Of a stretch of DNA of 64,000 bases, positions 1-64,000 are shown one piece after another; position 1 is the first letter of the stretch, and each line of letters starts with the position of its first letter. Location: NCBI RefSeq assembly GCF_040207125.1, contig NZ_CP157940.1, positions 62,001-126,000 on the forward strand, written 5' to 3'. Below the pieces are notes generated by a model. The model was not told the origin of the DNA and made no database searches. It saw only the letters and a list, made by a program, of their open reading frames with translations. The DNA is from Lacrimispora sp. BS-2 (GTDB lineage Bacteria > Bacillota > Clostridia > Lachnospirales > Lachnospiraceae). A program made the position numbers and the translations under genes.

Positions 1-68
1 TATTTTGCGTTGTACATTACACGTTACTGTGTTAAAATGTTGGAAAAAGGCGTAAAGAGGTGACGGCT

Positions 69-677
69 ATGATTGCGATAATCGACTACGATGCTGGAAA
101 CTTAAAAAGTGTGGAGAAAGCCCTGACCGCTCTGGGAGAAAAACCGGTGGTAACCAGGGAAAAGGAAATCCTCCTTTCTGCGGATAAGGTGATTCTTCCG
201 GGTGTTGGTTCCTTTGGCGATGCCATGGAAAAGCTTCATCAGTATGAGCTGGTGGATGTGATCCATCAGGTGGTTTCAAAAGGAACGCCTTTACTGGGGA
301 TATGCCTGGGACTTCAGCTTTTCTTTGAAAGCAGCGGAGAGTGCGAAGGGGTCAGGGGACTTTCCCTGCTTCCGGGTAAGATTGTAAGATTTCCGCAGAC
401 GCCGGGGCTTAAAGTTCCTCACATGGGCTGGAACCGTCTGGATATAAAGCCTGATGCAAGACTTTTTAAAGGGATTGATTCCGGGGCATATGTGTATTTT
501 GTCCATTCATATTATTTAGAGGCGGGACGGGAATCTGATGTGGCCGCATCTGCAGTCTATGGAATCAGGTTCGGGGCATCGGTGGAACGGGAAAATCTTT
601 TTGCCTGCCAGTTCCATCCGGAGAAAAGCGGCGATACTGGGTTAAAGATTCTGAAAAATTTTATTGAATTGACTTAA
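69..677 (+). CDS. hisH: Imidazole glycerol phosphate synthase, glutaminase subunit HisH
   Basis: Glutamine amidotransferase half of the HisHF enzyme of histidine biosynthesis. It hydrolyses glutamine and passes ammonia to HisF to form imidazole glycerol phosphate and AICAR. The class I amidotransferase fold is visible: the oxyanion-hole region PGVGSFG, the nucleophile Cys79 in GICLGLQ, and the catalytic His-Glu pair in QFHPEKSG near the C-terminus. Its 202 residues match the family. I start at ATG 69 because an AAAGAGGTGA ribosome site lies 6-10 bases upstream; an in-frame GTG at 60 sits inside that site. hisF follows after 11 bp, so the two are co-transcribed. Upstream his genes probably lie outside the window. 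Confidence 0.95.
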
Positions 678-688
678 GGAGGTGCCGG

Positions 689-1450
689 ATGCTTACGAAG
701 AGGATCATTCCATGCCTGGATGTAATGGACGGAAGAGTGGTAAAGGGTGTTAATTTCGTGAATTTAAAGGATGCCGGGGATCCGGTGGAGATTGCTGCGG
801 CTTATGATAAGGCCGGTGCCGATGAGCTGGTATTTCTTGATATCACCGCATCCTCTGATCACCGGAATACGGTGGTGGATATGGTGCGCCGGGTGGCGGA
901 AAAGGTATTTATCCCCTTTACTGTTGGCGGAGGGATCCGTACGGTGGAGGATTTTAAAATGCTCTTGAGGGAAGGCGCGGATAAGATATCCATTAATTCC
1001 TCAGCCATCAACACCCCCCAGCTGATCTCCGAGGCAGCAGGCAAGTTCGGGCGCCAATGCGTGGTGGTTGCCATTGATGCCAGAAGGCGGATCGATGGAA
1101 GGGGCTGGAACGTATATAAGAACGGAGGCCGGATCGATACCGGGCTGGATGCGGTGGAATGGGCCATGAAGGCAGACTGCCTTGGAGCAGGAGAGATCCT
1201 GCTTACCAGCATGGATTGTGACGGAACAAAGGCCGGATACGATGATGAGCTGAACCGCATCATAGCAGAGAATGTTTCCGTGCCCGTGATCGCTTCAGGC
1301 GGTGCAGGCACTATGGAGGATTTCCATCACGCTCTGACATACGGAAAGGTAGATGCAGCTTTGGCGGCATCCCTGTTCCATTACAAGGAGCTTGAGATCA
1401 TGGAATTAAAACGGTATTTAAAGGCCATGGAAGTACCGGTGAGGATTTAA
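689..1450 (+). CDS. hisF: Imidazole glycerol phosphate synthase, cyclase subunit HisF
   Basis: Cyclase subunit of the HisHF complex. It is a (beta/alpha)8 barrel that uses ammonia from HisH to convert PRFAR into imidazole glycerol phosphate and AICAR. The N-terminus [17 protein letters not shown] carries catalytic Asp11, the second acid lies in VVVAIDARR, and the phosphate-binding loops TVGGGIRT and IASGGAGT are intact. At 253 residues it is full length. AAGGAGGTG precedes the ATG at ideal distance. It ends the histidine operon; ung follows after 38 bp with no visible terminator and may be read through. Confidence 0.96.
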
Positions 1451-1488
1451 GGATAAAAGTAAAACAAGGAAAATGCAAAGGAGAAAAA

Positions 1489-2163
1489 ATGGGAGCAATT
1501 GAGAACGACTGGCTGGAACCCTTAAGCGGAGAGTTTAAAAAGCCATATTACAGGGAACTTTATCAGAAGGTGAAGCATGAATATGAAATGACCCAGGTCT
1601 TTCCGGACCCAAACGACATTTTTAATGCATTTCAGTTCACCCCCCTTTCCAATGTAAAGGTAGTGATTTTAGGGCAGGATCCTTATCATAATAATGGGCA
1701 GGCCCACGGGCTGTGTTTTTCCGTAAAGCCTGATGTGGATATTCCCCCGTCCCTGGTGAATATTTATCAGGAGCTGCGGGAAGATTTAGGCTGTGAGATT
1801 CCTAATAATGGATATTTAAAAAAATGGGCTGACCAGGGGGTCATGCTCCTTAATACGGTGCTTACCGTGCGCGCCCATGCGGCCAATTCCCATCAGGGGA
1901 TCGGATGGGAGACCTTTACGGATGCTGCCATAAAGATTTTAAATGAACAGGACCGGCCCATGGTATTCCTTTTATGGGGACGTCCGGCTCAGAATAAGAA
2001 GGTGATGCTCACAAACCCCAGGCACCTGATTTTAGAGGCGCCTCATCCCAGCCCTCTTTCCGCTTACCGTGGATTTTTCGGATGTAAACACTTTAGCAGA
2101 ACCAATGCTTATTTAAAGGAAAATGGGCTTAAGCCTATTGACTGGCAGATTGAAAATATTTAA
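1489..2163 (+). CDS. ung: Uracil-DNA glycosylase, family 1
   Basis: Removes uracil from DNA as the first step of base excision repair. Family 1 signatures are present: the water-activating motif GQDPYHNNGQAHG with catalytic Asp64, the uracil-recognition stretch LLLNTVLTVR-like, and the leucine-loop motif HPSPLSAYRGFFG with the catalytic His. The length of 224 residues is normal. A GGAG ribosome site precedes the ATG. It lies between hisF and uppP in the same direction with short gaps, so it may share transcripts with either; no functional link to them is implied. Confidence 0.96.
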   Translation: MGAIENDWLEPLSGEFKKPYYRELYQKVKHEYEMTQVFPDPNDIFNAFQFTPLSNVKVVILGQDPYHNNGQAHGLCFSVKPDVDIPPSLVNIYQELREDLGCEIPNNGYLKKWADQGVMLLNTVLTVRAHAANSHQGIGWETFTDAAIKILNEQDRPMVFLLWGRPAQNKKVMLTNPRHLILEAPHPSPLSAYRGFFGCKHFSRTNAYLKENGLKPIDWQIENI

Positions 2164-2181
2164 AAAGACAGGGGAAAAGGA

Positions 2182-3015
2182 ATGAATATCATTGAGATTT
2201 TAAAAGTAATTGTTCTTGGAATTGTGGAGGGCTTTACAGAGTGGCTTCCCATAAGCAGTACAGGGCATATGATCCTGGTGGATGAAATCATACACCTAAA
2301 TCAGCCGACCGCCTTTAAAAACATGTTTTTGGTGGTAATCCAGCTGGGGGCGATCCTGGCAGTTCTGGTTCTGTATTTTGATAAGCTCAACCCCTTTTCA
2401 ACCAGGAAGAAACCGGCCCAGAATCAGGCGACCCTGATTCTCTGGTCAAAGATTATTTTAGCCTGTATTCCGGCTGCAGTAATCGGGGTCCTGGTAGATG
2501 ATATCCTTGATGAGTATCTGATGAACGGCTATGTGGTGGCAGCTACCCTGATCCTCTATGGTGTGTTGTTTATCATCATAGAGAACCGGAACCAGTACCG
2601 GAGTTTTGATGTGCAGAAGGTGGGGGATATTTCGTACCAGACAGCTCTTTGGATCGGCTTGTTTCAGCTTCTGGCCCTGATTCCGGGCACCTCCCGTTCC
2701 GGCGCTACTATTCTCGGAGCCATGATCCTGGGATGTTCCCGGGCAGCTTCAGCAGAGTTTTCCTTTTTCCTGGGAATCCCGGTGATGTTCGGAGCCAGCC
2801 TTTTAAAGGTTGTGAAATATGGATTGAATTTTACCGGTCCTCAGATATTCTATCTGATATTAGGCATGGTGGTGGCTTTTGTGGTTTCTATCTATTCTAT
2901 TAAGTTCCTGATGGGATATATCAGACAGCATGATTTTAAATTCTTTGGATATTACAGAATTGTATTGGGCGCAGTGGTGCTTGTGTATTTTATCATTACG
3001 GCAATTCTTGGTTAA
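2182..3015 (+). CDS. uppP: Undecaprenyl-diphosphatase UppP/BacA
   Basis: Integral membrane phosphatase that recycles undecaprenyl pyrophosphate to the monophosphate carrier needed for cell-wall precursor export; excess gives bacitracin tolerance. The family motifs [14 protein letters not shown] (residues about 16-29) and [14 protein letters not shown] (about 173-186) supply the Glu, Ser, His and Arg residues of the active site. Several hydrophobic helices span its 277 residues, the usual length. The start ATG follows AGGGGAAAAGGA. The gene ends at a strong terminator hairpin, so it closes the rightward run begun by hisH. Confidence 0.96.
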
Positions 3016-3026
3016 GGAAATAATGA

Positions 3027-3074
3027 AAAGAGAGTTGATAATCAGCGTTATGCTAATATCAACTCTCTTTTGGA
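3027..3074. terminator. Terminator hairpin after uppP, usable from both strands
   Basis: Perfect 14-bp inverted repeat AAAGAGAGTTGATA (3027-3040) and its complement (3057-3070) with a 16-nt loop. The A and T ends let it serve both uppP and the convergent HPr-like gene. Confidence 0.8.
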
Positions 3075-3081
3075 TGATAAT

Positions 3082-3351
3082 TCATGAAGGTTCCTTTCTG
3101 GCGGATAATGGCTGAAACAGCATTTCAATCCGTCCTTCGGCGGCCTGTTCATCAATGCCGTCGAAATTAAACTGTAAATTCCGGTTCTGCGTGTTAACCC
3201 CTTTTTTCATCTCATCGTAGTCCTTGACATTTACCTTTGTTAAGCCATAGTCAATATAAATATCACAGTCAAAGGAATTAGCGACTTTGATTAAGAGTGC
3301 GAGAGGGATAGGGGGGTAACGCAGCTGGATATCGACTTCAATGGTCCGCAT
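3082..3351 (-). CDS. HPr-like protein lacking the phosphorylation sites
   Basis: About 89 residues with the HPr fold pattern of the sugar phosphotransferase system. The stretch VANSFDCDIYIDYGLTKVNV and the following helix resemble HPr residues 20-85. The catalytic segment GLHARP with His15, which carries phosphate from Enzyme I, is replaced here by RYPPIP, and the regulatory Ser46 region by YDEMKKGV. It therefore cannot work as an ordinary phosphocarrier and may be a regulator or scaffold (inference). I start at the second ATG (3351) because AAAGGAGG lies 7 bases before it; the first ATG (3357) is too close to that site. It is transcribed alone, convergent with uppP. Confidence 0.7.
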   Translation of the reverse strand: MRTIEVDIQLRYPPIPLALLIKVANSFDCDIYIDYGLTKVNVKDYDEMKKGVNTQNRNLQFNFDGIDEQAAEGRIEMLFQPLSARKEPS

Positions 3352-3629
3352 ACCCATACCTCCTTTTCCAGGCGGCCGGATCAGACCGGCATGAACGTGT
3401 CAACAACTACATAGAGGTTTATAGAGGTACCAACAGAATGAAGATTCATTTCACTAACTGCAATTATATTTTACCATTTCTTATTGGAAAAACAAGAGAA
3501 AATTGAAAAATAATTAAAAAATGGGACGAATACTAACAACAATCAGGGGATAAAAGGAAAAATAAGCAAAATAAAATACCAGAAACAGTAAAAGATGTTT
3601 CTGGCATGATCTTAAATTAAGATGAGATT
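3352..3629. other. Intergenic region, aroF terminator and HPr-like promoter
   Basis: AT-rich 278-bp gap without a gene. On the minus strand the hairpin CCAGAAACA (3579-3587) / TGTTTCTGG (3596-3604), followed by a T-rich stretch, terminates the DAHP synthase gene. The part near 3360-3500 must hold the promoter of the HPr-like gene; I see no convincing -35/-10 pair. Confidence 0.55.
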
Positions 3630-4658
3630 TTATGCATTTTCAGCGATTTCATATATCAGACGTTCGGAATCTTCCCAGCCCAGACAAGGATCGGTAATGG
3701 ATTTTCCGTAGCAGTGTTCTCCTACCTTCTGGCTGCCCGGCTCGATGTAGCTTTCAATCATTAAGCCCTTAACCAGAGCACGTATTTCAGGTGAATGCTT
3801 TCTGCTGTGAAGGACTTCCTTGGAAATACGAATCTGTTCCCTGTATTTTTTGTTGGAATTGGAGTGGTTGGTATCCACGATGCAGGCCGGGTTCAGCAGA
3901 TTGCGGCGGCTGTACATCTCATGGAGACGGAATAAGTCTTCAAAATGGTAGTTGGGGATGCACTGGCCGTGTTTGTTGACAGCGCCCCTTAAAATGGTAT
4001 GAGACAGTGGATTACCGTTGCTTCTTACTTCCCAGCCCCTATAGGTAAAATCATGGGCCTGCTGTGCGGCCACAACGGAATTGAGCATAACGGAAAGATC
4101 ACCGCTGGTAGGATTTTTCATGCCAACGGCAACGTCACAGGCGCTGGAGGTCAGCCGGTGCTGCTGGTTTTCCACGGAACGGGCGCCAATGGCAATGTAG
4201 GACATAATATCATCAAGGTATCCCAGGTTTTCCGGATAAAGCATCTCATCGGCTGTGGATAAACCGGTTTCTAAGAATACCTTCATGTGCATTTTGCGGA
4301 TAGCGATCAGGCCTTCCTTAAGGTCCGGTTTCTTTTCCGGGTCAGGCTGGTGAAGCATTCCTTTGTATCCTTCGCCGGTGGTCCTTGGCTTGTTGGTATA
4401 GATCCTGGGGATGATGATCAGACGGTCTTTTGTTTTTTCCTGTACCTTAACAAGACGGCTTACATAATCGGAAACAGACTCTTCGTTGTCGGCGGAGCAG
4501 GGACCAATGATAACAAGGAATTTGTCGCTTTTCCCGGTAAGTACGCTTCTGATGGCCTGGTCTCGCTCTGTTTTGAGTACTTTTGCTTCTGGTGAAATTG
4601 GAAATTGTTCTTTGATCTCTTCCGGGCTCGGCAGATTGCTAATGTATTGAAATCCCAT
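3630..4658 (-). CDS. aroF: 3-Deoxy-7-phosphoheptulonate (DAHP) synthase, AroFGH type
   Basis: First enzyme of the shikimate pathway; condenses phosphoenolpyruvate with erythrose 4-phosphate. The 342-residue protein has the class I-alpha signatures: VIIGPCSADNEESV, the RIYTNKPRTTGEGYKG active-site block, ENQQHRLTSSACDVAVGMKNPTSG-type residues, and the metal-binding C-terminal portion with DTNHSNS and EPGSQKVGEHCYGKSITDPCLGW. AGGAGG precedes the ATG at good distance. It is a single transcription unit divergent from the small gene at 4832. No T-box or trp-like leader is visible, so any feedback must act on the enzyme or at an unrecognised operator. Confidence 0.95.
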   Translation of the reverse strand: MGFQYISNLPSPEEIKEQFPISPEAKVLKTERDQAIRSVLTGKSDKFLVIIGPCSADNEESVSDYVSRLVKVQEKTKDRLIIIPRIYTNKPRTTGEGYKGMLHQPDPEKKPDLKEGLIAIRKMHMKVFLETGLSTADEMLYPENLGYLDDIMSYIAIGARSVENQQHRLTSSACDVAVGMKNPTSGDLSVMLNSVVAAQQAHDFTYRGWEVRSNGNPLSHTILRGAVNKHGQCIPNYHFEDLFRLHEMYSRRNLLNPACIVDTNHSNSNKKYREQIRISKEVLHSRKHSPEIRALVKGLMIESYIEPGSQKVGEHCYGKSITDPCLGWEDSERLIYEIAENA

Positions 4659-4831
4659 AATATCCTCCTGTGTATGTGCTTATTCTGTGTTTTTTCAGTT
4701 GATTATATAACAGAATGCAGGAAAAATCCAGCATTCATCGAAAATTTGGCAATGTGCTTCCCTAAAGTGTTTCTTTTTAACGAAAAATGGTGTATGATTG
4801 CATGGAATGAAAAGAGGAAGGATTGATTTCT

Positions 4832-5119
4832 ATGGAACGATATTGGAATTGGCAGGGAAACTATATCGGTGTAAGGCAGAGGGATTATCTGGCTGCCTGT
4901 GACGGAAAAATTCTTGGAAAGTTTTTTGGTAAGGAAATCTATGACCAAAATGGGCATTATATAGGAGAGGTGGGCAGAGGCGGCCGGCTGATCAAAAATA
5001 AGACAAAAGAAGATTTTCGCCGCCAGGGATTCAGCGAGTATGTGAAAGGGACCATAACCGCACCTTTAAAGAACTGCGCTCCTTACCCCATGATCCATGG
5101 GTATGAAGATTTTTTCTAA
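4832..5119 (+). CDS. Small uncharacterised protein with beta-strand repeats
   Basis: 95-residue protein without a recognised catalytic motif. Its N-terminal half repeats a short pattern of aromatic, glycine and acidic turns (YWNWQGNYIG, YLAACDGKILGKF, EIYDQNGHYIGEV). This resembles the small 4-fold beta-flower proteins of Firmicutes; that assignment is from memory and tentative. The C-terminal half is basic and then ends CAPYPMIHGYEDFF. The start at ATG 4832 has GAGGAAGG upstream; an in-frame TTG at 4823 has none. It lies 28 bp before the RpiR regulator and may be co-transcribed with it. Function unknown. Confidence 0.6.
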   Translation: MERYWNWQGNYIGVRQRDYLAACDGKILGKFFGKEIYDQNGHYIGEVGRGGRLIKNKTKEDFRRQGFSEYVKGTITAPLKNCAPYPMIHGYEDFF

Positions 5120-5147
5120 TAAGAGAACTCAAAAAGAGGGAAGAAAG

Positions 5148-5930
5148 ATGGCAGGAATGGTAGATTTAAGCAAACTGACAGCAGGAAAGAACTTAACAGA
5201 AGTAGAAGACAGTGTGCTCCGCTACATCATTGATCACATGGATTCCATGCTGAAAATGGGAGTACGGGGAGTTGCAAAGGAAAATTTTACGTCTACTTCA
5301 ACGATCATGCGCCTGACAAAAAAGCTGGGCTACAGCGGGTTTGTGGATATGTATTACAAGCTGCTTCCCCTTGTAAACAGCGCCAGGGACAATGAGGATG
5401 CCGGCATGCAGTTTATCAACAGCTTTTGCACCAATTCCCTCTTAAAATACAATTCCTATGAGGATATCCAGGAATTTGCCAGGCGGATCAGCCAACTGGA
5501 GGGGGGATACGTATTTTTGTATGCAACCGGTTTTTCCGCCATTCCGGTTGAATATCTGACAAAAAAGCTTCTGGTGCTTGGGATAAAATGCATTTATTCC
5601 AATGGAATGGATTCCATCGGAGTTTTTGAAAATAATCTGGAGAACATGAAAATGCTGATCGTGGTTTCCAGGTCCGGGGAAACGGACTGGGTGGCGGACC
5701 GGGTGAAAACTGCCGGGGAAAATGGAATTTTCACCGTGTCTTTTACCAATGAGGCGGAAAACCGGGTCAGCTCCATAACGGATATGCAGTTTCGCATAGA
5801 GGACAGCAATAAGCTGGACGATAGAAACATGATGGCAAACACATTTTTCCCCAACGTGTTTATGCTAATGGAGATTCTCATCTATGAGTACCATAGGGTG
5901 CTTCAAAATATGGATAAAGAAGAAGGATAA
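5148..5930 (+). CDS. RpiR/MurR-family transcriptional regulator
   Basis: Regulator with an N-terminal helix-turn-helix (residues about 1-75; the recognition part is VAKENFTSTSTIMRLTKKLGYSGF) and a C-terminal SIS sugar-phosphate domain (YLTKKLLVLGIKCIY, VVSRSGETDWVADRV). About 260 residues, normal for the family. SIS domains usually bind phosphorylated sugars, which fits control of the alpha-glucoside PTS operon just downstream by an intracellular sugar phosphate. I start at ATG 5148 behind AAAGAGGG; an upstream in-frame ATG at 5097 overlaps the preceding gene and lacks a ribosome site. A terminator separates it from the PTS genes, so regulator and permease have separate promoters. Confidence 0.88.
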   Translation: MAGMVDLSKLTAGKNLTEVEDSVLRYIIDHMDSMLKMGVRGVAKENFTSTSTIMRLTKKLGYSGFVDMYYKLLPLVNSARDNEDAGMQFINSFCTNSLLKYNSYEDIQEFARRISQLEGGYVFLYATGFSAIPVEYLTKKLLVLGIKCIYSNGMDSIGVFENNLENMKMLIVVSRSGETDWVADRVKTAGENGIFTVSFTNEAENRVSSITDMQFRIEDSNKLDDRNMMANTFFPNVFMLMEILIYEYHRVLQNMDKEEG

Positions 5931-5976
5931 AGGTTCCGGATAACGCTTAAAAGGGCGGTATCCGGGACCTTTTTTG
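5931..5976 (+). terminator. Terminator after the RpiR gene
   Basis: Inverted repeat AGGTTCCGGATA (5931-5942) and TATCCGGGACCT (5959-5970), one G-U pair, directly followed by TTTTTT. Confidence 0.85.
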
Positions 5977-5977
5977 A

Positions 5978-6076
5978 AACCTGTTACTACCTGGAATAAC
6001 AGGTTCCTATCCTTTCCCAAAGTATATACAAAGAGTGAGATGGCGACTATAATGTGGATATGATTTCACGTGAAAT
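5978..6076 (+). promoter_or_regulatory. Promoter and candidate RpiR operators of the alpha-glucoside PTS operon
   Basis: TATAAT (6048-6053) with TATACA (6025-6030) at 17-bp spacing is the likely promoter. A perfect 14-bp palindrome ATTTCACGTGAAAT (6063-6076) lies about where transcription starts, an ideal place for a repressor. Upstream, a second inverted repeat AACCTGTTA / TAACAGGTT (5978-6005, 10-bp spacer) has no T tract and may be another regulatory site or a hairpin. Confidence 0.5.
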
Positions 6077-6117
6077 GAAAAAAGAAAACGAATCATTAAT
6101 TATTGGAGGAAAAGAGA

Positions 6118-9076
<2,959 letters not shown>

Positions 9077-9113
9077 GATTTTCTTAACTTCAATGATAAA
9101 AAAGATTCTTAGG

Positions 9114-9156
9114 GAGACTTTAGCCTCGTTCTTTTGACAGGACGGGGCTTTTTTTT
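9114..9156 (+). terminator. Terminator of the PTS operon, near-copy of the tyrS T-box terminator
   Basis: Stem AGCCTCGTTC (9122-9131) / GGACGGGGCT (9140-9149) followed by eight T residues. The 37 bases 9114-9150 match 34 of 37 bases of the tyrS T-box terminator at 12597-12633, but no T-box antiterminator or stem I precedes them. Confidence 0.85.
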
Positions 9157-9345
9157 GTTATATATTAACATTGCATTCCATCGATACGCTACAATTAAAA
9201 TATTTTAAGTAAAAATATAGGCATGTATGAATACTTATAACTTTAAATTTACTTTCATTTTACTACAGATTGATAGATAAGTTTACATAATGCATTTATA
9301 CTGGAAGTAGTAAAAAATAATACATATGTAGAAAGTAGGAGTGTA
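9157..9345. other. AT-rich intergenic region before phoH
   Basis: No coding region. The DNA is very AT-rich and must hold the phoH promoter, but no -35/-10 pair with standard spacing stands out. AGTAGGAG before the ATG at 9346 is the ribosome site. Confidence 0.5.
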
Positions 9346-10716
9346 ATGCCTAAAACTTATGTGCTAGATACCAATGTACTGATTCAGGCCCCTTATGCCT
9401 TAGAATCCTTTGAAGAGAACTGCATTGTCCTTCCCTTAGCAGTACTGGAAGAGCTTGACAGGCTTAAAAACTCCGACGGAGAACGCGGCAGCAACGCCCG
9501 GCAAGCGATTCGATTACTGGAAAATCTGCGCCTTTCCGGAAGCCTCAATGAGGGCGTTCCCCTTTCAAACGGTGGGTTTCTCCGATTGGAAGTAAACCAT
9601 GTGGACGTTCCTCTGCCAGAAGGAATGCAGCCCAATAGCCAGGACAACCGCATCCTGAAAGTGTGCAGGGGATTGTGCAATCAAGGAGAATCTGTTATTT
9701 TAGTTACCCGGGATATTGTAGTCCGGATCAAGGCACAGATGATGGGAATTCCTGCGGAGGACTTTACTACCGATCAGGTTCCCGTTTCTTCGGGACAGTA
9801 TACCGGGCGAGCGGAAGTATATGCTCCCGATGAAACCCTGTCCTCTTTTAAGAAAAAAGGAGTGCCGGCTGATCTGCTTTACACCATAGATGATCATGGG
9901 ATATTTGTTCCGGTAAAACTTATGGAGAATCAGTTTGTACTGATCCGCTCGGATATTTCGGAAAAAAAGACGATACTGGGCCGCTTTCAGAAGGGGAAAG
10001 TTGTAGCTCTGGCCTACAAAAATATCCGGCCTTTCGGGGTAAAAGCCCGTAACGTGGGCCAGCAGTTTTTGCAGGAGGCCTTGATGCTTCCCGCTGATGA
10101 GGCACCTTTAGTGATTGTAAAGGGCCCTGCGGGTACGGCTAAGACGTTTTACGCTCTGGCGGTCGGATTGGAAAAAACAGTGGAACAGGCGCAGAAAGAA
10201 TATCGCAAGCTTCTCATCTGCCGTCCCAATGCGCAATTTGATCAGGACATTGGATTTCTTCCGGGAAGTGAGCAGGAAAAAATCTCTCCTCTTCTCCGCC
10301 CCATCGTGGATAACCTTGAAATACTCTTAGACCATGGGCCCCATGAATCCCGCTGGGATGAAAAGGAACTGCACGGCAGAATCGATTATCTTTTTACGAC
10401 AGGCATTATTTCAGCCGAAGCTATGAATTTCATGCGCGGGCGTTCCATCACCGATACCTGGCTTATTATCGACGAGGCACAAAATCTGACGCCACGGCAG
10501 GTGAAAGGGATTGTTACCCGGGTGGGCAAGGGCACTAAAGTTATTTTGCTGGGAGATCCGGCTCAGATAGACCATCCTCTTCTGGATGAGCGTACCAACG
10601 GTCTCTCTTATGCGGCAGAGCGGATGAAGGGCAGCCCGCTCAGTGTTCAACTTGCGATGCTCCCAGATGAATGCGTGCGCTCCGATCTGGCTTTGGACGC
10701 GGCCCAAAGGATGTAA
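9346..10716 (+). CDS. PIN-domain PhoH family ATPase
   Basis: Fusion of an N-terminal PIN nuclease domain (residues about 1-150; TYVLDTNVLIQAP, then conserved acids in EELDRL and TRDIVVRI) with a C-terminal PhoH/RNA-helicase-like ATPase. Walker A is GPAGTAKT near residue 264 and Walker B is WLIIDEAQN near 375, followed by KVILLGDPAQIDHP. 456 residues match the YlaK/PhoH2 type. PIN-PhoH proteins are reported to act as RNA-unwinding ribonucleases; the physiological target here is unknown. It appears monocistronic between the T-box-like terminator and pdxS. Confidence 0.9.
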   Translation: MPKTYVLDTNVLIQAPYALESFEENCIVLPLAVLEELDRLKNSDGERGSNARQAIRLLENLRLSGSLNEGVPLSNGGFLRLEVNHVDVPLPEGMQPNSQDNRILKVCRGLCNQGESVILVTRDIVVRIKAQMMGIPAEDFTTDQVPVSSGQYTGRAEVYAPDETLSSFKKKGVPADLLYTIDDHGIFVPVKLMENQFVLIRSDISEKKTILGRFQKGKVVALAYKNIRPFGVKARNVGQQFLQEALMLPADEAPLVIVKGPAGTAKTFYALAVGLEKTVEQAQKEYRKLLICRPNAQFDQDIGFLPGSEQEKISPLLRPIVDNLEILLDHGPHESRWDEKELHGRIDYLFTTGIISAEAMNFMRGRSITDTWLIIDEAQNLTPRQVKGIVTRVGKGTKVILLGDPAQIDHPLLDERTNGLSYAAERMKGSPLSVQLAMLPDECVRSDLALDAAQRM

Positions 10717-10747
10717 ATGCAGATGGGCAGTTGCTCTTAAAACTCCT

Positions 10748-10834
10748 AACTGGTATTGTTAAATAAATATAAACTGGCACTTTTGATAAGTCCAGTTTTG
10801 GGGCATAATAAGTGTATTAACTTAGACCCCAAAA
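10748..10834 (+). promoter_or_regulatory. pdxST control region with repeats
   Basis: Candidate promoter TTGATA (10783-10788) and TAATAA (10806-10811), 17-bp spacing. Around it lie a direct repeat AACTGG at 10748-10753 and 10772-10777, an inverted repeat AAACTGG (10771-10777) / CCAGTTT (10792-10798), and an 8-bp inverted repeat TTTTGGGG (10796-10803) / CCCCAAAA (10827-10834). Such clustered repeats would suit a MocR/PdxR-type regulator (inference); no such gene is in the window. Confidence 0.4.
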
Positions 10835-10851
10835 TACTAGGAGGATTTATT

Positions 10852-11724
10852 ATGTCAGAACAATATGAACTCAATAAAAATCTGGCCCAAATGCTAAAGG
10901 GCGGCGTAATCATGGACGTCAGCACCCCGGAACAAGCACAAATAGCTGAAAAAGCCGGTGCGTGCGCTGTGATGGCACTGGAGCGGATTCCCGCCGACAT
11001 TCGGGCTGCAGGCGGCGTTTCCCGGATGAGCGACCCTAAAATGATTAGAGGGATTCAATCAGCGGTTTCCATTCCCGTAATGGCAAAGGTACGCATTGGG
11101 CATTTTGTGGAAGCACAGCTTCTGGAAGCCATCGAAATCGACTACATAGATGAAAGCGAAGTACTTTCTCCGGCTGATGACATCTATCACATTGACAAAA
11201 CTAAATTCCGCGCACCCTTTGTCTGCGGTGCCAAGGACCTTGGAGAAGCATTGCGCCGTATTGCCGAGGGCGCGTCGATGCTTCGTACCAAGGGCGAGCC
11301 AGGGACTGGAGACGTGGTGCAGGCAGTGCGGCATATGCGGAAAATTCAAAGCGAAATCCGGATGCTCACTGCATTGCAGGAGGATGAATTATTTGAAGCT
11401 GCTAAACAACTGGCTTCCCCATTGGATCTGGTGAAATGGGTGGCACAAAACGGCAAACTGCCTGTGGTGAACTTTGCAGCAGGAGGCGTGGCGACTCCTG
11501 CTGATGCCGCGCTGCTGATGCAGTTGGGAGCGGAAGGTGTGTTTGTGGGTTCTGGTATCTTTAAATCCGGCAATCCGGAAAAACGTGCCGCTGCCATTGT
11601 GAAAGCTGTTGCCAATTTTAATAATGCAAAATTAATCGCAGAACTTAGTGAAGACTTGGGAGAAGCGATGGTAGGTATCAACGAGCAGGAAATCGCCCTC
11701 TTGATGGCAGAACGTGGAAAGTAG
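10852..11724 (+). CDS. pdxS: Pyridoxal 5'-phosphate synthase, lyase subunit PdxS
   Basis: Synthase subunit of the deoxyxylulose-independent vitamin B6 pathway. It makes PLP from ribose 5-phosphate, glyceraldehyde 3-phosphate and ammonia delivered by PdxT. The (beta/alpha)8 barrel is highly conserved: [13 protein letters not shown] with the catalytic Asp, [15 protein letters not shown] with the Schiff-base lysine, and [10 protein letters not shown] plus [20 protein letters not shown] phosphate loops. 290 residues. The ATG at 10852 has AGGAGG upstream; an in-frame ATG at 10756 would run through the promoter and is rejected. pdxT begins 8 bp after the stop. Confidence 0.96.
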
Positions 11725-11732
11725 AGTGAACG

Positions 11733-12293
11733 ATGCGAATTGGAATACTTGCCTTGCAGGGCGCATTTATAGAGCATGGAAAGATGTTGTCAAAACTGGG
11801 GGCAGACAGCTTTGAAATCCGGCAGCGGGCAGATTTTACCGAAGAAATGAGTGGCTTAATTTTGCCCGGAGGCGAAAGCACGGTGATGGAAAAGCTGATG
11901 CGGGAATTAGAATTAAAGGAGCCAATCCTTCAGATGATTCAGAGTGGTTTCCCTGTGATGGGTACCTGCGCTGGTATGATCCTGCTGGCGAAAACGGTTA
12001 TCGGAGGAGAAAACCATCTTGCCTGTATGGACATTACAGTGGAGCGCAACGCTTACGGGAGGCAGCTGGCCAGCTTCAAAACTGAATCGGAATTTGGCGG
12101 TGCGGGAACCATCCCCATGGTGTTTATCCGTGCGCCATATGTTGCAGATGTTGGTCAGGGAGTGGAGGTTTTAGCAAAGGTTGACGGAAAAATCGTGGCT
12201 GCCCGGGAAAAGAATATGCTGGCTTGTGCTTTCCATCCAGAGCTGACGGAAGATACGACCGTTCATTCTCACTTTTTGCACATGTGCAGATAA
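11733..12293 (+). CDS. pdxT: Pyridoxal 5'-phosphate synthase, glutaminase subunit PdxT
   Basis: Glutaminase partner of PdxS, supplying ammonia for PLP synthesis. The class I amidotransferase triad is visible: nucleophile Cys in MGTCAGMILL, and the His-Glu pair in CAFHPELTED near the C-terminus. LILPGGESTVMEKL is the family motif around the oxyanion hole. 186 residues, normal. The start lies 8 bp after pdxS and is probably translationally coupled; GTAGAG is a weak ribosome site. Transcription of the pair seems to end just before the tyrS T-box promoter, with no clear terminator between. Confidence 0.95.
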   Translation: MRIGILALQGAFIEHGKMLSKLGADSFEIRQRADFTEEMSGLILPGGESTVMEKLMRELELKEPILQMIQSGFPVMGTCAGMILLAKTVIGGENHLACMDITVERNAYGRQLASFKTESEFGGAGTIPMVFIRAPYVADVGQGVEVLAKVDGKIVAAREKNMLACAFHPELTEDTTVHSHFLHMCR

Positions 12294-12311
12294 AAAATGA
12301 AAAAACCCCTC

Positions 12312-12640
12312 TTGACAAATAAAACTAAACAACATATACTAGTCAATAACTTCATAAAACAAGTAAAAGCGTTGATAAGAACAAGTAGCAGTACGATGGA
12401 CCACACAGAAAGCAGCCGGCAGATGAGAGGCGCGTGGAAAACGAATTGCGAATACATCTTTGAGCTTCGCACCCAACGGCTGAGAGGCCAAGTAGGCTGC
12501 GACGGATTCCCGCACCCGTTATTGTGCTAGAGTATCGCATCAGGTACTCAAAGAGGTAGGCAGCGTGAGCTGTTTATAAACTTAAGGTGGTAACACGAGA
12601 CTTCAGCCTCGTCCTTTTGATAGGACGGGGCTTATTTTTA
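12312..12640 (+). promoter_or_regulatory. T-box leader (tyrosine) with promoter, upstream of tyrS
   Basis: Promoter TTGACA (12312-12317) and TATACT (12335-12340), exact 17-bp spacing. The leader has the T-box antiterminator AAGGTGGTAACACG (12584-12597), whose TGGT bulge fits the tRNA end ACCA. It ends in terminator AGCCTCGTCC (12605-12614) / GGACGGGGCT (12623-12632). The candidate specifier is TAC at 12453-12455 in GAATACATC, a tyrosine codon, which agrees with the gene it controls. Uncharged tRNA-Tyr should stabilise the antiterminator and turn tyrS on. Confidence 0.88.
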
Positions 12641-12655
12641 TGAAAAAGGAGAATA

Positions 12656-13882
12656 ATGATGACAATTTATGACGAATTGAAAGCCCGTGGCCTGATCGCC
12701 CAGGTGACTAACGAAGAAGAAATCAGCAAAATGGTAAATGAAGGAAAAGCCGTATTCTATATCGGATTTGATCCCACGGCCGACAGCCTTCACGTAGGAC
12801 ATTTTATGGCCCTGTGCTTAATGAAGCGCCTTCAGGAGGCAGGCAATAAGCCCATCGCCCTGATCGGAGGCGGAACCGGTATGGTTGGAGATCCTTCCGG
12901 AAGAAGCGACTTGCGCCAGGTGATGACAGTGGAAACAATCCAGCATAACTGTGACTGCTTTAAAAAGCAGATGAGCCGTTTTATCGACTTTTCTGAAGGA
13001 AAGGCCCTTATGGTCAATAACGCAGACTGGCTGCTGAACTTAAATTATATCGATTTTCTCCGGGAGGTTGGCCCCCATTTCTCCGTCAACCGCATGCTGA
13101 CTGCTGAATGCTATAAGCAGCGTATGGAAAAGGGCTTAAGCTTCCTGGAATTCAACTACATGATCATGCAGAGCTATGACTTCTATGAGCTGTTTAACCG
13201 TTATGGCTGCAACATGCAGTTTGGCGGAGATGACCAGTGGAGCAATATGCTTGGCGGCACAGAGTTAATCCGCCGGAAGCTGGGAAAAGATGCCCATGCC
13301 ATGACCATTACCCTGCTTTTAAATTCCGAAGGAAATAAGATGGGAAAAACCCAGTCCGGCGCCGTATGGCTTGATCCGGAAAAGACTTCACCCTTTGATT
13401 TCTTCCAGTACTGGAGAAACATTGCCGATGCGGATGTGTTAAAGTGCCTGCGCATGCTGACCTTCCTTCCCATCGAGCAGATTAACGAGATGGATAGCTG
13501 GGAAGGCAGCCAGTTAAATGAAGCAAAAGAAATTCTTGCCTACGAGCTGACCAATCTGGTCCATGGGGAAGAGGAAGCGGAAAGGGCCAGGGAGAGTGCC
13601 AGAGCGCTGTTTACCGGCGGCAATGCGGCTGATATGCCCACCTGCGAACTGGAAGAGGCAGATTTTACGGACGGAAGCATTGACATCCTTGCCATTCTCC
13701 AAAAATCCGGTCTGGCTCCCACACGTTCCGAAGCAAGGCGCAATGTGGAACAGGGCGGAGTGACCGTAGAAGGTGAAACTGTTTCTGATGTAAAAGCTGT
13801 TTTTGCGAAAGAGAAATTCTCCGGAGAAGGAATTATAGTAAAACGCGGCAAGAAAAAGTTTGTAAGGGTAATTGCAAAATAA
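12656..13882 (+). CDS. tyrS: Tyrosyl-tRNA synthetase
   Basis: Class I aminoacyl-tRNA synthetase charging tRNA-Tyr in the cytoplasm. The HIGH motif appears as HVGH near residue 47 and the KMSKS loop as KMGKT near residue 230. The tyrosine-binding signatures [24 protein letters not shown] and GGDDQWSN are present. The last about 65 residues form an S4-like RNA-binding domain ([19 protein letters not shown]). 408 residues, normal. An AAGGAG site precedes two adjacent ATGs (12656 and 12659). Controlled by the tyrosine T-box leader. Confidence 0.96.
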
Positions 13883-13892
13883 AGAAAAGAAG

Positions 13893-13935
13893 GTAGAAAA
13901 ATCCGGCTGATTCCAGCCGGATTTTTCTACTTTAT
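13893..13935. terminator. Bidirectional terminator between tyrS and the HD-GYP gene
   Basis: Perfect 17-bp arms (13893-13909 and 13914-13930) around a 4-nt loop, with A and T tracts built into the stem. Serves both convergent genes and slightly overlaps the end of the minus-strand gene. Confidence 0.88.
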
Positions 13936-15263
13936 GGCCATGATGGCATTAGCTCCGGATCCTTTAAGGTAAGTGCAAAATGAAGCTTTTCATCATAGGA
14001 CTCTAAATAAGGAAGAGATTCATATTCTTTTCTCAGCTTCTCGTAAATGCTTAATATAGGCTGACAGCGGATAGCGGTGGTGTCAAGGATTTCATCAAGA
14101 TGTTCCACTGCCAGGTCAACGATGGCTTCATCCAACAGGCCGTCCCCCTTCATACTGAAGAGGATGGACAGAATGTGATCTTTTGGAAAGGAGTCTTTAT
14201 AGCTTCTTGTACCGGTTAAGGCACTGATGATGTCGGCAATGGCTACCAACCGTTCTTCCGTAGTCAAATCTCGGGCTTTCAGCTTATTAGGATACCCGGA
14301 TCCATCCAGCTTTTCATGATGACGCAGTGCGATGCGCTCAATGGCTTTATCAATACTGCCCCCGAATATTTTCTCCGTGTAATTTACATGGGTCCTCATA
14401 ATTGCCATGGCCTGCCTGCTTAATTTTCCCGGATACTCAAGAATTTCCACCGGAACCGCGATTTTACCCAAATCGTGGAGCAGTGAGCCGCAGAGGACCA
14501 TATTTAATTGTTCCTCATTAAAGGACAGGAGTTTTCCCAGCTCATAGCTGATGCTGGTGGTAGTTATGGTATGGGTCACCGTATGATGGCTTCTGAAATC
14601 AATGATAAAGACCAGCATTTTCAAATACTCTGTAGTCTCTTCTTCGGAAAGGGGAATGCTGGTTAAAAAGTCAAAGTATTCGGAATCGTTTCTCCATTCA
14701 TTTTCAATGGAATCCTGAAAGTCAAGCTTAGAGGCAAGATCTACAATATGAGGTGCGAAAATGTTGTTGGCTCCCTGGGTTATCAGCTGGAGAGTTTCCT
14801 CCCAGGAATTCTTTTCCAGTGACATGGAGACATCAATGCGGTCTGCAATGTGAAGAATTTGTGCCAGATTTTTAATTTTTGTACTGGGCTCGTCCCCTTT
14901 TTCCAGGAAATTCCAGGTGATATGGTGTAAAAGCACTGCAGGAGCTAACTTTTTGAGGGGGGAAAAATATCGTATGAAAAGGTATCCGTAGAAGGAATGA
15001 TTCCAAACATCATCGGTTTCAAATTGAAGCATTTTGGAGATTTCTTCTGTCTTATATGCCCCGATATCATGAAGCTGGGCCAGAAAACAGATATCACGAA
15101 GCTCCTGACTGGAATATTGCCCGGTATTTCGCAGCATGCGGGAAATGATATAAGCCACGTGGGAACCGTGTTCTGTCAGCCGTGGATCAATGTAACCGCA
15201 GAAGCGCCGGATAATGCCTAAGACGCTTTTGTTATTTATATTTTTTGTATACTGCATTTGCAT
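13932..15263 (-). CDS. Tandem HD / HD-GYP domain protein, putative c-di-GMP phosphodiesterase
   Basis: About 443 residues with two metal-binding HD segments. The N-terminal one has LAQLHDIGAYK and later LLHHITWNFLE. The C-terminal one is a full HD-GYP: LLHDLGKIAVP, MRTHVNYTEKIF, RHHEKLDGSGYP and IADIISALTGTRSY. HD-GYP proteins hydrolyse cyclic di-GMP to pGpG or GMP; no signal-input or receiver domain is visible, so the N-terminal HD may sense or dimerise (inference). I start at ATG 15263 because AAGGAGG lies 8 bases upstream; the longer form beginning at 15287 would put that site inside the gene. Monocistronic, with an inverted-repeat terminator shared with tyrS. Confidence 0.82.
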   Translation of the reverse strand: MQMQYTKNINNKSVLGIIRRFCGYIDPRLTEHGSHVAYIISRMLRNTGQYSSQELRDICFLAQLHDIGAYKTEEISKMLQFETDDVWNHSFYGYLFIRYFSPLKKLAPAVLLHHITWNFLEKGDEPSTKIKNLAQILHIADRIDVSMSLEKNSWEETLQLITQGANNIFAPHIVDLASKLDFQDSIENEWRNDSEYFDFLTSIPLSEEETTEYLKMLVFIIDFRSHHTVTHTITTTSISYELGKLLSFNEEQLNMVLCGSLLHDLGKIAVPVEILEYPGKLSRQAMAIMRTHVNYTEKIFGGSIDKAIERIALRHHEKLDGSGYPNKLKARDLTTEERLVAIADIISALTGTRSYKDSFPKDHILSILFSMKGDGLLDEAIVDLAVEHLDEILDTTAIRCQPILSIYEKLRKEYESLPYLESYDEKLHFALTLKDPELMPSWP

Positions 15264-15384
15264 GCATGAATCCTCCTTTGTAGTCATTGCTCTAAAGACA
15301 GTTTACCATATCAGTCCATATATGGAAAGAATAGAAAAGAGTTTGCTGCATAATAATTTGCTTTCATGTTTGAAACCGAATTAT

Positions 15385-15413
15385 TTGACTAAGGTATACG
15401 TATATGTTAAAAT
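15385..15413 (+). promoter_or_regulatory. treR promoter with TreR operator between -35 and -10
   Basis: TTGACT (15385-15390) and TAAAAT (15408-15413), 17-bp spacing. The spacer contains TATACGTATATGTTA (15395-15409), identical over 15 bases to a sequence in the treP promoter. This indicates autoregulation. Confidence 0.7.
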
Positions 15414-15467
15414 AATAACCGATATCTAAATCAATGGAAATGACAGGTAAAGTGAGGATGTTAGCTT

Positions 15468-16181
15468 ATGGAAAGTAAATACAGGCGTCTTTATAAGGAA
15501 CTGCTTGAAAAAATAGAAAAACGGGAATACCGTCCGGGAGACAAGCTTCCGGCGGAAGGGGAGCTGATGGAAATTTACGGCGCATCCCGTGACACCGTCC
15601 GCAAGGCCCTGGGACTTTTGGAGGAGGATGGCTGCATCCGAAAAGCCAGGGGAAAAGCCGCCGAGGTAGTGGATAAGAGCAAGTTTAATTTTCCGGTATC
15701 GGAGATAGCAAGCTTTAAGGAAATCTACCGTTATTCGGAATCCAGGCCCAGAACCTTTGTGGAGAATTTAGAAATCGTCAAAAATAATAAAAAGCTTATG
15801 GAGGCGCTTCAGATCGGCCCGGAGGATGAGGCTTTTGTGCTGGAACGGGTCCGGGAGATCGATGGGGAAAAGATCATCATTGATAAGGATTATTTTTCCA
15901 GGAAGGTTGTGGAGAATCTGCCTTTGCGTGCTGCCCAGGATTCTGTTTATGAATACCTGGAGAATGAACAGGGGCTTAAAATTGGTTTTGCCATGAAGGA
16001 GATCACGGTCCATATGGCGGCCGATGAAGATTACCGCCTCCTTGATATGGGGCGTTATGATATGGTTGTGGTGGTAAAGAGTTATACGTATCTGGAGGAT
16101 TCCACCCTGTTCCAGTACACCGAATCCCGCCACAGGCCGGACAAGTTTAAATTTGTGGATTTTGCCCGCCGGAAATTATAA
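15468..16181 (+). CDS. treR: GntR/HutC-family trehalose operon regulator TreR
   Basis: Repressor with an N-terminal winged helix (residues about 1-70; RPGDKLPAEGELMEIYGASRDTVRKAL) and a C-terminal UTRA effector domain (about 95-235; FVLERVREIDGEKIIIDKDYF). 237 residues, as for TreR proteins, whose effector is trehalose 6-phosphate. The downstream genes encode a trehalose PTS permease and trehalose-6-phosphate hydrolase, which fixes the role. The same 15-bp operator lies in both its own and the treP promoter. A GAGGATG ribosome site precedes the ATG. Confidence 0.9.
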   Translation: MESKYRRLYKELLEKIEKREYRPGDKLPAEGELMEIYGASRDTVRKALGLLEEDGCIRKARGKAAEVVDKSKFNFPVSEIASFKEIYRYSESRPRTFVENLEIVKNNKKLMEALQIGPEDEAFVLERVREIDGEKIIIDKDYFSRKVVENLPLRAAQDSVYEYLENEQGLKIGFAMKEITVHMAADEDYRLLDMGRYDMVVVVKSYTYLEDSTLFQYTESRHRPDKFKFVDFARRKL

Positions 16182-16238
16182 TTGCTGTCTTCACTGCCCT
16201 TGCCTGTATGCCCACAAGTTAATTTTCTTTTCTGCATA

Positions 16239-16267
16239 TTGACAAAGTTATACGTATATGTTATAGT
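16239..16267 (+). promoter_or_regulatory. treP-treA promoter with TreR operator
   Basis: Perfect TTGACA (16239-16244) and TATAGT (16262-16267) at 17 bp. TATACGTATATGTTA (16249-16263) fills the spacer, so bound TreR would exclude RNA polymerase. Confidence 0.75.
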
Positions 16268-16330
16268 ATGATTACAAAATAAACATATAAGTTCGCGAAC
16301 GCCAAAAACATGTATGAAGGGAGTATGGAT

Positions 16331-17740
16331 ATGGGTAAGTATGAGAGCGATGCAAGGAAACTGTTAGAGTATGTGGGGGGAAAGGAAAATATAGGGGCAG
16401 TGACTCATTGTATGACGAGAATGCGTTTTGCACTGATTGACCCGGAAAAAGCGGATACAAAGCAGATCGGAGCCCTTTCAAGCGTCAAAGGCACCTTTAC
16501 ACAGGCCGGACAGTTTCAGGTAATTATTGGAAATGATGTACAGTCCTTTTACAATGACTTTGTTTCTGTATCCGGCGTGGAAGGAGTATCAAAGGATGAA
16601 GTAAAGAAAGAGGCAAAAGGAAACTTAAATCTTTTGCAGCGGGCGGTGGCGGATATTGCGGAGATTTTTGCTCCGTTGATTCCGGCGATCATCGTAGGCG
16701 GTCTGATCCTTGGCTTCCGCAACATAATAGGAGAGATCAAGTTCATGAATGGGGGAGCAGAAACCCTTATTCAGGTATCTCAGTTCTGGGCCGGTGTTCA
16801 CAGCTTTCTCTGGCTCCTTGGTGAGGCGATCTTCCATTTCCTGCCCGTAGGAATCACCTGGTCTGTCACAAAAAAGATGGGAACCACACAGATCCTTGGA
16901 ATTGTTCTGGGACTTACCCTTGTGTCTCCCCAGCTTTTAAATGCCTATGCCATGGCATCAGGCGCTGAGGTTCCGGTCTGGGACTTTGGATTTGTAAAAA
17001 TGGAGATGATCGGCTACCAGGCTCAGGTCATTCCGGCTATTTTAGCAGGCTTTGTACTTGTTTATCTGGAGAGGTTCTTTAAGAAAATCACGCCTCAGGC
17101 GATCTCCATGATCGTGGTTCCATTCTTTTCCCTGCTGTTAGCAGTGATCGCTGCTCATGCAGTGGTAGGCCCTATTGGCTGGGTCATTGGTTCCTGGATT
17201 TCAAAAATTGTTTATGCAGGGCTTACTTCCAGCTTCCGCTGGCTGTTTGCAACCTTATTTGGCTTTATCTATGCTCCTTTAGTTATTACCGGCCTTCATC
17301 ATATGACCAATGCCATTGACTTACAGCTGATGGCAGAGTTCGGAGGAACCATGCTGTGGCCTATGATCGCTTTATCCAACATTGCACAGGGTTCTGCAGT
17401 TCTTGGTATGATGTACCTTCAGAAAAAGAACGAGGAAGCAAAGCAGATCTCCATTCCTGCCTGCATTTCCTGTTATCTGGGAGTTACGGAGCCGGCTATG
17501 TTCGGTGTGAATTTAAAGAGGGGCTTCCCGTTTCTTTCTGCCATGATCGGTTCTGCTATAGCTGCTACAATTTCCGTGGGAATGAATGTTATGGCAAATT
17601 CCATCGGTGTGGGAGGCATTCCCGGAATCCTGTCCATTCAGCCTCAGTATATGGGAATATTCGGCTTGTGTATGCTGATTGCAATTGCAGTGCCCTTTAC
17701 CCTGACAGTTATGGTTGGAAAAAAGAAAGGGATCGTATAA
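16331..17740 (+). CDS. treP: PTS trehalose-specific EIIBC permease
   Basis: Imports trehalose with phosphorylation to trehalose 6-phosphate. The N-terminal EIIB domain carries phosphocysteine Cys27 in GAVTHCMTRMRFAL. The EIIC membrane domain follows from about residue 100 (FAPLIPAIIVGGLILGFRN, FIYAPLVITGLHHMTNA, YLGVTEPAMFGVNLKRGFPF). No EIIA domain, so it depends on a separate EIIA-Glc-like protein. 469 residues. I choose ATG 16331 because GAAGGGAG lies 7 bases upstream; two earlier in-frame ATGs are less well placed. The stop is immediately followed by the treA start, giving a tight operon. Confidence 0.93.
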   Translation: MGKYESDARKLLEYVGGKENIGAVTHCMTRMRFALIDPEKADTKQIGALSSVKGTFTQAGQFQVIIGNDVQSFYNDFVSVSGVEGVSKDEVKKEAKGNLNLLQRAVADIAEIFAPLIPAIIVGGLILGFRNIIGEIKFMNGGAETLIQVSQFWAGVHSFLWLLGEAIFHFLPVGITWSVTKKMGTTQILGIVLGLTLVSPQLLNAYAMASGAEVPVWDFGFVKMEMIGYQAQVIPAILAGFVLVYLERFFKKITPQAISMIVVPFFSLLLAVIAAHAVVGPIGWVIGSWISKIVYAGLTSSFRWLFATLFGFIYAPLVITGLHHMTNAIDLQLMAEFGGTMLWPMIALSNIAQGSAVLGMMYLQKKNEEAKQISIPACISCYLGVTEPAMFGVNLKRGFPFLSAMIGSAIAATISVGMNVMANSIGVGGIPGILSIQPQYMGIFGLCMLIAIAVPFTLTVMVGKKKGIV

Positions 17741-19399
17741 ATGGAGAACTTTAAGAAATCATGTGTTTATCAGATCTATCCCAAATCCTTCCGGGACAGC
17801 AACGGAGACGGGATCGGAGATTTAAAGGGAGTGATGGAAAAACTGGATTACTTAAAAATGCTGGGAGTGGATTACCTCTGGCTGACCCCGTTTTTCTTAT
17901 CTCCTCAGAATGATAACGGTTATGATATTAAGGATTACTGCCGGATCGATCCCCTGTTCGGGACCATGGAGGATTTAGACAGGCTGATCGCAAAGGCCGG
18001 TAAGCTGGGTATGGGGCTGATGTTTGATATGGTCTTCAACCATACATCCACAAGCCATGAATGGTTTCAAAAGGCATTAAGCGGTGATAAGAGGTACCGG
18101 GATTATTATTTCTTTAAGGAAGGAACTCCTGGAAACCCGCCTACCAACTGGCAGTCAAAGTTTGGCGGCAGCGCATGGGAATATTCGGAGGAAACCGGGA
18201 AATATTACCTCCATCTGTATGACAAGACCCAGGCTGATTTAAACTGGGAGAATCCCATGGTACGGGAAGAGATTAAAAAGGTGATCCGTTTCTGGAAAGA
18301 AAAGGGGATTAAGGGATTCCGGTTTGATGTGATCAATCTGGTATCCAAGCCTTCTGCCTGGGAAGACGATGAGGAGGGAGACGGCCGCCGGTTTTACACC
18401 GACGGTCCCCGGATTCATGAGTATCTGCAGGAGATCGTGGTGGATACGGGACTGGATGCCGATGATATGATTACGGTTGGAGAGATGTCCTCCACCACCA
18501 TTGACCACTGCATCCAATATACCAATCCGGATGAAAAGCAGTTTAAGATGTGTTTTAATTTTCATCATTTAAAGGTGGATTATAAGGACGGAGATAAATG
18601 GTCTTTGATGCCCTTTGATTTTGAAAAGCTGAAAAAGATTTTCCACACATGGCAGACTTCCATGGCCGAAGGAAACGGCTGGAATGCGGTGTTCTGGTGC
18701 AATCACGACCAGCCCAGGGCCGTATCCAGGTTTGGCGATGACGGAATATACAGAAACCGCAGTGCAAAGATGCTGGCCACCGTCATACACGGGATGCGGG
18801 GAACACCCTATATTTACCAGGGAGAGGAAATTGGCATGACCAACGGGTATTTTACCCATATTTCCCAGTACCGTGATGTGGAAAGCCTTCATTATTTTGA
18901 AATATTAAAAGAACAGGGAAGAGCGGAAAAAGAGATTTACCAGATTTTAAGAGAGCGGTCCAGAGATAACAGCAGGACCCCCATGCAGTGGGAAGCAGGA
19001 GAGCAGGCCGGATTTACTACAGGCACTCCCTGGATCGGTGTCAATGAAAACTGTGAGGAGATCAATGTGAGGGAGAGCCTTGCAGAGCCTGATTCAATCT
19101 TTTTCTACTATCAAAAGCTGATCGAGCTGAGGAAACGCCACAACGTAATCAGTGAAGGAAGCTATGAGCCTGTACCCCTAAAGCAGGAAGGGATATTTGC
19201 CTATAGAAGAAGCTGGCAGGAAGAGAAACTTCTGGTCTTTGCAAATTTTACAGGAAAGCACCAGGAGATAGAAGGAATGGAGAACCTGGAGAACTGGGAG
19301 GTTCTGTTATCCAACTGCGGCTCCCCAAAGATCAATGGGAAAAAGCTTGAACTGGATCCATATGGCGCAGTGATGCTGTATTCCTGTGAGAAGGCTTAA
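17741..19399 (+). CDS. treA: Alpha,alpha-phosphotrehalase (trehalose-6-phosphate hydrolase)
   Basis: Cytoplasmic GH13 enzyme that cleaves imported trehalose 6-phosphate into glucose and glucose 6-phosphate. All family regions are present: [20 protein letters not shown] at the N-terminus, DMVFNHTS, nucleophile Asp in FRFDVINL, acid Glu in TVGEMSS, and the third acid in [15 protein letters not shown]. The C-terminal beta domain follows from about residue 470. 552 residues, normal. Its stop codon overlaps the stop of the convergent mntP gene, leaving no room for an intergenic terminator. The ATG directly follows the treP stop. Confidence 0.95.
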
Positions 19400-19959
19400 A
19401 GTCCCAGCAAATGCTGTACCAGGATTTTGAGTCCCATAAGGATCAGGATCAGGCCGCCTGCAAATTCTGCCTTTGATTTATACCGTGTTCCAAATACATT
19501 TCCTACTTTAACTCCCAGGACTGACAGGGCAAAGGTGGTGGCTCCGATAAAGGAAACAGCCGGAACGATCTGTACCTGCAGGAATGCAAAGGTAACCCCC
19601 ACTGCCAGAGCATCTATGCTGGTTGCGATTGCCAGCGGGATCATGTTTTTGGGGGCCATAGGGGAAACCTCACATTCTTCTACTTCTTTGCTGAAGGATT
19701 CCTTAATCATGCTGAAGCCAATGGCTCCAAGCAAAATAAAAGCGATCCAGTGGTCAAAAGCAGTAATGGCTTCCTTAAACTGTGACCCCAGCAGGTAGCC
19801 AATAAGAGGCATTCCCGACTGGAATCCCCCAAAATACAAACCTGCTATGATCCCATGGTTCCAGTTCATCTTTGGCATGCATAATCCCTTACAGATGGAG
19901 ACTGCAAACGCATCCATGGATAAGGCTACCGCGATGATGAACAATTCCAGTAATGACAT
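19396..19959 (-). CDS. mntP: Manganese efflux pump MntP
   Basis: Small membrane exporter of Mn2+, 187 residues with six predicted helices in two repeats. Both conserved acidic helix motifs are visible: [14 protein letters not shown] (residues 12-25) and [15 protein letters not shown] (about 111-125). Family length. AGGAGG precedes the ATG. It is transcribed leftward, and its end overlaps the end of treA by 4 bp. Upstream lies a 31-bp imperfect palindrome that could be an operator or leader hairpin; I find no yybP-ykoY manganese riboswitch signature. Confidence 0.93.
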
Positions 19960-19991
19960 GAGATATTCCTCCTGTGTATTCGTTTTATAAC

Positions 19992-20022
19992 TTATCTGAA
20001 CTTGCCATGCAAGTGAAGATAA
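19992..20022 (-). promoter_or_regulatory. 31-bp imperfect palindrome upstream of mntP
   Basis: Two 14-base arms match at 12 positions around a CAT centre; the inner core is CTTGCCATGCAAG (20001-20013). It lies 33-63 bases before the mntP start. Candidate metal-regulator operator or 5'-UTR hairpin. Confidence 0.45.
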
Positions 20023-20024
20023 AA

Positions 20025-20041
20025 GGGGCGTATTTTGCCCC
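20025..20041 (-). terminator. Terminator of the NYN-MATE operon
   Basis: On the minus strand the stem GGGGC / GCCCC is followed by TTTTAT. A second weak hairpin (CGAAAGC / GCTTTCG) lies just before it. Confidence 0.55.
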
Positions 20042-20094
20042 GTCCATCCGATTATCGAAAGCGTTTTTGGGCTTTCGGTAATATAAATATATGC

Positions 20095-20616
20095 CTAATC
20101 CTTTTTATTCAGCCGTATTTTTTCCAGATACTCCATAAGCTCCGGATCAACATTGTCGAAGAGGCGGTTTTTCTTTGAGGGAATTCGTTCCAGATGTTCC
20201 TTCTTAATCTCTAAATTTGTCTCTTCGATTTCTTTTTTTAAATCCCTGGCGGAGAGGCGTGTGCAGCCTTTTCCCAGAATGATGATCTGTTCCAGTTTGT
20301 CCGAAGTGGCTACCCGTACCTGATACTGCCTGCCGATTTGCTGGGAGATTTTTTCTATATACTGGTCCGCGGTTTCCGCTTCCTTAGTGAAAATTACGTG
20401 AATGTTGTGGTATTCCATGACCGTGCCCGGGTTTCCCTTGACTTTGTAACCGTCAAAGACCAGAATGACATTGCATTTTTTATAGCCCTGGTAGTTACAT
20501 AGCATATCCTGAAGTTTCGTTCTGGCGGAGTCCATATTGGTCTCCGCCAGTTCTTTTAGCTCAGACCAGGCAAATATGATGTTGTAGCCGTCTATTAAAA
20601 GATAATCGGAACTCAT
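20095..20616 (-). CDS. NYN domain protein, YacP/Rae1-like ribonuclease
   Basis: 173 residues with the NYN (PIN-like) nuclease fold. It has LLIDGYNIIFAW at the N-terminus, VILVFDGYKVKGNPG in the middle, and the acidic ADQYIEKISQQ and VATSDKLEQIIILGKGC blocks. The conserved Asp residues of the active site lie in these segments. Related YacP/Rae1 proteins cleave mRNA on the ribosome in Bacillus; that activity is inferred here. The gene is 3 bp downstream of the MATE gene on the same strand and is co-transcribed with it. GTTAAAAAATGAG offers only a weak ribosome site. Confidence 0.85.
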   Translation of the reverse strand: MSSDYLLIDGYNIIFAWSELKELAETNMDSARTKLQDMLCNYQGYKKCNVILVFDGYKVKGNPGTVMEYHNIHVIFTKEAETADQYIEKISQQIGRQYQVRVATSDKLEQIIILGKGCTRLSARDLKKEIEETNLEIKKEHLERIPSKKNRLFDNVDPELMEYLEKIRLNKKD

Positions 20617-20619
20617 TTT

Positions 20620-22008
20620 TTAACCTCTGTGAGAAACCTGTAGTTTTTTGATACGGTTTTCATAAATTCGTTTAAACAGGATGGTGCTTAAGACCAGGGC
20701 TATGATTTCAGCCATAGGGAAAGCATACCAAATTGCATTAAGACCAAATGCTTTCGCGAAAATATATGCAAAAGGCAAAATACATACAAGCTGTCTTGCA
20801 GCAGATACGATCAGGCTGTAGATGCCGTTTCCAAGAGCCTGAAACACGGAACCAATGATGATGCTGTAACCGGCAAAGAGGAACCCTGAGCTGATGATGC
20901 GAAGAGCAGGGACGCCGATGGAAATCATGTGCTCGGAGGCATCAAACAGGAGTAAAAGCTGCTTCGGGAAGGCCTGAAATATGATAAGTCCCAGGAACAT
21001 AATGGAGACAGATCCTATGACGCTGGAGCGTATGGTTTTCATGATACGGTCCTTGTCTTTAGCACCCCAGTTATAAGCTACAATAGGAACCATACCGTTA
21101 TTGAGTCCGAATACAGGCATGAAGATGAAGCTTTGCAGCTTAAAGAAAATGCCGAATACGGAGACAGCGGTTTCGGAAAACAAAAGAAGGATCTTATTCA
21201 CACCAAAGGTCATGACAGAACCAATGGACAGCATGATAATGGATGGAAGCCCTACCTTATAAATATCAATAATGGTTTCTTTATGGGGACGGAAGCCCCG
21301 CATGTTTAAGTTAACATCAGGATTCCTGGTTAAATTAAAATACAAAAGGAGCAGCATGGCAATGATCTGGCCGATGACAGTTGCGACAGCGGCTCCGGCA
21401 ATGCCAAGGCGGGGAAGGCCGAAGAGTCCGAATATAAGGATCGGGTCCAGTATGATGTTGATAATGGCTCCAAGCCCCTGGGTGATCATGTTATAGATGG
21501 TGCGGCCGGTGGACTGCATGATCCGTTCAAAAGCGATCTGCATATAAACACCGAAGGAGAATATGGTACAGATGGAAAGATAAGTGGTTCCCTGGCTGAT
21601 GATCTCTTCATTGCCTGTCTGCACCGTAAAATAAAACCTGGAAAAGAAAATTGCTAACAGGGCGGAGACCAGATAGCTGAGAATGAAAACGAATATTCCA
21701 TTAACTGTGGCCAGATTAGCCGCTTTCTGGTTCTTCTCCCCTAAGGAACGGGAAAGGAGAGCATTGACTCCCACACCGGTTCCTACGGCGATGGCGATGA
21801 TCAGATTTTGTATGGGAAATGCAAGGGAGACTGCGGTAAGGGCTGTTTCCCCTATCTGCGCCACAAAAATGCTGTCGACTACATTGTAAAGCGCCTGTAT
21901 CAGCATGGAAATAACCATGGGAATAGACATGGTCAGCAAAAGCTTGTTCACCGGCATGGTTCCCATCTTATTTTCTTCAGGTCTTAAAGCATCCATTGTC
22001 TCAGACAT
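20620..22008 (-). CDS. MATE family multidrug/sodium antiporter
   Basis: Membrane exporter with about twelve helices in two homologous halves, 462 residues. The N-terminal half has PVNKLLLTMSIPMVISMLIQALYNVVDSIFVAQIG and the second half repeats the pattern from KVGLPSIIMLSIG. GVNALLSRSLGE and NNGMVPIVAYNWGA are typical MATE segments of the DinF/NorM-like branch. The substrate cannot be read from the sequence. AGGAGGG precedes the ATG. It leads the two-gene operon with the NYN protein. Confidence 0.9.
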   Translation of the reverse strand: MSETMDALRPEENKMGTMPVNKLLLTMSIPMVISMLIQALYNVVDSIFVAQIGETALTAVSLAFPIQNLIIAIAVGTGVGVNALLSRSLGEKNQKAANLATVNGIFVFILSYLVSALLAIFFSRFYFTVQTGNEEIISQGTTYLSICTIFSFGVYMQIAFERIMQSTGRTIYNMITQGLGAIINIILDPILIFGLFGLPRLGIAGAAVATVIGQIIAMLLLLYFNLTRNPDVNLNMRGFRPHKETIIDIYKVGLPSIIMLSIGSVMTFGVNKILLLFSETAVSVFGIFFKLQSFIFMPVFGLNNGMVPIVAYNWGAKDKDRIMKTIRSSVIGSVSIMFLGLIIFQAFPKQLLLLFDASEHMISIGVPALRIISSGFLFAGYSIIIGSVFQALGNGIYSLIVSAARQLVCILPFAYIFAKAFGLNAIWYAFPMAEIIALVLSTILFKRIYENRIKKLQVSHRG

Positions 22009-22137
22009 AAAAAAAGCCCTCCTGATTCTTTCGTAAACGTGATCATAATTGTAACTGTTTCCATAGAAAAAGTCAATATTGTATGATTTTTTAGGTTCTG
22101 TTTCCTAATATTGGAGGGAATTTGTGAAAAATAAATA

Positions 22138-22584
22138 TTGCAGGTTAAAATGGATTGTGATATTATAAGTGAAATTCATTGTAGTGAAGTGATGAACTGT
22201 TATAAAACAGGCCTGTACAGGGAATCATGAAACTGCAGGAGTTATATTGTTAAAGGCAGAGAAGGAGACTCTGGCCTATGGACCTCTACAGGAAGAGGGC
22301 GTCACCGACTGAGAGCGCCGTCATGTGGGACTTGGCTAAGGGAACACTCCGGAGCCGATATGCCGAAGCGGCGGTCAATTCTTTCAGGGATAGACGGTGA
22401 CATGAGTAGGCATATCCGTACACATGCGTTAAATGTTTGAGTGGGGGCATTTGCTTATCCGGCTGACATATCTGCGGCCGGAGGAAGAAGCAGCTGTCTC
22501 AATGCGGGTGGTACCGCGGGAACTTATAGCCATATAAATCCCGTCCCGGAATATGTAACTGTATTCCGGGGCGGGATATTTTTA
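22138..22584 (+). promoter_or_regulatory. T-box leader of the aspS-gatCAB operon with overlapping Asn/Glu specifier
   Basis: Promoter TTGCAG (22138-22143) and TATTAT (22161-22166), 17-bp spacing. Stem I has the distal GTCACCGACTGAGAG element near 22301-22315. The antiterminator is GCGGGTGGTACCGCGGG (22504-22520). The terminator is a 16-bp stem (22538-22553 / 22562-22577) followed by T residues. The specifier position reads GGAACAC (22341-22347): AAC (Asn) and GAA (Glu) overlap there. An Asn/Glu-responsive leader fits an operon making Asn-tRNA and Gln-tRNA by transamidation. Confidence 0.85.
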
Positions 22585-22659
22585 TGCTTAGCATGGCTAA
22601 ACGATAAAATACCTTTACCGGAATCAAGACAATTACATTCAGGTAAGGAGAATGCAGAT

Positions 22660-23991
22660 ATGGAATTTATCAGTGGTGTAAAAGAAAAGGATATGGTCCC
22701 AATGGACCGCATTAAATCCGGCGGTTATGAGGGCCGGACCGTAAAAATGGAAGGATGTGTCCATACCATAAGGGATATGGGAGAGGTTGCTTTTGTGATC
22801 CTTCGGAAAGCAGAGGGCCTGGTGCAGTGCGTGTATGAGGAGGGGAAAACGGCTTTTGACTTAAGTCTTTTAAAAGAAGAGTCAGCGGTCCGGGTCACTG
22901 GAATCGTAACAAAGGAAGAGAGGGCTCCTCATGGGTTTGAGATCCGTCTTTTGGAGATTGACTTATTGTCCCAGCCGTCAGAGACCCTTCCTGTGGCAAT
23001 CAGCAAGTGGAAATTAAACACTTCCCTTGAGACAAAGCTGACGCTGCGCCCTATTACCCTTCGAAACCCCATGGAAAGGGCAAAGTTCCGCATTCAGGAA
23101 GGAATTGTAAGAGGATTCAGGGACTTTCTTCACAGCCAGGGTTTTACGGAAATCCGTACACCAAAGATCGTAGCCCGCGGAGCGGAAGGCGGCTCCAACG
23201 TATTTAAACTGGATTATTTTAATAAAAAAGCAGAACTGGGCCAAAGCCCCCAGTTTTATAAGCAGACCATGGTAGGCGTGTATGACCGGGTATTTGAGGT
23301 CGCTCCTGTCTTCCGTGCGGAAAAGCATAATACAACAAGACATTTAAATGAATATACCAGTATGGACTTTGAAATGGGATACATTGACAGCTTTCAGGAG
23401 ATCATGGAAATGGAGACAGCTATGCTCCAGTATACCTTTGGACTTCTTTGTGAGGAATACGAAACAGAGCTTAAGATGCTTAAAGTCACACTTCCCAATG
23501 TATCCAATATCCCGACAGTCCGCTTTGCAGAAGCAAAGGAGCTGGTTGCCGGAAAATACAACCGAAAGATCAAAAATCCCTATGATCTGGAGCCGGAGGA
23601 AGAAATGCTTATCGGCCGGTATTTTAAGGAAGAGCATGACAGTGATTTCGTGTTTGTCACCCACTACCCGTCAAAGAAGCGTCCTTTCTATGCAATGGAT
23701 GATCCGGCACACCCTAAGTATACCTTGAGCTTTGATTTATTGTTCAAGGGGCTGGAAGTGACTACCGGAGGCCAGAGAATCCATGATTATGAAGCTATTA
23801 TAAAGAAAATGGAGGCAAGGGGCATGAATCCGGAGGATATTTCTTCCTATTTAATGATATTCCGATACGGCATGCCGCCTCACGGAGGCCTTGGAATCGG
23901 TCTGGAGCGTCTTACCATGCGCCTTCTTGACGAAATGAACATAAGGGAAACCGCTTTGTTTCCAAGAGATGTAACGAGACTGGAACCATAA
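22660..23991 (+). CDS. aspS: Non-discriminating (archaeal-type) aspartyl-tRNA synthetase
   Basis: Class II synthetase of 443 residues, compact like archaeal AspRS and lacking the bacterial insertion domain. An N-terminal OB anticodon-binding domain (EGRTVKMEGCVHTIRDMGEVAFVILR) is followed by the catalytic core with motif 2 FEVAPVFRAEKHNTTRHLNEYTS and motif 3 GGLGIGLERLTMRLL. Such enzymes charge Asp onto both tRNA-Asp and tRNA-Asn. The mischarged Asp-tRNA-Asn is amidated by GatCAB, encoded next in the same operon. ATG 22660 has AAGGAG upstream; the longer open frame from 22441 lies inside the T-box leader and is not coding. A tandem repeat separates it from gatC. Confidence 0.92.
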   Translation: MEFISGVKEKDMVPMDRIKSGGYEGRTVKMEGCVHTIRDMGEVAFVILRKAEGLVQCVYEEGKTAFDLSLLKEESAVRVTGIVTKEERAPHGFEIRLLEIDLLSQPSETLPVAISKWKLNTSLETKLTLRPITLRNPMERAKFRIQEGIVRGFRDFLHSQGFTEIRTPKIVARGAEGGSNVFKLDYFNKKAELGQSPQFYKQTMVGVYDRVFEVAPVFRAEKHNTTRHLNEYTSMDFEMGYIDSFQEIMEMETAMLQYTFGLLCEEYETELKMLKVTLPNVSNIPTVRFAEAKELVAGKYNRKIKNPYDLEPEEEMLIGRYFKEEHDSDFVFVTHYPSKKRPFYAMDDPAHPKYTLSFDLLFKGLEVTTGGQRIHDYEAIIKKMEARGMNPEDISSYLMIFRYGMPPHGGLGIGLERLTMRLLDEMNIRETALFPRDVTRLEP

Positions 23992-23994
23992 ACA

Positions 23995-24072
23995 CCCTGC
24001 GGGTATACCTTTATGCCCGGAAGGCGTGGGCAGGAAAATACCTTTACGCTCAGAATACATGGGCAGGAAAAA
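23995..24072 (+). repeat. Tandem intergenic repeat, two copies before gatC
   Basis: Copy A (23995-24036) and copy B (24036-24072) match at 27 of 33 aligned positions around ATACCTTTAYGC and TGGGCAGGAAA. Copy A matches a third copy at 60461-60503 at about 36 of 43 positions. Each contains a potential TGCCC / GGGCA stem and ends next to a ribosome site. Confidence 0.75.
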
Positions 24073-24091
24073 GGAAAGGTGAAAGAAAAAG

Positions 24092-24385
24092 ATGGCACAC
24101 ATGATCGATGATGCTACAATCGAATACGTAGGAATCCTGGCACAGCTTGAACTTGACCGGACGGAAAAGGAAGCGGCAAAGAATGATATGGGCCGTATGC
24201 TGGATTATATTGATAAATTAAACGAATTGAATACCGAGGGCGTGGAGCCCATGTCCCATGTATTCCCGGTACGCAACGTTTTCCGTGAGGATGTGGTGGA
24301 AAACGGTGACGACAGAGAGAATATCTTAAAGAATGCTCCGGAAAGCAAGGATGGAACCTTTAAGGTACCAAAAACAGTGGAATAG
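24092..24385 (+). CDS. gatC: Asp/Glu-tRNA amidotransferase subunit GatC
   Basis: 97-residue stabilising subunit of the GatCAB transamidosome. It wraps between GatA and GatB and helps fold GatA. The family pattern is clear: [18 protein letters not shown], then [34 protein letters not shown]. It sits behind the tandem repeat and before gatA (12-bp gap). Co-transcribed with aspS under the T-box leader. Confidence 0.93.
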
Positions 24386-24397
24386 GGGGAGTCTGGT

Positions 24398-25879
24398 ATG
24401 ACAGCGAAAGAAATATTATCCCTCACAGCGGTACAGTTGGGGAAAAAAATAAAAGACGGAGAGGTTACCTCCGCAGAAGCGGTAAAAGCAGTCCTGGGCC
24501 AGATAAAGGCCATGGAGCCGGTGCTTAACAGCTTTGTGACTATAGAGGAAGAAAAAGCACTGAAGCAGGCAGAGGAGGTGCAGAAACGGATCCAAGCCGG
24601 CCAACTGACCGGCCCTCTGGCAGGTGTACCGGTGGCGGTGAAGGATAACATCTGCATCGAAGGAATGAAAACCACCTGCAGCTCAAAAATCCTCTCTGAT
24701 TTTGTTCCATCTTATACGGCTTCAGCGGTGGAGAATTTAAAAAAGGCCGGAGCGGTGATCCTTGGAAAAACCAACATGGATGAGTTTGCCATGGGAAGCA
24801 CCACGGAAACCTCGGCCTACGGGGTCACGAGAAATCCATGGAACCCGGACCATGTTCCCGGCGGTTCCTCCGGCGGTTCCTGTGCGGCAGTTGCGGCGGC
24901 GGAATGCTTTTATGCCCTGGGTTCGGATACAGGCGGTTCTATCAGACAGCCTGCCTCCTTCTGCGGAGTTACAGGATTAAAGCCTACTTACGGGACCATT
25001 TCCAGGTACGGGCTTATTGCTTATGGATCTTCCTTAGACCAGATCGGCCCTGTTGCAAAGGATGTGACGGATTGTGCCGCGGTCCTGGAGGTTTTAGCTT
25101 CCCATGATGAAAAGGACAGCACATCCGTGGAGCGGAACGACTGTGACTTTACTGAGGCTTTAAGAGATGATGTGAAGGGTATGCGGATCGGCATTCCCGC
25201 GGATTATCTGAGCGAGGGCCTTGATCCTGAGGTAAAGGAGTCAGTTTTAAAGGCTGCCAGGGTCTTAGAGGAAAAGGGAGCCGTCTTAGAGACCTTTGAT
25301 CTGGGGATGGTGGAATATGCGATCCCGGCATACTATGTGATCGCATCCGCAGAGGCCAGCTCCAACTTATCCAGATTTGACGGTGTGAAATACGGCTATC
25401 GGGCAAAGGAATACGAAGGACTTCACGGCATGTATAAAAAAAGCCGTTCCCAGGGCTTTGGACCGGAGGTAAAACGCCGCATCATGCTTGGCTCCTTTGT
25501 ATTAAGCTCCGGTTATTATGACGCCTATTATCTGAAGGCTTTAAAAACAAAGGCTTTGATAAAGAAAGCATTTGACCAGGCATTTTCAAAATATGATGTG
25601 ATTCTGGGGCCGGCTTCCCCTTCCACGGCACCAAAGCTTGGAGAGAGCTTAAGTGATCCTTTAAAGATGTATCTGGGCGATATTTATACCATTTCCGTGA
25701 ACCTTGCCGGTCTACCTGGCCTTACGGTTCCCTGTGGCAGGGACTCCAAAGGACTGCCCATAGGAGTTCAGTTTATCGGGGACTGCTTTAAAGAAAAGAA
25801 CATCATCCGGGCAGGCTTTGCTTTTGAGCAGAGCAGAAGCTATGAGATGCCCCCTATGGCAGGAAAGGAGGAGAGGTAA
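24398..25879 (+). CDS. gatA: Asp/Glu-tRNA amidotransferase subunit GatA
   Basis: Amidase-signature subunit that releases ammonia from glutamine for conversion of Glu-tRNA-Gln and Asp-tRNA-Asn. The Ser-cisSer-Lys triad segments are visible: VAVKDNICIEG (Lys) and the glycine-serine block HVPGGSSGGSCAAVAA followed by GSDTGGSIRQPASFCGVTGLKPTYG. 493 residues, normal. GGGGGAG precedes the ATG. The stop TAA touches the ATG of gatB, so translation is coupled. Confidence 0.96.
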   Translation: MTAKEILSLTAVQLGKKIKDGEVTSAEAVKAVLGQIKAMEPVLNSFVTIEEEKALKQAEEVQKRIQAGQLTGPLAGVPVAVKDNICIEGMKTTCSSKILSDFVPSYTASAVENLKKAGAVILGKTNMDEFAMGSTTETSAYGVTRNPWNPDHVPGGSSGGSCAAVAAAECFYALGSDTGGSIRQPASFCGVTGLKPTYGTISRYGLIAYGSSLDQIGPVAKDVTDCAAVLEVLASHDEKDSTSVERNDCDFTEALRDDVKGMRIGIPADYLSEGLDPEVKESVLKAARVLEEKGAVLETFDLGMVEYAIPAYYVIASAEASSNLSRFDGVKYGYRAKEYEGLHGMYKKSRSQGFGPEVKRRIMLGSFVLSSGYYDAYYLKALKTKALIKKAFDQAFSKYDVILGPASPSTAPKLGESLSDPLKMYLGDIYTISVNLAGLPGLTVPCGRDSKGLPIGVQFIGDCFKEKNIIRAGFAFEQSRSYEMPPMAGKEER

Positions 25880-27313
25880 ATGAGCAAACAGTATGAGACC
25901 GTCATTGGTCTGGAAGTCCATGTGGAGCTTGCCACAAAAACGAAAATCTTCTGCGCCTGCTCTACGGAATTCGGCGGAGCGCCCAATACCCACACCTGTC
26001 CGGTCTGCACCGGTATGCCAGGTTCCCTTCCTGTCCTTAATAAGCAGGTGGTGGAATATGCTCTTGCAGTAGGCCTTGCGGCAAACTGTCAGATCAACCA
26101 GCACTGCAAGTTTGACCGGAAGAATTATTTCTACCCTGATAATCCGCAGAACTATCAGATCTCCCAGCTATATCTTCCCATCTGCCATGACGGCTTTGTG
26201 GAGATTAACACACCGGCAGGAAAGAAGAAAATCGGGATCCATGAGATCCATATGGAAGAAGATGCGGGAAAGCTTATCCATGATGAATGGGAGGATTGTT
26301 CCCTGGTGGACTTTAACCGGAGCGGGGTTCCCCTCATTGAGATCGTGTCAGAGCCTGATATGAGAAGCGGAGATGAGGTGATCGCCTATCTGGAAAAGCT
26401 GAGACTCATCATTCAGTATCTTGGGGCTTCCGACTGCAAGCTTCAGGAAGGCTCCATGAGAGCCGATGTGAATCTATCCGTCCGTGAGGCAGGTTCAGCG
26501 GAATTTGGAACCAGGACGGAAATGAAGAATTTAAATTCCTTTAAGGCCATTGCCCGCGCCATTGAAGGAGAGCGGAAACGCCAGATCGAATTGATTGAAG
26601 AAGGAAAACAGGTGGTTCAGGAAACAAGGCGGTGGGATGACAACAAGGAATCTTCCTATGCCATGCGGTCCAAGGAGGATGCCAGGGATTACCGTTATTT
26701 TCCGGACCCGGATCTGCCTCCTGTGGTCATAAGTAATGAATGGATCAGCAGCATAAGGGCCAGGCAGCCGGAGCTGCGGACCGAGAAGATGGCCCGCTAT
26801 CAGGAGGAGTTTAAGCTCTCTGAGTACGATGCGGATATCATCACCGGCTCCAAGCATATGGCGGATATTTTTGAGGCTGTCACCGCTATCTGCCATAAGC
26901 CGAAGGAAGCTGCAAACTGGCTGATGGTAGAGGCCATGCGGCTTTTAAAAGAGCATGACATGGATCCCGAAAAAATGACATTTTCTGCGGAAAACCTTGC
27001 AAAATTAATTGATTTAGTAGATAATGGTACCATTAACCGTACCGTGGGCAAAGAGGTTTTTGAAAAGATTTTTGCTGAAAACATTGATCCGGAGCAGTAT
27101 GTGGAAGAGAACGGATTAAAGGTTGTTAATGACGAAGAAGAGCTGCGCAGGGTAATTGAGGAAATAGTTTCCGCAAATCCCCAGTCCGTGGAGGATTACC
27201 ACAATGGGAAAGAAAAGGCTATTGGGTTTTTGGTTGGCCAGACCATGCGGTCCATGAAGGGAAAAGCCGATCCGGGAGCGGTAAACAGGATACTTAAGGA
27301 GCTATTAGGTTAA
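25880..27313 (+). CDS. gatB: Asp/Glu-tRNA amidotransferase subunit GatB
   Basis: Kinase/transamidase subunit that binds the mischarged tRNA, activates its side chain with ATP and transfers ammonia. Begins YETVIGLEVHVELATKTKIFC with zinc-binding cysteines (CACS, CPVC). The core signature FDRKNYFYPDNPQNYQISQ and MEEDAGKLIH follow. The C-terminal helical and YqeY domains (from about residue 300) bind the tRNA elbow. 477 residues, full length. GGAGGAGAGG precedes the ATG. It ends 10 bp before the aminotransferase gene. Confidence 0.96.
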   Translation: MSKQYETVIGLEVHVELATKTKIFCACSTEFGGAPNTHTCPVCTGMPGSLPVLNKQVVEYALAVGLAANCQINQHCKFDRKNYFYPDNPQNYQISQLYLPICHDGFVEINTPAGKKKIGIHEIHMEEDAGKLIHDEWEDCSLVDFNRSGVPLIEIVSEPDMRSGDEVIAYLEKLRLIIQYLGASDCKLQEGSMRADVNLSVREAGSAEFGTRTEMKNLNSFKAIARAIEGERKRQIELIEEGKQVVQETRRWDDNKESSYAMRSKEDARDYRYFPDPDLPPVVISNEWISSIRARQPELRTEKMARYQEEFKLSEYDADIITGSKHMADIFEAVTAICHKPKEAANWLMVEAMRLLKEHDMDPEKMTFSAENLAKLIDLVDNGTINRTVGKEVFEKIFAENIDPEQYVEENGLKVVNDEEELRRVIEEIVSANPQSVEDYHNGKEKAIGFLVGQTMRSMKGKADPGAVNRILKELLG

Positions 27314-27323
27314 AGGAGTCTTT

Positions 27324-28631
27324 ATGAGGAGGAAAAAGAAATCTATGAAGCCATATGTTGAGATGACAAAGGAAGAGTTACAGGAACTGAGAAAACAGCT
27401 TTCTGTGCAGTATAAGGAGTTTCAGGGCAAGGACTTAAGGCTTGATATGTCCAGGGGAAAGCCCAGCACGGAACAGCTGGATATATCCATGGGAATGATG
27501 GATGTATTGAGCAGTGACGACGATCTGACCTGTGATGACGGGACTGACTGCCGTAACTATGGGGTGCTTGACGGAATCAAGGAAGCAAAAGAGCTTCTTG
27601 CCGATATGATGGAGGTTGCGCCTGATCATATTATCATTTACGGCAATTCCAGCTTAAACGTCATGTATGATACGGTTTCCCGTTCCATGACTCACGGCGT
27701 TATGGGAAGCACTCCCTGGTGCAAGCTGGATAAAGTGAAATTCTTATGCCCTGTTCCAGGGTATGACAGGCATTTCTCCATTACCGAATACTTTGGGATC
27801 GAGATGGTAAATGTTCCCATGACCCCAACCGGTCCGGATATGGATATGGTGGAAGAACTGGTGGCAAATGATGATTCCATTAAAGGAATCTGGTGCGTTC
27901 CCAAGTATTCCAATCCTCAGGGAATTTCCTATTCCGATGATACGGTACGCCGTTTTGCCCGGTTAAAACCGGCTGCCAAAGATTTCCGCATTTACTGGGA
28001 CAATGCGTACACCATCCATCATTTATACGACAGGGACCAGGATCATCTCATTGAAATCCTTGCAGAGTGCAAGAGAGCCGGAAATCCGGATATGGTTTAC
28101 AAATTCGCCTCCACCTCAAAGGTCAGCTTTCCTGGCTCCGGTATTGCAACCATCGCTGCCAGCCAGAATAACCTGGTTGACATAATGAAACAGTTAAAGA
28201 TTCAGACCATCGGCCATGACAAGGTGAACCAGCTGCGCCATGTGCGTTTCTTTGGAGATATTCACGGCATGGTGGAGCATATGAGAAAGCATGCGGACAT
28301 CATGAGACCGAAGTTTGAAGCAGTGATCCAGATTCTGGAAAGAGAGCTGGGCGGACTTGGAATCGGAGAATGGACCAGTCCCAAAGGCGGCTATTTCATT
28401 TCCTTTGATTCTCTTGACGGATGCGCAAAGGCCATTGTGGCAAGGTGCAAGAAATCCGGCCTGGTCATGACCGGAGCAGGAGCCACCTATCCTTACGGCA
28501 AGGATCCCCGGGATAACAATATCCGCATTGCTCCTTCTTATCCTCCTTTATCTGATCTGATTCTGGCTATGGAATTATTCGCCCTCTGTGTGAAGATCGT
28601 AAGCATTGACAAGATTCTAAAGGAATTATAA
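27324..28631 (+). CDS. Aspartate aminotransferase, type Ic (MocR-like fold without HTH)
   Basis: PLP enzyme of 435 residues resembling the subgroup Ic aspartate aminotransferases. LRLDMSRGKPSTEQLDIS opens the N-terminal arm, WCVPKYSNPQG and IYWDNAYTIHHLY give the PLP-contacting Asp and Tyr, and FASTSKVSFPGSGIA carries the PLP-binding lysine. Likely interconverts oxaloacetate and aspartate. It follows gatB by 10 bp, so aspartate supply and aspartyl-tRNA handling share one transcript. AAAGGAG supports ATG 27324; homologues more often begin at the next ATG (27345), so the extra MRRKKKS is uncertain. A strong terminator follows. Confidence 0.85.
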   Translation: MRRKKKSMKPYVEMTKEELQELRKQLSVQYKEFQGKDLRLDMSRGKPSTEQLDISMGMMDVLSSDDDLTCDDGTDCRNYGVLDGIKEAKELLADMMEVAPDHIIIYGNSSLNVMYDTVSRSMTHGVMGSTPWCKLDKVKFLCPVPGYDRHFSITEYFGIEMVNVPMTPTGPDMDMVEELVANDDSIKGIWCVPKYSNPQGISYSDDTVRRFARLKPAAKDFRIYWDNAYTIHHLYDRDQDHLIEILAECKRAGNPDMVYKFASTSKVSFPGSGIATIAASQNNLVDIMKQLKIQTIGHDKVNQLRHVRFFGDIHGMVEHMRKHADIMRPKFEAVIQILERELGGLGIGEWTSPKGGYFISFDSLDGCAKAIVARCKKSGLVMTGAGATYPYGKDPRDNNIRIAPSYPPLSDLILAMELFALCVKIVSIDKILKEL

Positions 28632-28638
28632 ATAAAAG

Positions 28639-28680
28639 CGCCGGAAAATGACAGCAGTTTCGTCATTTTCCGGCGTTTCT
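28639..28680. terminator. Terminator of the aspS-gatCAB-aminotransferase operon
   Basis: Perfect 14-bp arms CGCCGGAAAATGAC (28639-28652) and complement (28662-28675) with TTTCT after. Also lies at the 3' end of the convergent LysR gene. Confidence 0.85.
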
Positions 28681-28700
28681 CTTTGGCCCGGCCTGGTCTT

Positions 28701-29579
28701 TTATTCGAACAGCACCAGATTGATAAAAGCCTGAAATGCTTCTGTCTGGAATTTATCTTTATGAAATACCACATGATTCATGCAGCTGATATCCAGGTTC
28801 TTCACTTCTATTTCCGTAACTTCCCCTTTTTTAACGGATTCATCAGCGAAAATCCTTGGAACAATGCCGATTCCGATATTTTCCTTTACTGCCTGCAGGA
28901 TCACATCCGAATTGGTGCTGGACCAGAGAGGCTCCACTGATAAATTGTTTAAGGCCAGGGCACAGTCAAAGGTATCTCTGATGGTACAACCCTGTTCCCG
29001 TAAAAGCAAAGGCTCTTCAATGAGCCGGTCCAGCGCTACCGGCTGTGCAAGGCGTCCGGCAAAGGGATGGCCGGGGGCACAGATCACTGCGATAGGATAG
29101 GAAGAAAAAGGAATTCTTTCTAACTGTTCTTCCGCTATGACACCCTCGATAAGTCCAATGTCAAGTTCATTTTTTAAAAGCTTATTTGTGATCTCAAGGG
29201 AATTATCTACGGTGACCTTTAGCTGGATATCAGGATTAGTCAGGGCAAAGCGGGTGACCACCTTGGGAAGCAGGTAGCTGGCCAGGGTCACACAGGAACC
29301 GATCCGTAAAGGGGCCTGGAGATGCAGGACCCCGGAATAGTTTTCCAGATCCTGATACAATTCCAGGAGAGGGATGACCTTTGACAAATAAAATTTTCCG
29401 TTCTCATTAATAACCACTCTGCGGGATACACGGTCAAACAAAGGAGAACCAACGGATTCTTCCAGTTCATTGATGGCGTGGGAGATGGCAGGCTGGGTCA
29501 TGGACAGCGCTTTGGCTGCTCCGGTGATGCTGCCTTCTTCACACACCGTTTTAAAGATAGTAAGATGTCTTAAGTTCAT
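28701..29579 (-). CDS. LysR-family transcriptional regulator
   Basis: 292 residues. N-terminal LysR helix-turn-helix MNLRHLTIFKTVCEEGSITGAAKALSMTQPAISHAINELE (residues 1-40, quoted in part: SITGAAKALSMTQPAISHAI), then a two-lobed effector domain (from about 90; LRIGSCVTLASYLLPKV, DIGLIEGVI). The effector and targets cannot be read from the sequence. It is not divergent from a neighbour: the GNAT gene upstream runs in the same direction, so the usual LysR-target clue is missing. Confidence 0.88.
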   Translation of the reverse strand: MNLRHLTIFKTVCEEGSITGAAKALSMTQPAISHAINELEESVGSPLFDRVSRRVVINENGKFYLSKVIPLLELYQDLENYSGVLHLQAPLRIGSCVTLASYLLPKVVTRFALTNPDIQLKVTVDNSLEITNKLLKNELDIGLIEGVIAEEQLERIPFSSYPIAVICAPGHPFAGRLAQPVALDRLIEEPLLLREQGCTIRDTFDCALALNNLSVEPLWSSTNSDVILQAVKENIGIGIVPRIFADESVKKGEVTEIEVKNLDISCMNHVVFHKDKFQTEAFQAFINLVLFE

Positions 29580-29679
29580 GTCAGAGATCCTTCCATTACC
29601 AAGATGTTATATAATAATCTTCATTATATCATTTTGATAATGATATGAACAGGGATTTTGGAAAAAATATGGAAAATTT

Positions 29680-30228
29680 TTAAAGCCTTACCATCATCAG
29701 ATGGGCGGCCGCATAGCTCCCATCCCGGTATTTAAAACAATACTCTCTGATACCATAAGTCTTAAAGCCAAACTTTTTATAAAGAGCCAGGCCCCGCTGG
29801 TTTTCCTGCACCATTTCCAGTTCCAGCTGTTCATAGCCCATTTCCCGGGCTCCCCTTATGACGGCGGAAAGGAGATGAGAACCGATCCCAAGCCCCCAGT
29901 ATGCCTTGCATATGGAGATGCCAAAGGAGGCCCGGTGGGCGTAACGCTCAAAGCCTGCGACGGGGTTGATTCCGGCATTTGCAATGATCTTTCCATTTAC
30001 TACGGCACAGATCATTAAATCTTTCTGGCTTTTAAGGGTGGAAGAAAGAATATCCTGTTCATGGTGGAGGGAAATGTTGATCTCATCTGCGTACCTGGCC
30101 ATATAGCTGGTTTCTTCTGAGGTCTGGATCATGAGTTTCAGGATCCCAGTTGCGTCGCAGGGGCCTGGACTTTTTAAGAGGCAGGGGCTCCCGTCTTTTA
30201 ACAGGACTTCTTTTGGTTTGTATTCCAT
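29680..30228 (-). CDS. GNAT family N-acetyltransferase
   Basis: 182-residue acetyl-CoA-dependent acyltransferase. The acetyl-CoA pyrophosphate loop lies in ICKAYWGLGIGSHLLSAVI (Q/R-x-x-G-x-G/A type, here YWGLGIG), followed by LELEMVQENQRGLALYKKFGFKTYGIRE, the C-terminal GNAT strand-helix. It resembles YhhY/RimI-like small-molecule or protein acetyltransferases; the substrate is unknown. AGGAGGTAA precedes the ATG. Stand-alone gene downstream of icd on the same strand. Confidence 0.85.
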   Translation of the reverse strand: MEYKPKEVLLKDGSPCLLKSPGPCDATGILKLMIQTSEETSYMARYADEINISLHHEQDILSSTLKSQKDLMICAVVNGKIIANAGINPVAGFERYAHRASFGISICKAYWGLGIGSHLLSAVIRGAREMGYEQLELEMVQENQRGLALYKKFGFKTYGIREYCFKYRDGSYAAAHLMMVRL

Positions 30229-30249
30229 AATCGAATTACCTCCTGAAAG

Positions 30250-30286
30250 GAAAAAGAAAGCAGCTGATTTTGCGGCTTTCTTTTTC
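30250..30286. terminator. Terminator after icd
   Basis: Perfect 12-bp arms GAAAAAGAAAGC (30250-30261) and GCTTTCTTTTTC (30275-30286), 13-nt loop; poly-T on either strand is provided by the stem. Confidence 0.8.
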
Positions 30287-30315
30287 TGTCATAGTTTATT
30301 TGTAACCAGGTATCT

Positions 30316-31512
30316 TTACAGCCGTTTTGCAATGGCTTTTATAAATTCTTCACTGTTTAATACCGTTGGATCAGGAATGGTAGTGATAAGTGCCAGATCC
30401 TTTGTCATCTCACCGGCCTCAATGGTGTCGATGGTGGCCTGCTCCAGTTTATCTGCAAAAGCGGCCAGTTCTGGGTTTCCATCCAGTTCTCCCCGTTTTC
30501 TCAGTGCCCCGGTCCATGCAAAGATGGTTGCAACGGAGTTTGTGGAGGTTTCCTCTCCTTTTAAGTGCTTGTAGTAGTGGCGCTGTACGGTTCCGTGGGC
30601 GGCCTCGTATTCATAGTCCCCATCCGGAGATACCAGTACAGAGGTCATCATGGCCAGGGAGCCGAAAGCTGATGATATCATATCGCTCATCACATCGCCG
30701 TCATAGTTTTTACATGCCCAGATATAGCCGCCCTCTGATTTCATGACACGGGCTACTGCGTCGTCGATCAGGGTATAGAAATAGGTGATGCCGGCAGCCT
30801 TAAATTTGTCCTCATAATCAGCCTCAAAGATTTCACGGAAAATATCCTTAAAGGTATGGTCATATTTCTTTGAAATGGTATCCTTGGTGGCAAACCATAG
30901 ATCCTGACGGGTGTCAAGAGCGTAATTAAAACAGCTTCTGGCAAAGCTTTCAATGGAATTGTCTAAGTTGTGCATTCCCTGTACGATTCCAGGACCGTTA
31001 AAGGAATGGACCAGTTCCCTTGCTTCGCTTCCGTCTTCTGCAGTATAGACCAGTTCCACTTTGCCGGCTCCCGGGATCTTCATTTCAGATCCTTTATAAA
31101 CGTCACCGTAAGCATGCCTTGCTATGGTAATAGGTTTTTTCCAGTTTATCACACATGGTTCGATTCCCCTGACAACAATGGGGGCGCGGAATACGGTTCC
31201 GTCTAAGATTGCACGGATGGTGCCGTTGGGACTTTTCCACATCTCTTTTAAGCTGTATTCCTTTACACGGTCTGCGTTGGGAGTGATGGTGGCGCATTTG
31301 ACGGCAACCTTATATTTTTTGGTGGCATTGGCGGAGTCAATGGTAACCTGGTCGTTTGTCTTGTCACGGTATTCCAGGCCTAAGTCGTAGTATTCAGTAT
31401 TTAGATCAATATATGGCAGCAGAAGGTGATCTTTGATCATCTGCCAGAGAATCCTGGTCATCTCATCGCCATCCATTTCGACGATAGGGGTTGTCATCTT
31501 AATCTTATCCAT
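30316..31512 (-). CDS. icd: NADP-dependent isocitrate dehydrogenase (eukaryote-like subfamily)
   Basis: Oxidatively decarboxylates isocitrate to 2-oxoglutarate, feeding glutamate synthesis. 398 residues of the homodimeric subfamily II that includes mitochondrial and cytosolic eukaryotic enzymes, rather than the E. coli type. Signature segments: [16 protein letters not shown], the substrate-binding [55 protein letters not shown] with the metal-binding acids, and the NADP loop [21 protein letters not shown] precedes the ATG. No other TCA-cycle gene is adjacent. Confidence 0.95.
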
Positions 31513-31584
31513 GTGTTTGTCCTCCTTAGAAATGTTCGTGTTATGCTATAGTATACGATGAATTATAAAATCACACAAGCGTTT

Positions 31585-32004
31585 CTATGTAAACTTATCC
31601 AGCCATTTTTCAATATTATACACAGTTTTTGGCTCAATGAAATGTTCCACCTTTTCCACCTGCTCCAGTTCATTGGTATTTTGATTGATATAGCAGAAAA
31701 AACGGCGGAGGACTTCGTGGCGGAATAATAGGTATTCTCCCAGTTCCAGCCCCTCTTCCGTCAGGGAAACGGTGCCGTATTTCTCAAAGCGCACCAGCCC
31801 CTGTTTCCTTAAGTTCCCGGTCATTTTAGAAGCGGAGGAAGGCTTTACATGCAGGCATTCTGCCAGCTCCTTGATGCGGACAGGCTGGCCGTCACGATGG
31901 AGTCTGCATATCATTTCCAGATAATCTTCCATGGAAGAGGTGATTTGCGTATGCTCCAAAAGGGAGTAGCCTTTTAGAGTATAAAAATTATCGGTTTGGG
32001 CCAT
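31585..32004 (-). CDS. DtxR/MntR-family metal-dependent regulator
   Basis: 139 residues. Winged helix at about 20-80 (SMEDYLEMICRLHRDGQPVRIKELAECLHVKPSSASKMTGNL) shown here by the segments SMEDYLEMICRL and HVKPSSASKMTGNL, then a helical dimerisation and metal-binding domain (LFRHEVLRRFFCYI, VEKVEHFIEP). Length and lack of an SH3 domain fit the MntR branch. Candidate targets in the window are mntP and feoAB (inference only). AGAAAGGA precedes the ATG. Its promoter region faces that of the PBP gene. Confidence 0.85.
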   Translation of the reverse strand: MAQTDNFYTLKGYSLLEHTQITSSMEDYLEMICRLHRDGQPVRIKELAECLHVKPSSASKMTGNLRKQGLVRFEKYGTVSLTEEGLELGEYLLFRHEVLRRFFCYINQNTNELEQVEKVEHFIEPKTVYNIEKWLDKFT

Positions 32005-32309
32005 GGTTGATCCTTTCTCTTAACCTTTGAATATTACTTATATTTATTCTCTTCCACGGAGATCTATGAATGGGCAGGGCCTATTGCTGCAGTTTGGATG
32101 TCAACCCCATGATACTTTTTGATACAACAGTAGATATGTTTTTATAAAAAAGTTTACATCGGAATAAAATCCGTGTATAATGAAATCTTACAGATGTAAG
32201 ATTAAAGGAGAAACAATTTGCACAGTTATAAATAATGGAAAAATAAGAAATTTTCCGGGCTACATATGGGGTGACGTGGCGAAAGGGACGGATTAACAGG
32301 AGGTATGTA
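32005..32309 (+). promoter_or_regulatory. PBP promoter with BlaI/MecI-type operator
   Basis: TTTACA (32153-32158) and TATAAT (32176-32181), exact 17-bp spacing. Immediately downstream lies the perfect 20-bp inverted repeat AATCTTACAGATGTAAGATT (32184-32203), whose core TACA-N2-TGTA is the BlaI/MecI operator consensus. The 100-base leader up to the start codon contains only minimal open frames. The rest of the gap (32005-32150) must hold the promoter of the divergent DtxR-family gene. Confidence 0.78.
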
Positions 32310-34427
32310 ATGAAGCATAGAAAAAGGGGATTTCTATTTAGTACTGTTTGCACACTGTTTATTTTGCTGGCCGGCCTGGCAGGAGCGGCACTGTTCTTTT
32401 GTATTCAGGGGAAAATCGGGGCGTCAGGGAAAAAACCGGATGTGCTGTTCCAGGAATACGTGGAATGCCTTTCTAAGGCAGATTATAAGGCCATGTATGA
32501 GATGTTAGATGAGCAGAGCCATTTAAATATCAGGGAAGAGGATTTTATTAACAGGCATAAAAATATCTACGAAGGAATTGAAGGCTCCGGAATAACCGTC
32601 CAGATCAGACAAGTAGAAGAAAAAGACGGGGAAGCAGTGGTCAGCTACAGCATGAGCCTTAGCAGCATTGCAGGGGAGATCAGCTTTAACAATCAGGTGA
32701 AATTCCGGAAGGAAAAGAAAAAAGGCTATGAGATGGTATGGGACCACAGCGTGATCTTTCCGGAGCTGGGGGCCGCCGATAAAGTGAGGGTATCAACGGA
32801 TAAGGCCCAGAGAGGAAGTGTTTTCGACCGGAACGGTCTGATTCTTGCAGGAAAAGGCACCGCTTCCTCCGTGGGCCTGGTTCCCGGAAAAATGAGTGGG
32901 GATCCGGAAGGAGATCTGGAGAACCTTGGGAACCTCCTTGGGATGTCTGCGGATTCAATCAGGAAGAAACTGTCTGCCAAGTGGGTAAAAGAAGATTCTT
33001 TTGTACCGTTAAAGACCATTAAAAAGGTCGATGAGCTTAATTTAAATTCCATGGAGCCACGGGAGGACAATGTTAAAAATAAGGAATTCCAGGATGAACT
33101 TCTGGCTGTTTCTGGAGTCCTGATCACAGATACGGCTGTGCGCTATTACCCACTGGGGGAGAGCGGGGCTCATCTGGTGGGATATGTCCAGAATGTGACG
33201 GCAGAGGATCTGGAAAAGCATCCGGATGAGGACTATCTTTCAGACAGTGTTATCGGAAGGAGCGGAATGGAGGCATTGTTTGAGAAAGAACTGAAAGGGA
33301 CCAATGGACGGACAGTCACCATTACTGATTCCGGCGGAGCCATTAAGAAAACCCTGGCAGCAAAGCCGCGGACAGACGGATCGGATATTACCCTGACCAT
33401 TGACAGCACCCTTCAATCTGAAATTTATCAAACATTCAAAGAGGATAAGAGCTGTACGGTGGCCATGAATCCTTATACCGGCGAAGTGCTGGCCCTTGTC
33501 AGCACGCCATCCTACGATGATAATGATTTTATTCTTGGGATGTCTGAAGAAAAATGGGCTTCTTTAAATGATGACGAGAGAAACCCTATGTTTAACCGGT
33601 TCCGCCAGAGATTTGCCCCGGGATCTGCTTTTAAGCCCATAACCGGAGCCATCGGGCTTACCACCGGAGCCATTGATCCCAACGAGGATTATGGAAATGT
33701 GGGGTTAAGCTGGAGAAAGGATGAAAGCTGGGGAAATTACCATGTTACCACCCTTCATGATTACAGTCCTGTCATACTGGAAAATGCATTTATTTATTCG
33801 GATAACATTTATTTTGCAAAGGCTGCCTTAAAAATCGGCTATGATGATTTCATGTCCGGTCTGGATAAACTGGGGTTTAATCAGGAGATTCCTTTTGACA
33901 TATCCGTAACAAAGTCTCAATATTCCAATACGGAACGGATCGAAACCGAGGTGCAGCTGGCTGACAGCGGATACGGACAGGGTCAGATGTTAGTTAATCC
34001 CATACACTTAGCCTCCCTTTATACCATGTTTGCCAATGATGGAAATGTCATGAAGCCGTATCTGCAGTACAAACCCGAGCCGCAGCCTGAAGTCTGGCTG
34101 TCCGGTGCATGTTCCCCGGAGATTGGGGACAGGATCCGGACCGCTCTCTGTAAAGTAATCAGTTCCGAACATGGGACCGGACACGCGGCATACCGAAGTG
34201 ATATAGAGCTTGCAGGAAAGACAGGAACCGCTGAGATCAAGGCATCAAAAGGCGACAAAAGTGGTACGGAGCTTGGCTGGTTTGCTGTCTTTACAACGGA
34301 TCCAAAGCTTGAGACTCCCATTCTTCTGGTCAGTATGGCAGAGGATGTAAAGAATCGGGGAGGAAGCGGCTACGTGGTAAGAAAGGACAAAGCCATATTA
34401 AATTCCTATATTCCAGGGGGACAGTAA
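32310..34427 (+). CDS. MecA-like class B penicillin-binding protein (transpeptidase)
   Basis: Peptidoglycan transpeptidase of 705 residues. One N-terminal membrane anchor (residues 8-30) is followed by an NTF2-like MecA_N domain (about 40-155, SKADYKAMYEMLDEQSHLNI), a PBP dimerisation domain (RGSVFDRNGLILA onward), and the penicillin-binding domain. That domain has Ser439-x-x-Lys442 (GSAFKP), Ser497-Asp-Asn499 and Lys637-Thr-Gly639 (GKTGTAE). MecA_N proteins include staphylococcal PBP2a and enterococcal PBP5, often of low beta-lactam affinity; affinity here is unknown. ATG 32310 follows AGGAGGT. Its promoter has a BlaI-type operator, and blaR1-blaI lie just downstream in convergent orientation. 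Confidence 0.92.
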   Translation: MKHRKRGFLFSTVCTLFILLAGLAGAALFFCIQGKIGASGKKPDVLFQEYVECLSKADYKAMYEMLDEQSHLNIREEDFINRHKNIYEGIEGSGITVQIRQVEEKDGEAVVSYSMSLSSIAGEISFNNQVKFRKEKKKGYEMVWDHSVIFPELGAADKVRVSTDKAQRGSVFDRNGLILAGKGTASSVGLVPGKMSGDPEGDLENLGNLLGMSADSIRKKLSAKWVKEDSFVPLKTIKKVDELNLNSMEPREDNVKNKEFQDELLAVSGVLITDTAVRYYPLGESGAHLVGYVQNVTAEDLEKHPDEDYLSDSVIGRSGMEALFEKELKGTNGRTVTITDSGGAIKKTLAAKPRTDGSDITLTIDSTLQSEIYQTFKEDKSCTVAMNPYTGEVLALVSTPSYDDNDFILGMSEEKWASLNDDERNPMFNRFRQRFAPGSAFKPITGAIGLTTGAIDPNEDYGNVGLSWRKDESWGNYHVTTLHDYSPVILENAFIYSDNIYFAKAALKIGYDDFMSGLDKLGFNQEIPFDISVTKSQYSNTERIETEVQLADSGYGQGQMLVNPIHLASLYTMFANDGNVMKPYLQYKPEPQPEVWLSGACSPEIGDRIRTALCKVISSEHGTGHAAYRSDIELAGKTGTAEIKASKGDKSGTELGWFAVFTTDPKLETPILLVSMAEDVKNRGGSGYVVRKDKAILNSYIPGGQ

Positions 34428-34474
34428 AAAAGGCTGCCATACCGGTATGATTTCGCCGGTACGGCAGCCTTTTT
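34427..34474. terminator. Bidirectional terminator between PBP gene and blaR1
   Basis: Long stem AAAAAGGCTGCC + TACCGG (34427-34445) / complement (34455-34474) with A and T ends, lying exactly between the two convergent stop codons. Confidence 0.88.
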
Positions 34475-36269
34475 ATGGTGACTGGGTATAGATTCCTTTA
34501 TCATTTAAAATATCCAATGTGATTTTTCCTGCTGTGCTGCCGTTAGCCGGTGTCTCCCCCTGAATATTGGTTGCAAACACATAGGTTTCTTTTCCGGTCT
34601 CCACAAAACCGATGAACCAGCCGTTCACATTTTCCCCTTCCACGGTCCCGGTTCCGGTTTTCCCGTACAGGGAGGCACTACCAGATGAAGAGAGGAATAA
34701 GGTCTCTTTTACCGCCTTTATATTTTCCTGGCGGAATGGAAGTGCATCCTGACAGAAACGGGCCAGAAGCTTTACCTGTTCCACCGGTGAGATCTTTAAG
34801 GAGGACTGGATCCAGTAACGCCCCAGGCCGCCGGATAAGTCCCTGTTGCCATAGCCTATGGTATCCAGGCATTGTTTTAACCTGGAAAGACCGGTCTTTT
34901 CGTCCAGGGAATTGAAATACCAGTTGACTGAACGCTCCATGGCAGTGTCCAGAGTCTGATCCTGGTTCCAGGCTTCAATAGGATAATTGGTCCCATCCCA
35001 GGAAAGCATGGAGGCTTCCGGGGTTATGGACCCATTTTCCAGGGCGGCTAAGGCACTGTAGATCTTATAGGTGGAATTAGGGGAAACCCTCCTTGTTCCG
35101 GCTTCCCGGTTATAGATGGAGTATTGTCCTGAATGTAACTCATACAGGACAAAGCTGCCATTGTATCCGTAGAAATAGGAGGATAAATCCAGGGAGATTA
35201 CATTTTTTTCCTTGAAACTATATTCTGTACCGGTGCAGGCATTTGCAGACAGCACCGGGGTACAGCCCAAAACAACTGCTGCAATTACGGTAAAGAGGAT
35301 CCTGCCCTTCACCTGATGCCAACCGGATTCTTTACGGTAACCGGCAATGTTTATAATGCGCTTTTTTATTTCCTTCCTGGTACCGCCTATTCTGGCAGCG
35401 GAATAGGAAAAAAGGGATATCTTTTCAGCAAAATTTATCAGCGTGTTTCCATAATCCAGGTAGCTGTTCTCATCAAGAAGGGACAGGACCGACGAATCGC
35501 AGGCGATTTCCCGGTCGCTTTGCATTTCGCTGAAAGCAAACCAGACAAGGGGATGGAACCAGTAAATGATCTGAGCCAGGGCCATAAGCCTGTTCACCAG
35601 AAGGTCCTTGTGTTTGCAGTGGAAAAGCTCATGGAGAAGGATGTACCGGATTTCTTTTTTGGAAAGCCCGGAAAGCATATGAATGGGAACAATGATGCAG
35701 GGATTCCATAATCCGGCTGCAATGGGAGAGGATACATAGGCGCTGCTATAGACAGGAATTTCTTTTTTAATTCCCGCTTCTTCCCTGCATTTTGTAAATA
35801 AATCCCGTACCTCTTTATTCTGAAGAGGAAGACAGGACTTTTTTAACTGCCTGATTTTTAAACAGGAATAAATGCTAAAGCCGGCCATCAATACCATGCC
35901 ACCGATCCAGATCCCGGTTAAAGCAGAAGGAAAGGCCGGAAGGGCTCCATGGCTTACGGAAACAGAAAAGTCCTGCAGGAAATATTCGGTGGCTGCTGCG
36001 GTTTTATAGGAAGTTCCCATGGTTCCGGCATTTTCAGACGTAAAGGAGCCGCCCAAAAACCACAGCAGCCTGAAAATGTATCCGGTAAATAGATCAGAAA
36101 AGGGAAGAAAGGGGACAGCCAGCACAAACAGGAACAAAAACCATAGATTGTACCGGATCCTCGCTGTCAGATGCTGTTTCAATAAATTCCGGACCAGCAG
36201 GATTGCAGCAGGCAGAATAGTCAGGATGATGCTGTTAAGAAAAAAGCGCGTCATAAAAGAATCGGGCAT
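34473..36269 (-). CDS. blaR1: BlaR1/MecR1-family beta-lactam sensor-transducer
   Basis: Membrane metalloprotease sensor of 598 residues. Four membrane helices frame an M56 peptidase domain with the zinc motif HELFH (213-217) and a downstream Glu-containing SDREIACD. A C-terminal extracellular sensor resembles class D beta-lactamase, with Ser399-Thr-Tyr-Lys402, Ser447-Val-Asn449 and Lys537-Thr-Gly539. In known systems acylation of the serine by a beta-lactam activates the protease and leads to destruction of BlaI. The gene begins 2 bp after the blaI stop and is co-transcribed with it. No beta-lactamase gene is present; the likely target is the PBP gene. Confidence 0.93.
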   Translation of the reverse strand: MPDSFMTRFFLNSIILTILPAAILLVRNLLKQHLTARIRYNLWFLFLFVLAVPFLPFSDLFTGYIFRLLWFLGGSFTSENAGTMGTSYKTAAATEYFLQDFSVSVSHGALPAFPSALTGIWIGGMVLMAGFSIYSCLKIRQLKKSCLPLQNKEVRDLFTKCREEAGIKKEIPVYSSAYVSSPIAAGLWNPCIIVPIHMLSGLSKKEIRYILLHELFHCKHKDLLVNRLMALAQIIYWFHPLVWFAFSEMQSDREIACDSSVLSLLDENSYLDYGNTLINFAEKISLFSYSAARIGGTRKEIKKRIINIAGYRKESGWHQVKGRILFTVIAAVVLGCTPVLSANACTGTEYSFKEKNVISLDLSSYFYGYNGSFVLYELHSGQYSIYNREAGTRRVSPNSTYKIYSALAALENGSITPEASMLSWDGTNYPIEAWNQDQTLDTAMERSVNWYFNSLDEKTGLSRLKQCLDTIGYGNRDLSGGLGRYWIQSSLKISPVEQVKLLARFCQDALPFRQENIKAVKETLFLSSSGSASLYGKTGTGTVEGENVNGWFIGFVETGKETYVFATNIQGETPANGSTAGKITLDILNDKGIYTQSP

Positions 36270-36271
36270 TG

Positions 36272-36655
36272 TCAGTTTTCCTCCTCCTGACCGTTTAAAA
36301 GCAGCCTTCTAAGCTCTGCCAAGTCTTCGCTTGAAACGTGGTCACTGTTTAGATAGCTGGTCACCATGCTGGAGATCTTTCCATTATAAAAGCGGTTTAA
36401 AAAATGATCATTTTCTTTTCTTAAGTATTCTTTCTTTTCTACAAGCGGTGTATAGACGAAAACACGGCCTTCCTTCCGGTAAGTGGCGGCGCCTTTTTGG
36501 ACCAGCCTTTTTAAGAGCGTGTGGATGGTCTTTGGGCTCCAGCTGGTGGTCTTTTCCAGCTTGTCCGTCACTTCGTTGGTACTGATGGGGGCATCATTCC
36601 ATAACACCTTCATTACTTCATACTCTGCTTCAGATATTTGGGGCAGATGATTCAT
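36272..36655 (-). CDS. blaI: BlaI/MecI-family repressor
   Basis: 127-residue winged-helix repressor. DNA-binding domain at 5-75 (ISEAEYEVMKVLWNDAPIST, TTSWSPKTIHTLLKRLVQKG), then the dimerisation helices. BlaI proteins bind TACA-N2-TGTA palindromes as dimers until cleaved on BlaR1 signalling. Matching sites lie at the PBP promoter (32184-32203), its own promoter (36672-36683, one mismatch) and a promoter inside the neighbouring mobile element (38493-38504). The gene leads the blaI-blaR1 operon. Its ribosome site CAGGAGA precedes the ATG. Confidence 0.92.
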   Translation of the reverse strand: MNHLPQISEAEYEVMKVLWNDAPISTNEVTDKLEKTTSWSPKTIHTLLKRLVQKGAATYRKEGRVFVYTPLVEKKEYLRKENDHFLNRFYNGKISSMVTSYLNSDHVSSEDLAELRRLLLNGQEEEN

Positions 36656-36671
36656 GTGCAGTCTCCTGTTC

Positions 36672-36719
36672 TGACAGTTGTAATAATATTATTATAAGAG
36701 CAGGCCACCCCCATGTCAA
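36672..36719 (-). promoter_or_regulatory. blaI-blaR1 promoter with BlaI operator
   Basis: On the minus strand TTGACA (36714-36719) and TATAAT (36691-36696) at exactly 17 bp. TTACAACTGTCA (36672-36683) follows the -10 and differs from the TTACA-N2-TGTAA operator at one base. Indicates autoregulation. Confidence 0.72.
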
Positions 36720-36817
36720 TGGGTGGAAAAGGCAGTGTGAATAAAATGGAACCTGATTTTTATCTTCTGCATATGTTAGGATATGGAAACATTTTATAGA
36801 GAAATGGAGGCAAAGGG

Positions 36818-37132
36818 ATGTCAGAGAAAATTTGTTTAACAGATTTAAAGAGGGGACAAAAGGCGGTGATCGCAAGGCTTTCCGCCTATGATGATATGAG
36901 AAGGCGCCTGCAGGATATCGGCCTTATTGAGGGCACCACAGTGGAATGTCTGGGAAGAAGCCCTTTAGGGGATCCTACGGCATTTCTAATACGCGGTGCG
37001 GTGATCGCCCTTAGAAGCGAGGACTCAGGCCGTGTTCTGGTGCAGTCAAATGGAGAGGAAAGGGAGAAAAGCCATTATGGTGAGGAGATGGTGGTTGCGA
37101 ACCTTTCTCTGGAGGAAAAGGTATGGGATTAA
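36818..37132 (+). CDS. feoA: FeoA-domain protein of the ferrous iron transporter
   Basis: 104-residue SH3-like cytoplasmic protein required by FeoB for Fe2+ uptake. The FeoA fold runs from residue 5 to 75 (LTDLKRGQKAVIARLSAYDDM, LQDIGLIEGTTVECLGRSPLGDP, AVIALRSEDSGRVLV). An extra C-terminal tail of about 28 residues (NGEEREKSHYGEEMVVANL) is longer than usual. Its last 10 bases overlap the start of feoB. ATGGAGG is the ribosome site. No clear Fur box is visible upstream. Confidence 0.92.
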   Translation: MSEKICLTDLKRGQKAVIARLSAYDDMRRRLQDIGLIEGTTVECLGRSPLGDPTAFLIRGAVIALRSEDSGRVLVQSNGEEREKSHYGEEMVVANLSLEEKVWD

Positions 37133-38421
37133 GCAGGGAGTCAATGGGAATAAAGTCTGTGGACTGTGGTCTGGAAATCAAAAAGCGGAAGGAAGAGGAT
37201 AAGGTCATTGCGCTGGCCGGAAATCCCAATGTAGGCAAGAGCACGGTGTTTAATCAGCTTACAGGAATGAATCAGCATACAGGAAACTGGCCGGGAAAGA
37301 CGGTAGCCAATGCCCAGGGCTGGTGCACGGATGGCAGGCAGGGGTACGTTATGGTGGATATTCCGGGCTGCTATTCCCTGATGGCCCATTCCACGGAAGA
37401 AGAGGTGGCCAGAGACTTTATTTGCTTTGAGAACCCGGATGCAGTGGTGGTAGTCTGTGACGCCACATGTCTGGAGAGGAACTTAAATCTGGTATTGCAG
37501 ATCATGGAGGCCACGGCAAATGTTGTGGTATGTGTAAACCTTATGGATGAGGCGAAAAAGAAAAAGATTTTCCTGCGCCTTGATATGCTGGAACAGCGCC
37601 TGGGAGTCCCGGTTGCGGGGACGGCTGCCAGGAGCAATGAGGGACTGGATCAGATTTACACCGGCTTAAACCGCTGCATGGAAGAAAAAGAGGAGAACGC
37701 TGCTCTCATCCAATACCCCCAATATATTGAAGACGCCATTAAAAGGCTCCTTCCTGCAGTGGAAAATATGGCTCAGGGAAAGACAGAGGCCCGATGGCTG
37801 TGCGCCAGACTGCTGGATGCCAATGAGAATCTGATGGAAGCGTTAAGGAAATATCGAAAGGCTGTTGCAGAGTCCGAAGAAGTATCTGCCTGCCTTGCTG
37901 AAATTTGGGAAGAATGGAGGGAGGCCGGGATCAGCCAGGAGCAGGTAAGCGATGACATGGCCACTGTTTTCATAAATAAGGCGGAAGATTTATGCAGCGG
38001 TGTAGTGGAATATGAAAGCCAGACCTATGACCGGAAGGACCGGAAGCTGGATCAGCTTTTTACCAGCAAGGCCACGGGCTTTCCCATTATGTTCTTAATT
38101 CTCCTTGGAACGTTCTGGCTCACCATAACAGGAGCTAATTATCCCTCTGAGCTGTTAAGCAATGTGTTGTTTAAAGTGGAGGATTGGCTATTCGGGCTGG
38201 CTAACGCTGCCGGTGTACCGGTCATTCTGTCAGAACTGCTGATTCACGGCGTGTACCGGGTTCTGGCCTGGGTGGTATCGGTTATGCTGCCTCCTATGGC
38301 AATCTTTTTCCCGTTGTTCACTCTTTTGGAGGATTTTGGATACCTTCCCAGAGTGGCATTTAATTTAGACCGCTGCTTTAAAAAGTGTTCCGCCTGCGGA
38401 AAGCAGGCGCTTACCATGTGA
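37123..38421 (+). CDS. feoB: FeoB, N-terminal part (gene interrupted by mobile element)
   Basis: First 432 codons of the ferrous iron permease FeoB. The N-terminal G domain is complete: G1 GNPNVGKST, G3 DIPGCYSL, G4 NLMDE, G5 AARSNEG. Then come the helical linker and the first membrane helices (MFLILLGTFWLTITG, MAIFFPLFTLLEDFGYLPRV). The reading frame stops at ATG-TGA (38416-38421), where the TGA is formed by element sequence. The conserved continuation MGFGCN is found at 55559. Rejoining at CATGTG gives a 712-residue protein, usual for FeoB. As it stands, this part lacks most of the transport core and should be inactive. GGAGG lies 7 bases before the ATG. Confidence 0.93.
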   Translation: MGLSRESMGIKSVDCGLEIKKRKEEDKVIALAGNPNVGKSTVFNQLTGMNQHTGNWPGKTVANAQGWCTDGRQGYVMVDIPGCYSLMAHSTEEEVARDFICFENPDAVVVVCDATCLERNLNLVLQIMEATANVVVCVNLMDEAKKKKIFLRLDMLEQRLGVPVAGTAARSNEGLDQIYTGLNRCMEEKEENAALIQYPQYIEDAIKRLLPAVENMAQGKTEARWLCARLLDANENLMEALRKYRKAVAESEEVSACLAEIWEEWREAGISQEQVSDDMATVFINKAEDLCSGVVEYESQTYDRKDRKLDQLFTSKATGFPIMFLILLGTFWLTITGANYPSELLSNVLFKVEDWLFGLANAAGVPVILSELLIHGVYRVLAWVVSVMLPPMAIFFPLFTLLEDFGYLPRVAFNLDRCFKKCSACGKQALTM

Positions 38422-38437
38422 CAAAAGAAATCTATGC
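38401..38437 (+). other. attL, left junction of the element in feoB
   Basis: Left of the TG at 38417-38418 is feoB coding sequence (GGCGCTTACCA). To the right is the element arm TGACAAAAGAAATCTATGC (38419-38437), which pairs with the arm at the other end. Shared core CATGTG at 38415-38420. Confidence 0.85.
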
Positions 38438-38464
38438 TTTTTTGCTGGTTCTGCAATGATTGTC

Positions 38465-38504
38465 TTGACACGTTTTCGTGGAAATGATATAGTTACACCT
38501 GTAA
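38465..38504 (+). promoter_or_regulatory. Element promoter with BlaI-type operator
   Basis: TTGACA (38465-38470) and TATAGT (38488-38493), 17-bp spacing, reading into the ccdA-tlpA gene. TTACACCTGTAA (38493-38504) overlaps the -10 end and fits the TTACA-N2-TGTAA operator of BlaI/CopY-type repressors. Confidence 0.6.
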
Positions 38505-38592
38505 ACTGTAACTGAAAATAGTACAGAATCTTTGCTAAAAAAATAACAAAAATCAGTTAAAAATGGCGCAGCCTTAAAAGGAGGTACAGTAT

Positions 38593-39888
38593 TTGGGATT
38601 TTCTATTGACGTAAGTATTCCTATTTTAACCGTGTTTCTTCAGGGGATAATCAGCTTCTTTTCCCCCTGTGTGCTTCCCCTCATTCCGCTTTACATAGGG
38701 TATCTGTCGGGAGGAACGGGAGTCCGTGGGGAGGATGGGCGGATTTATTATAAACGCAGCAAGGTCATGGTTCACACCGTTTGCTTTGTTATTGGTGTCA
38801 GCTTTGCATTCTTCCTGCTGGGACTGGGGTTTTCTGCTCTTGGAAGCTTTTTTAAATCAAACCAGCTTCTTTTTGCAAGAGCAGGTGGAATCCTGGTAGT
38901 TTTATTCGGTTTATACCAACTGGGAGCCTTTGGGACCTCTAACCTGCTTGGAAAGGAACGCAGACTGCCATTTTCCCTTGATGTCCTGGCCATGTCTCCC
39001 TTAACTGCGCTTATAATGGGATTCACCTTCAGCTTTGCCTGGACGCCCTGTGTGGGTCCGGCCCTTGCCAGTGTACTTCTTATGGCCGCTTCGGCCTCCA
39101 CAAAGGCTATGGGCTTTGTCCTGATCGGAGTGTATACACTGGGATTTGTTCTGCCGTTTCTGGCAGTTGGATTCTTTACCACCACGGTGCTTGAATTTTT
39201 TAAATCTCACGGCAATATTACAAAATATGGGGTAAAAGTCGGAGGAGCTCTCATGGTATTTATGGGAATTTTAATGTTCACCGGAAAAATGAATGCGGTG
39301 ACCGGATACCTTTCCTCCATTCCTTCTCCATCGGCTACAGAATCAAGAGAGGCACCGGAGCCGGAAACAACTACAGAAGCAGGGAAAGAAGAATCCACAT
39401 CTGAGCAGGAAAAAACAGGGGAAACAGATGAAACCAAACAGCTTCTTCCGGCAGTTGATTTTACCTTAACAGACCAGTACGGCAATACACATTCTCTTTC
39501 TGATTATAAAGGAAAAACGATCTTTTTAAATTTCTGGGCAACCTGGTGTCCCCCGTGCAGGGCGGAGATGCCGGACATCCAGAAAATATATGAAACCGCT
39601 GATACAGAGGGAGATAATGCGCTGATCGTTCTGGGAGTGGCAGCCCCTAATTATGGCAGTGAAAAGGACGAAGCTGGAATTAAACAATTCCTGGAAGAAA
39701 ACGGATACACATATCCGGTTCTTATGGACACCAATGGGGATCTGTTTGACGCATATGGAGTATTCTCTTATCCGACCACGTTTATGATTGATAAGGATGG
39801 AAATGTATTTGGTTATGCAAGCGGCCAGCTTTCCGAAGATACCATGCGAAGCATCATTGAGCAGACCATGAAGGGGCAGCGGAAATAA
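38593..39888 (+). CDS. CcdA-TlpA fusion: membrane thiol transporter with thioredoxin-like domain
   Basis: 431 residues. The N-terminal half is a six-helix CcdA/DsbD-beta domain (FFSPCVLPLIPLYIGYLSGG, FSFAWTPCVGPALASVLLMA), each with the conserved Cys that shuttles electrons across the membrane. An acidic linker (about 245-285, EAPEPETTTEAGKEESTSEQ) leads to a C-terminal TlpA/ResA-like domain outside the cell with WCPPC at about 316-320. The pair should reduce disulfides on surface proteins. TTG start at 38593 with AAGGAGG 8 bases upstream; no ATG fits. First gene of the element, with its own strong promoter and BlaI-type site. Confidence 0.9.
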   Translation: MGFSIDVSIPILTVFLQGIISFFSPCVLPLIPLYIGYLSGGTGVRGEDGRIYYKRSKVMVHTVCFVIGVSFAFFLLGLGFSALGSFFKSNQLLFARAGGILVVLFGLYQLGAFGTSNLLGKERRLPFSLDVLAMSPLTALIMGFTFSFAWTPCVGPALASVLLMAASASTKAMGFVLIGVYTLGFVLPFLAVGFFTTTVLEFFKSHGNITKYGVKVGGALMVFMGILMFTGKMNAVTGYLSSIPSPSATESREAPEPETTTEAGKEESTSEQEKTGETDETKQLLPAVDFTLTDQYGNTHSLSDYKGKTIFLNFWATWCPPCRAEMPDIQKIYETADTEGDNALIVLGVAAPNYGSEKDEAGIKQFLEENGYTYPVLMDTNGDLFDAYGVFSYPTTFMIDKDGNVFGYASGQLSEDTMRSIIEQTMKGQRK

Positions 39889-39922
39889 TCTGCCGGCATT
39901 ATTTATAAAAATTGTAAAATTT

Positions 39923-39964
39923 AAGGCATTCCAAAGTCGAAAAAAGATCTTTGGAATGCCTTTT
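39923..39964. terminator. Bidirectional terminator between ccdA-tlpA and the GntR gene
   Basis: Perfect 14-bp arms AAGGCATTCCAAAG (39923-39936) and complement (39949-39962) followed by TTTTTT on the plus strand. Confidence 0.85.
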
Positions 39965-40672
39965 TTATTGAGCAGAATTACTGGGGGTACTTTTTCCCCG
40001 GGCCTTGTGCAGGCGGTCCCGGTTGTAAATGAGATGAAGAGTCATGGCATCCTGTGCGGCAATGGCATCATTATTCTTCATGGCATTTACAATCGCCATA
40101 TGTGTTCTTATGGTTTCTTCTTTTAACTCGGAATGGGTAATGTCAATAAACATATCAATCGCATGCATGATAAGAGGCTCAAGCTGAGGGACGATGACAT
40201 TTCCGCTGATCTCTGCGATCCTGGCATGGAAGAGAGCATCGGCTTCTGAGTGGGACTTTCCTGCGTCATAGCATTCCGCCACCCGGTTTGCCAGGTGGAG
40301 AAGCTCTTCGGCCTGAGCCGGGGTGGCCTTTGATGCGGCCAGAGCGGCAACCCTTGGCTCGATCATCATGCGGAATTCCAGAAGATCAGCTACCAGTTTT
40401 TCTTTATCTTCTATAAATGTGAACCCCAGGGGATCATCAGCTACGCCTGTATTATGGCAGACGTAAATGCCGGATCCCTGCTGAACCGTCAGAATGTTGC
40501 GCGAAACAAGCGCGCGTATGGCTTCCCGCAAGGTGCTTCGCCCCACTCCCATAAGAGAGGAAAGCGTGGTTTCATTGGGAAGCTGTGCGCCTTCCTTTAA
40601 TTTGTTATCAATAATGTATTTGATGATTCCTTCGGCTGTTGTATCGGCAAGAGATTTATGTGATGAGGTCAT
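39965..40672 (-). CDS. GntR/FadR-family regulator of the sugar-acid genes
   Basis: 235 residues. N-terminal winged helix (residues about 10-75; EGAQLPNETTLSSLMGVGRSTLREAIRALVS in part) and C-terminal all-helical FCD ligand domain (DLLEFRMMIEPRVAALAA, metal-binding His residues in ALFHARIAEISGN). FCD regulators commonly sense sugar acids. It is divergent from the dehydratase-permease operon. Three copies of an ATCAGATGA-type motif in the shared gap are candidate operators. AAAGGA precedes the ATG. Lies inside the feoB element. Confidence 0.88.
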   Translation of the reverse strand: MTSSHKSLADTTAEGIIKYIIDNKLKEGAQLPNETTLSSLMGVGRSTLREAIRALVSRNILTVQQGSGIYVCHNTGVADDPLGFTFIEDKEKLVADLLEFRMMIEPRVAALAASKATPAQAEELLHLANRVAECYDAGKSHSEADALFHARIAEISGNVIVPQLEPLIMHAIDMFIDITHSELKEETIRTHMAIVNAMKNNDAIAAQDAMTLHLIYNRDRLHKARGKSTPSNSAQ

Positions 40673-40949
40673 AGTGATTTCCTTTCAGTTGGTGGTAGTC
40701 TTATCTGAATTATAAACGCAATTCATGATTCCTTCAAGTGTAAATAAATCAGATGAATTTTATGAATAATAATATATTGGTCAGATGATTTTGAACTAAT
40801 AATAAGAGATAGTAAGGCAATGTGCATAAAATAATGGGATGAAAATGAAAAAAACAATAACAAAAGCTAAAAAAATAGTTGACAATCATCTGATGACTTA
40901 TTATAATATAGGATATCAAATATAAGATAAATGTGAAAGGAGCGTTGTT
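40673..40949 (+). promoter_or_regulatory. Dehydratase-permease promoter and GntR operators
   Basis: TTGACA (40879-40884) and TATAAT (40902-40907), exact 17-bp spacing. The spacer holds the palindrome TCATCTGATGA (40886-40896). The same motif recurs as ATCAGATGAAT (40748-40758) and TCAGATGATT (40781-40790). Repression by the divergent GntR protein is the simplest reading. Confidence 0.68.
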
Positions 40950-42665
40950 ATGGTTAGTCAGGAGATTCGAAAGCTGGCTCCGGAAATGGACCCTCTCCGG
41001 ATGGGCATGGGCTGGAAGGCCGAAGATCTTTCAAAAATGCAGATCATGGTGGAGAGTACCTTTGGTGACAGCCATCCGGGAAGCGCTCACCTGCTGGAAC
41101 TGGTGGCCAGTACCGTAGATGGGGTGAAGGAGAAGGGAGGAAAAGCGGCAAGATATTTTACGACAGATATCTGCGATGGAATGGCTCAGGGCCATGACGG
41201 CATCAACTATTCCCTGGTTTCCAGGGATACGATCTGTAATATGATTGAAATCCACGCAGGCGCAACTCCCTTTGACGGCGGGGTATTTATTTCAAGCTGT
41301 GATAAAGGGGTGCCTGCACATCTTATGGCAATCGGCCGGGTGAATATGCCTTCCATTCTGGTGACCGGAGGTGTTATGGATGCCGGCCCGGATCTTCTTA
41401 CCCTGGAACAGATCGGAAAGTACAGCGCCATGTGCCAGAGAGGTGAACTGGAGCCGGAAAAGCTGGAATATTATAAGCAGCATGCCTGTCCATCCTGCGG
41501 GGCCTGTTCTTTTATGGGAACGGCATCAACCATGCAGGTCATGGGAGAGGCCCTTGGCCTTATGCTTCCAGGATCCGCTCTTATGCCGGCAACCTGCCCG
41601 GATCTAAAAGAGATGGCTGCAAGAGCCGGCCATCAGATCATGGAGCTTGCAGCAAAAGGAATAAGGCCAAGAGATATGGTTACCATGGAATCCTTTGAGA
41701 ATGCTATTATGGTCCATGCTGCCATATCCGGCTCAACCAATTCCCTGATACACATTCCTGCCATTGCTCATGAATTCGGTCTGGAAATAGACTCTGAAAT
41801 GTTTGACAGGCTGCACAGAGGCGCCCATTACCTTCTTGACATCCGGCCAGCCGGAAAATGGCCGGCTCAGTACTTCTATTATGCAGGCGGAGTACCGAGG
41901 ATTATGGAAGAGATCAAGTCAGTGCTTCATTTGGATGTAATGACAGTGACAGGAAAGACTCTGGGTGAAAATCTTGAGGCGCTGAAACAAAATGGCTTTT
42001 ATGACAAATGCGATGAGTATTGCGCAAAGGTGGGAGTGAAAAAGGAAGAAATAATCCGGCCTTTTGAGGAGGCGATTGGAACCGATGGTGCAATTGCCAT
42101 TTTAAAAGGAAACCTTGCACCGGAAGGTGCGGTCATCAAGCATACCGCATGTCCAAAGGAGATGTTCCAGGCAGTGTTAAATGCACGTCCTTTTGACAGC
42201 GAGGAAGAAGCGATCGACGCGGTTTTAAACCACCGTGTAAAGCCCGGGGATGCTGTGTTCATCCGGTACGAAGGCCCAAAGGGAAGCGGAATGCCGGAAA
42301 TGTTCTACACGTCTGAGGCCATCTCCTCAGATAAGGAGCTTGGACGTACCATTGCCCTGATTACGGATGGTCGTTTTTCCGGGGCTTCCACCGGTCCTTC
42401 CATCGGCCATGTTTCACCTGAGGCAGCAGAAGGCGGGCCCATTGCCCTGGTAGAAGAAGGGGATATGATCCAAATCGATATTCCCAATAGATTCCTGGCA
42501 ATCGTAGGCGTAAAAGGCCAGCGGAAAACAGAAAGCGAAATGGAAGAGATTCTTAAGGAACGGCGGGAAAGATGGCAGCCAAGACCATCAAAATACCCGT
42601 CAGGAGTATTGAAAATATTCAGTGAACGTGCAGTATCTCCAATGAAGGGCGGATACATGGATTGA
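40950..42665 (+). CDS. IlvD/Edd-family dehydratase, probably sugar-acid dehydratase
   Basis: 571-residue iron-sulfur dehydratase. The cluster-binding cysteines are in FISSCDKGVPAH and HACPSCGACSFMGTASTM, with another Asp/Cys block at TTDICDGMAQGHDG. The C-terminal swivel domain has LITDGRFSGASTGPSIGHVSPEA. The family includes dihydroxyacid, phosphogluconate and sugar-acid dehydratases. With a GntP permease and FCD-type GntR as partners and no ilv gene nearby, an aldonate such as gluconate or galactonate is the likely substrate. No kinase or aldolase to finish the pathway lies in the element. AAGGAG before the ATG. Confidence 0.85.
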   Translation: MVSQEIRKLAPEMDPLRMGMGWKAEDLSKMQIMVESTFGDSHPGSAHLLELVASTVDGVKEKGGKAARYFTTDICDGMAQGHDGINYSLVSRDTICNMIEIHAGATPFDGGVFISSCDKGVPAHLMAIGRVNMPSILVTGGVMDAGPDLLTLEQIGKYSAMCQRGELEPEKLEYYKQHACPSCGACSFMGTASTMQVMGEALGLMLPGSALMPATCPDLKEMAARAGHQIMELAAKGIRPRDMVTMESFENAIMVHAAISGSTNSLIHIPAIAHEFGLEIDSEMFDRLHRGAHYLLDIRPAGKWPAQYFYYAGGVPRIMEEIKSVLHLDVMTVTGKTLGENLEALKQNGFYDKCDEYCAKVGVKKEEIIRPFEEAIGTDGAIAILKGNLAPEGAVIKHTACPKEMFQAVLNARPFDSEEEAIDAVLNHRVKPGDAVFIRYEGPKGSGMPEMFYTSEAISSDKELGRTIALITDGRFSGASTGPSIGHVSPEAAEGGPIALVEEGDMIQIDIPNRFLAIVGVKGQRKTESEMEEILKERRERWQPRPSKYPSGVLKIFSERAVSPMKGGYMD

Positions 42666-42683
42666 TAAAGTGGAGGAGAAGTT

Positions 42684-44051
42684 ATGAATGATGCTTTTAC
42701 AGCTGATCCAACAAGGCTTGTAATTGCCGCAGTATGCGGTTTGGCAATTTTGTTATTCTTGATAACAAAGGTAAAGTTTCAGGCATTTATTGCAATTTTA
42801 ATATCAGCTCTGGCAATCGGTTTAATAGCAGGAATGCCGGCAGAACTGATTACCAGCACAGTGACAAAGGGAATGGGGGAAACTTTAAAAGGAATTGCAC
42901 TGCTTATTGGACTTGGGTCCATGTTCGGCGCAATCCTGGAAATCTCAGGAGGTGCGGAACGGGTGGCCGTCACCATGATGAGCACCTTTGGCGAAAAGCG
43001 GGCCCCGTGGGCTTTAGGGATCACGGGCATGGTGGTTGCCATTCCTGTGTTCTTTGATGCAGGACTGATTATCCTGATTCCCCTTGCTTTTTCTCTTGCC
43101 AAGCGGTGCAGAAAATCGGTCATGTTTTATGTAATACCGCTTTTAGCTGGTTTGGCGGTTGGACATGCGTTTATTCCTCCAACTCCTGGTCCGGTTCTGG
43201 TTGCCAATATGTTAGAGGTTGACCTTGGGATTGTAATTGGCCTTGGAATTATCTGCGGTGCCTTTTCCATGGTGGCAGCAGGCCCGATCTGGGGGAAATA
43301 CTGTGGAAGCCATTACGATGTGCCGGTTCCTGCCCAGTACGCAGAAACAAAGGAGTTTGACATTGATAAGATGCCTTCCTTTGGTACGGTAGTGACTATT
43401 ATTTTGATTCCGCTGATTTTGATTATTGTAAATTCCATTCTTGGCGTAATTCCGAAAGGCAGCAGTGTGGACTTTTTAAGACCAATATTCAGCTTCCTGG
43501 GAACGCCGTTTGTGGCTCTTTTACTTGCCACCATTGCATCAGTATTTCTCCTTGGCACCCGTCACGGCTATACCAAGGAGGAACTGGAAAAGGTAATGAC
43601 AAAATCCCTGGAGCCAACAGGCATGATTATGTTGGTGACGGCAGGGGGCGGTGTTCTTCGATACATGCTCCAGGATTCCGGTCTTGGAACGATTATCGGC
43701 AATGTGATCGGAGCGTCCTCCTTCCCCCTCATTGTAGTTGCATTCCTGATTGCATGTGCGGTTCGTGTTTCCGTAGGCTCTGCAACAGTTGCAATGACAA
43801 TGGCTGCCGGTATTATCGCTGCCATGCCTTCAGTCTCCGGTTTGTCACCTTTATACAAGGCATGTCTGGTCATGGCCATTGCAGGTGGATCTACCGTATG
43901 CTCCCATTTTAATGACTCAGGTTTCTGGCTTGTGAAATCATTATGCGGGCTGGATGAAAAGACAACCTTTAAAACGTGGACTATTATGGAGACCATTGTG
44001 GGATTGACCGGTTTTGGCGTTGCATTAATCATTACATTATTTATTGGCTGA
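42684..44051 (+). CDS. GntP-family gluconate/sugar-acid permease
   Basis: 455-residue secondary transporter with about twelve to fourteen membrane helices. Typical GntP segments: GMGETLKGIALLIGLGSMFGAILEISGGAERVA and GHAFIPPTPGPVLVANMLEVDLG in the N-terminal half; GGGVLRYMLQDSGLG, RVSVGSATVAMTMAAGI and CSHFNDSGFWLVK in the C-terminal half. Co-transcribed with the dehydratase (18-bp gap, GGAGGAG ribosome site). Imports the substrate of the dehydratase (inference). Ends at a hairpin terminator. Confidence 0.92.
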   Translation: MNDAFTADPTRLVIAAVCGLAILLFLITKVKFQAFIAILISALAIGLIAGMPAELITSTVTKGMGETLKGIALLIGLGSMFGAILEISGGAERVAVTMMSTFGEKRAPWALGITGMVVAIPVFFDAGLIILIPLAFSLAKRCRKSVMFYVIPLLAGLAVGHAFIPPTPGPVLVANMLEVDLGIVIGLGIICGAFSMVAAGPIWGKYCGSHYDVPVPAQYAETKEFDIDKMPSFGTVVTIILIPLILIIVNSILGVIPKGSSVDFLRPIFSFLGTPFVALLLATIASVFLLGTRHGYTKEELEKVMTKSLEPTGMIMLVTAGGGVLRYMLQDSGLGTIIGNVIGASSFPLIVVAFLIACAVRVSVGSATVAMTMAAGIIAAMPSVSGLSPLYKACLVMAIAGGSTVCSHFNDSGFWLVKSLCGLDEKTTFKTWTIMETIVGLTGFGVALIITLFIG

Positions 44052-44060
44052 TAATATGAA

Positions 44061-44102
44061 TGGAAAAGGGTATGGTACAATAGCTGCCATGCCCTTTTTC
44101 CA
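44061..44102 (+). terminator. Terminator after the GntP permease
   Basis: Stem GGAAAAGGGTATGG (44062-44075) / CCATGCCCTTTTTCC (44087-44101) with one bulge. Confidence 0.75.
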
Positions 44103-44153
44103 TCCCTGAAGGAATATCCGGGATTTTGGAAGTGGCTGACCGGAGGACTTTCC

Positions 44154-44228
44154 AGCATATGGTACAATCCGGCAGGAATAAGATTTCTCAGGAGGTGCAT
44201 GAAATGGATTCATCAGATCAGGTAACCT
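44154..44228 (+). repeat. 75-bp direct repeat, copy 1 (start region of the 47-residue gene)
   Basis: Matches 53865-53939, the start region of the recombinase gene, at 60 of 75 positions without gaps. It includes TATGGTACAA, GGAATAAGATT, the ribosome site and the first eight codons. The copies are 9711 bp apart in the same direction. Confidence 0.8.
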
Positions 44229-44347
44229 ATGAGGAAAAAAATATGACCGTAAAGGTGGAGCGGGTTTTTATTGGTGAAAAAACAGCAAAAGAGCTGGTTT
44301 TGGAATTATTGAAGAAACGGCGGGAGGCCGGGGAGTTTCAGTCATGA
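44204..44347 (+). CDS. 47-residue protein sharing its start region with the recombinase
   Basis: Small basic and acidic mixed protein with no recognised domain. It has an N-terminal MDSSDQVTYEEKN, a strand-like MTVKVERVFIG, then a charged helix EKTAKELVLELLKKRREAG. The upstream 50 bp and first eight codons are homologous to those of the serine recombinase at 53915, after which the sequences diverge. GGAGGTG lies 6 bases before ATG 44204. It might be an excision or control factor of the element, or a remnant of a second recombinase unit; both are inference. A terminator follows at 44387. Confidence 0.55.
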   Translation: MDSSDQVTYEEKNMTVKVERVFIGEKTAKELVLELLKKRREAGEFQS

Positions 44348-44813
44348 CCGGAGCCAGCCATGATTGTTACTCAGGGCAGTATAAAGCAGGACTTAACAGG
44401 CCCTCCAATGGAGGAGGGGACCGGTCAAGTCCTGTTTTTTATATCTAATTTGCCTGTTGCTTAATGGGAGAATCATGGTGCATGCAATCTTAAAGAAATC
44501 TATGGATAAATATTCCGTTTGGTGAACAGAAATTACATGCAGGGCATATTTTTGTGGGTAAGAGTTGATGATAAATGGATTAAGGGCTGTGGCTGTCAGA
44601 AAGTTGAGTTTGCTGCCAGGAATGTCTGCCGGATAAAGATTCAATTAGAAATTGATGGAAATAATTGGAAATATAAGTGAATTGCCGCTGGAAATATTTT
44701 ATAATGTAACCGGTATGTAATTGCAGTTGTATATGATATACGAAAGATAACATCAAACTGAAAATCCTGAAGTAGGAAATTGTATTCGTGGAAGGATGAA
44801 TTTGATTATGTAT
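44348..44813 (+). terminator. Terminator (44387-44440) and non-coding gap before the adhesin gene
   Basis: CAGGACTT (44387-44394) / AAGTCCTG (44427-44434) with an inner CCCTCC / GGAGG stem, then TTTTTT (44435-44440). The rest up to 44813 is AT-rich. Open frames on the minus strand here have no ribosome site and are not accepted. Confidence 0.65.
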
Positions 44814-44876
44814 AGAGAGCCTGGCTGTCACGTCCTGGAGCTTTTCAGGATAATTGCCATTTTGAGATTGCTCTCT
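44814..44876 (+). promoter_or_regulatory. Nested stem-loop in the adhesin leader
   Basis: Three nested pairings: AGAGAGC (44814-44820) / GCTCTCT (44870-44876), TGGC / GCCA, and CCTG / CAGG. This could be a structured 5'-UTR element. It does not fit the cyclic di-GMP riboswitch consensus I know. Confidence 0.35.
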
Positions 44877-44910
44877 CTTATATGTAAATGAAAAGGGGGT
44901 AAGAAAGGAA

Positions 44911-44991
44911 ATGAAAAGGCGTTTACAGGATAGGATAAAGGGGGTCATGTTTATGCCCTTAAAAATACTTAACAATATTGGAAGAGCTTAG
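44911..44991 (+). CDS. Possible 26-residue leader peptide before the adhesin gene
   Basis: Open frame MKRRLQDRIKGV... ending NNIGRA, with GAAAGGA before the ATG, ending 17 bp before the adhesin start. It is basic and partly hydrophobic. It may be a chance frame; placement and ribosome site are the only support. Confidence 0.3.
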   Translation: MKRRLQDRIKGVMFMPLKILNNIGRA

Positions 44992-45008
44992 GCTGGAAAG
45001 GAGATTAT

Positions 45009-48000
45009 ATGAAAGGGCTAAAAAGGAAGTTCAGACAGAGTCTTGCAGGCATCCTTGCATTTTGCCTGACTATGACATCATTTAATATGGTGTCCTGGGC
45101 AGATGTGGAGAAGGCGTTTGAAAATGAGAATGCCATTTTTTTGATAAATGGAGATGATTTGAGGGATTCTGCACAAGCTGCTATTGATTCAGGCGAAACA
45201 TTCCATGTAGAGGATTTAGGCCTTGGGGATAGGGATTTATCCCTGAAAAGGGAATATGAAAAATTACTTGGGGGAGGCATGGTATATGAATTTTTGCCCG
45301 CCTATGACATGGATGAAGAGGCCAACGCCGATGGAGCGGAGCTTCGCATGTTCATCCGTGTACCTGACAACCATGACGGTTACCGGTTGACAGGTAATGA
45401 AAAGGTCATATTCTTGTATGTAAATGAGTCTGAAAGCAAGATCACTTTCAGATCTGATATTGACGGATACCTGACCCAAAAGGTCAGCGTAAAAGCCTTT
45501 TCCCAAAATGCAGCGGTTGTTCCCGGTGAAGGCGCAAACGGTGGCTCCGGAGTAAATCCAGATGGGGAAGAACCTGGTGAAAGCGGTGCGAATCAGGAGG
45601 AAACCACAGCCGTTGATGAAACAGCAGGTAATGAAACAGAGGTAAATCAGGGCGAAACGTCAACTAATGAGACAGAGATAAATCAAGGTGAAACGGCAGA
45701 TGAAGAAACAGAGGTAAATCAGGACGAAACAGCAGATGATGAAACAGAGGTAAATCAGGACGAAACAGCAGATGAAGAAACAGAGGTAAATTCTGGTGAA
45801 ACAGCAGATGAAGAAACAGAGGTAAATTCTGGTGAAACAGCAGCTGAAGAAACAAAGGTAAATCCCGGTGAAACAGCAAATGACGAGACCCAGGTAAATT
45901 CTGGTGAAACAGCAGCTGATGAAGCTCCGGCAAGCTCCGGTGGGTCTTCTGCAGATGACGGAGCAGCAAAAGCGTCAGAGGAAGGAAAGGCGGTTAATAA
46001 CAGCCGCCAGGATACGAAAAATAATGACAGCCAGCCTGACCATGACAATGCAGCTTCCAAAGACCAGGCGTCTGCGGATGTTCAGGCATCTATTTCAAGG
46101 CATGTGATTTCCGTTCTGTCATCATCAGAAAACAGTGCATTTAAGGAAGAATCCGACGAAGAGAAGAAGGATTTTTCTTATACAGAGTCCACGGTTTCGG
46201 AAGCGGATAAAGCTGAAAGTGGCGGAACGTCCGGCGGAAAAGCTTACGGTGCGGTGCTGTTAGATGAATCTTATTATGCAAAAGCATATGTTGCGACCTT
46301 AAATCAGCTTCACGTCGATGTATCGGCAGAAGGCTATGGAGTGACCTATGCCGTAGAACCCGTTGGAACGGCACACGCACAAGGGCCTGAAGCGGTAGCT
46401 GAGGACGGAACTCTTTCATTTACCGTGACACCGCAGATAGGCTATGAAATCAGTGGGGTTACAGTGAATGGAGAGACAGCAACGGCTGATGAAGTGGAAA
46501 ATACCGATGCATCAGAACATGGAAAACGCCGCTATACCATAACCGGAGTGACAGAGGAGCAGGAGGTTGTCATAACCACGGCTGCAACCGGAGATCATCC
46601 GGAGTTTAAGTTTGAAAAGGCGATTAACGGAGTTACCGTAAACCTTCATGCCGAACAGGGAATTCTTCCGGCAGGAACAGAAGCGAGGATCATAGAAGTA
46701 ACCGATAAAGTGGCGGAGGCTGTCAAGAAAAAAACGGCAGAAGAGGCAGCGGCGGAAAGCTCGGTCAATGATGTGCTTGCATACGACATAAAACTGTATT
46801 ATAAGGGCGAAGAGCTGGATAACAGCTGGAGTGATCAGGGATATGTGAACGTGACCTTTTCCGGTGCGCTTATTAAAGAGAAAAGCCTAGCCGCAGATAG
46901 TGTTGAGATCATACACATGAGTACAGACGTGGAGGTGGCAGCTAAGACAGTGGAAAAAATCTCCGCAGAAGAAGTAACCGGTTTGGAAGCCGTAGCGGAA
47001 CCAATTGCAGTAGACGGCGGAAAACAGGTGAGCCAGGTGTCATTTGAAGCGGAGCATTTCTCTGTATATACCATTACATTTTCCGGGAAGGCTGTTTTGA
47101 AAGTGCATGTAATGGATATAAAAACGGGAAATGAAATCGGAACAACAGCTGGAAGCCTTACACAAGATGGGGGGAACGGACAGGAATATACTGCTTCGCA
47201 GCTTGCTTCCTTAATACTAAACAAAATGGGTGAAGACGTAAAGAGGCAATATAGCTTTTCGAAGGCTACCCTGGCTGGCGGGAAGGAGCTGGATAGCTTT
47301 TATTATTCTTCGGGAAAGCTGTATACTACAAAAATCTGGAACTTATATTTTAATCAAATAACAGGTGATGTGTATTTTTGGTATCATTCCTTCAACGTTA
47401 CTTTTGATTCTAATGGAGGGAATGGCGGGCCAGAGAAGGTGGCTGTAAACGGAACATTCGTATTGCCGGATCCGTCGACTCTGGGAATAAGCAAAAACGG
47501 CCGGATATTTGCAGGCTGGTCTACAGATAAAACAGGACGGGGAAGTGTCTTTGTATCAGGAATTGAAAATACAATAACAAAAGATACCACATATTATGCA
47601 ATTTGGATTGATAAAAACGGTGAGGATAATACCAATGTTGCTTATTTTTATATCAGAATAGATGGTGAGATCCAATATGAACCAGCCGGTTATAGTAACA
47701 ATTATTACTATCCTCTGGAATCGGCAAAGACTTTGCAAGGTAAGTTGAGAACCCCGGCAGCTGTTAACAACAACCTGGATAATGTGGCGGCAAATTTACA
47801 GGTGATACCAACTGATGAGGCTATAAAAGCGGTTTTGAACAAAGGAGGGGTCTCCTACGATCCGAATACCCAGCACATTCTCTGGTATGTAATTAAATAC
47901 CGGGATAAAGACAATAACAAAACATATTGGAATGTAGATGGTATTGTCCGCGATAATGAAAAATATGAATTGATTTATAATCCCAACGGTGGGAATACCT

Positions 48001-51000
48001 CTGTCCCTGGCAGCAATGAATATAAAGCCGGATATAATGTAAAGATTCAATATGACCCGGCGCCCTCAAAAGCGGGATATGAGTTCCTGGGATGGGATGA
48101 GGATAAAGAGGCAGGATCACCGGCGTATAAAGTGGGAAGCAGCGCATTCCTTACTATGCCTGACCATGATGTGATCTTATATGCAATATGGAGGCCATCG
48201 GAAGCAACTGGATTTAAAGTGAATCATTGGCTGCAGAGATCAAATACAGCAGGAGATAAGAGTGATGATTTTGACCTGACAGATGAATCTCCGGAAATAA
48301 AGTATAAGGCTACGGAAAGTAAAGTGTATGATAAGGATTATGCAAAAACCATCAGCGGTTACATGTATGAGGAAGGAATCATTGATAATCTGACCGAAGC
48401 AGTTGTAAACGGAAACGGTACTACAGAATTAAATCTTTATTATCTCAAGAAATTGACCGTAAAGATAACCGCAGAATCAAAGACTAAAACCTACGATGGC
48501 AAATCGCTAACAGGCGGGTATCAGATCGATGGGGAGCTTCGTGCCGGTGATAAAGAAGAAGTGGCTGTAAGCGGCTCTATTACGGATGCGGGAGAGGAAG
48601 CAAACAAAATAGTAAGCTGCAAAATTAAGGATTCCAACAATGTGGATGTCACTGATAAGTATGTAATATCAACGGTTAATGGAACCCTGAAGGTAGACAG
48701 GGCAACTGCTAAAATAACAGCAAAGAGCGAAACAAAGAAATATGGAGAACCGAACCCGGAGCTGACCTATACGCCTGAAGATTTCTTAAACGGAGATAAA
48801 CCAGAGACTCTGGGCATAACGGTAAATTTGAAGACAGAAGCCAATGCGGCCAGCAAGAAGGGCACTTATGCGATTACCTTTGATTCTCCGGTTACTCAAA
48901 CAGACAACTATAATATTGCATATGTAGGCGGAACCTTAACTGTAACTAAAGCAGATGTAACAGTGACGGCCAATGATATTTGGAAGCAATATGGTAAGGA
49001 TATGCCGGAGCTGACTTATACGGCAGCCGGATTTGTTAACAATGAATCCCCTGAAAGCCTGTACCTTAACTTAAAGCTTCAAACTGATGCGGTAAAGACC
49101 AGTGGAGCAGGAACGTTTGATATTACCTTTGCGGATAAAAAGGAAGCAGACAATTATAATATTACCTATGTAGATGGTAAGCTGCATGTAACTCCGAATC
49201 TGGATCATATCATCATTAAGGCATCAGATGCAATGAAGGTGTATGACGGAAAAGAATTGACCAAAGCTTCGTACAGTATGACAGGACGTCTTGCAGACGG
49301 AGACCGTATCAAAGAGGTCATAATGAAAGAGGATTCCAGGACTACAAATGCAGGAACAAAGGAAAACGGCATTGATCATGTAGTCATTGTAAATGAAAAT
49401 GGTGACAATGTGACCTCCTGCTATGAAAACTTAAGGCTGGCTGACGGCCGGCTGATTGTGATAAAGGCACCTGTATTTGTAATGGCTAAGCCAGCATACA
49501 AAGCATACGGTGATGTCAATCCGAAGCTGGCTTATGAGGCTTCAGGCTTTGTAAACGGAGAGACGCCGTCCGGCCTGGGCATTGAACCAAAGCTGAAAAC
49601 CAATGCAGATGAGAAGAGCCCGGCAGGTATCTATTCAATCACCTTTGATGAACCTGTAACGAGTACAGCCAATTATTCTATTATCTATATACCCGGATTT
49701 CTGGTTGTAAAGCGGAATGCATGGGATATTGTGATTACGGCAAAGAGCGGAACCCAGGTATATAATGGAACTGCACTGACAGAAAACGGCTATGAAGTAA
49801 GCGGCCAGCTTGCGTCCGGTGATTATGTTTCCAGTGTGGAGATGACAAAGGAATCTGTCATAACAGATGCAGGAACAAGAAAGAACGAGATCAAGTCAGT
49901 AGTGATCAGAAATGCGTCAGGTAAAGATGTGACGAAGAACTACAGCAGTTTAAAGACCGTAGCAGGAACCCTTACGGTGAGCAAGGCGCAGGTGACCGTA
50001 ACGGCTGAAGATAAGGCAAAGAACTATGGAGAAGAAATACCGGTTCTTAATTATACGGTGAAAGGCCTTGAAAATGGAGAAACTTTTGAAGGGCTTCATG
50101 TGAGGGTAGAGCCTTATACAAAAGCGACAAAGTCCAGCCCTGCCGGAGATTACGTGATTTCTTTTAAAAATAAGGTAGAAGAAACGGAGAATTATAAGAT
50201 CACCTATGAAAACGGAAACTTAAGTGTAGGAAAGAATGGGGAAGTCCTTGTAATTAAGGCTTTGGATGCTGATAAGCCATACGACGGAACAGAACTTACC
50301 AGGGCGGAGTACAGCATAACGGGAAATCTTGAAGATGGGGATTATATTGATAAGGTCGTCATGACAGCAGATTCCAGGATAACAGATGCAGGCACCCAGA
50401 GGAATAAGATAGACTATGTTGTCATCAGGAATGGAGCCGGCCTTGATGTAACAGAAAGTTATGCAGGACTGAGGATAGAAGAAGGAACCCTGACAGTAAG
50501 CAAAGCCCAGATCACAGTGACGGCTTTGGATAAGACGAAGGGGTATGGAGAGAAAGTACCGGACTTAGAGTATCAAGTGAAAGGTCTTAAAAATGAGGAA
50601 ACTCTTAAAGACATCGGCGTAAAGGTGACACTGTCAACAAATGTGACAAAGACCAGCCTTGCCGGAGCTTACGGTATTACTTTTAAGGATCAGGAAAGAG
50701 AAACGAAGAATTACAGGATCAGCTATGAAGATGGAACTCTGATCGTGGAAAAGAACGGAGCGGCCATAGTAATTACGGCATTAGACGCAGAGAAGATATA
50801 CGACGGCAAGGAATTGACCAGGGCTGAGTACGGCATGGCGGGAAGTCTTAGAGATGGAGACCATATTAATAAGGTTGTCATGACAGAGGACTCCAGGATA
50901 ACAAATTCAGGAACACAGAAGAACAGGATTGCCTCCGTCCTCATCAAAAATGCGGCTGGCCAGGATGTGACGGACAGCTATGCAGGACTGGTAACAGAAG

Positions 51001-51593
51001 ATGGTACCCTGACCGTTCATAAGACAAATATGATAGTAACTGCGGCAGATAAATCAAAGATCCAGGGCAGTTCCAATCCGGAATTAACTTATACTATCCA
51101 GGGACTTGTAAATGGAGAAACCCCGGAAGGGCTGGGTCTTAAACCACAGCTAAGGACAGAGGCAGCCGGAAACAGTGCGGATGGAAAATATGCTATCACA
51201 TTTGCCGATCCGGTTTCAACGATAGCAAACTACAATATTTCTTATGCAGAAGGCGTAATAACAGTAGAGAGAAGAAATACAGGCGGAAGTTCAGGCGGCA
51301 CAGGCGGAGGCAGCGGCAGCGGTTCATCACCTGATCCCAGCCGGCCATATACGCCAGGAGGTCCTGGAGACAATATGGTAACGGTTGAACAGGAACCTGT
51401 CCCACTTGCTGATTTACCCAATGGCGGAAATGCGGCAGACAATCTCCTTATTATTGATGACGGCAGCATCCCTCTGGCAGGACTTCCAAAAACTGGTGAC
51501 AGAGGGCCGATTCAGGGTTTTGCAGCAATTGTATCAGGAATTTTGTTCGCTGTATACGCAGCTGTCAGCCGTATGAGGAAAGAAGAAAAGTAG
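45009..51593 (+). CDS. Large LPXTG-anchored surface protein with MBG and InlB-type repeats
   Basis: 2194 residues. Signal peptide 1-32 (LAGILAFCLTMTSFNMVSWA). Residues 204-311 are nine copies of a 12-residue acidic repeat (ETADEETEVNQD type). Two Listeria-Bacteroides repeat units start near 797 (VTFDSNGGNGGPEKV) and 987 (LIYNPNGGNTSVPGS), each ending with YYAIW or LYAIW. From about 1149 to 2090 run MBG-type beta domains (TYDGK..., KKYGEPNPELTY, YNITYVDGKL patterns). A Gly-Ser linker precedes LPKTG (2159-2163), a hydrophobic helix and a basic tail, the sortase signal. It would be a cell-wall fibre for adhesion; the ligand is unknown. AAGGAG before the ATG. Element cargo. Confidence 0.9.
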   Translation: MKGLKRKFRQSLAGILAFCLTMTSFNMVSWADVEKAFENENAIFLINGDDLRDSAQAAIDSGETFHVEDLGLGDRDLSLKREYEKLLGGGMVYEFLPAYDMDEEANADGAELRMFIRVPDNHDGYRLTGNEKVIFLYVNESESKITFRSDIDGYLTQKVSVKAFSQNAAVVPGEGANGGSGVNPDGEEPGESGANQEETTAVDETAGNETEVNQGETSTNETEINQGETADEETEVNQDETADDETEVNQDETADEETEVNSGETADEETEVNSGETAAEETKVNPGETANDETQVNSGETAADEAPASSGGSSADDGAAKASEEGKAVNNSRQDTKNNDSQPDHDNAASKDQASADVQASISRHVISVLSSSENSAFKEESDEEKKDFSYTESTVSEADKAESGGTSGGKAYGAVLLDESYYAKAYVATLNQLHVDVSAEGYGVTYAVEPVGTAHAQGPEAVAEDGTLSFTVTPQIGYEISGVTVNGETATADEVENTDASEHGKRRYTITGVTEEQEVVITTAATGDHPEFKFEKAINGVTVNLHAEQGILPAGTEARIIEVTDKVAEAVKKKTAEEAAAESSVNDVLAYDIKLYYKGEELDNSWSDQGYVNVTFSGALIKEKSLAADSVEIIHMSTDVEVAAKTVEKISAEEVTGLEAVAEPIAVDGGKQVSQVSFEAEHFSVYTITFSGKAVLKVHVMDIKTGNEIGTTAGSLTQDGGNGQEYTASQLASLILNKMGEDVKRQYSFSKATLAGGKELDSFYYSSGKLYTTKIWNLYFNQITGDVYFWYHSFNVTFDSNGGNGGPEKVAVNGTFVLPDPSTLGISKNGRIFAGWSTDKTGRGSVFVSGIENTITKDTTYYAIWIDKNGEDNTNVAYFYIRIDGEIQYEPAGYSNNYYYPLESAKTLQGKLRTPAAVNNNLDNVAANLQVIPTDEAIKAVLNKGGVSYDPNTQHILWYVIKYRDKDNNKTYWNVDGIVRDNEKYELIYNPNGGNTSVPGSNEYKAGYNVKIQYDPAPSKAGYEFLGWDEDKEAGSPAYKVGSSAFLTMPDHDVILYAIWRPSEATGFKVNHWLQRSNTAGDKSDDFDLTDESPEIKYKATESKVYDKDYAKTISGYMYEEGIIDNLTEAVVNGNGTTELNLYYLKKLTVKITAESKTKTYDGKSLTGGYQIDGELRAGDKEEVAVSGSITDAGEEANKIVSCKIKDSNNVDVTDKYVISTVNGTLKVDRATAKITAKSETKKYGEPNPELTYTPEDFLNGDKPETLGITVNLKTEANAASKKGTYAITFDSPVTQTDNYNIAYVGGTLTVTKADVTVTANDIWKQYGKDMPELTYTAAGFVNNESPESLYLNLKLQTDAVKTSGAGTFDITFADKKEADNYNITYVDGKLHVTPNLDHIIIKASDAMKVYDGKELTKASYSMTGRLADGDRIKEVIMKEDSRTTNAGTKENGIDHVVIVNENGDNVTSCYENLRLADGRLIVIKAPVFVMAKPAYKAYGDVNPKLAYEASGFVNGETPSGLGIEPKLKTNADEKSPAGIYSITFDEPVTSTANYSIIYIPGFLVVKRNAWDIVITAKSGTQVYNGTALTENGYEVSGQLASGDYVSSVEMTKESVITDAGTRKNEIKSVVIRNASGKDVTKNYSSLKTVAGTLTVSKAQVTVTAEDKAKNYGEEIPVLNYTVKGLENGETFEGLHVRVEPYTKATKSSPAGDYVISFKNKVEETENYKITYENGNLSVGKNGEVLVIKALDADKPYDGTELTRAEYSITGNLEDGDYIDKVVMTADSRITDAGTQRNKIDYVVIRNGAGLDVTESYAGLRIEEGTLTVSKAQITVTALDKTKGYGEKVPDLEYQVKGLKNEETLKDIGVKVTLSTNVTKTSLAGAYGITFKDQERETKNYRISYEDGTLIVEKNGAAIVITALDAEKIYDGKELTRAEYGMAGSLRDGDHINKVVMTEDSRITNSGTQKNRIASVLIKNAAGQDVTDSYAGLVTEDGTLTVHKTNMIVTAADKSKIQGSSNPELTYTIQGLVNGETPEGLGLKPQLRTEAAGNSADGKYAITFADPVSTIANYNISYAEGVITVERRNTGGSSGGTGGGSGSGSSPDPSRPYTPGGPGDNMVTVEQEPVPLADLPNGGNAADNLLIIDDGSIPLAGLPKTGDRGPIQGFAAIVSGILFAVYAAVSRMRKEEK
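45618..45941 (+). repeat. Nine 36-bp tandem repeats in the adhesin gene
   Basis: Units start every 36 bp from 45618 and encode ETAxxETEVNxx. The middle four units are nearly identical in DNA, indicating recent expansion and likely copy-number variation. Coding repeats, not CRISPR. Confidence 0.85.
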
Positions 51594-51641
51594 TAATTTT
51601 GAAGTACGGCAAATAGAAAAAGCAAACAGATAATAATTAAG

Positions 51642-51737
51642 AGGTAAACGGTACCCCTTGTCAAGGCAGTAAAAAAGAGAGTCAATATCCACACTCTTTC
51701 TACAGCCTTGCTATGGGGGGACCGTTTACCTTTTTTT
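51642..51737 (+). repeat. 90-bp inverted-repeat element acting as adhesin terminator
   Basis: Outer arms AGGTAAACGGT (51642-51652) / ACCGTTTACCT (51721-51731), continuing inward with CCCC / GGGG, CAAGGC / GCCTTG and AAAGAG / CTCTTT pairs, so about 40 bases per arm pair imperfectly. Seven T residues follow. Its size suggests a MITE-like or IS-end remnant now used as terminator. Confidence 0.6.
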
Positions 51738-51901
51738 ATAGACCCCAAATGGGGAGCTGCGACGGAAACAGAACGGCAGTTATGAGGATATATCCCTGCG
51801 GCGTAAGAATCGTATTCTATGAAAAAATTAAATGGTGCAAAATAGGAGGACACGCAGGTGGATTTCAGATATACTTAGAAAGAGAAAAGGAGGCAAACCT
51901 T

Positions 51902-52372
51902 ATGAAACATACAGCATATATTAAAACCGTCTTAGGGCCGATTAAAATATCAGAAGTGGATGGTTTTATTACTGAGTTATTTTTTGCAAAAGATATCCAT
52001 GAAATCCCCGGAGAACATAAAACACCTCTGTTGGAGAAAGCAGAAAAGCAGATTAAGGAATATATGGATGGGACGGGCAGGGTATTTGACTTGCCGTTTG
52101 CTGCAAAAGGGACAGAGTTTCAGAAGACCGTATGGGAGGCCCTGCACAGAATTCCATATGGAGAAACGCGAAGCTATAAACAGATCGCAGAACAGATCGG
52201 GAGGCCGGATGCATCCAGGGCTGTGGGCATGGCAAACAGCAAAAATCCGATACTGATCCTGACACCGTGTCACCGGGTAGTGGGTTCGGATGGCAAATTA
52301 ACAGGCTATGCAGCCGGCTTGGAAGTCAAGGAACAATTATTGGAATTGGAACTGTCACATGCAGGCTGTTGA
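51902..52372 (+). CDS. ogt: Methylated-DNA-protein-cysteine methyltransferase (Ogt/AdaB)
   Basis: Suicide repair protein that moves the alkyl group of O6-alkylguanine in DNA onto its own cysteine. The active-site motif TPCHRVVGSDGKLTGYAAG carries acceptor Cys123. The recognition helix segment GETRSYKQIAEQIGRPDASRAVGMANSKNP supplies the tyrosine and arginine finger. 156 residues, normal. ATG 51902 follows AAGGAGG; earlier in-frame codons overlap the terminator hairpin. First gene of an ogt-alkD-ada set inside the element, transcribed in one direction. Confidence 0.94.
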   Translation: MKHTAYIKTVLGPIKISEVDGFITELFFAKDIHEIPGEHKTPLLEKAEKQIKEYMDGTGRVFDLPFAAKGTEFQKTVWEALHRIPYGETRSYKQIAEQIGRPDASRAVGMANSKNPILILTPCHRVVGSDGKLTGYAAGLEVKEQLLELELSHAGC

Positions 52373-52395
52373 AATGAATAGGGTAGGATTATAGT

Positions 52396-53166
52396 ATGGA
52401 AAAATGGAATAAAAAAAAGCTGGCGCCGGTTGAAAAGGTGCAGGAGGCTTATAACAGGATCACAGATCCTCACGTAATGATGGGGGATAATATAAAACAG
52501 CAATTAAAAGAACTGGCAGAGGAAGACTACCGGGTGTTCGCCTCCGGTCTGCTTCCTAATACTGACAATGTATTAGGCATCCGTCTTCCCATGCTGCGTA
52601 AAATAGCAAAGCAGATTGCAAGGTCGGATTGGCAGGGATATCTGGAGACAGCAAGGGAGGATTCCTTTGAGGAGATCATGCTCCAGGGAATGGTGATCGG
52701 CTGTGCGGCATGTCCGGCAGAAGAACGGTTATTCTATATTAAGGAGTTTGTTCCTAAAATCCAAAACTGGTCGGTGTGCGACAGTTTTTGTGCCGGGCTC
52801 AAATTCACCAGGAATAATTCAGAGCTGGTATGGGATTTTCTCAAGCCCTATTTTAAATCAGAACGGGCATTTGACCTCCGTTTTGCAGTTGTGATGCTTA
52901 TTTTCTACTATATTCAGGAAGCAGCCATCAGTGAAGTGCTGACTGTCCTGGATAACGTGCGGCACGATGACTATTATGTAAAGATGGCTGTGGCATGGGC
53001 AATATCCATGTGTTATGTTCAGTTTCCGGGGCAAACCATGATTTATCTGAAAAACAACAGTTTGGATGATTTCACCTATAACAAAGCATTACAGAAAATC
53101 ACCGAATCCTTAAAAGTAGATAAAGAAACAAAAAAGCAGATCCGGGCAATGAAACGGAAGCCATGA
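52396..53166 (+). CDS. DNA alkylation repair protein, AlkD-like HEAT-repeat glycosylase
   Basis: 256 residues of tandem HEAT-like helices, resembling the AlkC/AlkD family that excises 3- and 7-alkylpurines. The catalytic pattern of AlkD (Trp and Asp four residues apart, and a later Arg) can be placed on NWSVCDSF near residue 130 and FDLRFAVVMLIFYY near 165. ATG 52396 has only a weak ribosome site, and translation could start later at MMGDNIKQQL. It lies between ogt and ada, in keeping with an alkylation-damage operon. Confidence 0.85.
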   Translation: MEKWNKKKLAPVEKVQEAYNRITDPHVMMGDNIKQQLKELAEEDYRVFASGLLPNTDNVLGIRLPMLRKIAKQIARSDWQGYLETAREDSFEEIMLQGMVIGCAACPAEERLFYIKEFVPKIQNWSVCDSFCAGLKFTRNNSELVWDFLKPYFKSERAFDLRFAVVMLIFYYIQEAAISEVLTVLDNVRHDDYYVKMAVAWAISMCYVQFPGQTMIYLKNNSLDDFTYNKALQKITESLKVDKETKKQIRAMKRKP

Positions 53167-53244
53167 AAAGCTTACGTATCCTGTGAAAATAAGGTCCATT
53201 TTTATAGGCATTGTATAACAAAAAATGAAAGAAGGTGTTCCGCC

Positions 53245-53808
53245 ATGCTGACAGAGGAGGAAAAATGGAAGGCAGCGCTGGAATGTGATGCGTCTTATGA
53301 CGGCAGATTTTATTACGGAGTAAAAACAACAGGAATTTTCTGCCGTCCTTCCTGTAAATCCAAAAGTCCCAAACGTGAAAATGTGGAATTCTTTGATACG
53401 GCGGAGCAGGCACGTGAAAGCGGGCTTCGCCCCTGTAAGCGCTGCCGGCCGGATTTGCTGGAATTTCACCCGCAGAAAGAGACTGCGGAAAAAATCAAAG
53501 TAGTTTATGATCTTTATTATTCAGACCAGGATCGCTTAAAGGAGGAACTAAAAAAGCTTGGGCTAAGCAGAAACAGAATCCTCCAGGTGTTTCAGAATCA
53601 ATATGAAAAGACCCCGGCAGAGTATTTAAACGGTTTACGTGTAGCCAGCGCAAAAAAGCTTTTAGCCAGCACCGCGGATAATATTTTGCAGATTGCTTTA
53701 CAAAGCGGCTTTGAAAGTCTTTCAGCTTTTTACACACAGTTTAAGCGGATAACAGGTGTTTCTCCCAGGGAATACCGGGAGCGTTTTACTGGAAAGAAGG
53801 CTGATTAG
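53245..53808 (+). CDS. Ada-type methylphosphotriester sensor and AraC-family activator
   Basis: 187 residues equal to the N-terminal half of E. coli Ada, without the O6-methylguanine domain, which is separate here (ogt). The zinc site is Cys33 (methyl acceptor), Cys37, Cys64 and Cys67 in GIFCRPSCKSKSP and PCKRCRPD. The AraC helix-turn-helix pair covers about 85-185 (LGLSRNRILQVFQNQYEKTPAEYL, ILQIALQSGFESLSAFYTQFKRITGVSPREYR in part). Methylation of Cys33 should turn it into an activator of the ogt-alkD-ada genes (from the family). AAAGAAGGTG precedes the ATG. Confidence 0.92.
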   Translation: MLTEEEKWKAALECDASYDGRFYYGVKTTGIFCRPSCKSKSPKRENVEFFDTAEQARESGLRPCKRCRPDLLEFHPQKETAEKIKVVYDLYYSDQDRLKEELKKLGLSRNRILQVFQNQYEKTPAEYLNGLRVASAKKLLASTADNILQIALQSGFESLSAFYTQFKRITGVSPREYRERFTGKKAD

Positions 53809-53864
53809 AAGAATGGCGCGGGGGAAATGGAGGATGGGATTGCTGTAAGTCAAAAAGCCCCCAT

Positions 53865-53939
53865 AGTATATGGTACAAACCTGCCGGAATAAGATTTTCC
53901 AGGAGGTGTAAGAGATGGATCCATTGGCTCAGGCAGCCT
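53865..53939 (+). repeat. 75-bp direct repeat, copy 2 (recombinase start region)
   Basis: Partner of 44154-44228 (60 of 75 identical). In this copy ACCTGCCGGAA (53879-53889) can pair with TTCCAGGAGGT (53897-53907) at 9 of 11 positions, which would bury the ribosome site of the recombinase. Confidence 0.75.
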
Positions 53940-55546
53940 GCTACAGTGGGGCGCTTTACATGCGCTTATCAAAAGACGACGATGGCACAGGGGAAAGCTC
54001 CAGCATCAGCACCCAGCGGAAGATGCTTCGTTCCTATGCCGTGGAAAACGGCTTTGAAATATACGGGGAGTATGTGGATGACGGCTACAGCGGAACTAAT
54101 TTTGACCGCCCGGCTTGGAAACGGCTGTTGAAGGATATACAAGCAAGGAAAGTAAATCTGGTGATCACCAAGGATCTGTCCCGTCTTGGAAGGGATTATA
54201 TTATGACTGGACAGCTTACCGAAATCTATTTTCCTTCCAGAGGGATCCGATACATAGCAGTCAATGACGGGTATGATTCCAACAGTCCGTGGAGCGATAT
54301 TGCACCCTTTAAGAACATTGTAAATGAGATGTATGCCAGAGATACTTCGAAAAAAATCCGCAGCGCATTTCAGACCAAAATAAAAGAGGGGGCGTTTATC
54401 GGAAATTTTGCTCCCTATGGCTATCAGAAGGACCCGGAGGATAAAAACCATCTTCTCGTTGATCCCGTGGCAGCTGTCATTGTCCGGGAAATATTTGAGA
54501 GGGCAGAGCAGGGAGAGGCTCCAGCCCGGATCGCTGAGGTTTTAAATAAGAGAAAGGTACTGACTCCGGCCGTGTACCGCTGCGCCGGGCGGCCTTATTT
54601 AAATCCTGATGATTATTCCAAAAGAAAGGAATGGACATCAGGCGCGGTCTGCAAGCTGTTAAGCAATCCCGTATATTTAGGCCACATCGTACAGGGTAAA
54701 ACCGTGAAGGTTTCCTTTAAAAGCAATGTGACCCTTCGAAAGCCCAGGAAAGAGTGGGTAGTCGTTGAGGATATGCATGAGCCCCTTGTTTCCCGGGAGA
54801 CTTTTGAACGGGTAAAAAGACGGAGCGTTTCCCGGAAAAACACGGCGGATACCGGTTTTACCAATATTTTCTCCGGATTTGCCAGGTGCAGAGACTGCGG
54901 CAGGAATATGTCGTCCACAGGAGCCGTGGGGAAAACGGGATCCCGCAAGCTGGTGTGCGGGGGGTATAAGCTGTACGGAAAAAGGGAATGTACGAATCAC
55001 TTTATGGATTACGAACTTTTATATAAAGTGGTGCTTCAGGAAATCCGCTGCCTGCTTACCTTTACAGAAGGGGAAAAGGAAGAACTGGAAGAAGCCCTTC
55101 TGGAACCTTTTTGCCCGAAAGAAATGACAGGTGAAGAAAGAGCGGCGGTTTCACTTAAAAACAGGGAAAAAGAACTTGAGAGCATAATAAAAAAACTCTA
55201 TGAAGACCGGGTAAACGGAAGAATCGGTGAGGATCGGTTTTATAAAATGCTGGATTCCTGTGAAAAGGAGGAAAGAGAGATTGAAGAATGTCTGTCCCTG
55301 TTGGAAAGACCCTGTTCTTTGATCCAAAAAGGAGAGCCTGCCGTTGCCGGTTTGTTTTCCAGCCTGTTAGAGGAAATAAGCCAGGAAAAAGGAATTTCCT
55401 CCGATTTGCTGGGGAAATTTATAGACAGAATTGAAGTTTTTCAGAGCTGTGAAGGGGAAGAGGGGAGAAAAGGACATAAACTCCAGAGGATCCGGATCTA
55501 TTACAGGGTGTTGGCTCCGGAAAAAGAAGGGAATGGTTTGGCATAA
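53915..55546 (+). CDS. Large serine recombinase of the feoB element
   Basis: 543-residue site-specific recombinase. The resolvase catalytic domain (about 12-165) has nucleophile Ser19 in LYMRLSKDDD and the arginine motif DLSRLGRDYI. A recombinase domain (about 180-290; GAFIGNFAPYGYQKD, SGAVCKLLSNPVYLGHIVQGK) follows. A zinc ribbon (CRDCGRNM ... VCGGY ... CTNHF, about 325-365) precedes a coiled coil (about 405-470) used for synapsis control. The gene lies 12 bp from attR, and its stop codon is inside the attP arm. This is the normal gene-site arrangement for an integrase acting on its own ends. AGGAGGTG precedes ATG 53915. Presumed to excise and restore feoB. Confidence 0.93.
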   Translation: MDPLAQAACYSGALYMRLSKDDDGTGESSSISTQRKMLRSYAVENGFEIYGEYVDDGYSGTNFDRPAWKRLLKDIQARKVNLVITKDLSRLGRDYIMTGQLTEIYFPSRGIRYIAVNDGYDSNSPWSDIAPFKNIVNEMYARDTSKKIRSAFQTKIKEGAFIGNFAPYGYQKDPEDKNHLLVDPVAAVIVREIFERAEQGEAPARIAEVLNKRKVLTPAVYRCAGRPYLNPDDYSKRKEWTSGAVCKLLSNPVYLGHIVQGKTVKVSFKSNVTLRKPRKEWVVVEDMHEPLVSRETFERVKRRSVSRKNTADTGFTNIFSGFARCRDCGRNMSSTGAVGKTGSRKLVCGGYKLYGKRECTNHFMDYELLYKVVLQEIRCLLTFTEGEKEELEEALLEPFCPKEMTGEERAAVSLKNREKELESIIKKLYEDRVNGRIGEDRFYKMLDSCEKEEREIEECLSLLERPCSLIQKGEPAVAGLFSSLLEEISQEKGISSDLLGKFIDRIEVFQSCEGEEGRKGHKLQRIRIYYRVLAPEKEGNGLA

Positions 55547-55575
55547 ATTTCCGCTGTCATGTGCATGGGGTTTGG
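55541..55575 (+). other. attR, right junction of the element in feoB
   Basis: Element arm GCATAAATTTCCGCTGTCA (55541-55559), then TG (55560-55561), then feoB sequence TGCATGGGGTTTGG. Shared core CATGTG at 55558-55563. Confidence 0.85.
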
Positions 55576-56404
55576 ATGCAATGCAGCAGGAATCATTGGC
55601 TGCCGGATCATCGATTCTCCAAGAGAACGGCTGATTGCCATGATCACCAATAATTTTGTGCCCTGCAACGGACGCTTCCCTACCATGATCGCCATTATTA
55701 CCATGTTCTTTGTAGGAGGAGCTTCAGGAGCGTTTTCTTCCATATTATCGGCGGCTATCCTATCAGGTGTAATCATCCTTGGGATTTTTATGACCCTTCT
55801 CATTTCAAAGCTGCTGTCAGCCACCATATTAAAGGGGATTCCCTCCTCTTTTACCTTAGAACTGCCGCCTTACCGGAGACCTCAGATCGGCAAGGTTATC
55901 GTTCGTTCCATATTTGACCGTACCCTGTTTGTATTAGGCCGTGCTGTTTCCGTAGCGGCCCCGGCAGGCCTGGTCATCTGGCTTTTAGCCAATATAACGG
56001 TTGGAAATGCTACCCTGCTGGCCCACTGTTCCGGTTTTCTGGATCCTTTTGCCAGGCTCATGGGCTTAGATGGAGTCATCCTTCTGGCATTTATCCTGGG
56101 GTTTCCGGCCAATGAAATCGTGGTTCCCATTATCATCATGTCCTATATGGCGGAAGGAAGCATTCGGGATATCAGCGATTTATCCGTCTTAAAAGAGCTT
56201 CTTGTAGCAAATGGCTGGACCTGGATAACTGCGGTCAGCACCATGCTGTTCTCCCTGATGCACTGGCCCTGCTCCACCACCTGCCTTACCATCAGGAAAG
56301 AGACACAGAGCATAAAATGGACGGCTGTTTCCTGGCTGGTACCCACTGTGACCGGATTTGTGGTATGCTTTTTATTCACAACCATTGCAAGGGTTTTCCT
56401 CTGA
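55559..56404 (+). CDS. feoB: FeoB, C-terminal part (gene interrupted by mobile element)
   Basis: Remaining 280 codons of FeoB after the shared Met. Begins CMGFGCNAAGIIGCRIIDSPRERL, the conserved core segment that in intact FeoB follows the first Gate motif. It continues with the second Gate and membrane helices (FVGGASGAFSSILSAAILSGVIILG, GFPANEIVVPIIIMSYM) to a normal C-terminus. The frame is uninterrupted, so no decay has begun and excision would yield a working gene. ATG 55559 has no ribosome site, so separate translation is unlikely. Downstream is the small ferredoxin-fold gene of the same operon. Confidence 0.93.
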   Translation: MCMGFGCNAAGIIGCRIIDSPRERLIAMITNNFVPCNGRFPTMIAIITMFFVGGASGAFSSILSAAILSGVIILGIFMTLLISKLLSATILKGIPSSFTLELPPYRRPQIGKVIVRSIFDRTLFVLGRAVSVAAPAGLVIWLLANITVGNATLLAHCSGFLDPFARLMGLDGVILLAFILGFPANEIVVPIIIMSYMAEGSIRDISDLSVLKELLVANGWTWITAVSTMLFSLMHWPCSTTCLTIRKETQSIKWTAVSWLVPTVTGFVVCFLFTTIARVFL

Positions 56405-56470
56405 TGTTTAAATTTCCCTGTGATTGTCTACAATAGGAGTAGAACACCGAATGGGAAAGGAGGGTGAAGC

Positions 56471-56698
56471 GTGAGCAGGATCTACCACGTTTACGCCCTG
56501 TCAGACCGGTTGAAAGCCAGAAAAATCGAGGGCGAGATTGCCAAGGTTGACGGGGTGAAAGATATCAGAATCTCGGAAGACTTAAAAGAAATGAATATTG
56601 ATGTGGACAAAGGAAAAATATCCGCTGTCATGGAGCGGGTGGTAAACATCTGCAGCCGGATCTCCTACGGCTGTGAAGTGAAATATAAGTTCATATAG
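56471..56698 (+). CDS. Small heavy-metal-associated-like protein of the feo operon
   Basis: 75 residues with a beta-alpha-beta-beta-alpha-beta pattern resembling HMA/ferredoxin-like metal domains (RIYHVYALSDRLKARKIEGEI, VDGVKDIRISEDLKEMNIDV). The metal-binding CXXC of HMA domains is missing; one Cys at NICSRISYGC is near the end with another six residues on. GTG start at 56471 with AGGAGGGTG upstream. It follows feoB and ends at the operon terminator, so it may assist FeoB or be a regulator; its role is unknown. Confidence 0.65.
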   Translation: MSRIYHVYALSDRLKARKIEGEIAKVDGVKDIRISEDLKEMNIDVDKGKISAVMERVVNICSRISYGCEVKYKFI

Positions 56699-56723
56699 GC
56701 AGTGTTTATGGTAATTTAACAAG

Positions 56724-56764
56724 CGCCACGGTGTACTGAAATTCAGTATTTCCGTGGCGTTTTG
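56724..56764 (+). terminator. Terminator of the feo operon
   Basis: CGCCACGG (56724-56731) / CCGTGGCG (56752-56759) with inner ACTGAA / TTCAGT, then TTTT. Confidence 0.85.
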
Positions 56765-56969
56765 TATTGTCTTAGGTTATTGCAGTTTATCTTTGTGTGG
56801 GTATAGAGTGGGTGCGGATTAAAGTATCCTATGAGTGGCAAGAGGCGCTAAAACGGATATTGGACAGGCTACTTTGAAAAGAAAAGCAATGCAACCTGGA
56901 CGATTTTACAGCTAATGCTGGAAGTCAAATTTATTACCTGTTTTACCAGAGATTATATAGCACATATAG
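56765..56969 (+). other. Degenerate non-coding stretch
   Basis: No intact gene. Short pieces in one frame resemble the lead-in of the broken cell-wall-binding gene that follows, but stops interrupt it. Confidence 0.4.
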
Positions 56970-57415
56970 GTTATAACCTTTAGGGCCAGCGGCGTGATTA
57001 AAAACGACGGCGGTGTCTGCCAAAAGTCCTATAATTTGTCAGAGAGTAAAATCATGAGGTATGGGCGGCCAGATTGGAGCATTGTCCAAGCAATGAAGTC
57101 CGGCTGGCTCCAGGAGGATGGCGACTGGAGATATTATCTGGGGAGTACTGGTCAGACCGTCCGAAGTGATTGGATTCAGAAGTAGGACAAGTAGTACTGG
57201 TTTGATGACGCCGGAATGATGGTCACAAGCACATGGTATCAATACAAGGGTGGCTGGTATTACCTCAACGCAGATGGCGTCATGCTCAAAGGTACTCTGA
57301 TCGCGGAGTCCGGAAAGGTTTACTGTCAGGACAGTGAAGGTAAAATGATTGTGGAGCCGGTGACGCTCACGCCAGATCAGGATGGAGCATTGCGGTATCC
57401 GGGATTAGTGGGATA
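56970..57415 (+). pseudogene. Broken cell-wall-binding repeat protein
   Basis: One frame encodes choline/cell-wall-binding style repeats: SGWLQEDGDWRYYLGSTGQTVRSDWIQK-like and TSTWYQYKGGWYYLNADGVMLKG-like units. Two TAG stops lie in frame at 57183-57185 and 57192-57194, between the first and second repeat (QK-stop-DK-stop-YWFDDAG). No catalytic domain or signal peptide is left upstream, and the frame is closed by a TAG at 56967. It is the tail of a lost amidase or glucan-binding protein. Stop-codon readthrough is possible but unlikely, as both stops are the same simple base change type. Confidence 0.7.
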
Positions 57416-57674
57416 ATCCATATACTTTATAAATATGAACAACTGGTTATTGAAATAATTATATCATAAGACAGGTGGATATACGGTATTTTAGTCCGCC
57501 TGTCTTATAGAATATGGTAAGTTTGATAGCCTGAACAGTAAAAGCATATTAGACATAGATCAGGTAATGGTAGATTGTTGCACTTAAAATTATTTCACAC
57601 TTGATATTTTCTTATATTGTCATTTAATTTAAGTATATTGGCTATATAAACAGTCGGTAAACATCAGTCCCTTA
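57416..57674. other. Intergenic region with a hairpin
   Basis: Inverted repeat ATAAGACAGG (57466-57475) / CCTGTCTTAT (57499-57508) plus inner GGA / TCC, no T tract after it. The rest is AT-rich with nothing recognisable. Confidence 0.5.
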
Positions 57675-58142
57675 TTAATCTTCTGTTTTTTCATAACGCA
57701 GGTCAACAACATCTTTATCATTAATTTCATATAAGCTAATATTTTCTAACAATCTTTCTCCGTTTATGTAACAAGTCCAATATTGTCCATAATCATAAGA
57801 GATATCCATAATTGAAACGATAAACTTACCACCCTCACTGTCTTCCGTTTTAATCTTTAGGGTGTCAATATTACTCATTATTTCAAGCAAATTTGTCTTT
57901 TCGGTATTTACTTTCTCGCTGTAAATAACTTCTTCATTTATGTTATAAATACTCAATGTTATTTCAATGCCATCATCTTTCTGTTTTTCAGAAGAATTTG
58001 AAGTAGCTTGCCCCACAGTCTGAGAGGTGGCTGGTTCACTTGTTTTATCAGGAATTGATTGTACATTTTTACAAGCAATAAGGCTAAATAAACTAAAGAT
58101 TAATACAATTAATAGTAATAAACTCTTTATACTTTTTTTCAT
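57675..58142 (-). CDS. Lipoprotein with DUF4430/transcobalamin-like domain
   Basis: 155 residues. Lipoprotein signal peptide with lipobox SLIAC (Cys about residue 24), then a Ser/Thr-rich linker (SEPATSQTVGQATSNSSEKQ). The domain of about 95 residues has the pattern of DUF4430: ITLSIYNINEEVIYSEKVNTE, LLEIMSNIDTLKI, and GQYWTCYINGERLLENISLYEINDKDVVDLRYE. Such domains occur in surface proteins related to the cobalamin-binding fold; ligand unknown. ATG 58142 has GGAGGG upstream; a TTG at 58157 lies before that site. Base composition is clearly more AT-rich than the flanking housekeeping genes, suggesting transfer. Confidence 0.75.
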   Translation of the reverse strand: MKKSIKSLLLLIVLIFSLFSLIACKNVQSIPDKTSEPATSQTVGQATSNSSEKQKDDGIEITLSIYNINEEVIYSEKVNTEKTNLLEIMSNIDTLKIKTEDSEGGKFIVSIMDISYDYGQYWTCYINGERLLENISLYEINDKDVVDLRYEKTED

Positions 58143-58249
58143 GGTATTTCCCTCCAAATTTTCTAATGCGGATTAACGGGGTTTAACATTGGGTTCAAGT
58201 TCTCTTTGAAAAGAACAAGCATTCAATAATTTGAAATTTGCTCTTTTTT

Positions 58250-58934
58250 CATTTTACCAAACAAGTAAGCATTTGTCTTCTGTGTTTCTTCTTACCCTGC
58301 TTTTTGCCTGAATTTTTCAAATGCTTGGATTTTTGAAGCACCCTCATCATTACTTCAAACTTAACATCTGTCAGCTTGGTATAGTCAATCCCCTGCCGAC
58401 GACAATACGGGGCAACCTGTTTTTTCTGTGCGTACCCTCAAGGTTGGAAACAAACTCAATGTCCTGCTACAATTCCCGCACGAAATCGGTTTCCGGGGCG
58501 CAGGTGCTGTCCTGCCTGTGGGCTTTCTTTATGTCCCTGATGATACTGGCAATTCCGTCCACATAAATCTCAATGTCAGCCAGTAGCTTCACAAAATCCC
58601 TGTGTGCCGCCATTTCAAATAGAAGCCGGGTATTGATTGCCCCGCTTTTTAATAGCTCTATCATAGTATCACTCAAATGCAGTTTCGCAAGGTCTGCGTT
58701 TGGGTGATTTTTTGATTCGGTCAGGCCCAGCAGATAATCAGCGGACACGTCGTAGAATTTCACCAGCGTCACAATGCTGGTGTGGCTGATGTCCTTGTAA
58801 TTCTCTGTTTCATAGTTGCCCAAAGCGGATTTTGAAATGCCCGTTCGCTATTCCAACTGCTCCAGCGTCAGGTCCCGTTCCACCTGCAAATCCTTTAACC
58901 GTTCCTGTTTGGTCAAGGCCACATTCATAGCCAT
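58250..58934 (-). pseudogene. Broken XRE-family regulator of conjugative-element type
   Basis: Starts MAMNVALTKQERLKDLQVERD at 58934. It hits a TAG at 58846-58848 within the helix-turn-helix (LEQLE-stop-RTGISKSALGNYE), then continues through KFYDVSADYLLGLTESKNHPNADLA. A later deletion and stop (58467) are followed by the usual C-terminus in another frame (GIDYTKLTDVKFEVMMRVLQKSKHLKN). This architecture is familiar from regulators carried by Tn1549-like conjugative elements of Firmicutes (from memory). At least two lesions make it inactive. Confidence 0.72.
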
Positions 58935-59083
58935 ATCCCCTTTTTCCGTTTCGGTTTTCTCCCTGTTCCCATTATACCATATCTTTCCACAAGCGTGGAA
59001 TTTTTTCGTTTTCAGGCTGTTTTCCAACCTTGTGGATATACGGGAGGGGCGGTCAAAAAGTATACACTTGGAGTAGTTCATCG

Positions 59084-59197
59084 ATGGACAGCCGCAAGCA
59101 AGCCCTTGTCAAAGAGATAGCGGAACTGACGGTGGACACTATATCCCCTGAACAGGTATAGCAGATTTCCGGCTACCTGGATACATGGAAAATCTGA
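59084..59197 (+). pseudogene. Small remnant with in-frame stop
   Basis: Frame MDSRKQALVKEIAELTVD... runs to a TAG at 59159-59161, then continues QISGYLDTWKI to TGA. A hairpin CTGACGGG / CCCGTCAG (59194-59219) follows. Probably debris of the same mobile DNA as the XRE pseudogene. Confidence 0.4.
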
Positions 59198-59215
59198 CGG
59201 GCAGAACACCACCCG

Positions 59216-59347
59216 TCAGACCGTTACCCTGTGTAGTCCCTTGTAAACTGTAGTAAGCGCTGAAATGCTTGCGCCTGTTTCCAACTTGATTTCAGTTCCA
59301 TCATTAAGAACCATTTTTCCTTGTTCATATAATTTTCCTGCCCGTTT
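59216..59347 (-). pseudogene. Small remnant open frame
   Basis: 43-codon frame with a protein-like stretch KMVLNDGTEIKLETGASISA ending in TGA. It is bounded upstream by TAG and has no clear ribosome site. Not recognised; likely a fragment. Confidence 0.3.
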
Positions 59348-59821
59348 CTAGGCAATAAAATAAGAGCTTTTCAGCTCTGGTTGATAAGTTTATTTACTCC
59401 ATCAAAATAGCAATTGGCCTGCCTAAATTACCATAATTCATCTATTACTCATAACATAGAAAATCAACTTGAATCCGTATCGTATACCGCCGAAAACCGC
59501 ATCACACCTATACTCATTAACCTGCTCACCGTCTTATCGTCTGTAAAATTCCGTCCTCTCCCTCAAACTTAAAAAGCAGCGGATACGGTAGACAGCCGGG
59601 CACATACCAAGCCATGCAGGCTATGGGGGATGGTTTGCCTCTTATTACACCGCTATTTATCTTTCGCACATTTGTGCCGATCCCAAATACTCCCATATAA
59701 ATTCCTACCTATCATAGTATCGCTCAAACCATTTTGGCTGAATTTAAAGAATATATAAGTTTATTTAAACCGGACATGGAAAAAGGCGGCCAATGGGGCC
59801 GCCCTTTTTCATCTGAAACCA
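59348..59821. other. Non-coding region and bacteriohemerythrin terminator
   Basis: No gene seen. A small hairpin AGAGCTTTTCAGCTCT lies near 59361-59376. At 59779-59810 the inverted repeat GAAAAAGGCGGCC / GGCCGCCCTTTTTC terminates the minus-strand bacteriohemerythrin gene. Confidence 0.6.
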
Positions 59822-60220
59822 TTATCGTGCATTCTTTGCATACTCGCCGATTTTTTTGTCCATGTTAGAAATATGTTTTGTAAGCCAATCCACTACCATC
59901 TGGTTGGCATTTAAAATCACCAGAAGATTGCCTCCGGAAGATTTATAATCATTCCTTAATTTCTCCAGTTGTGCAATGAAAGCGGTATGAGCCTGCTTTT
60001 GCTCGGCATAACCGGGATAGTGAATGCTCATCATGTATTTTTCTTCGTCTGCAAAATGCTTTTTTGTGTAATCATCCAAAAAATCAAGAAGCTCTCCGAC
60101 GTATTCCTTTGCGCGGTTGTTTTTCCCAGCTTCAAACAGTTTTTCTGCTTTCTCAAACCACATTTTATGCTGATCGTCAATCATTGATATCCCTACGGAT
60201 AAGTTCGGTGTCCACGGCAT
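59822..60220 (-). CDS. Bacteriohemerythrin
   Basis: 132-residue four-helix diiron protein that binds O2. The ligand set is visible: His in MIDDQHKMWF, His and Glu in KKHFADEEKYM, His in QAHTAF, and the C-terminal WLTKHISNMDKK. Single-domain hemerythrins in anaerobes are thought to sense or buffer oxygen and sometimes iron. AGGAGG precedes the ATG. Monocistronic, in opposite direction to rluF; no gene for a redox partner is adjacent. Confidence 0.93.
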   Translation of the reverse strand: MPWTPNLSVGISMIDDQHKMWFEKAEKLFEAGKNNRAKEYVGELLDFLDDYTKKHFADEEKYMMSIHYPGYAEQKQAHTAFIAQLEKLRNDYKSSGGNLLVILNANQMVVDWLTKHISNMDKKIGEYAKNAR

Positions 60221-60510
60221 TGCAATTCCTCCTAAAGTTTTTAAACATTTTTACATCTTCTTACATCTTATACCAAAATTTCCAAAAGTTCAACTATGGA
60301 TATAGAATAGAAAGGACATTTCAGATAAAATGGGGAAGTTAACATTGGAAAATGTGTTCCACAGGGAGCGGGGGAAACTGCGGTCAAAATATGCAGATGA
60401 ATTGACGTACCTCCCTGGTAATGCTATAATTTTTACTTAGTATAGTAAGGGAGAAAGACCCCCTGCAGGAATACCGTTATGCCCCAAAGCATGGGCAGGA
60501 AAGAGGAAAC
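60221..60510 (+). promoter_or_regulatory. rluF promoter and third copy of the intergenic repeat
   Basis: TTGACG (60403-60408) and TATAAT (60425-60430), 16-bp spacing. The transcript would begin with the repeat copy C (60461-60503), which has the TGCCC / GGGCA stem and ends at the ribosome site AGAGGAAA before the ATG at 60511. Confidence 0.65.
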
Positions 60511-61299
60511 ATGGAGACAGAAGGAATCCGTCTGAATAAATTTTTAAGTGAAGCCGGGATATGTTCCCGAAGGGAGGCGGATCGCTTCATTGAGGCTGGG
60601 AAAGTCTGTATAAACGGACAGGCAGCCACGCCCGGCCAGAGGGTTTTACCCGGCCAGTCAGTTACCATAAATGGCCGCACCATATGCGCAGGAAAAGGAG
60701 ATAACAGCCATAAGGAAGAATCAGTCCTTCTGGCAGTCCATAAACCCAGGGGCATCGTATGCACCACATCGGATAAGGACCGCGCTCCAAACATAGTGGA
60801 TATGGTGGGTTATCCCGTAAGGATTTACCCCATCGGCCGTCTGGACAAGGATTCTGAGGGGTTGATCCTCATGACCAACCAGGGCTCTCTGGTGAATAAA
60901 ATGATGCGCAGCGGAAATGCTCATGAAAAAGAATATCTGGTGAAGGTCAACCGCCCGGTAACCGATGAATTTATCCGGAAAATGAAAAAGGGAGTATTCC
61001 TGCCGGAATTAAATGTCACCACCAGGCCCTGCATGGTGTCCAAGGCCGGTGAAAAAGCGTTCCGCATCATTCTGACCCAGGGGCTAAACCGCCAGATCCG
61101 GCGGATGTGCGGCCAGCTGGGCTTTGAAGTACGGATGCTAAAACGATTGCGCATTATGAATGTTGAACTGGGAGATTTAAAGCCCGGAGCTTACCGGGAG
61201 CTTTCGAAAAGGGAGTACCACCAGATGAAAGAGGCCTTAAAAGGCTCGACGAATCGTTCCTATAAAGAACAGAAAAAGGAGATATCTGATGGACGCTAA
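60511..61299 (+). CDS. rluF: 23S rRNA pseudouridine synthase, RluF type
   Basis: 262 residues. N-terminal S4 RNA-binding domain (IRLNKFLSEAGICSRREADRFIEAGKV) and C-terminal RsuA-family catalytic domain with the active Asp in PIGRLDKDSEGLILMTN. The run GNAHEKEYLVKVNRPVTDEFIRKM and LNRQIRRMCGQLGFEV agree better with RluF (position 2604) than with RluB or RsuA. A basic tail follows. The 3' end overlaps ligA by 11 bp, so the two are co-translated. Repeat copy C sits directly before its start. Confidence 0.88.
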   Translation: METEGIRLNKFLSEAGICSRREADRFIEAGKVCINGQAATPGQRVLPGQSVTINGRTICAGKGDNSHKEESVLLAVHKPRGIVCTTSDKDRAPNIVDMVGYPVRIYPIGRLDKDSEGLILMTNQGSLVNKMMRSGNAHEKEYLVKVNRPVTDEFIRKMKKGVFLPELNVTTRPCMVSKAGEKAFRIILTQGLNRQIRRMCGQLGFEVRMLKRLRIMNVELGDLKPGAYRELSKREYHQMKEALKGSTNRSYKEQKKEISDGR

Positions 61300-63247
61300 C
61301 ATAAGCAGAATGAAAGAACTGGTTGCCGTTCTGACGGCAGCAGGAAAGGCTTACTACCAGGAAAGCCGGGAAATCATGAGCAATTTTGAATATGACAGGC
61401 TTTATGATGAGCTAAAGGAGCTGGAAGAGGAGACCGGAATCATACTCTCCCAAAGCCCCACCCAGAATGTAGGGTACCAGGTTTTAAGTGAGCTTCCCAA
61501 GGAGGCTCACGAAACTCCCATGCTTTCCCTTGATAAGACCAAGAGCACAGAAAGCCTTATGGAGTGGCTGGGTGGCCAGACCGGAGTGCTGTCCTGGAAG
61601 CTTGACGGGCTGACCGTAGTTCTTTCTTATAACCATGGAACCCTTCAAAAGGCCGTGACCCGGGGAAACGGAGAGATCGGTGAGGTTATCACAAATAACG
61701 CAAAAGTATTTTCCAACATTCCTTTAAATATATCCCATCAGGGAGAACTGGTTTTACGGGGGGAGGCAGTGATCAAGTATTCGGATTTTAGCCGGATCAA
61801 CGAAGAAATTGAAGATGTAGCAGCCAAATACAAGAACCCCAGGAACTTATGCAGCGGTTCCGTAAGGCAGTTAAACAACCAGATCACAGCCCGGAGAAAT
61901 GTGAATTTTAAAGCGTTTGGCCTGGTAACAGCAGAGGGCGTTGACTTTAAAAACTCCAGAAAAGAGCAGTTTGAATGGTTAAAGAGGCAGGGCTTTGATG
62001 TGGTGGACTATAAAATGGTGACCAGGGATACCCTGCCGGAGACGGTAGAGGAATTTTCCAAAGCCATTTCCTGCTATGATATTCCTTCAGACGGCCTGGT
62101 GCTTCTGTTTGATGATATCGCTTACGGAGAATCCCTTGGCAGAACGTCCAAATTCCCCCGTAATGCCATCGCCTTTAAATGGGCCGATGAAATCAGGGAA
62201 ACAAGGCTTGACCACATCGAATGGAGTCCATCCCGGACCGGGCTCATCAACCCGGTGGCAATCTTTGATCCTGTGGAGTTGGAAGGAACCACGGTGAGCC
62301 GGGCCAGTGTCCACAATCTAAGCATTATGGAGGCATTGGAGCTGGGGGAGGGAGATGAAATCACGGTGTATAAAGCCAACATGATCATTCCCCAGATTGC
62401 CGATAACCTGACAAGAAGCAAAAAGATACAGATCCCTGAACAATGTCCTGTCTGCGGCGGAAAGACGGAGATCCGCAAGATAAATGATGTCAGGAGCTTA
62501 TACTGCACCAACCCGGACTGCCAGGCCAAACGGCTGAAAGGTTTTACCCTTTTTGTGAGCAGGGATGCGTTAAATATTGACGGTTTATCAGAGGCGACTC
62601 TGGAGAAATTCATCGGAGCCGGATTCATACGGGAATATGCAGATATTTTCCATTTGGAGCAGCATGAGGAAGTCATCACCCAGATGGAAGGCTTCGGAAA
62701 AAAATCCTACGATAACCTGATAAAAGCGGTAAAGAAAGCTTCCCATACCACCCTTCCAAGGCTGATTTACGGCCTGGGAATCGCTGGAATCGGCCTGGCA
62801 AATGCAAAGATGCTGTGTCAGGAATTTAAGTTTGATTTTGAAAAGCTGCGCACCGCGGAGGAAGAGGAACTGACCACTGTCCCGGGCATCGGCAAGGTGC
62901 TTGCGGATGCATGGATCACTTATTTTAAGGAAGAGAAGAACAATGAGATGGTGGACCGCCTGTTGTCAGAGGTTACCATTGAGAGAGAAGCGGAGGCCAG
63001 CGGGAACGGAATCTTTGAAGGCATGGTATTTGTCATTACCGGATCCGTGACCCACTATGAAAACCGGAAGGCCCTTCAGGAGGTCATTGAAGCCCATGGA
63101 GGCAAGGCAACTGGTTCGGTGACCTCTAAGACTACCTATTTGATCAACAATGATACTACATCCAATTCTTCCAAAAATAAAAAGGCAAAGGAACTTGGAG
63201 TGCCCATTATTTCAGAAGAGGATTTCATAAAGATGCTGGAGGAATAA
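61289..63247 (+). CDS. ligA: NAD-dependent DNA ligase LigA
   Basis: 652 residues with the full LigA order: Ia domain (AYYQESREIMSNFEYDRLYDEL, SPTQNVG), nucleotidyltransferase with the AMP-acceptor lysine in SWKLDGLTVVL (usual form KIDG) and TRGNGEIGEVIT, OB fold, four-Cys zinc finger (CPVCGG ... CTNPDCQAK), helix-hairpin-helix repeats (GLGIAGIGLANAKML, TVPGIGKVLADAW), and a C-terminal BRCT (GMVFVITGSVTHYENRKALQ). It joins nicks in replication and repair. KLDG and NGEIGEV are unusual but keep the key Lys. Overlaps rluF; metA follows 3 bp later. Confidence 0.93.
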   Translation: MDANISRMKELVAVLTAAGKAYYQESREIMSNFEYDRLYDELKELEEETGIILSQSPTQNVGYQVLSELPKEAHETPMLSLDKTKSTESLMEWLGGQTGVLSWKLDGLTVVLSYNHGTLQKAVTRGNGEIGEVITNNAKVFSNIPLNISHQGELVLRGEAVIKYSDFSRINEEIEDVAAKYKNPRNLCSGSVRQLNNQITARRNVNFKAFGLVTAEGVDFKNSRKEQFEWLKRQGFDVVDYKMVTRDTLPETVEEFSKAISCYDIPSDGLVLLFDDIAYGESLGRTSKFPRNAIAFKWADEIRETRLDHIEWSPSRTGLINPVAIFDPVELEGTTVSRASVHNLSIMEALELGEGDEITVYKANMIIPQIADNLTRSKKIQIPEQCPVCGGKTEIRKINDVRSLYCTNPDCQAKRLKGFTLFVSRDALNIDGLSEATLEKFIGAGFIREYADIFHLEQHEEVITQMEGFGKKSYDNLIKAVKKASHTTLPRLIYGLGIAGIGLANAKMLCQEFKFDFEKLRTAEEEELTTVPGIGKVLADAWITYFKEEKNNEMVDRLLSEVTIEREAEASGNGIFEGMVFVITGSVTHYENRKALQEVIEAHGGKATGSVTSKTTYLINNDTTSNSSKNKKAKELGVPIISEEDFIKMLEE

Positions 63248-63250
63248 ATT

Positions 63251-64000
63251 ATGCCGATTAAAGTACAAAAGGATTTACCTGCAAAAGCCATACTGGAAAA
63301 AGAGAATATCTTTATGATGGATGAGGACCGTGCTTTAAGCCAGGACATCCGCCCTCTGGAGATTCTGATCATTAATCTCATGCCTATAAAGGAAGAGACA
63401 GAGACTCAGCTTCTCCGGGCCTTATCCAACACTCCTCTGCAGGTGGACTGTACCTTTTTGATGCTGGAGAGCCATACTTCCAAGAATACGTCAGCCAGCC
63501 ATTTAAATAAATTTTATGTTTATTTTGACGAGGTAAAGAAAAAAAAATTCGACGGCATGATCATCACCGGAGCGCCGGTGGAGAACATGGAATTTGAAGA
63601 GGTTAATTACTGGGAAGAGTTAAAGAAGATCATGGAATGGAGCAAGACCCATGTGACCAGCACCCTCCACATCTGCTGGGGGGCCCAGGCGGGGCTTTAT
63701 TACCATTATGGCATACAGAAATACAAAAGAGAGAGCAAGCTGTCAGGCATTTACCGGCATAAGGTTCTGGACCGGAAGGTCCCCCTTGTCCGCAGCCTGG
63801 ATGATTATGTGATGGCTCCTCATTCCCGTTATACTGAGGTGAGGAGAGAGGATATTGAAAAGCAGCCGGAGCTGGTGATCCTGGCGGAATCAAAAGAGGC
63901 CGGAATCCTTCTGGTGATGAGCCGGGACGGAAAGCAGGTATTTGTCCAGGGGCATCCGGAATACGACCGCATGACTTTAGACGGGGAATATCACCGGGAT
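63251..64000 (+). CDS. metA: Homoserine O-acetyltransferase MetA (partial, runs off the window)
   Basis: First 250 residues of the MetA enzyme that activates homoserine for methionine synthesis. Begins [20 protein letters not shown]. The catalytic Cys lies in [15 protein letters not shown] (about 142) and the His in [11 protein letters not shown]. Residue 111 is Glu (GAPVE), which is associated with acetyl-CoA rather than succinyl-CoA use in this family, so acetyltransferase is more likely. The start is 3 bp after ligA, so there is no room for a SAM riboswitch. The stop codon lies beyond 64000. Confidence 0.92.

Follow-up and report, generated by a model that had tools for sequence, protein, structure and literature searches.

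How can feoB, the gene of a ferrous iron transporter, serve a cell in which 17 kb of other DNA lie in its middle, and is it ever put together again? In the window, i.e., the whole stretch of 64,000 nucleotides of Lacrimispora sp. BS-2 analysed here, feoB is interrupted at residue 432/433 by an element of 17,143 bp, which carries its own large serine recombinase (LSR). Comparison of sequences makes it very likely that feoB is regularly reconstituted by excision of this element, and it is probable that the reconstitution is specific to the mother cell of sporulation.

The initial annotation described the two parts as halves in frame which rejoin at CATGTG to encode 712 residues, and both the open reading frames and the join were reproduced. 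The 5' part has 432 residues and the 3' part 281, one Met being common to both, and the predicted joined sequence at the junction, GKQALTMCMGFGCNAAG, is in frame. The FeoB_N and FeoB_Cyto domains lie in the 5' part and Gate and FeoB_C in the 3' part (Pfam), and the joined FeoB carries the full GTPase, helical, Gate and FeoB_C set (PF02421, PF17910, PF07670, PF07664). Given that the three FeoBs present besides the split one are all uninterrupted, the element is no switch for all iron uptake; the earlier proposal of a switch by DNA rearrangement could hold for one FeoB of four, and falls for iron uptake as a whole.

FeoB could also form from the two halves as separate polypeptides, the DNA never being rejoined, given that in the species with this element alone both parts are long open frames, and that joined DNA is absent from the assembly of the window's own genome. 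This is hardly credible, as some pieces in other species, of ~55 codons (N1) and ~40 codons (C1), are too short for subunits, and the window's 3' part begins 12 bases after the recombinase stop, with no clear ribosome site.

CATGTG is common to both ends of the element, and excision between the two copies would remove 17,143 bp (Table 1). The core and the arms of this element, which is called element B here, are conserved in other species. The circle junction had been described as near-palindromic, with 15 of 19 positions matching per arm, a count that is borne out once the central T/G pair is excluded (15/20 pairs match with it). Over 19 pairs, central pair included, the junction scores 14, a value that 3 of 2000 random 56-mers from the window attain. 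The LSR does end inside one arm, as annotated, since its stop codon lies in the right arm.

Table 1. Features of the split feoB locus, in window positions.
Feature	Position	Strand	Details
Sigma-K-type promoter pattern of feoAB	36750..36778	+	AACC (-35), GCATATGTTA (-10)
feoA	36818..37132	+	Overlaps feoB start; PF04023, E=1.4e-17
feoB 5' part	37123..38421	+	Codons 1-432, then stop inside element; PF02421, PF17910
Left crossover core (attL)	38415..38420	+	CATGTG
Left attP arm	38421..38440	+	Inside element; conserved in other Lacrimispora
Promoter-like site of cargo	38465..38493	+	TTGACA-N17-TATAGT, just inside element; read from sequence
ccdA-tlpA-like thiol-disulfide fusion	38593..39888	+	Conserved cargo; DsbD_TM + Redoxin; 20/20 elements compared
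GntR/FCD regulator	39965..40672	-	Variable cargo; 7/20 elements
IlvD/Edd dehydratase	40950..42665	+	Variable cargo; 7/20 elements
GntP permease	42684..44051	+	Cargo
Leader repeat, first copy	44154..44228	+	75 bp
Conserved small protein	44204..44347	+	47 aa; candidate recombination directionality factor
MBG-repeat protein	45009..51593	+	Cargo; 2194 aa; PF18676, 6 stretches
Methylguanine-DNA methyltransferase	51713..52372	+	Cargo; PF01035
DNA alkylation repair enzyme	52396..53166	+	Cargo; PF08713
Ada-type zinc domain + HTH protein	53245..53808	+	Cargo; PF02805, PF12833; 7/20 elements
Leader repeat, second copy	53865..53939	+	Runs into recombinase start
Large serine recombinase B (LSR-B)	53915..55546	+	PF00239, PF07508, PF13408, PF14287
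Right attP arm	55538..55557	+	Inside element; contains LSR stop codon
Right crossover core (attR)	55558..55563	+	CATGTG
feoB 3' part	55559..56404	+	Codons 432-712; PF07664, PF07670

The LSR is found in all 20 elements compared, and the small ORF (47-52 aa) in each of the 21 genomes in which element B regions were searched. The 47-aa protein, which has 101 relatives among 158 candidates in the protein database and no significant Pfam or NCBIfam match, is a candidate directionality factor. Both genes are preceded by a leader, compared in 21 genomes, whose motif GTATAYNGTACRARC occurs in 22/25 genomes, with 27 of the 31 matches at element B. No clear mother-cell promoter is seen in this leader; a sigma-E pattern was present upstream of spoIVA in 0/10 regions and is thus unusable to judge it. 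The promoter-like site of the cargo has TTGACA in the 20 elements inspected, followed by a -10 of TATAGT or TATATT, and the MBG-repeat protein has a relative in G009 only among the 20 elements. No phage structural or replicative gene was recognised by Pfam among the ten proteins of the window's element, and Rfam gave no match at gathering score in the 30-60 kb portion of the window.

Across the genus, feoB is in pieces in 22/25 Lacrimispora genomes, and one gene is interrupted at as many as three sites (A, B and C) by elements that each carry an LSR, which leaves it in two to four pieces. In the species split at A and C, N1 ends inside the GTPase domain and C1 lies between two elements. In G016 the match to LSR-A covers only 318/465 aa, and G024 has LSR-A in pieces and a frame-broken LSR-B. 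The predicted rejoining was in frame at all junctions tested, i.e., 20/20 at site B, 11/11 at site A and 8/8 at site C, where the crossovers at A and C were placed by pattern and the site C of G004, which joins to CNGRFATM under the chosen crossover, was scored in frame; joins with one flank missing were left out (site A of G001, G002 and G007; site C of G001). As a side observation, feoB of the Lacrimispora type stands in databases as fragments, because the gene is split by elements.

Given that 22/25 genomes carry the split and that the LSR and FeoB trees broadly agree, the insertion in feoB is, by these comparisons, old. The distances of the LSR and of the FeoB 3' part agree over 20 genomes (Mantel rho 0.67, p 2e-4), and between G000 and G005, G006, G019, G020, G008 and G009 the dS is 0.50-0.88 for the LSR and 0.49-0.83 for the feoB 5' part. 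The lack of decay had been taken as a sign of either ongoing excision or a recent insertion: the genus-wide split rules out the latter, and the purifying selection described below upholds retained function. The check for an empty site in related genomes gave a mixed outcome, as nearly all species carry the split, and joined protein copies were nevertheless found. The joined-site pattern, with one mismatch allowed, was found across the genus in G011 only, which is rejected as an empty site given that its intact FeoB is of another lineage (51% identical in the 5' part and 73% in the 3' part).

The feoB pieces are under strong purifying selection. The median dN/dS is 0.103 for N, 0.057 for N2, 0.062 for C and 0.070 for C2, and the pooled values are 0.085 for N1 and 0.010 for C1, the 40-codon fragment stranded between two elements. 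The 5' part of the window's feoB gives 0.091-0.122 against 7 genomes and its 3' part 0.025-0.091 against 12, and the median for LSR-B is 0.155. The intact FeoB controls gave 0.139 for N and 0.069 for C in one pair, and 0.051 for C in one further pair; in the N1/C1 analysis 1/4 control pairs was usable, the others being minus-strand loci or saturated in dS. The sets comprised 8 N, 9 N2, 13 C, 9 C2 and 20 LSR sequences, with the N2 of G002, G022 and G023 (insertion in a variable linker) and the LSRs of G001, G017 and G024 (truncation or frame breaks) left out. Pairs with no finite dS or a dS <=0.02 were dropped, which kept 28/28 N, 28/36 N2, 78/78 C, 35/36 C2 and 69/190 LSR pairs, and the median dS of the piece sets was 0.26-1.36.

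These values rule out a decayed pseudogene. They also bear on the possibility that feoB is merely a hot spot for LSR elements and its pieces dead remnants, for which distant LSR elements that occupy this codon in other genera, the ~70-kb insertion with LSR genes at its end at a different feoB site in G060, and the three other FeoBs that could substitute may be cited. This is most improbable and already contradicted, as the dN/dS of 0.01-0.10 in the piece sets includes even the 40-codon fragment, the pieces tested show no stop or frameshift, and joined copies exist.

A sequence of the form [AC]AC[AC]-N14/15-GCATAnnnTA, which is the B. subtilis sigma-K consensus, stands upstream of feoA in 23/23 loci of 22 genomes, and the feoAB operon is apparently sigma-K-controlled. 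The gene yabG, considered as a sigma-K control, is present in 0/25 genomes, and SpoIVA is found in 24/25. Sigma-K promoters are described with a -35 AC and a shared -10, and C. difficile feoA and feoB have a ratio of 0.05 in a sigK mutant and a listed sigma-K promoter (PMC3789822); in C. perfringens, the feo operon belongs to the sporulation cluster with the strongest up-regulation (PMC4433262), C. difficile CD1517 and this operon being only putative counterparts of the split FeoB. In Lacrimispora, sigK is itself split, with separate 5' and 3' pieces in 22/25 genomes, an LSR directly before the 3' part in 8/8 loci inspected, and a mother-cell-type site, AC...GCATAAAAT, upstream in the 7/7 loci inspected of 8 retrieved. 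The sigK element also carries a [NiFe]-hydrogenase-like cluster.

Evidence of the joined state comes from public data, which include rejoined FeoBs of 715 aa with 100% identity to the two halves found in each of two split genomes: intact P0003 matches the halves of G019, and intact P0006 those of G005, each over 435/435 and 281/281 residues. The strains behind both proteins may lack the element. Among the 120 listed of 1665 hits for site A, no N1+N2 protein was more than 79% identical to the G014 lineage, proteins longer than 1.75 times the query not being candidates. The joined-site pattern occurs in 0/22 split genomes as assembled, the window's own included. In G007, on the other hand, contigs break off precisely at the cores of B and A, and element B stands on a contig of 5799 bp together with 21 bases of each feoB half (the core counted in), which is what a read set containing joined as well as split DNA would produce; the left 21 bases are on no contig besides the element contig.

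Identity between intact and split forms, together with an intact FeoB of 716 aa (P0017) that is 94% identical to split P0018, would also suit mobile elements, with the feoB of a lineage by turns intact and invaded again, and selection in the intact phases only. The agreement of LSR and FeoB divergence makes this very unlikely, as do the phage comparisons: a pattern search of viral contigs gave six matches, none of which was confirmed as an LSR relative, and phage origin was rejected; viral contigs held no attP match; and 0/1021 phage protein records are at least 60% identical to the LSR, the best-ranked reaching 38.8%.

The same intact copies at 100% protein identity, and the resemblance of G007 to a mixture, may be read as a reversible switch in growing cells, in which growth phase or stress would decide whether the LSR cuts the element out or puts it back, yielding FeoB-on and FeoB-off cells; LSRs both integrate and excise, and SpyCI in mutL would be a precedent (PMC4129442). 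This remains rather unlikely given the sigma-K pattern on feoAB, and given that no replication gene was recognised among the ten proteins of the window's element, so that growth of the cells would dilute out an excised circle.

The rejoined copies, the purifying selection, the sigma-K pattern, the C. difficile feoAB and the split sigK together make it likely that these are skin-like elements whose excision in the mother cell reconstitutes a sporulation FeoB; the first three of these also lend substance to the precise excisability and the skin analogy of the initial annotation. The 17-kb segment would be a skin-like (sporulation-intervening) element that is passed on vertically in Lacrimispora. 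In it, the LSR and the element-encoded 47-aa protein, as directionality factor, would recombine the CATGTG cores, releasing a circle of 17,143 bp and restoring the 712-aa FeoB in frame, most likely in the sporulating mother cell. What triggers excision is probably the development of the mother cell, and not iron or oxygen, and we infer that the split FeoB functions in sporulation. Because the mother cell is terminal, neither the element nor its ccdA-tlpA cargo would be lost from the germ line. Where a species has elements A and C as well, two more LSRs would have to act on one feoB. More tentatively, the arrangement may form an AND gate, in which FeoB of the mother cell depends on up to three separately controlled excisions, coupled to the loss of vegetative genes (ccdA-tlpA and the [NiFe]-hydrogenase-like cluster) as a programmed metabolic change.

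In endospore formers, programmed excision is known from genes of regulation and of the spore surface. A metal transporter whose gene stays in two to four pieces throughout a genus would add a new target class, would supply a natural collection of recombinases that share one target gene, and would make it possible to test directly why a mother cell would need ferrous iron uptake of its own. No paper on a split feoB was found in the literature searched, which covered no bioRxiv preprints and only a minority of subscription papers.

Among known systems, SpyCI in mutL likewise tie the function of a gene to its excision state, although these exist as replicating episomes whose reinsertion follows the growth phase (PMC4129442), whereas no replication gene was recognised in the feoB element. 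The heterocyst elements in nifD, fdxN and hupL also split genes, carry an internal recombinase and little conserved cargo, and act in a terminal cell (PMC4874684), in cyanobacteria rather than in an endospore former; against NCBIfam XisF, with its cut-off of 375 bits, LSR-B, LSR-A and LSR-C score below it (94.0, 140.1 and 126.4). The gin element in gerE of Bacillus cereus ATCC10987 is also non-phage and has a serine recombinase with a partner, GirX, but three recombinases in one element (PMC5595907), in contrast to up to three elements with one LSR each in feoB. The C. difficile skin in sigK (CD1231 as LSR, CD1234 as RDF) differs in that the target here is a ferrous iron transporter, the window's element has no recognised phage genes, and excision and the RDF role are predicted from sequence. 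Like the feoB element, skin nonetheless has its LSR directly upstream of the 3' part, an element-encoded partner protein (here a candidate), and a mother-cell gene (here a probable one) that is rejoined (PMC5025042).

The initial annotation had described two feoB halves that share the hexamer CATGTG and a near-palindromic circle junction around TG, and both agree with the coordinates found on the single 4.49-Mb contig of the host genome, G000 (genus Lacrimispora; window at G000:C1:62001-126000), and with a score, for the near-palindrome centred on TG, that was reached by 3 of 2000 random stretches. According to the domain scan, the element inserted at this position (site B) carries a CcdA-TlpA-like fusion, a regulator, a dehydratase, a GntP permease and a small ORF, then an MBG-repeat protein of 2194 aa and genes for alkylation repair, and finally a large serine recombinase (LSR-B). 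By the same scan, of ten proteins of the element, its content is not that of a prophage, and the LSRs of the feoB elements score below the XisF cut-off.

Features in and around the split feoB (window positions)
Feature	Position	Remark
Gene pair resembling the BlaR1/BlaI type (as we presume)	34473-36655	minus strand, upstream of feoA
feoA	36818-37132	overlaps feoB
feoB 5' part	37123-38421	ends at ATG of the shared CATGTG
TTACA...TGTAA inverted repeat	38494-38516	at the ccdA-tlpA cargo promoter; operator-like; similar in many of 20 elements
75-bp direct repeat (80% identical, 9.7 kb apart)	44154-44228 and 53865-53939	leaders of small ORF and recombinase
Small ORF, 47 aa	44204-44347	
MBG-repeat protein, with 36-bp direct repeats	45009-51593	inside the element; relative in G009 alone among 20 elements
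LSR-B	53915-55546	
feoB 3' part	starts at ATG of the second CATGTG copy	17,143 bp further on

When 25 Lacrimispora genomes were searched and the fetched loci examined with tblastn, feoB was found in pieces in 22, of which 20 were read on both sides of site B and two (G007 and G001) were represented by separate contigs. Of the remainder, two assemblies are incomplete (G010 at 67%, and G017 at 82%, with LSR-B pieces), and G011 has an intact FeoB of a different lineage (51% and 73% identical); an intact second-lineage FeoB also accompanies the split gene in G003 and G004. The core and the attP arms are conserved in other species, and LSR-B and ccdA-tlpA are kept in all 20 elements compared, which range from 4.8 to 20 kb and are variable in their remaining cargo. 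LSR and FeoB divergence are concordant (Mantel test over 20 genomes, rho 0.67, permutation p 2e-4). When G000 is compared with six relatives, synonymous divergence spans 0.50-0.88 in the LSR and 0.49-0.83 in the 5' part of feoB. Given this conservation and the matching divergence, the site B element is, as judged by sequence comparison, inherited together with feoB, and the recent insertion proposed as one alternative in the initial annotation does not fit a concordantly diverging split found in most of the genus.

Two further elements interrupt the same gene, one at site A in 14 genomes, near codon 53-55 and within the GTPase domain (about 2.4 kb in G014 and G003, 5.1 kb in G022), and the other at site C in nine genomes, about 40 codons past site B. 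Domain scans of one LSR-A and one LSR-C found a resolvase, a recombinase and a zinc-ribbon domain in each. Wherever both flanks were at hand, the pieces rejoin in frame (A, 11/11; B, 20/20; C, 8/8).

Median pairwise dN/dS is 0.103 for the 5' part, 0.062 for the 3' part and 0.155 for LSR-B, and, in multiply split species, 0.057 for piece N2 and 0.070 for piece C2; the stranded pieces have pooled values of 0.085 (N1, 14 sequences) and 0.010 (C1, 8 sequences; totals over all pairs of 451 synonymous and 32 non-synonymous differences). Intact FeoBs gave 0.05-0.14 in the three comparisons that were usable. As such selection on a 40-codon fragment lying between two elements is hardly possible otherwise, we infer that the pieces are rejoined, and the split feoB has, by these substitution patterns, retained its function.

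Joined forms were met in a protein search using the 5' part alone, which returned 715-aa FeoBs. P0003, recorded under the name Lacrimispora sphenoides, matches the two halves of the split genome G019 without a difference (435/435 and 281/281), and P0006 (2606-bp contig, source "lgn") likewise matches both halves of the split G005 gene. The search of relatives for an empty site therefore has a divided answer, the gene being split in nearly all of the genus while these intact proteins match split halves; known as proteins alone, they may be excision products or come from element-free strains. In the G007 assembly, the B core is the exact start of contig C82 and the A core the exact end of contig C6. 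A third contig, C137 (5799 bp), spans element B and extends on either side by 21 bases, counting the core, into a feoB half; those on the right overlap C82, and those on the left are absent from all other G007 contigs. These ends fit, as indirect evidence, assembler output from a mixture of split and joined molecules.

In other genera, this feoB is mostly intact. A family survey of 396 genomes (104 with a match) counted 66 other-genus places with nearly the whole 3' part covered at an identity of at least 55%, of which 60 lie in open frames of at least 448 aa and five are split at the identical codon (G285, G067, G226, G192, G418); the last, in G294, is uninterrupted but has a frame break. In two additional named records, L102 and L103, the 5' part stops at the site B codon, adjoining an LSR. 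Some LSRs at these same-codon splits are 49-55% identical to LSR-B, and others are distant (24-26%). Cuts at this same MCMGFGCN codon, made partly by distant LSRs, are seen in other genera at L101/L176, L102, L103, L174 and L177-L179, the LSR of L101/L102 sitting on the 5' side in opposite orientation. In G060, of a related genus (L180, L181), feoB is cut about 190 codons past site B by an insert of about 70 kb that ends in three LSR stretches. Four Hungatella FeoBs of 709-718 aa (P0083, P0084, P0106, P0107) have no MMR_HSR1 (P-loop) match and may be cut at site A.

With regard to timing, the block upstream of feoA that the genus conserves contains the sigma-K pattern, AACC-N15-GCATATGTTA, with a variable spacer. 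All 23 loci examined have it (from 22 genomes, G018 contributing two), and in total there are 35 matches in 1.71 million positions (fetched loci of at least 5 kb, feoA loci included). The strict pattern precedes this feoB in five of nine other-genus loci read and the intact second-lineage feoB in none of three. At L116 (G018:C8:569000-588500), the 5' feoB pieces and the pattern are duplicated in tandem. Published work places C. difficile feoA and feoB in the sigma-K regulon (sigK mutant ratio 0.05, sigma-K promoter listed; PMC3789822), and in C. perfringens a feo operon belongs to the sporulation cluster with the strongest up-regulation (PMC4433262). SpoIVA was found in 24 of the 25 Lacrimispora genomes, and both sigK pieces are listed in 22; all eight sigK loci read show the gene divided in two, its 3' part immediately preceded by an LSR. 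The cargo of these sigK elements (L228, G000:C1:1271800-1279000, outside the window, and L229-L235) resembles [NiFe] hydrogenase subunits or maturation genes in six of the eight, as named from sequence. The simplest reading is that feoB would be rejoined under the mother-cell programme. Since three other FeoBs in the genome are uninterrupted, the split gene is not a switch of the cell's entire iron uptake; the initial annotation had suggested a switch of iron uptake, should excision be controlled.

Finally, the 47-aa small ORF is conserved, and its named relatives are hypothetical proteins from Lacrimispora and closely related bacteria. It has a conserved leader in common with the LSR, about 42 bp long, which could be a sigma-E-like or extended -10 promoter; where cargo separates the two genes, as in the window and in five relatives, the leader precedes both. 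In the proposed mechanism, the LSR would cut both cores with the 47-aa protein acting as directionality factor, which would join feoB and release the circle. This protein would be a candidate for that role by analogy with CD1234, the directionality factor of the C. difficile skin element (PMC5025042), the feoB-element protein being its proposed counterpart.
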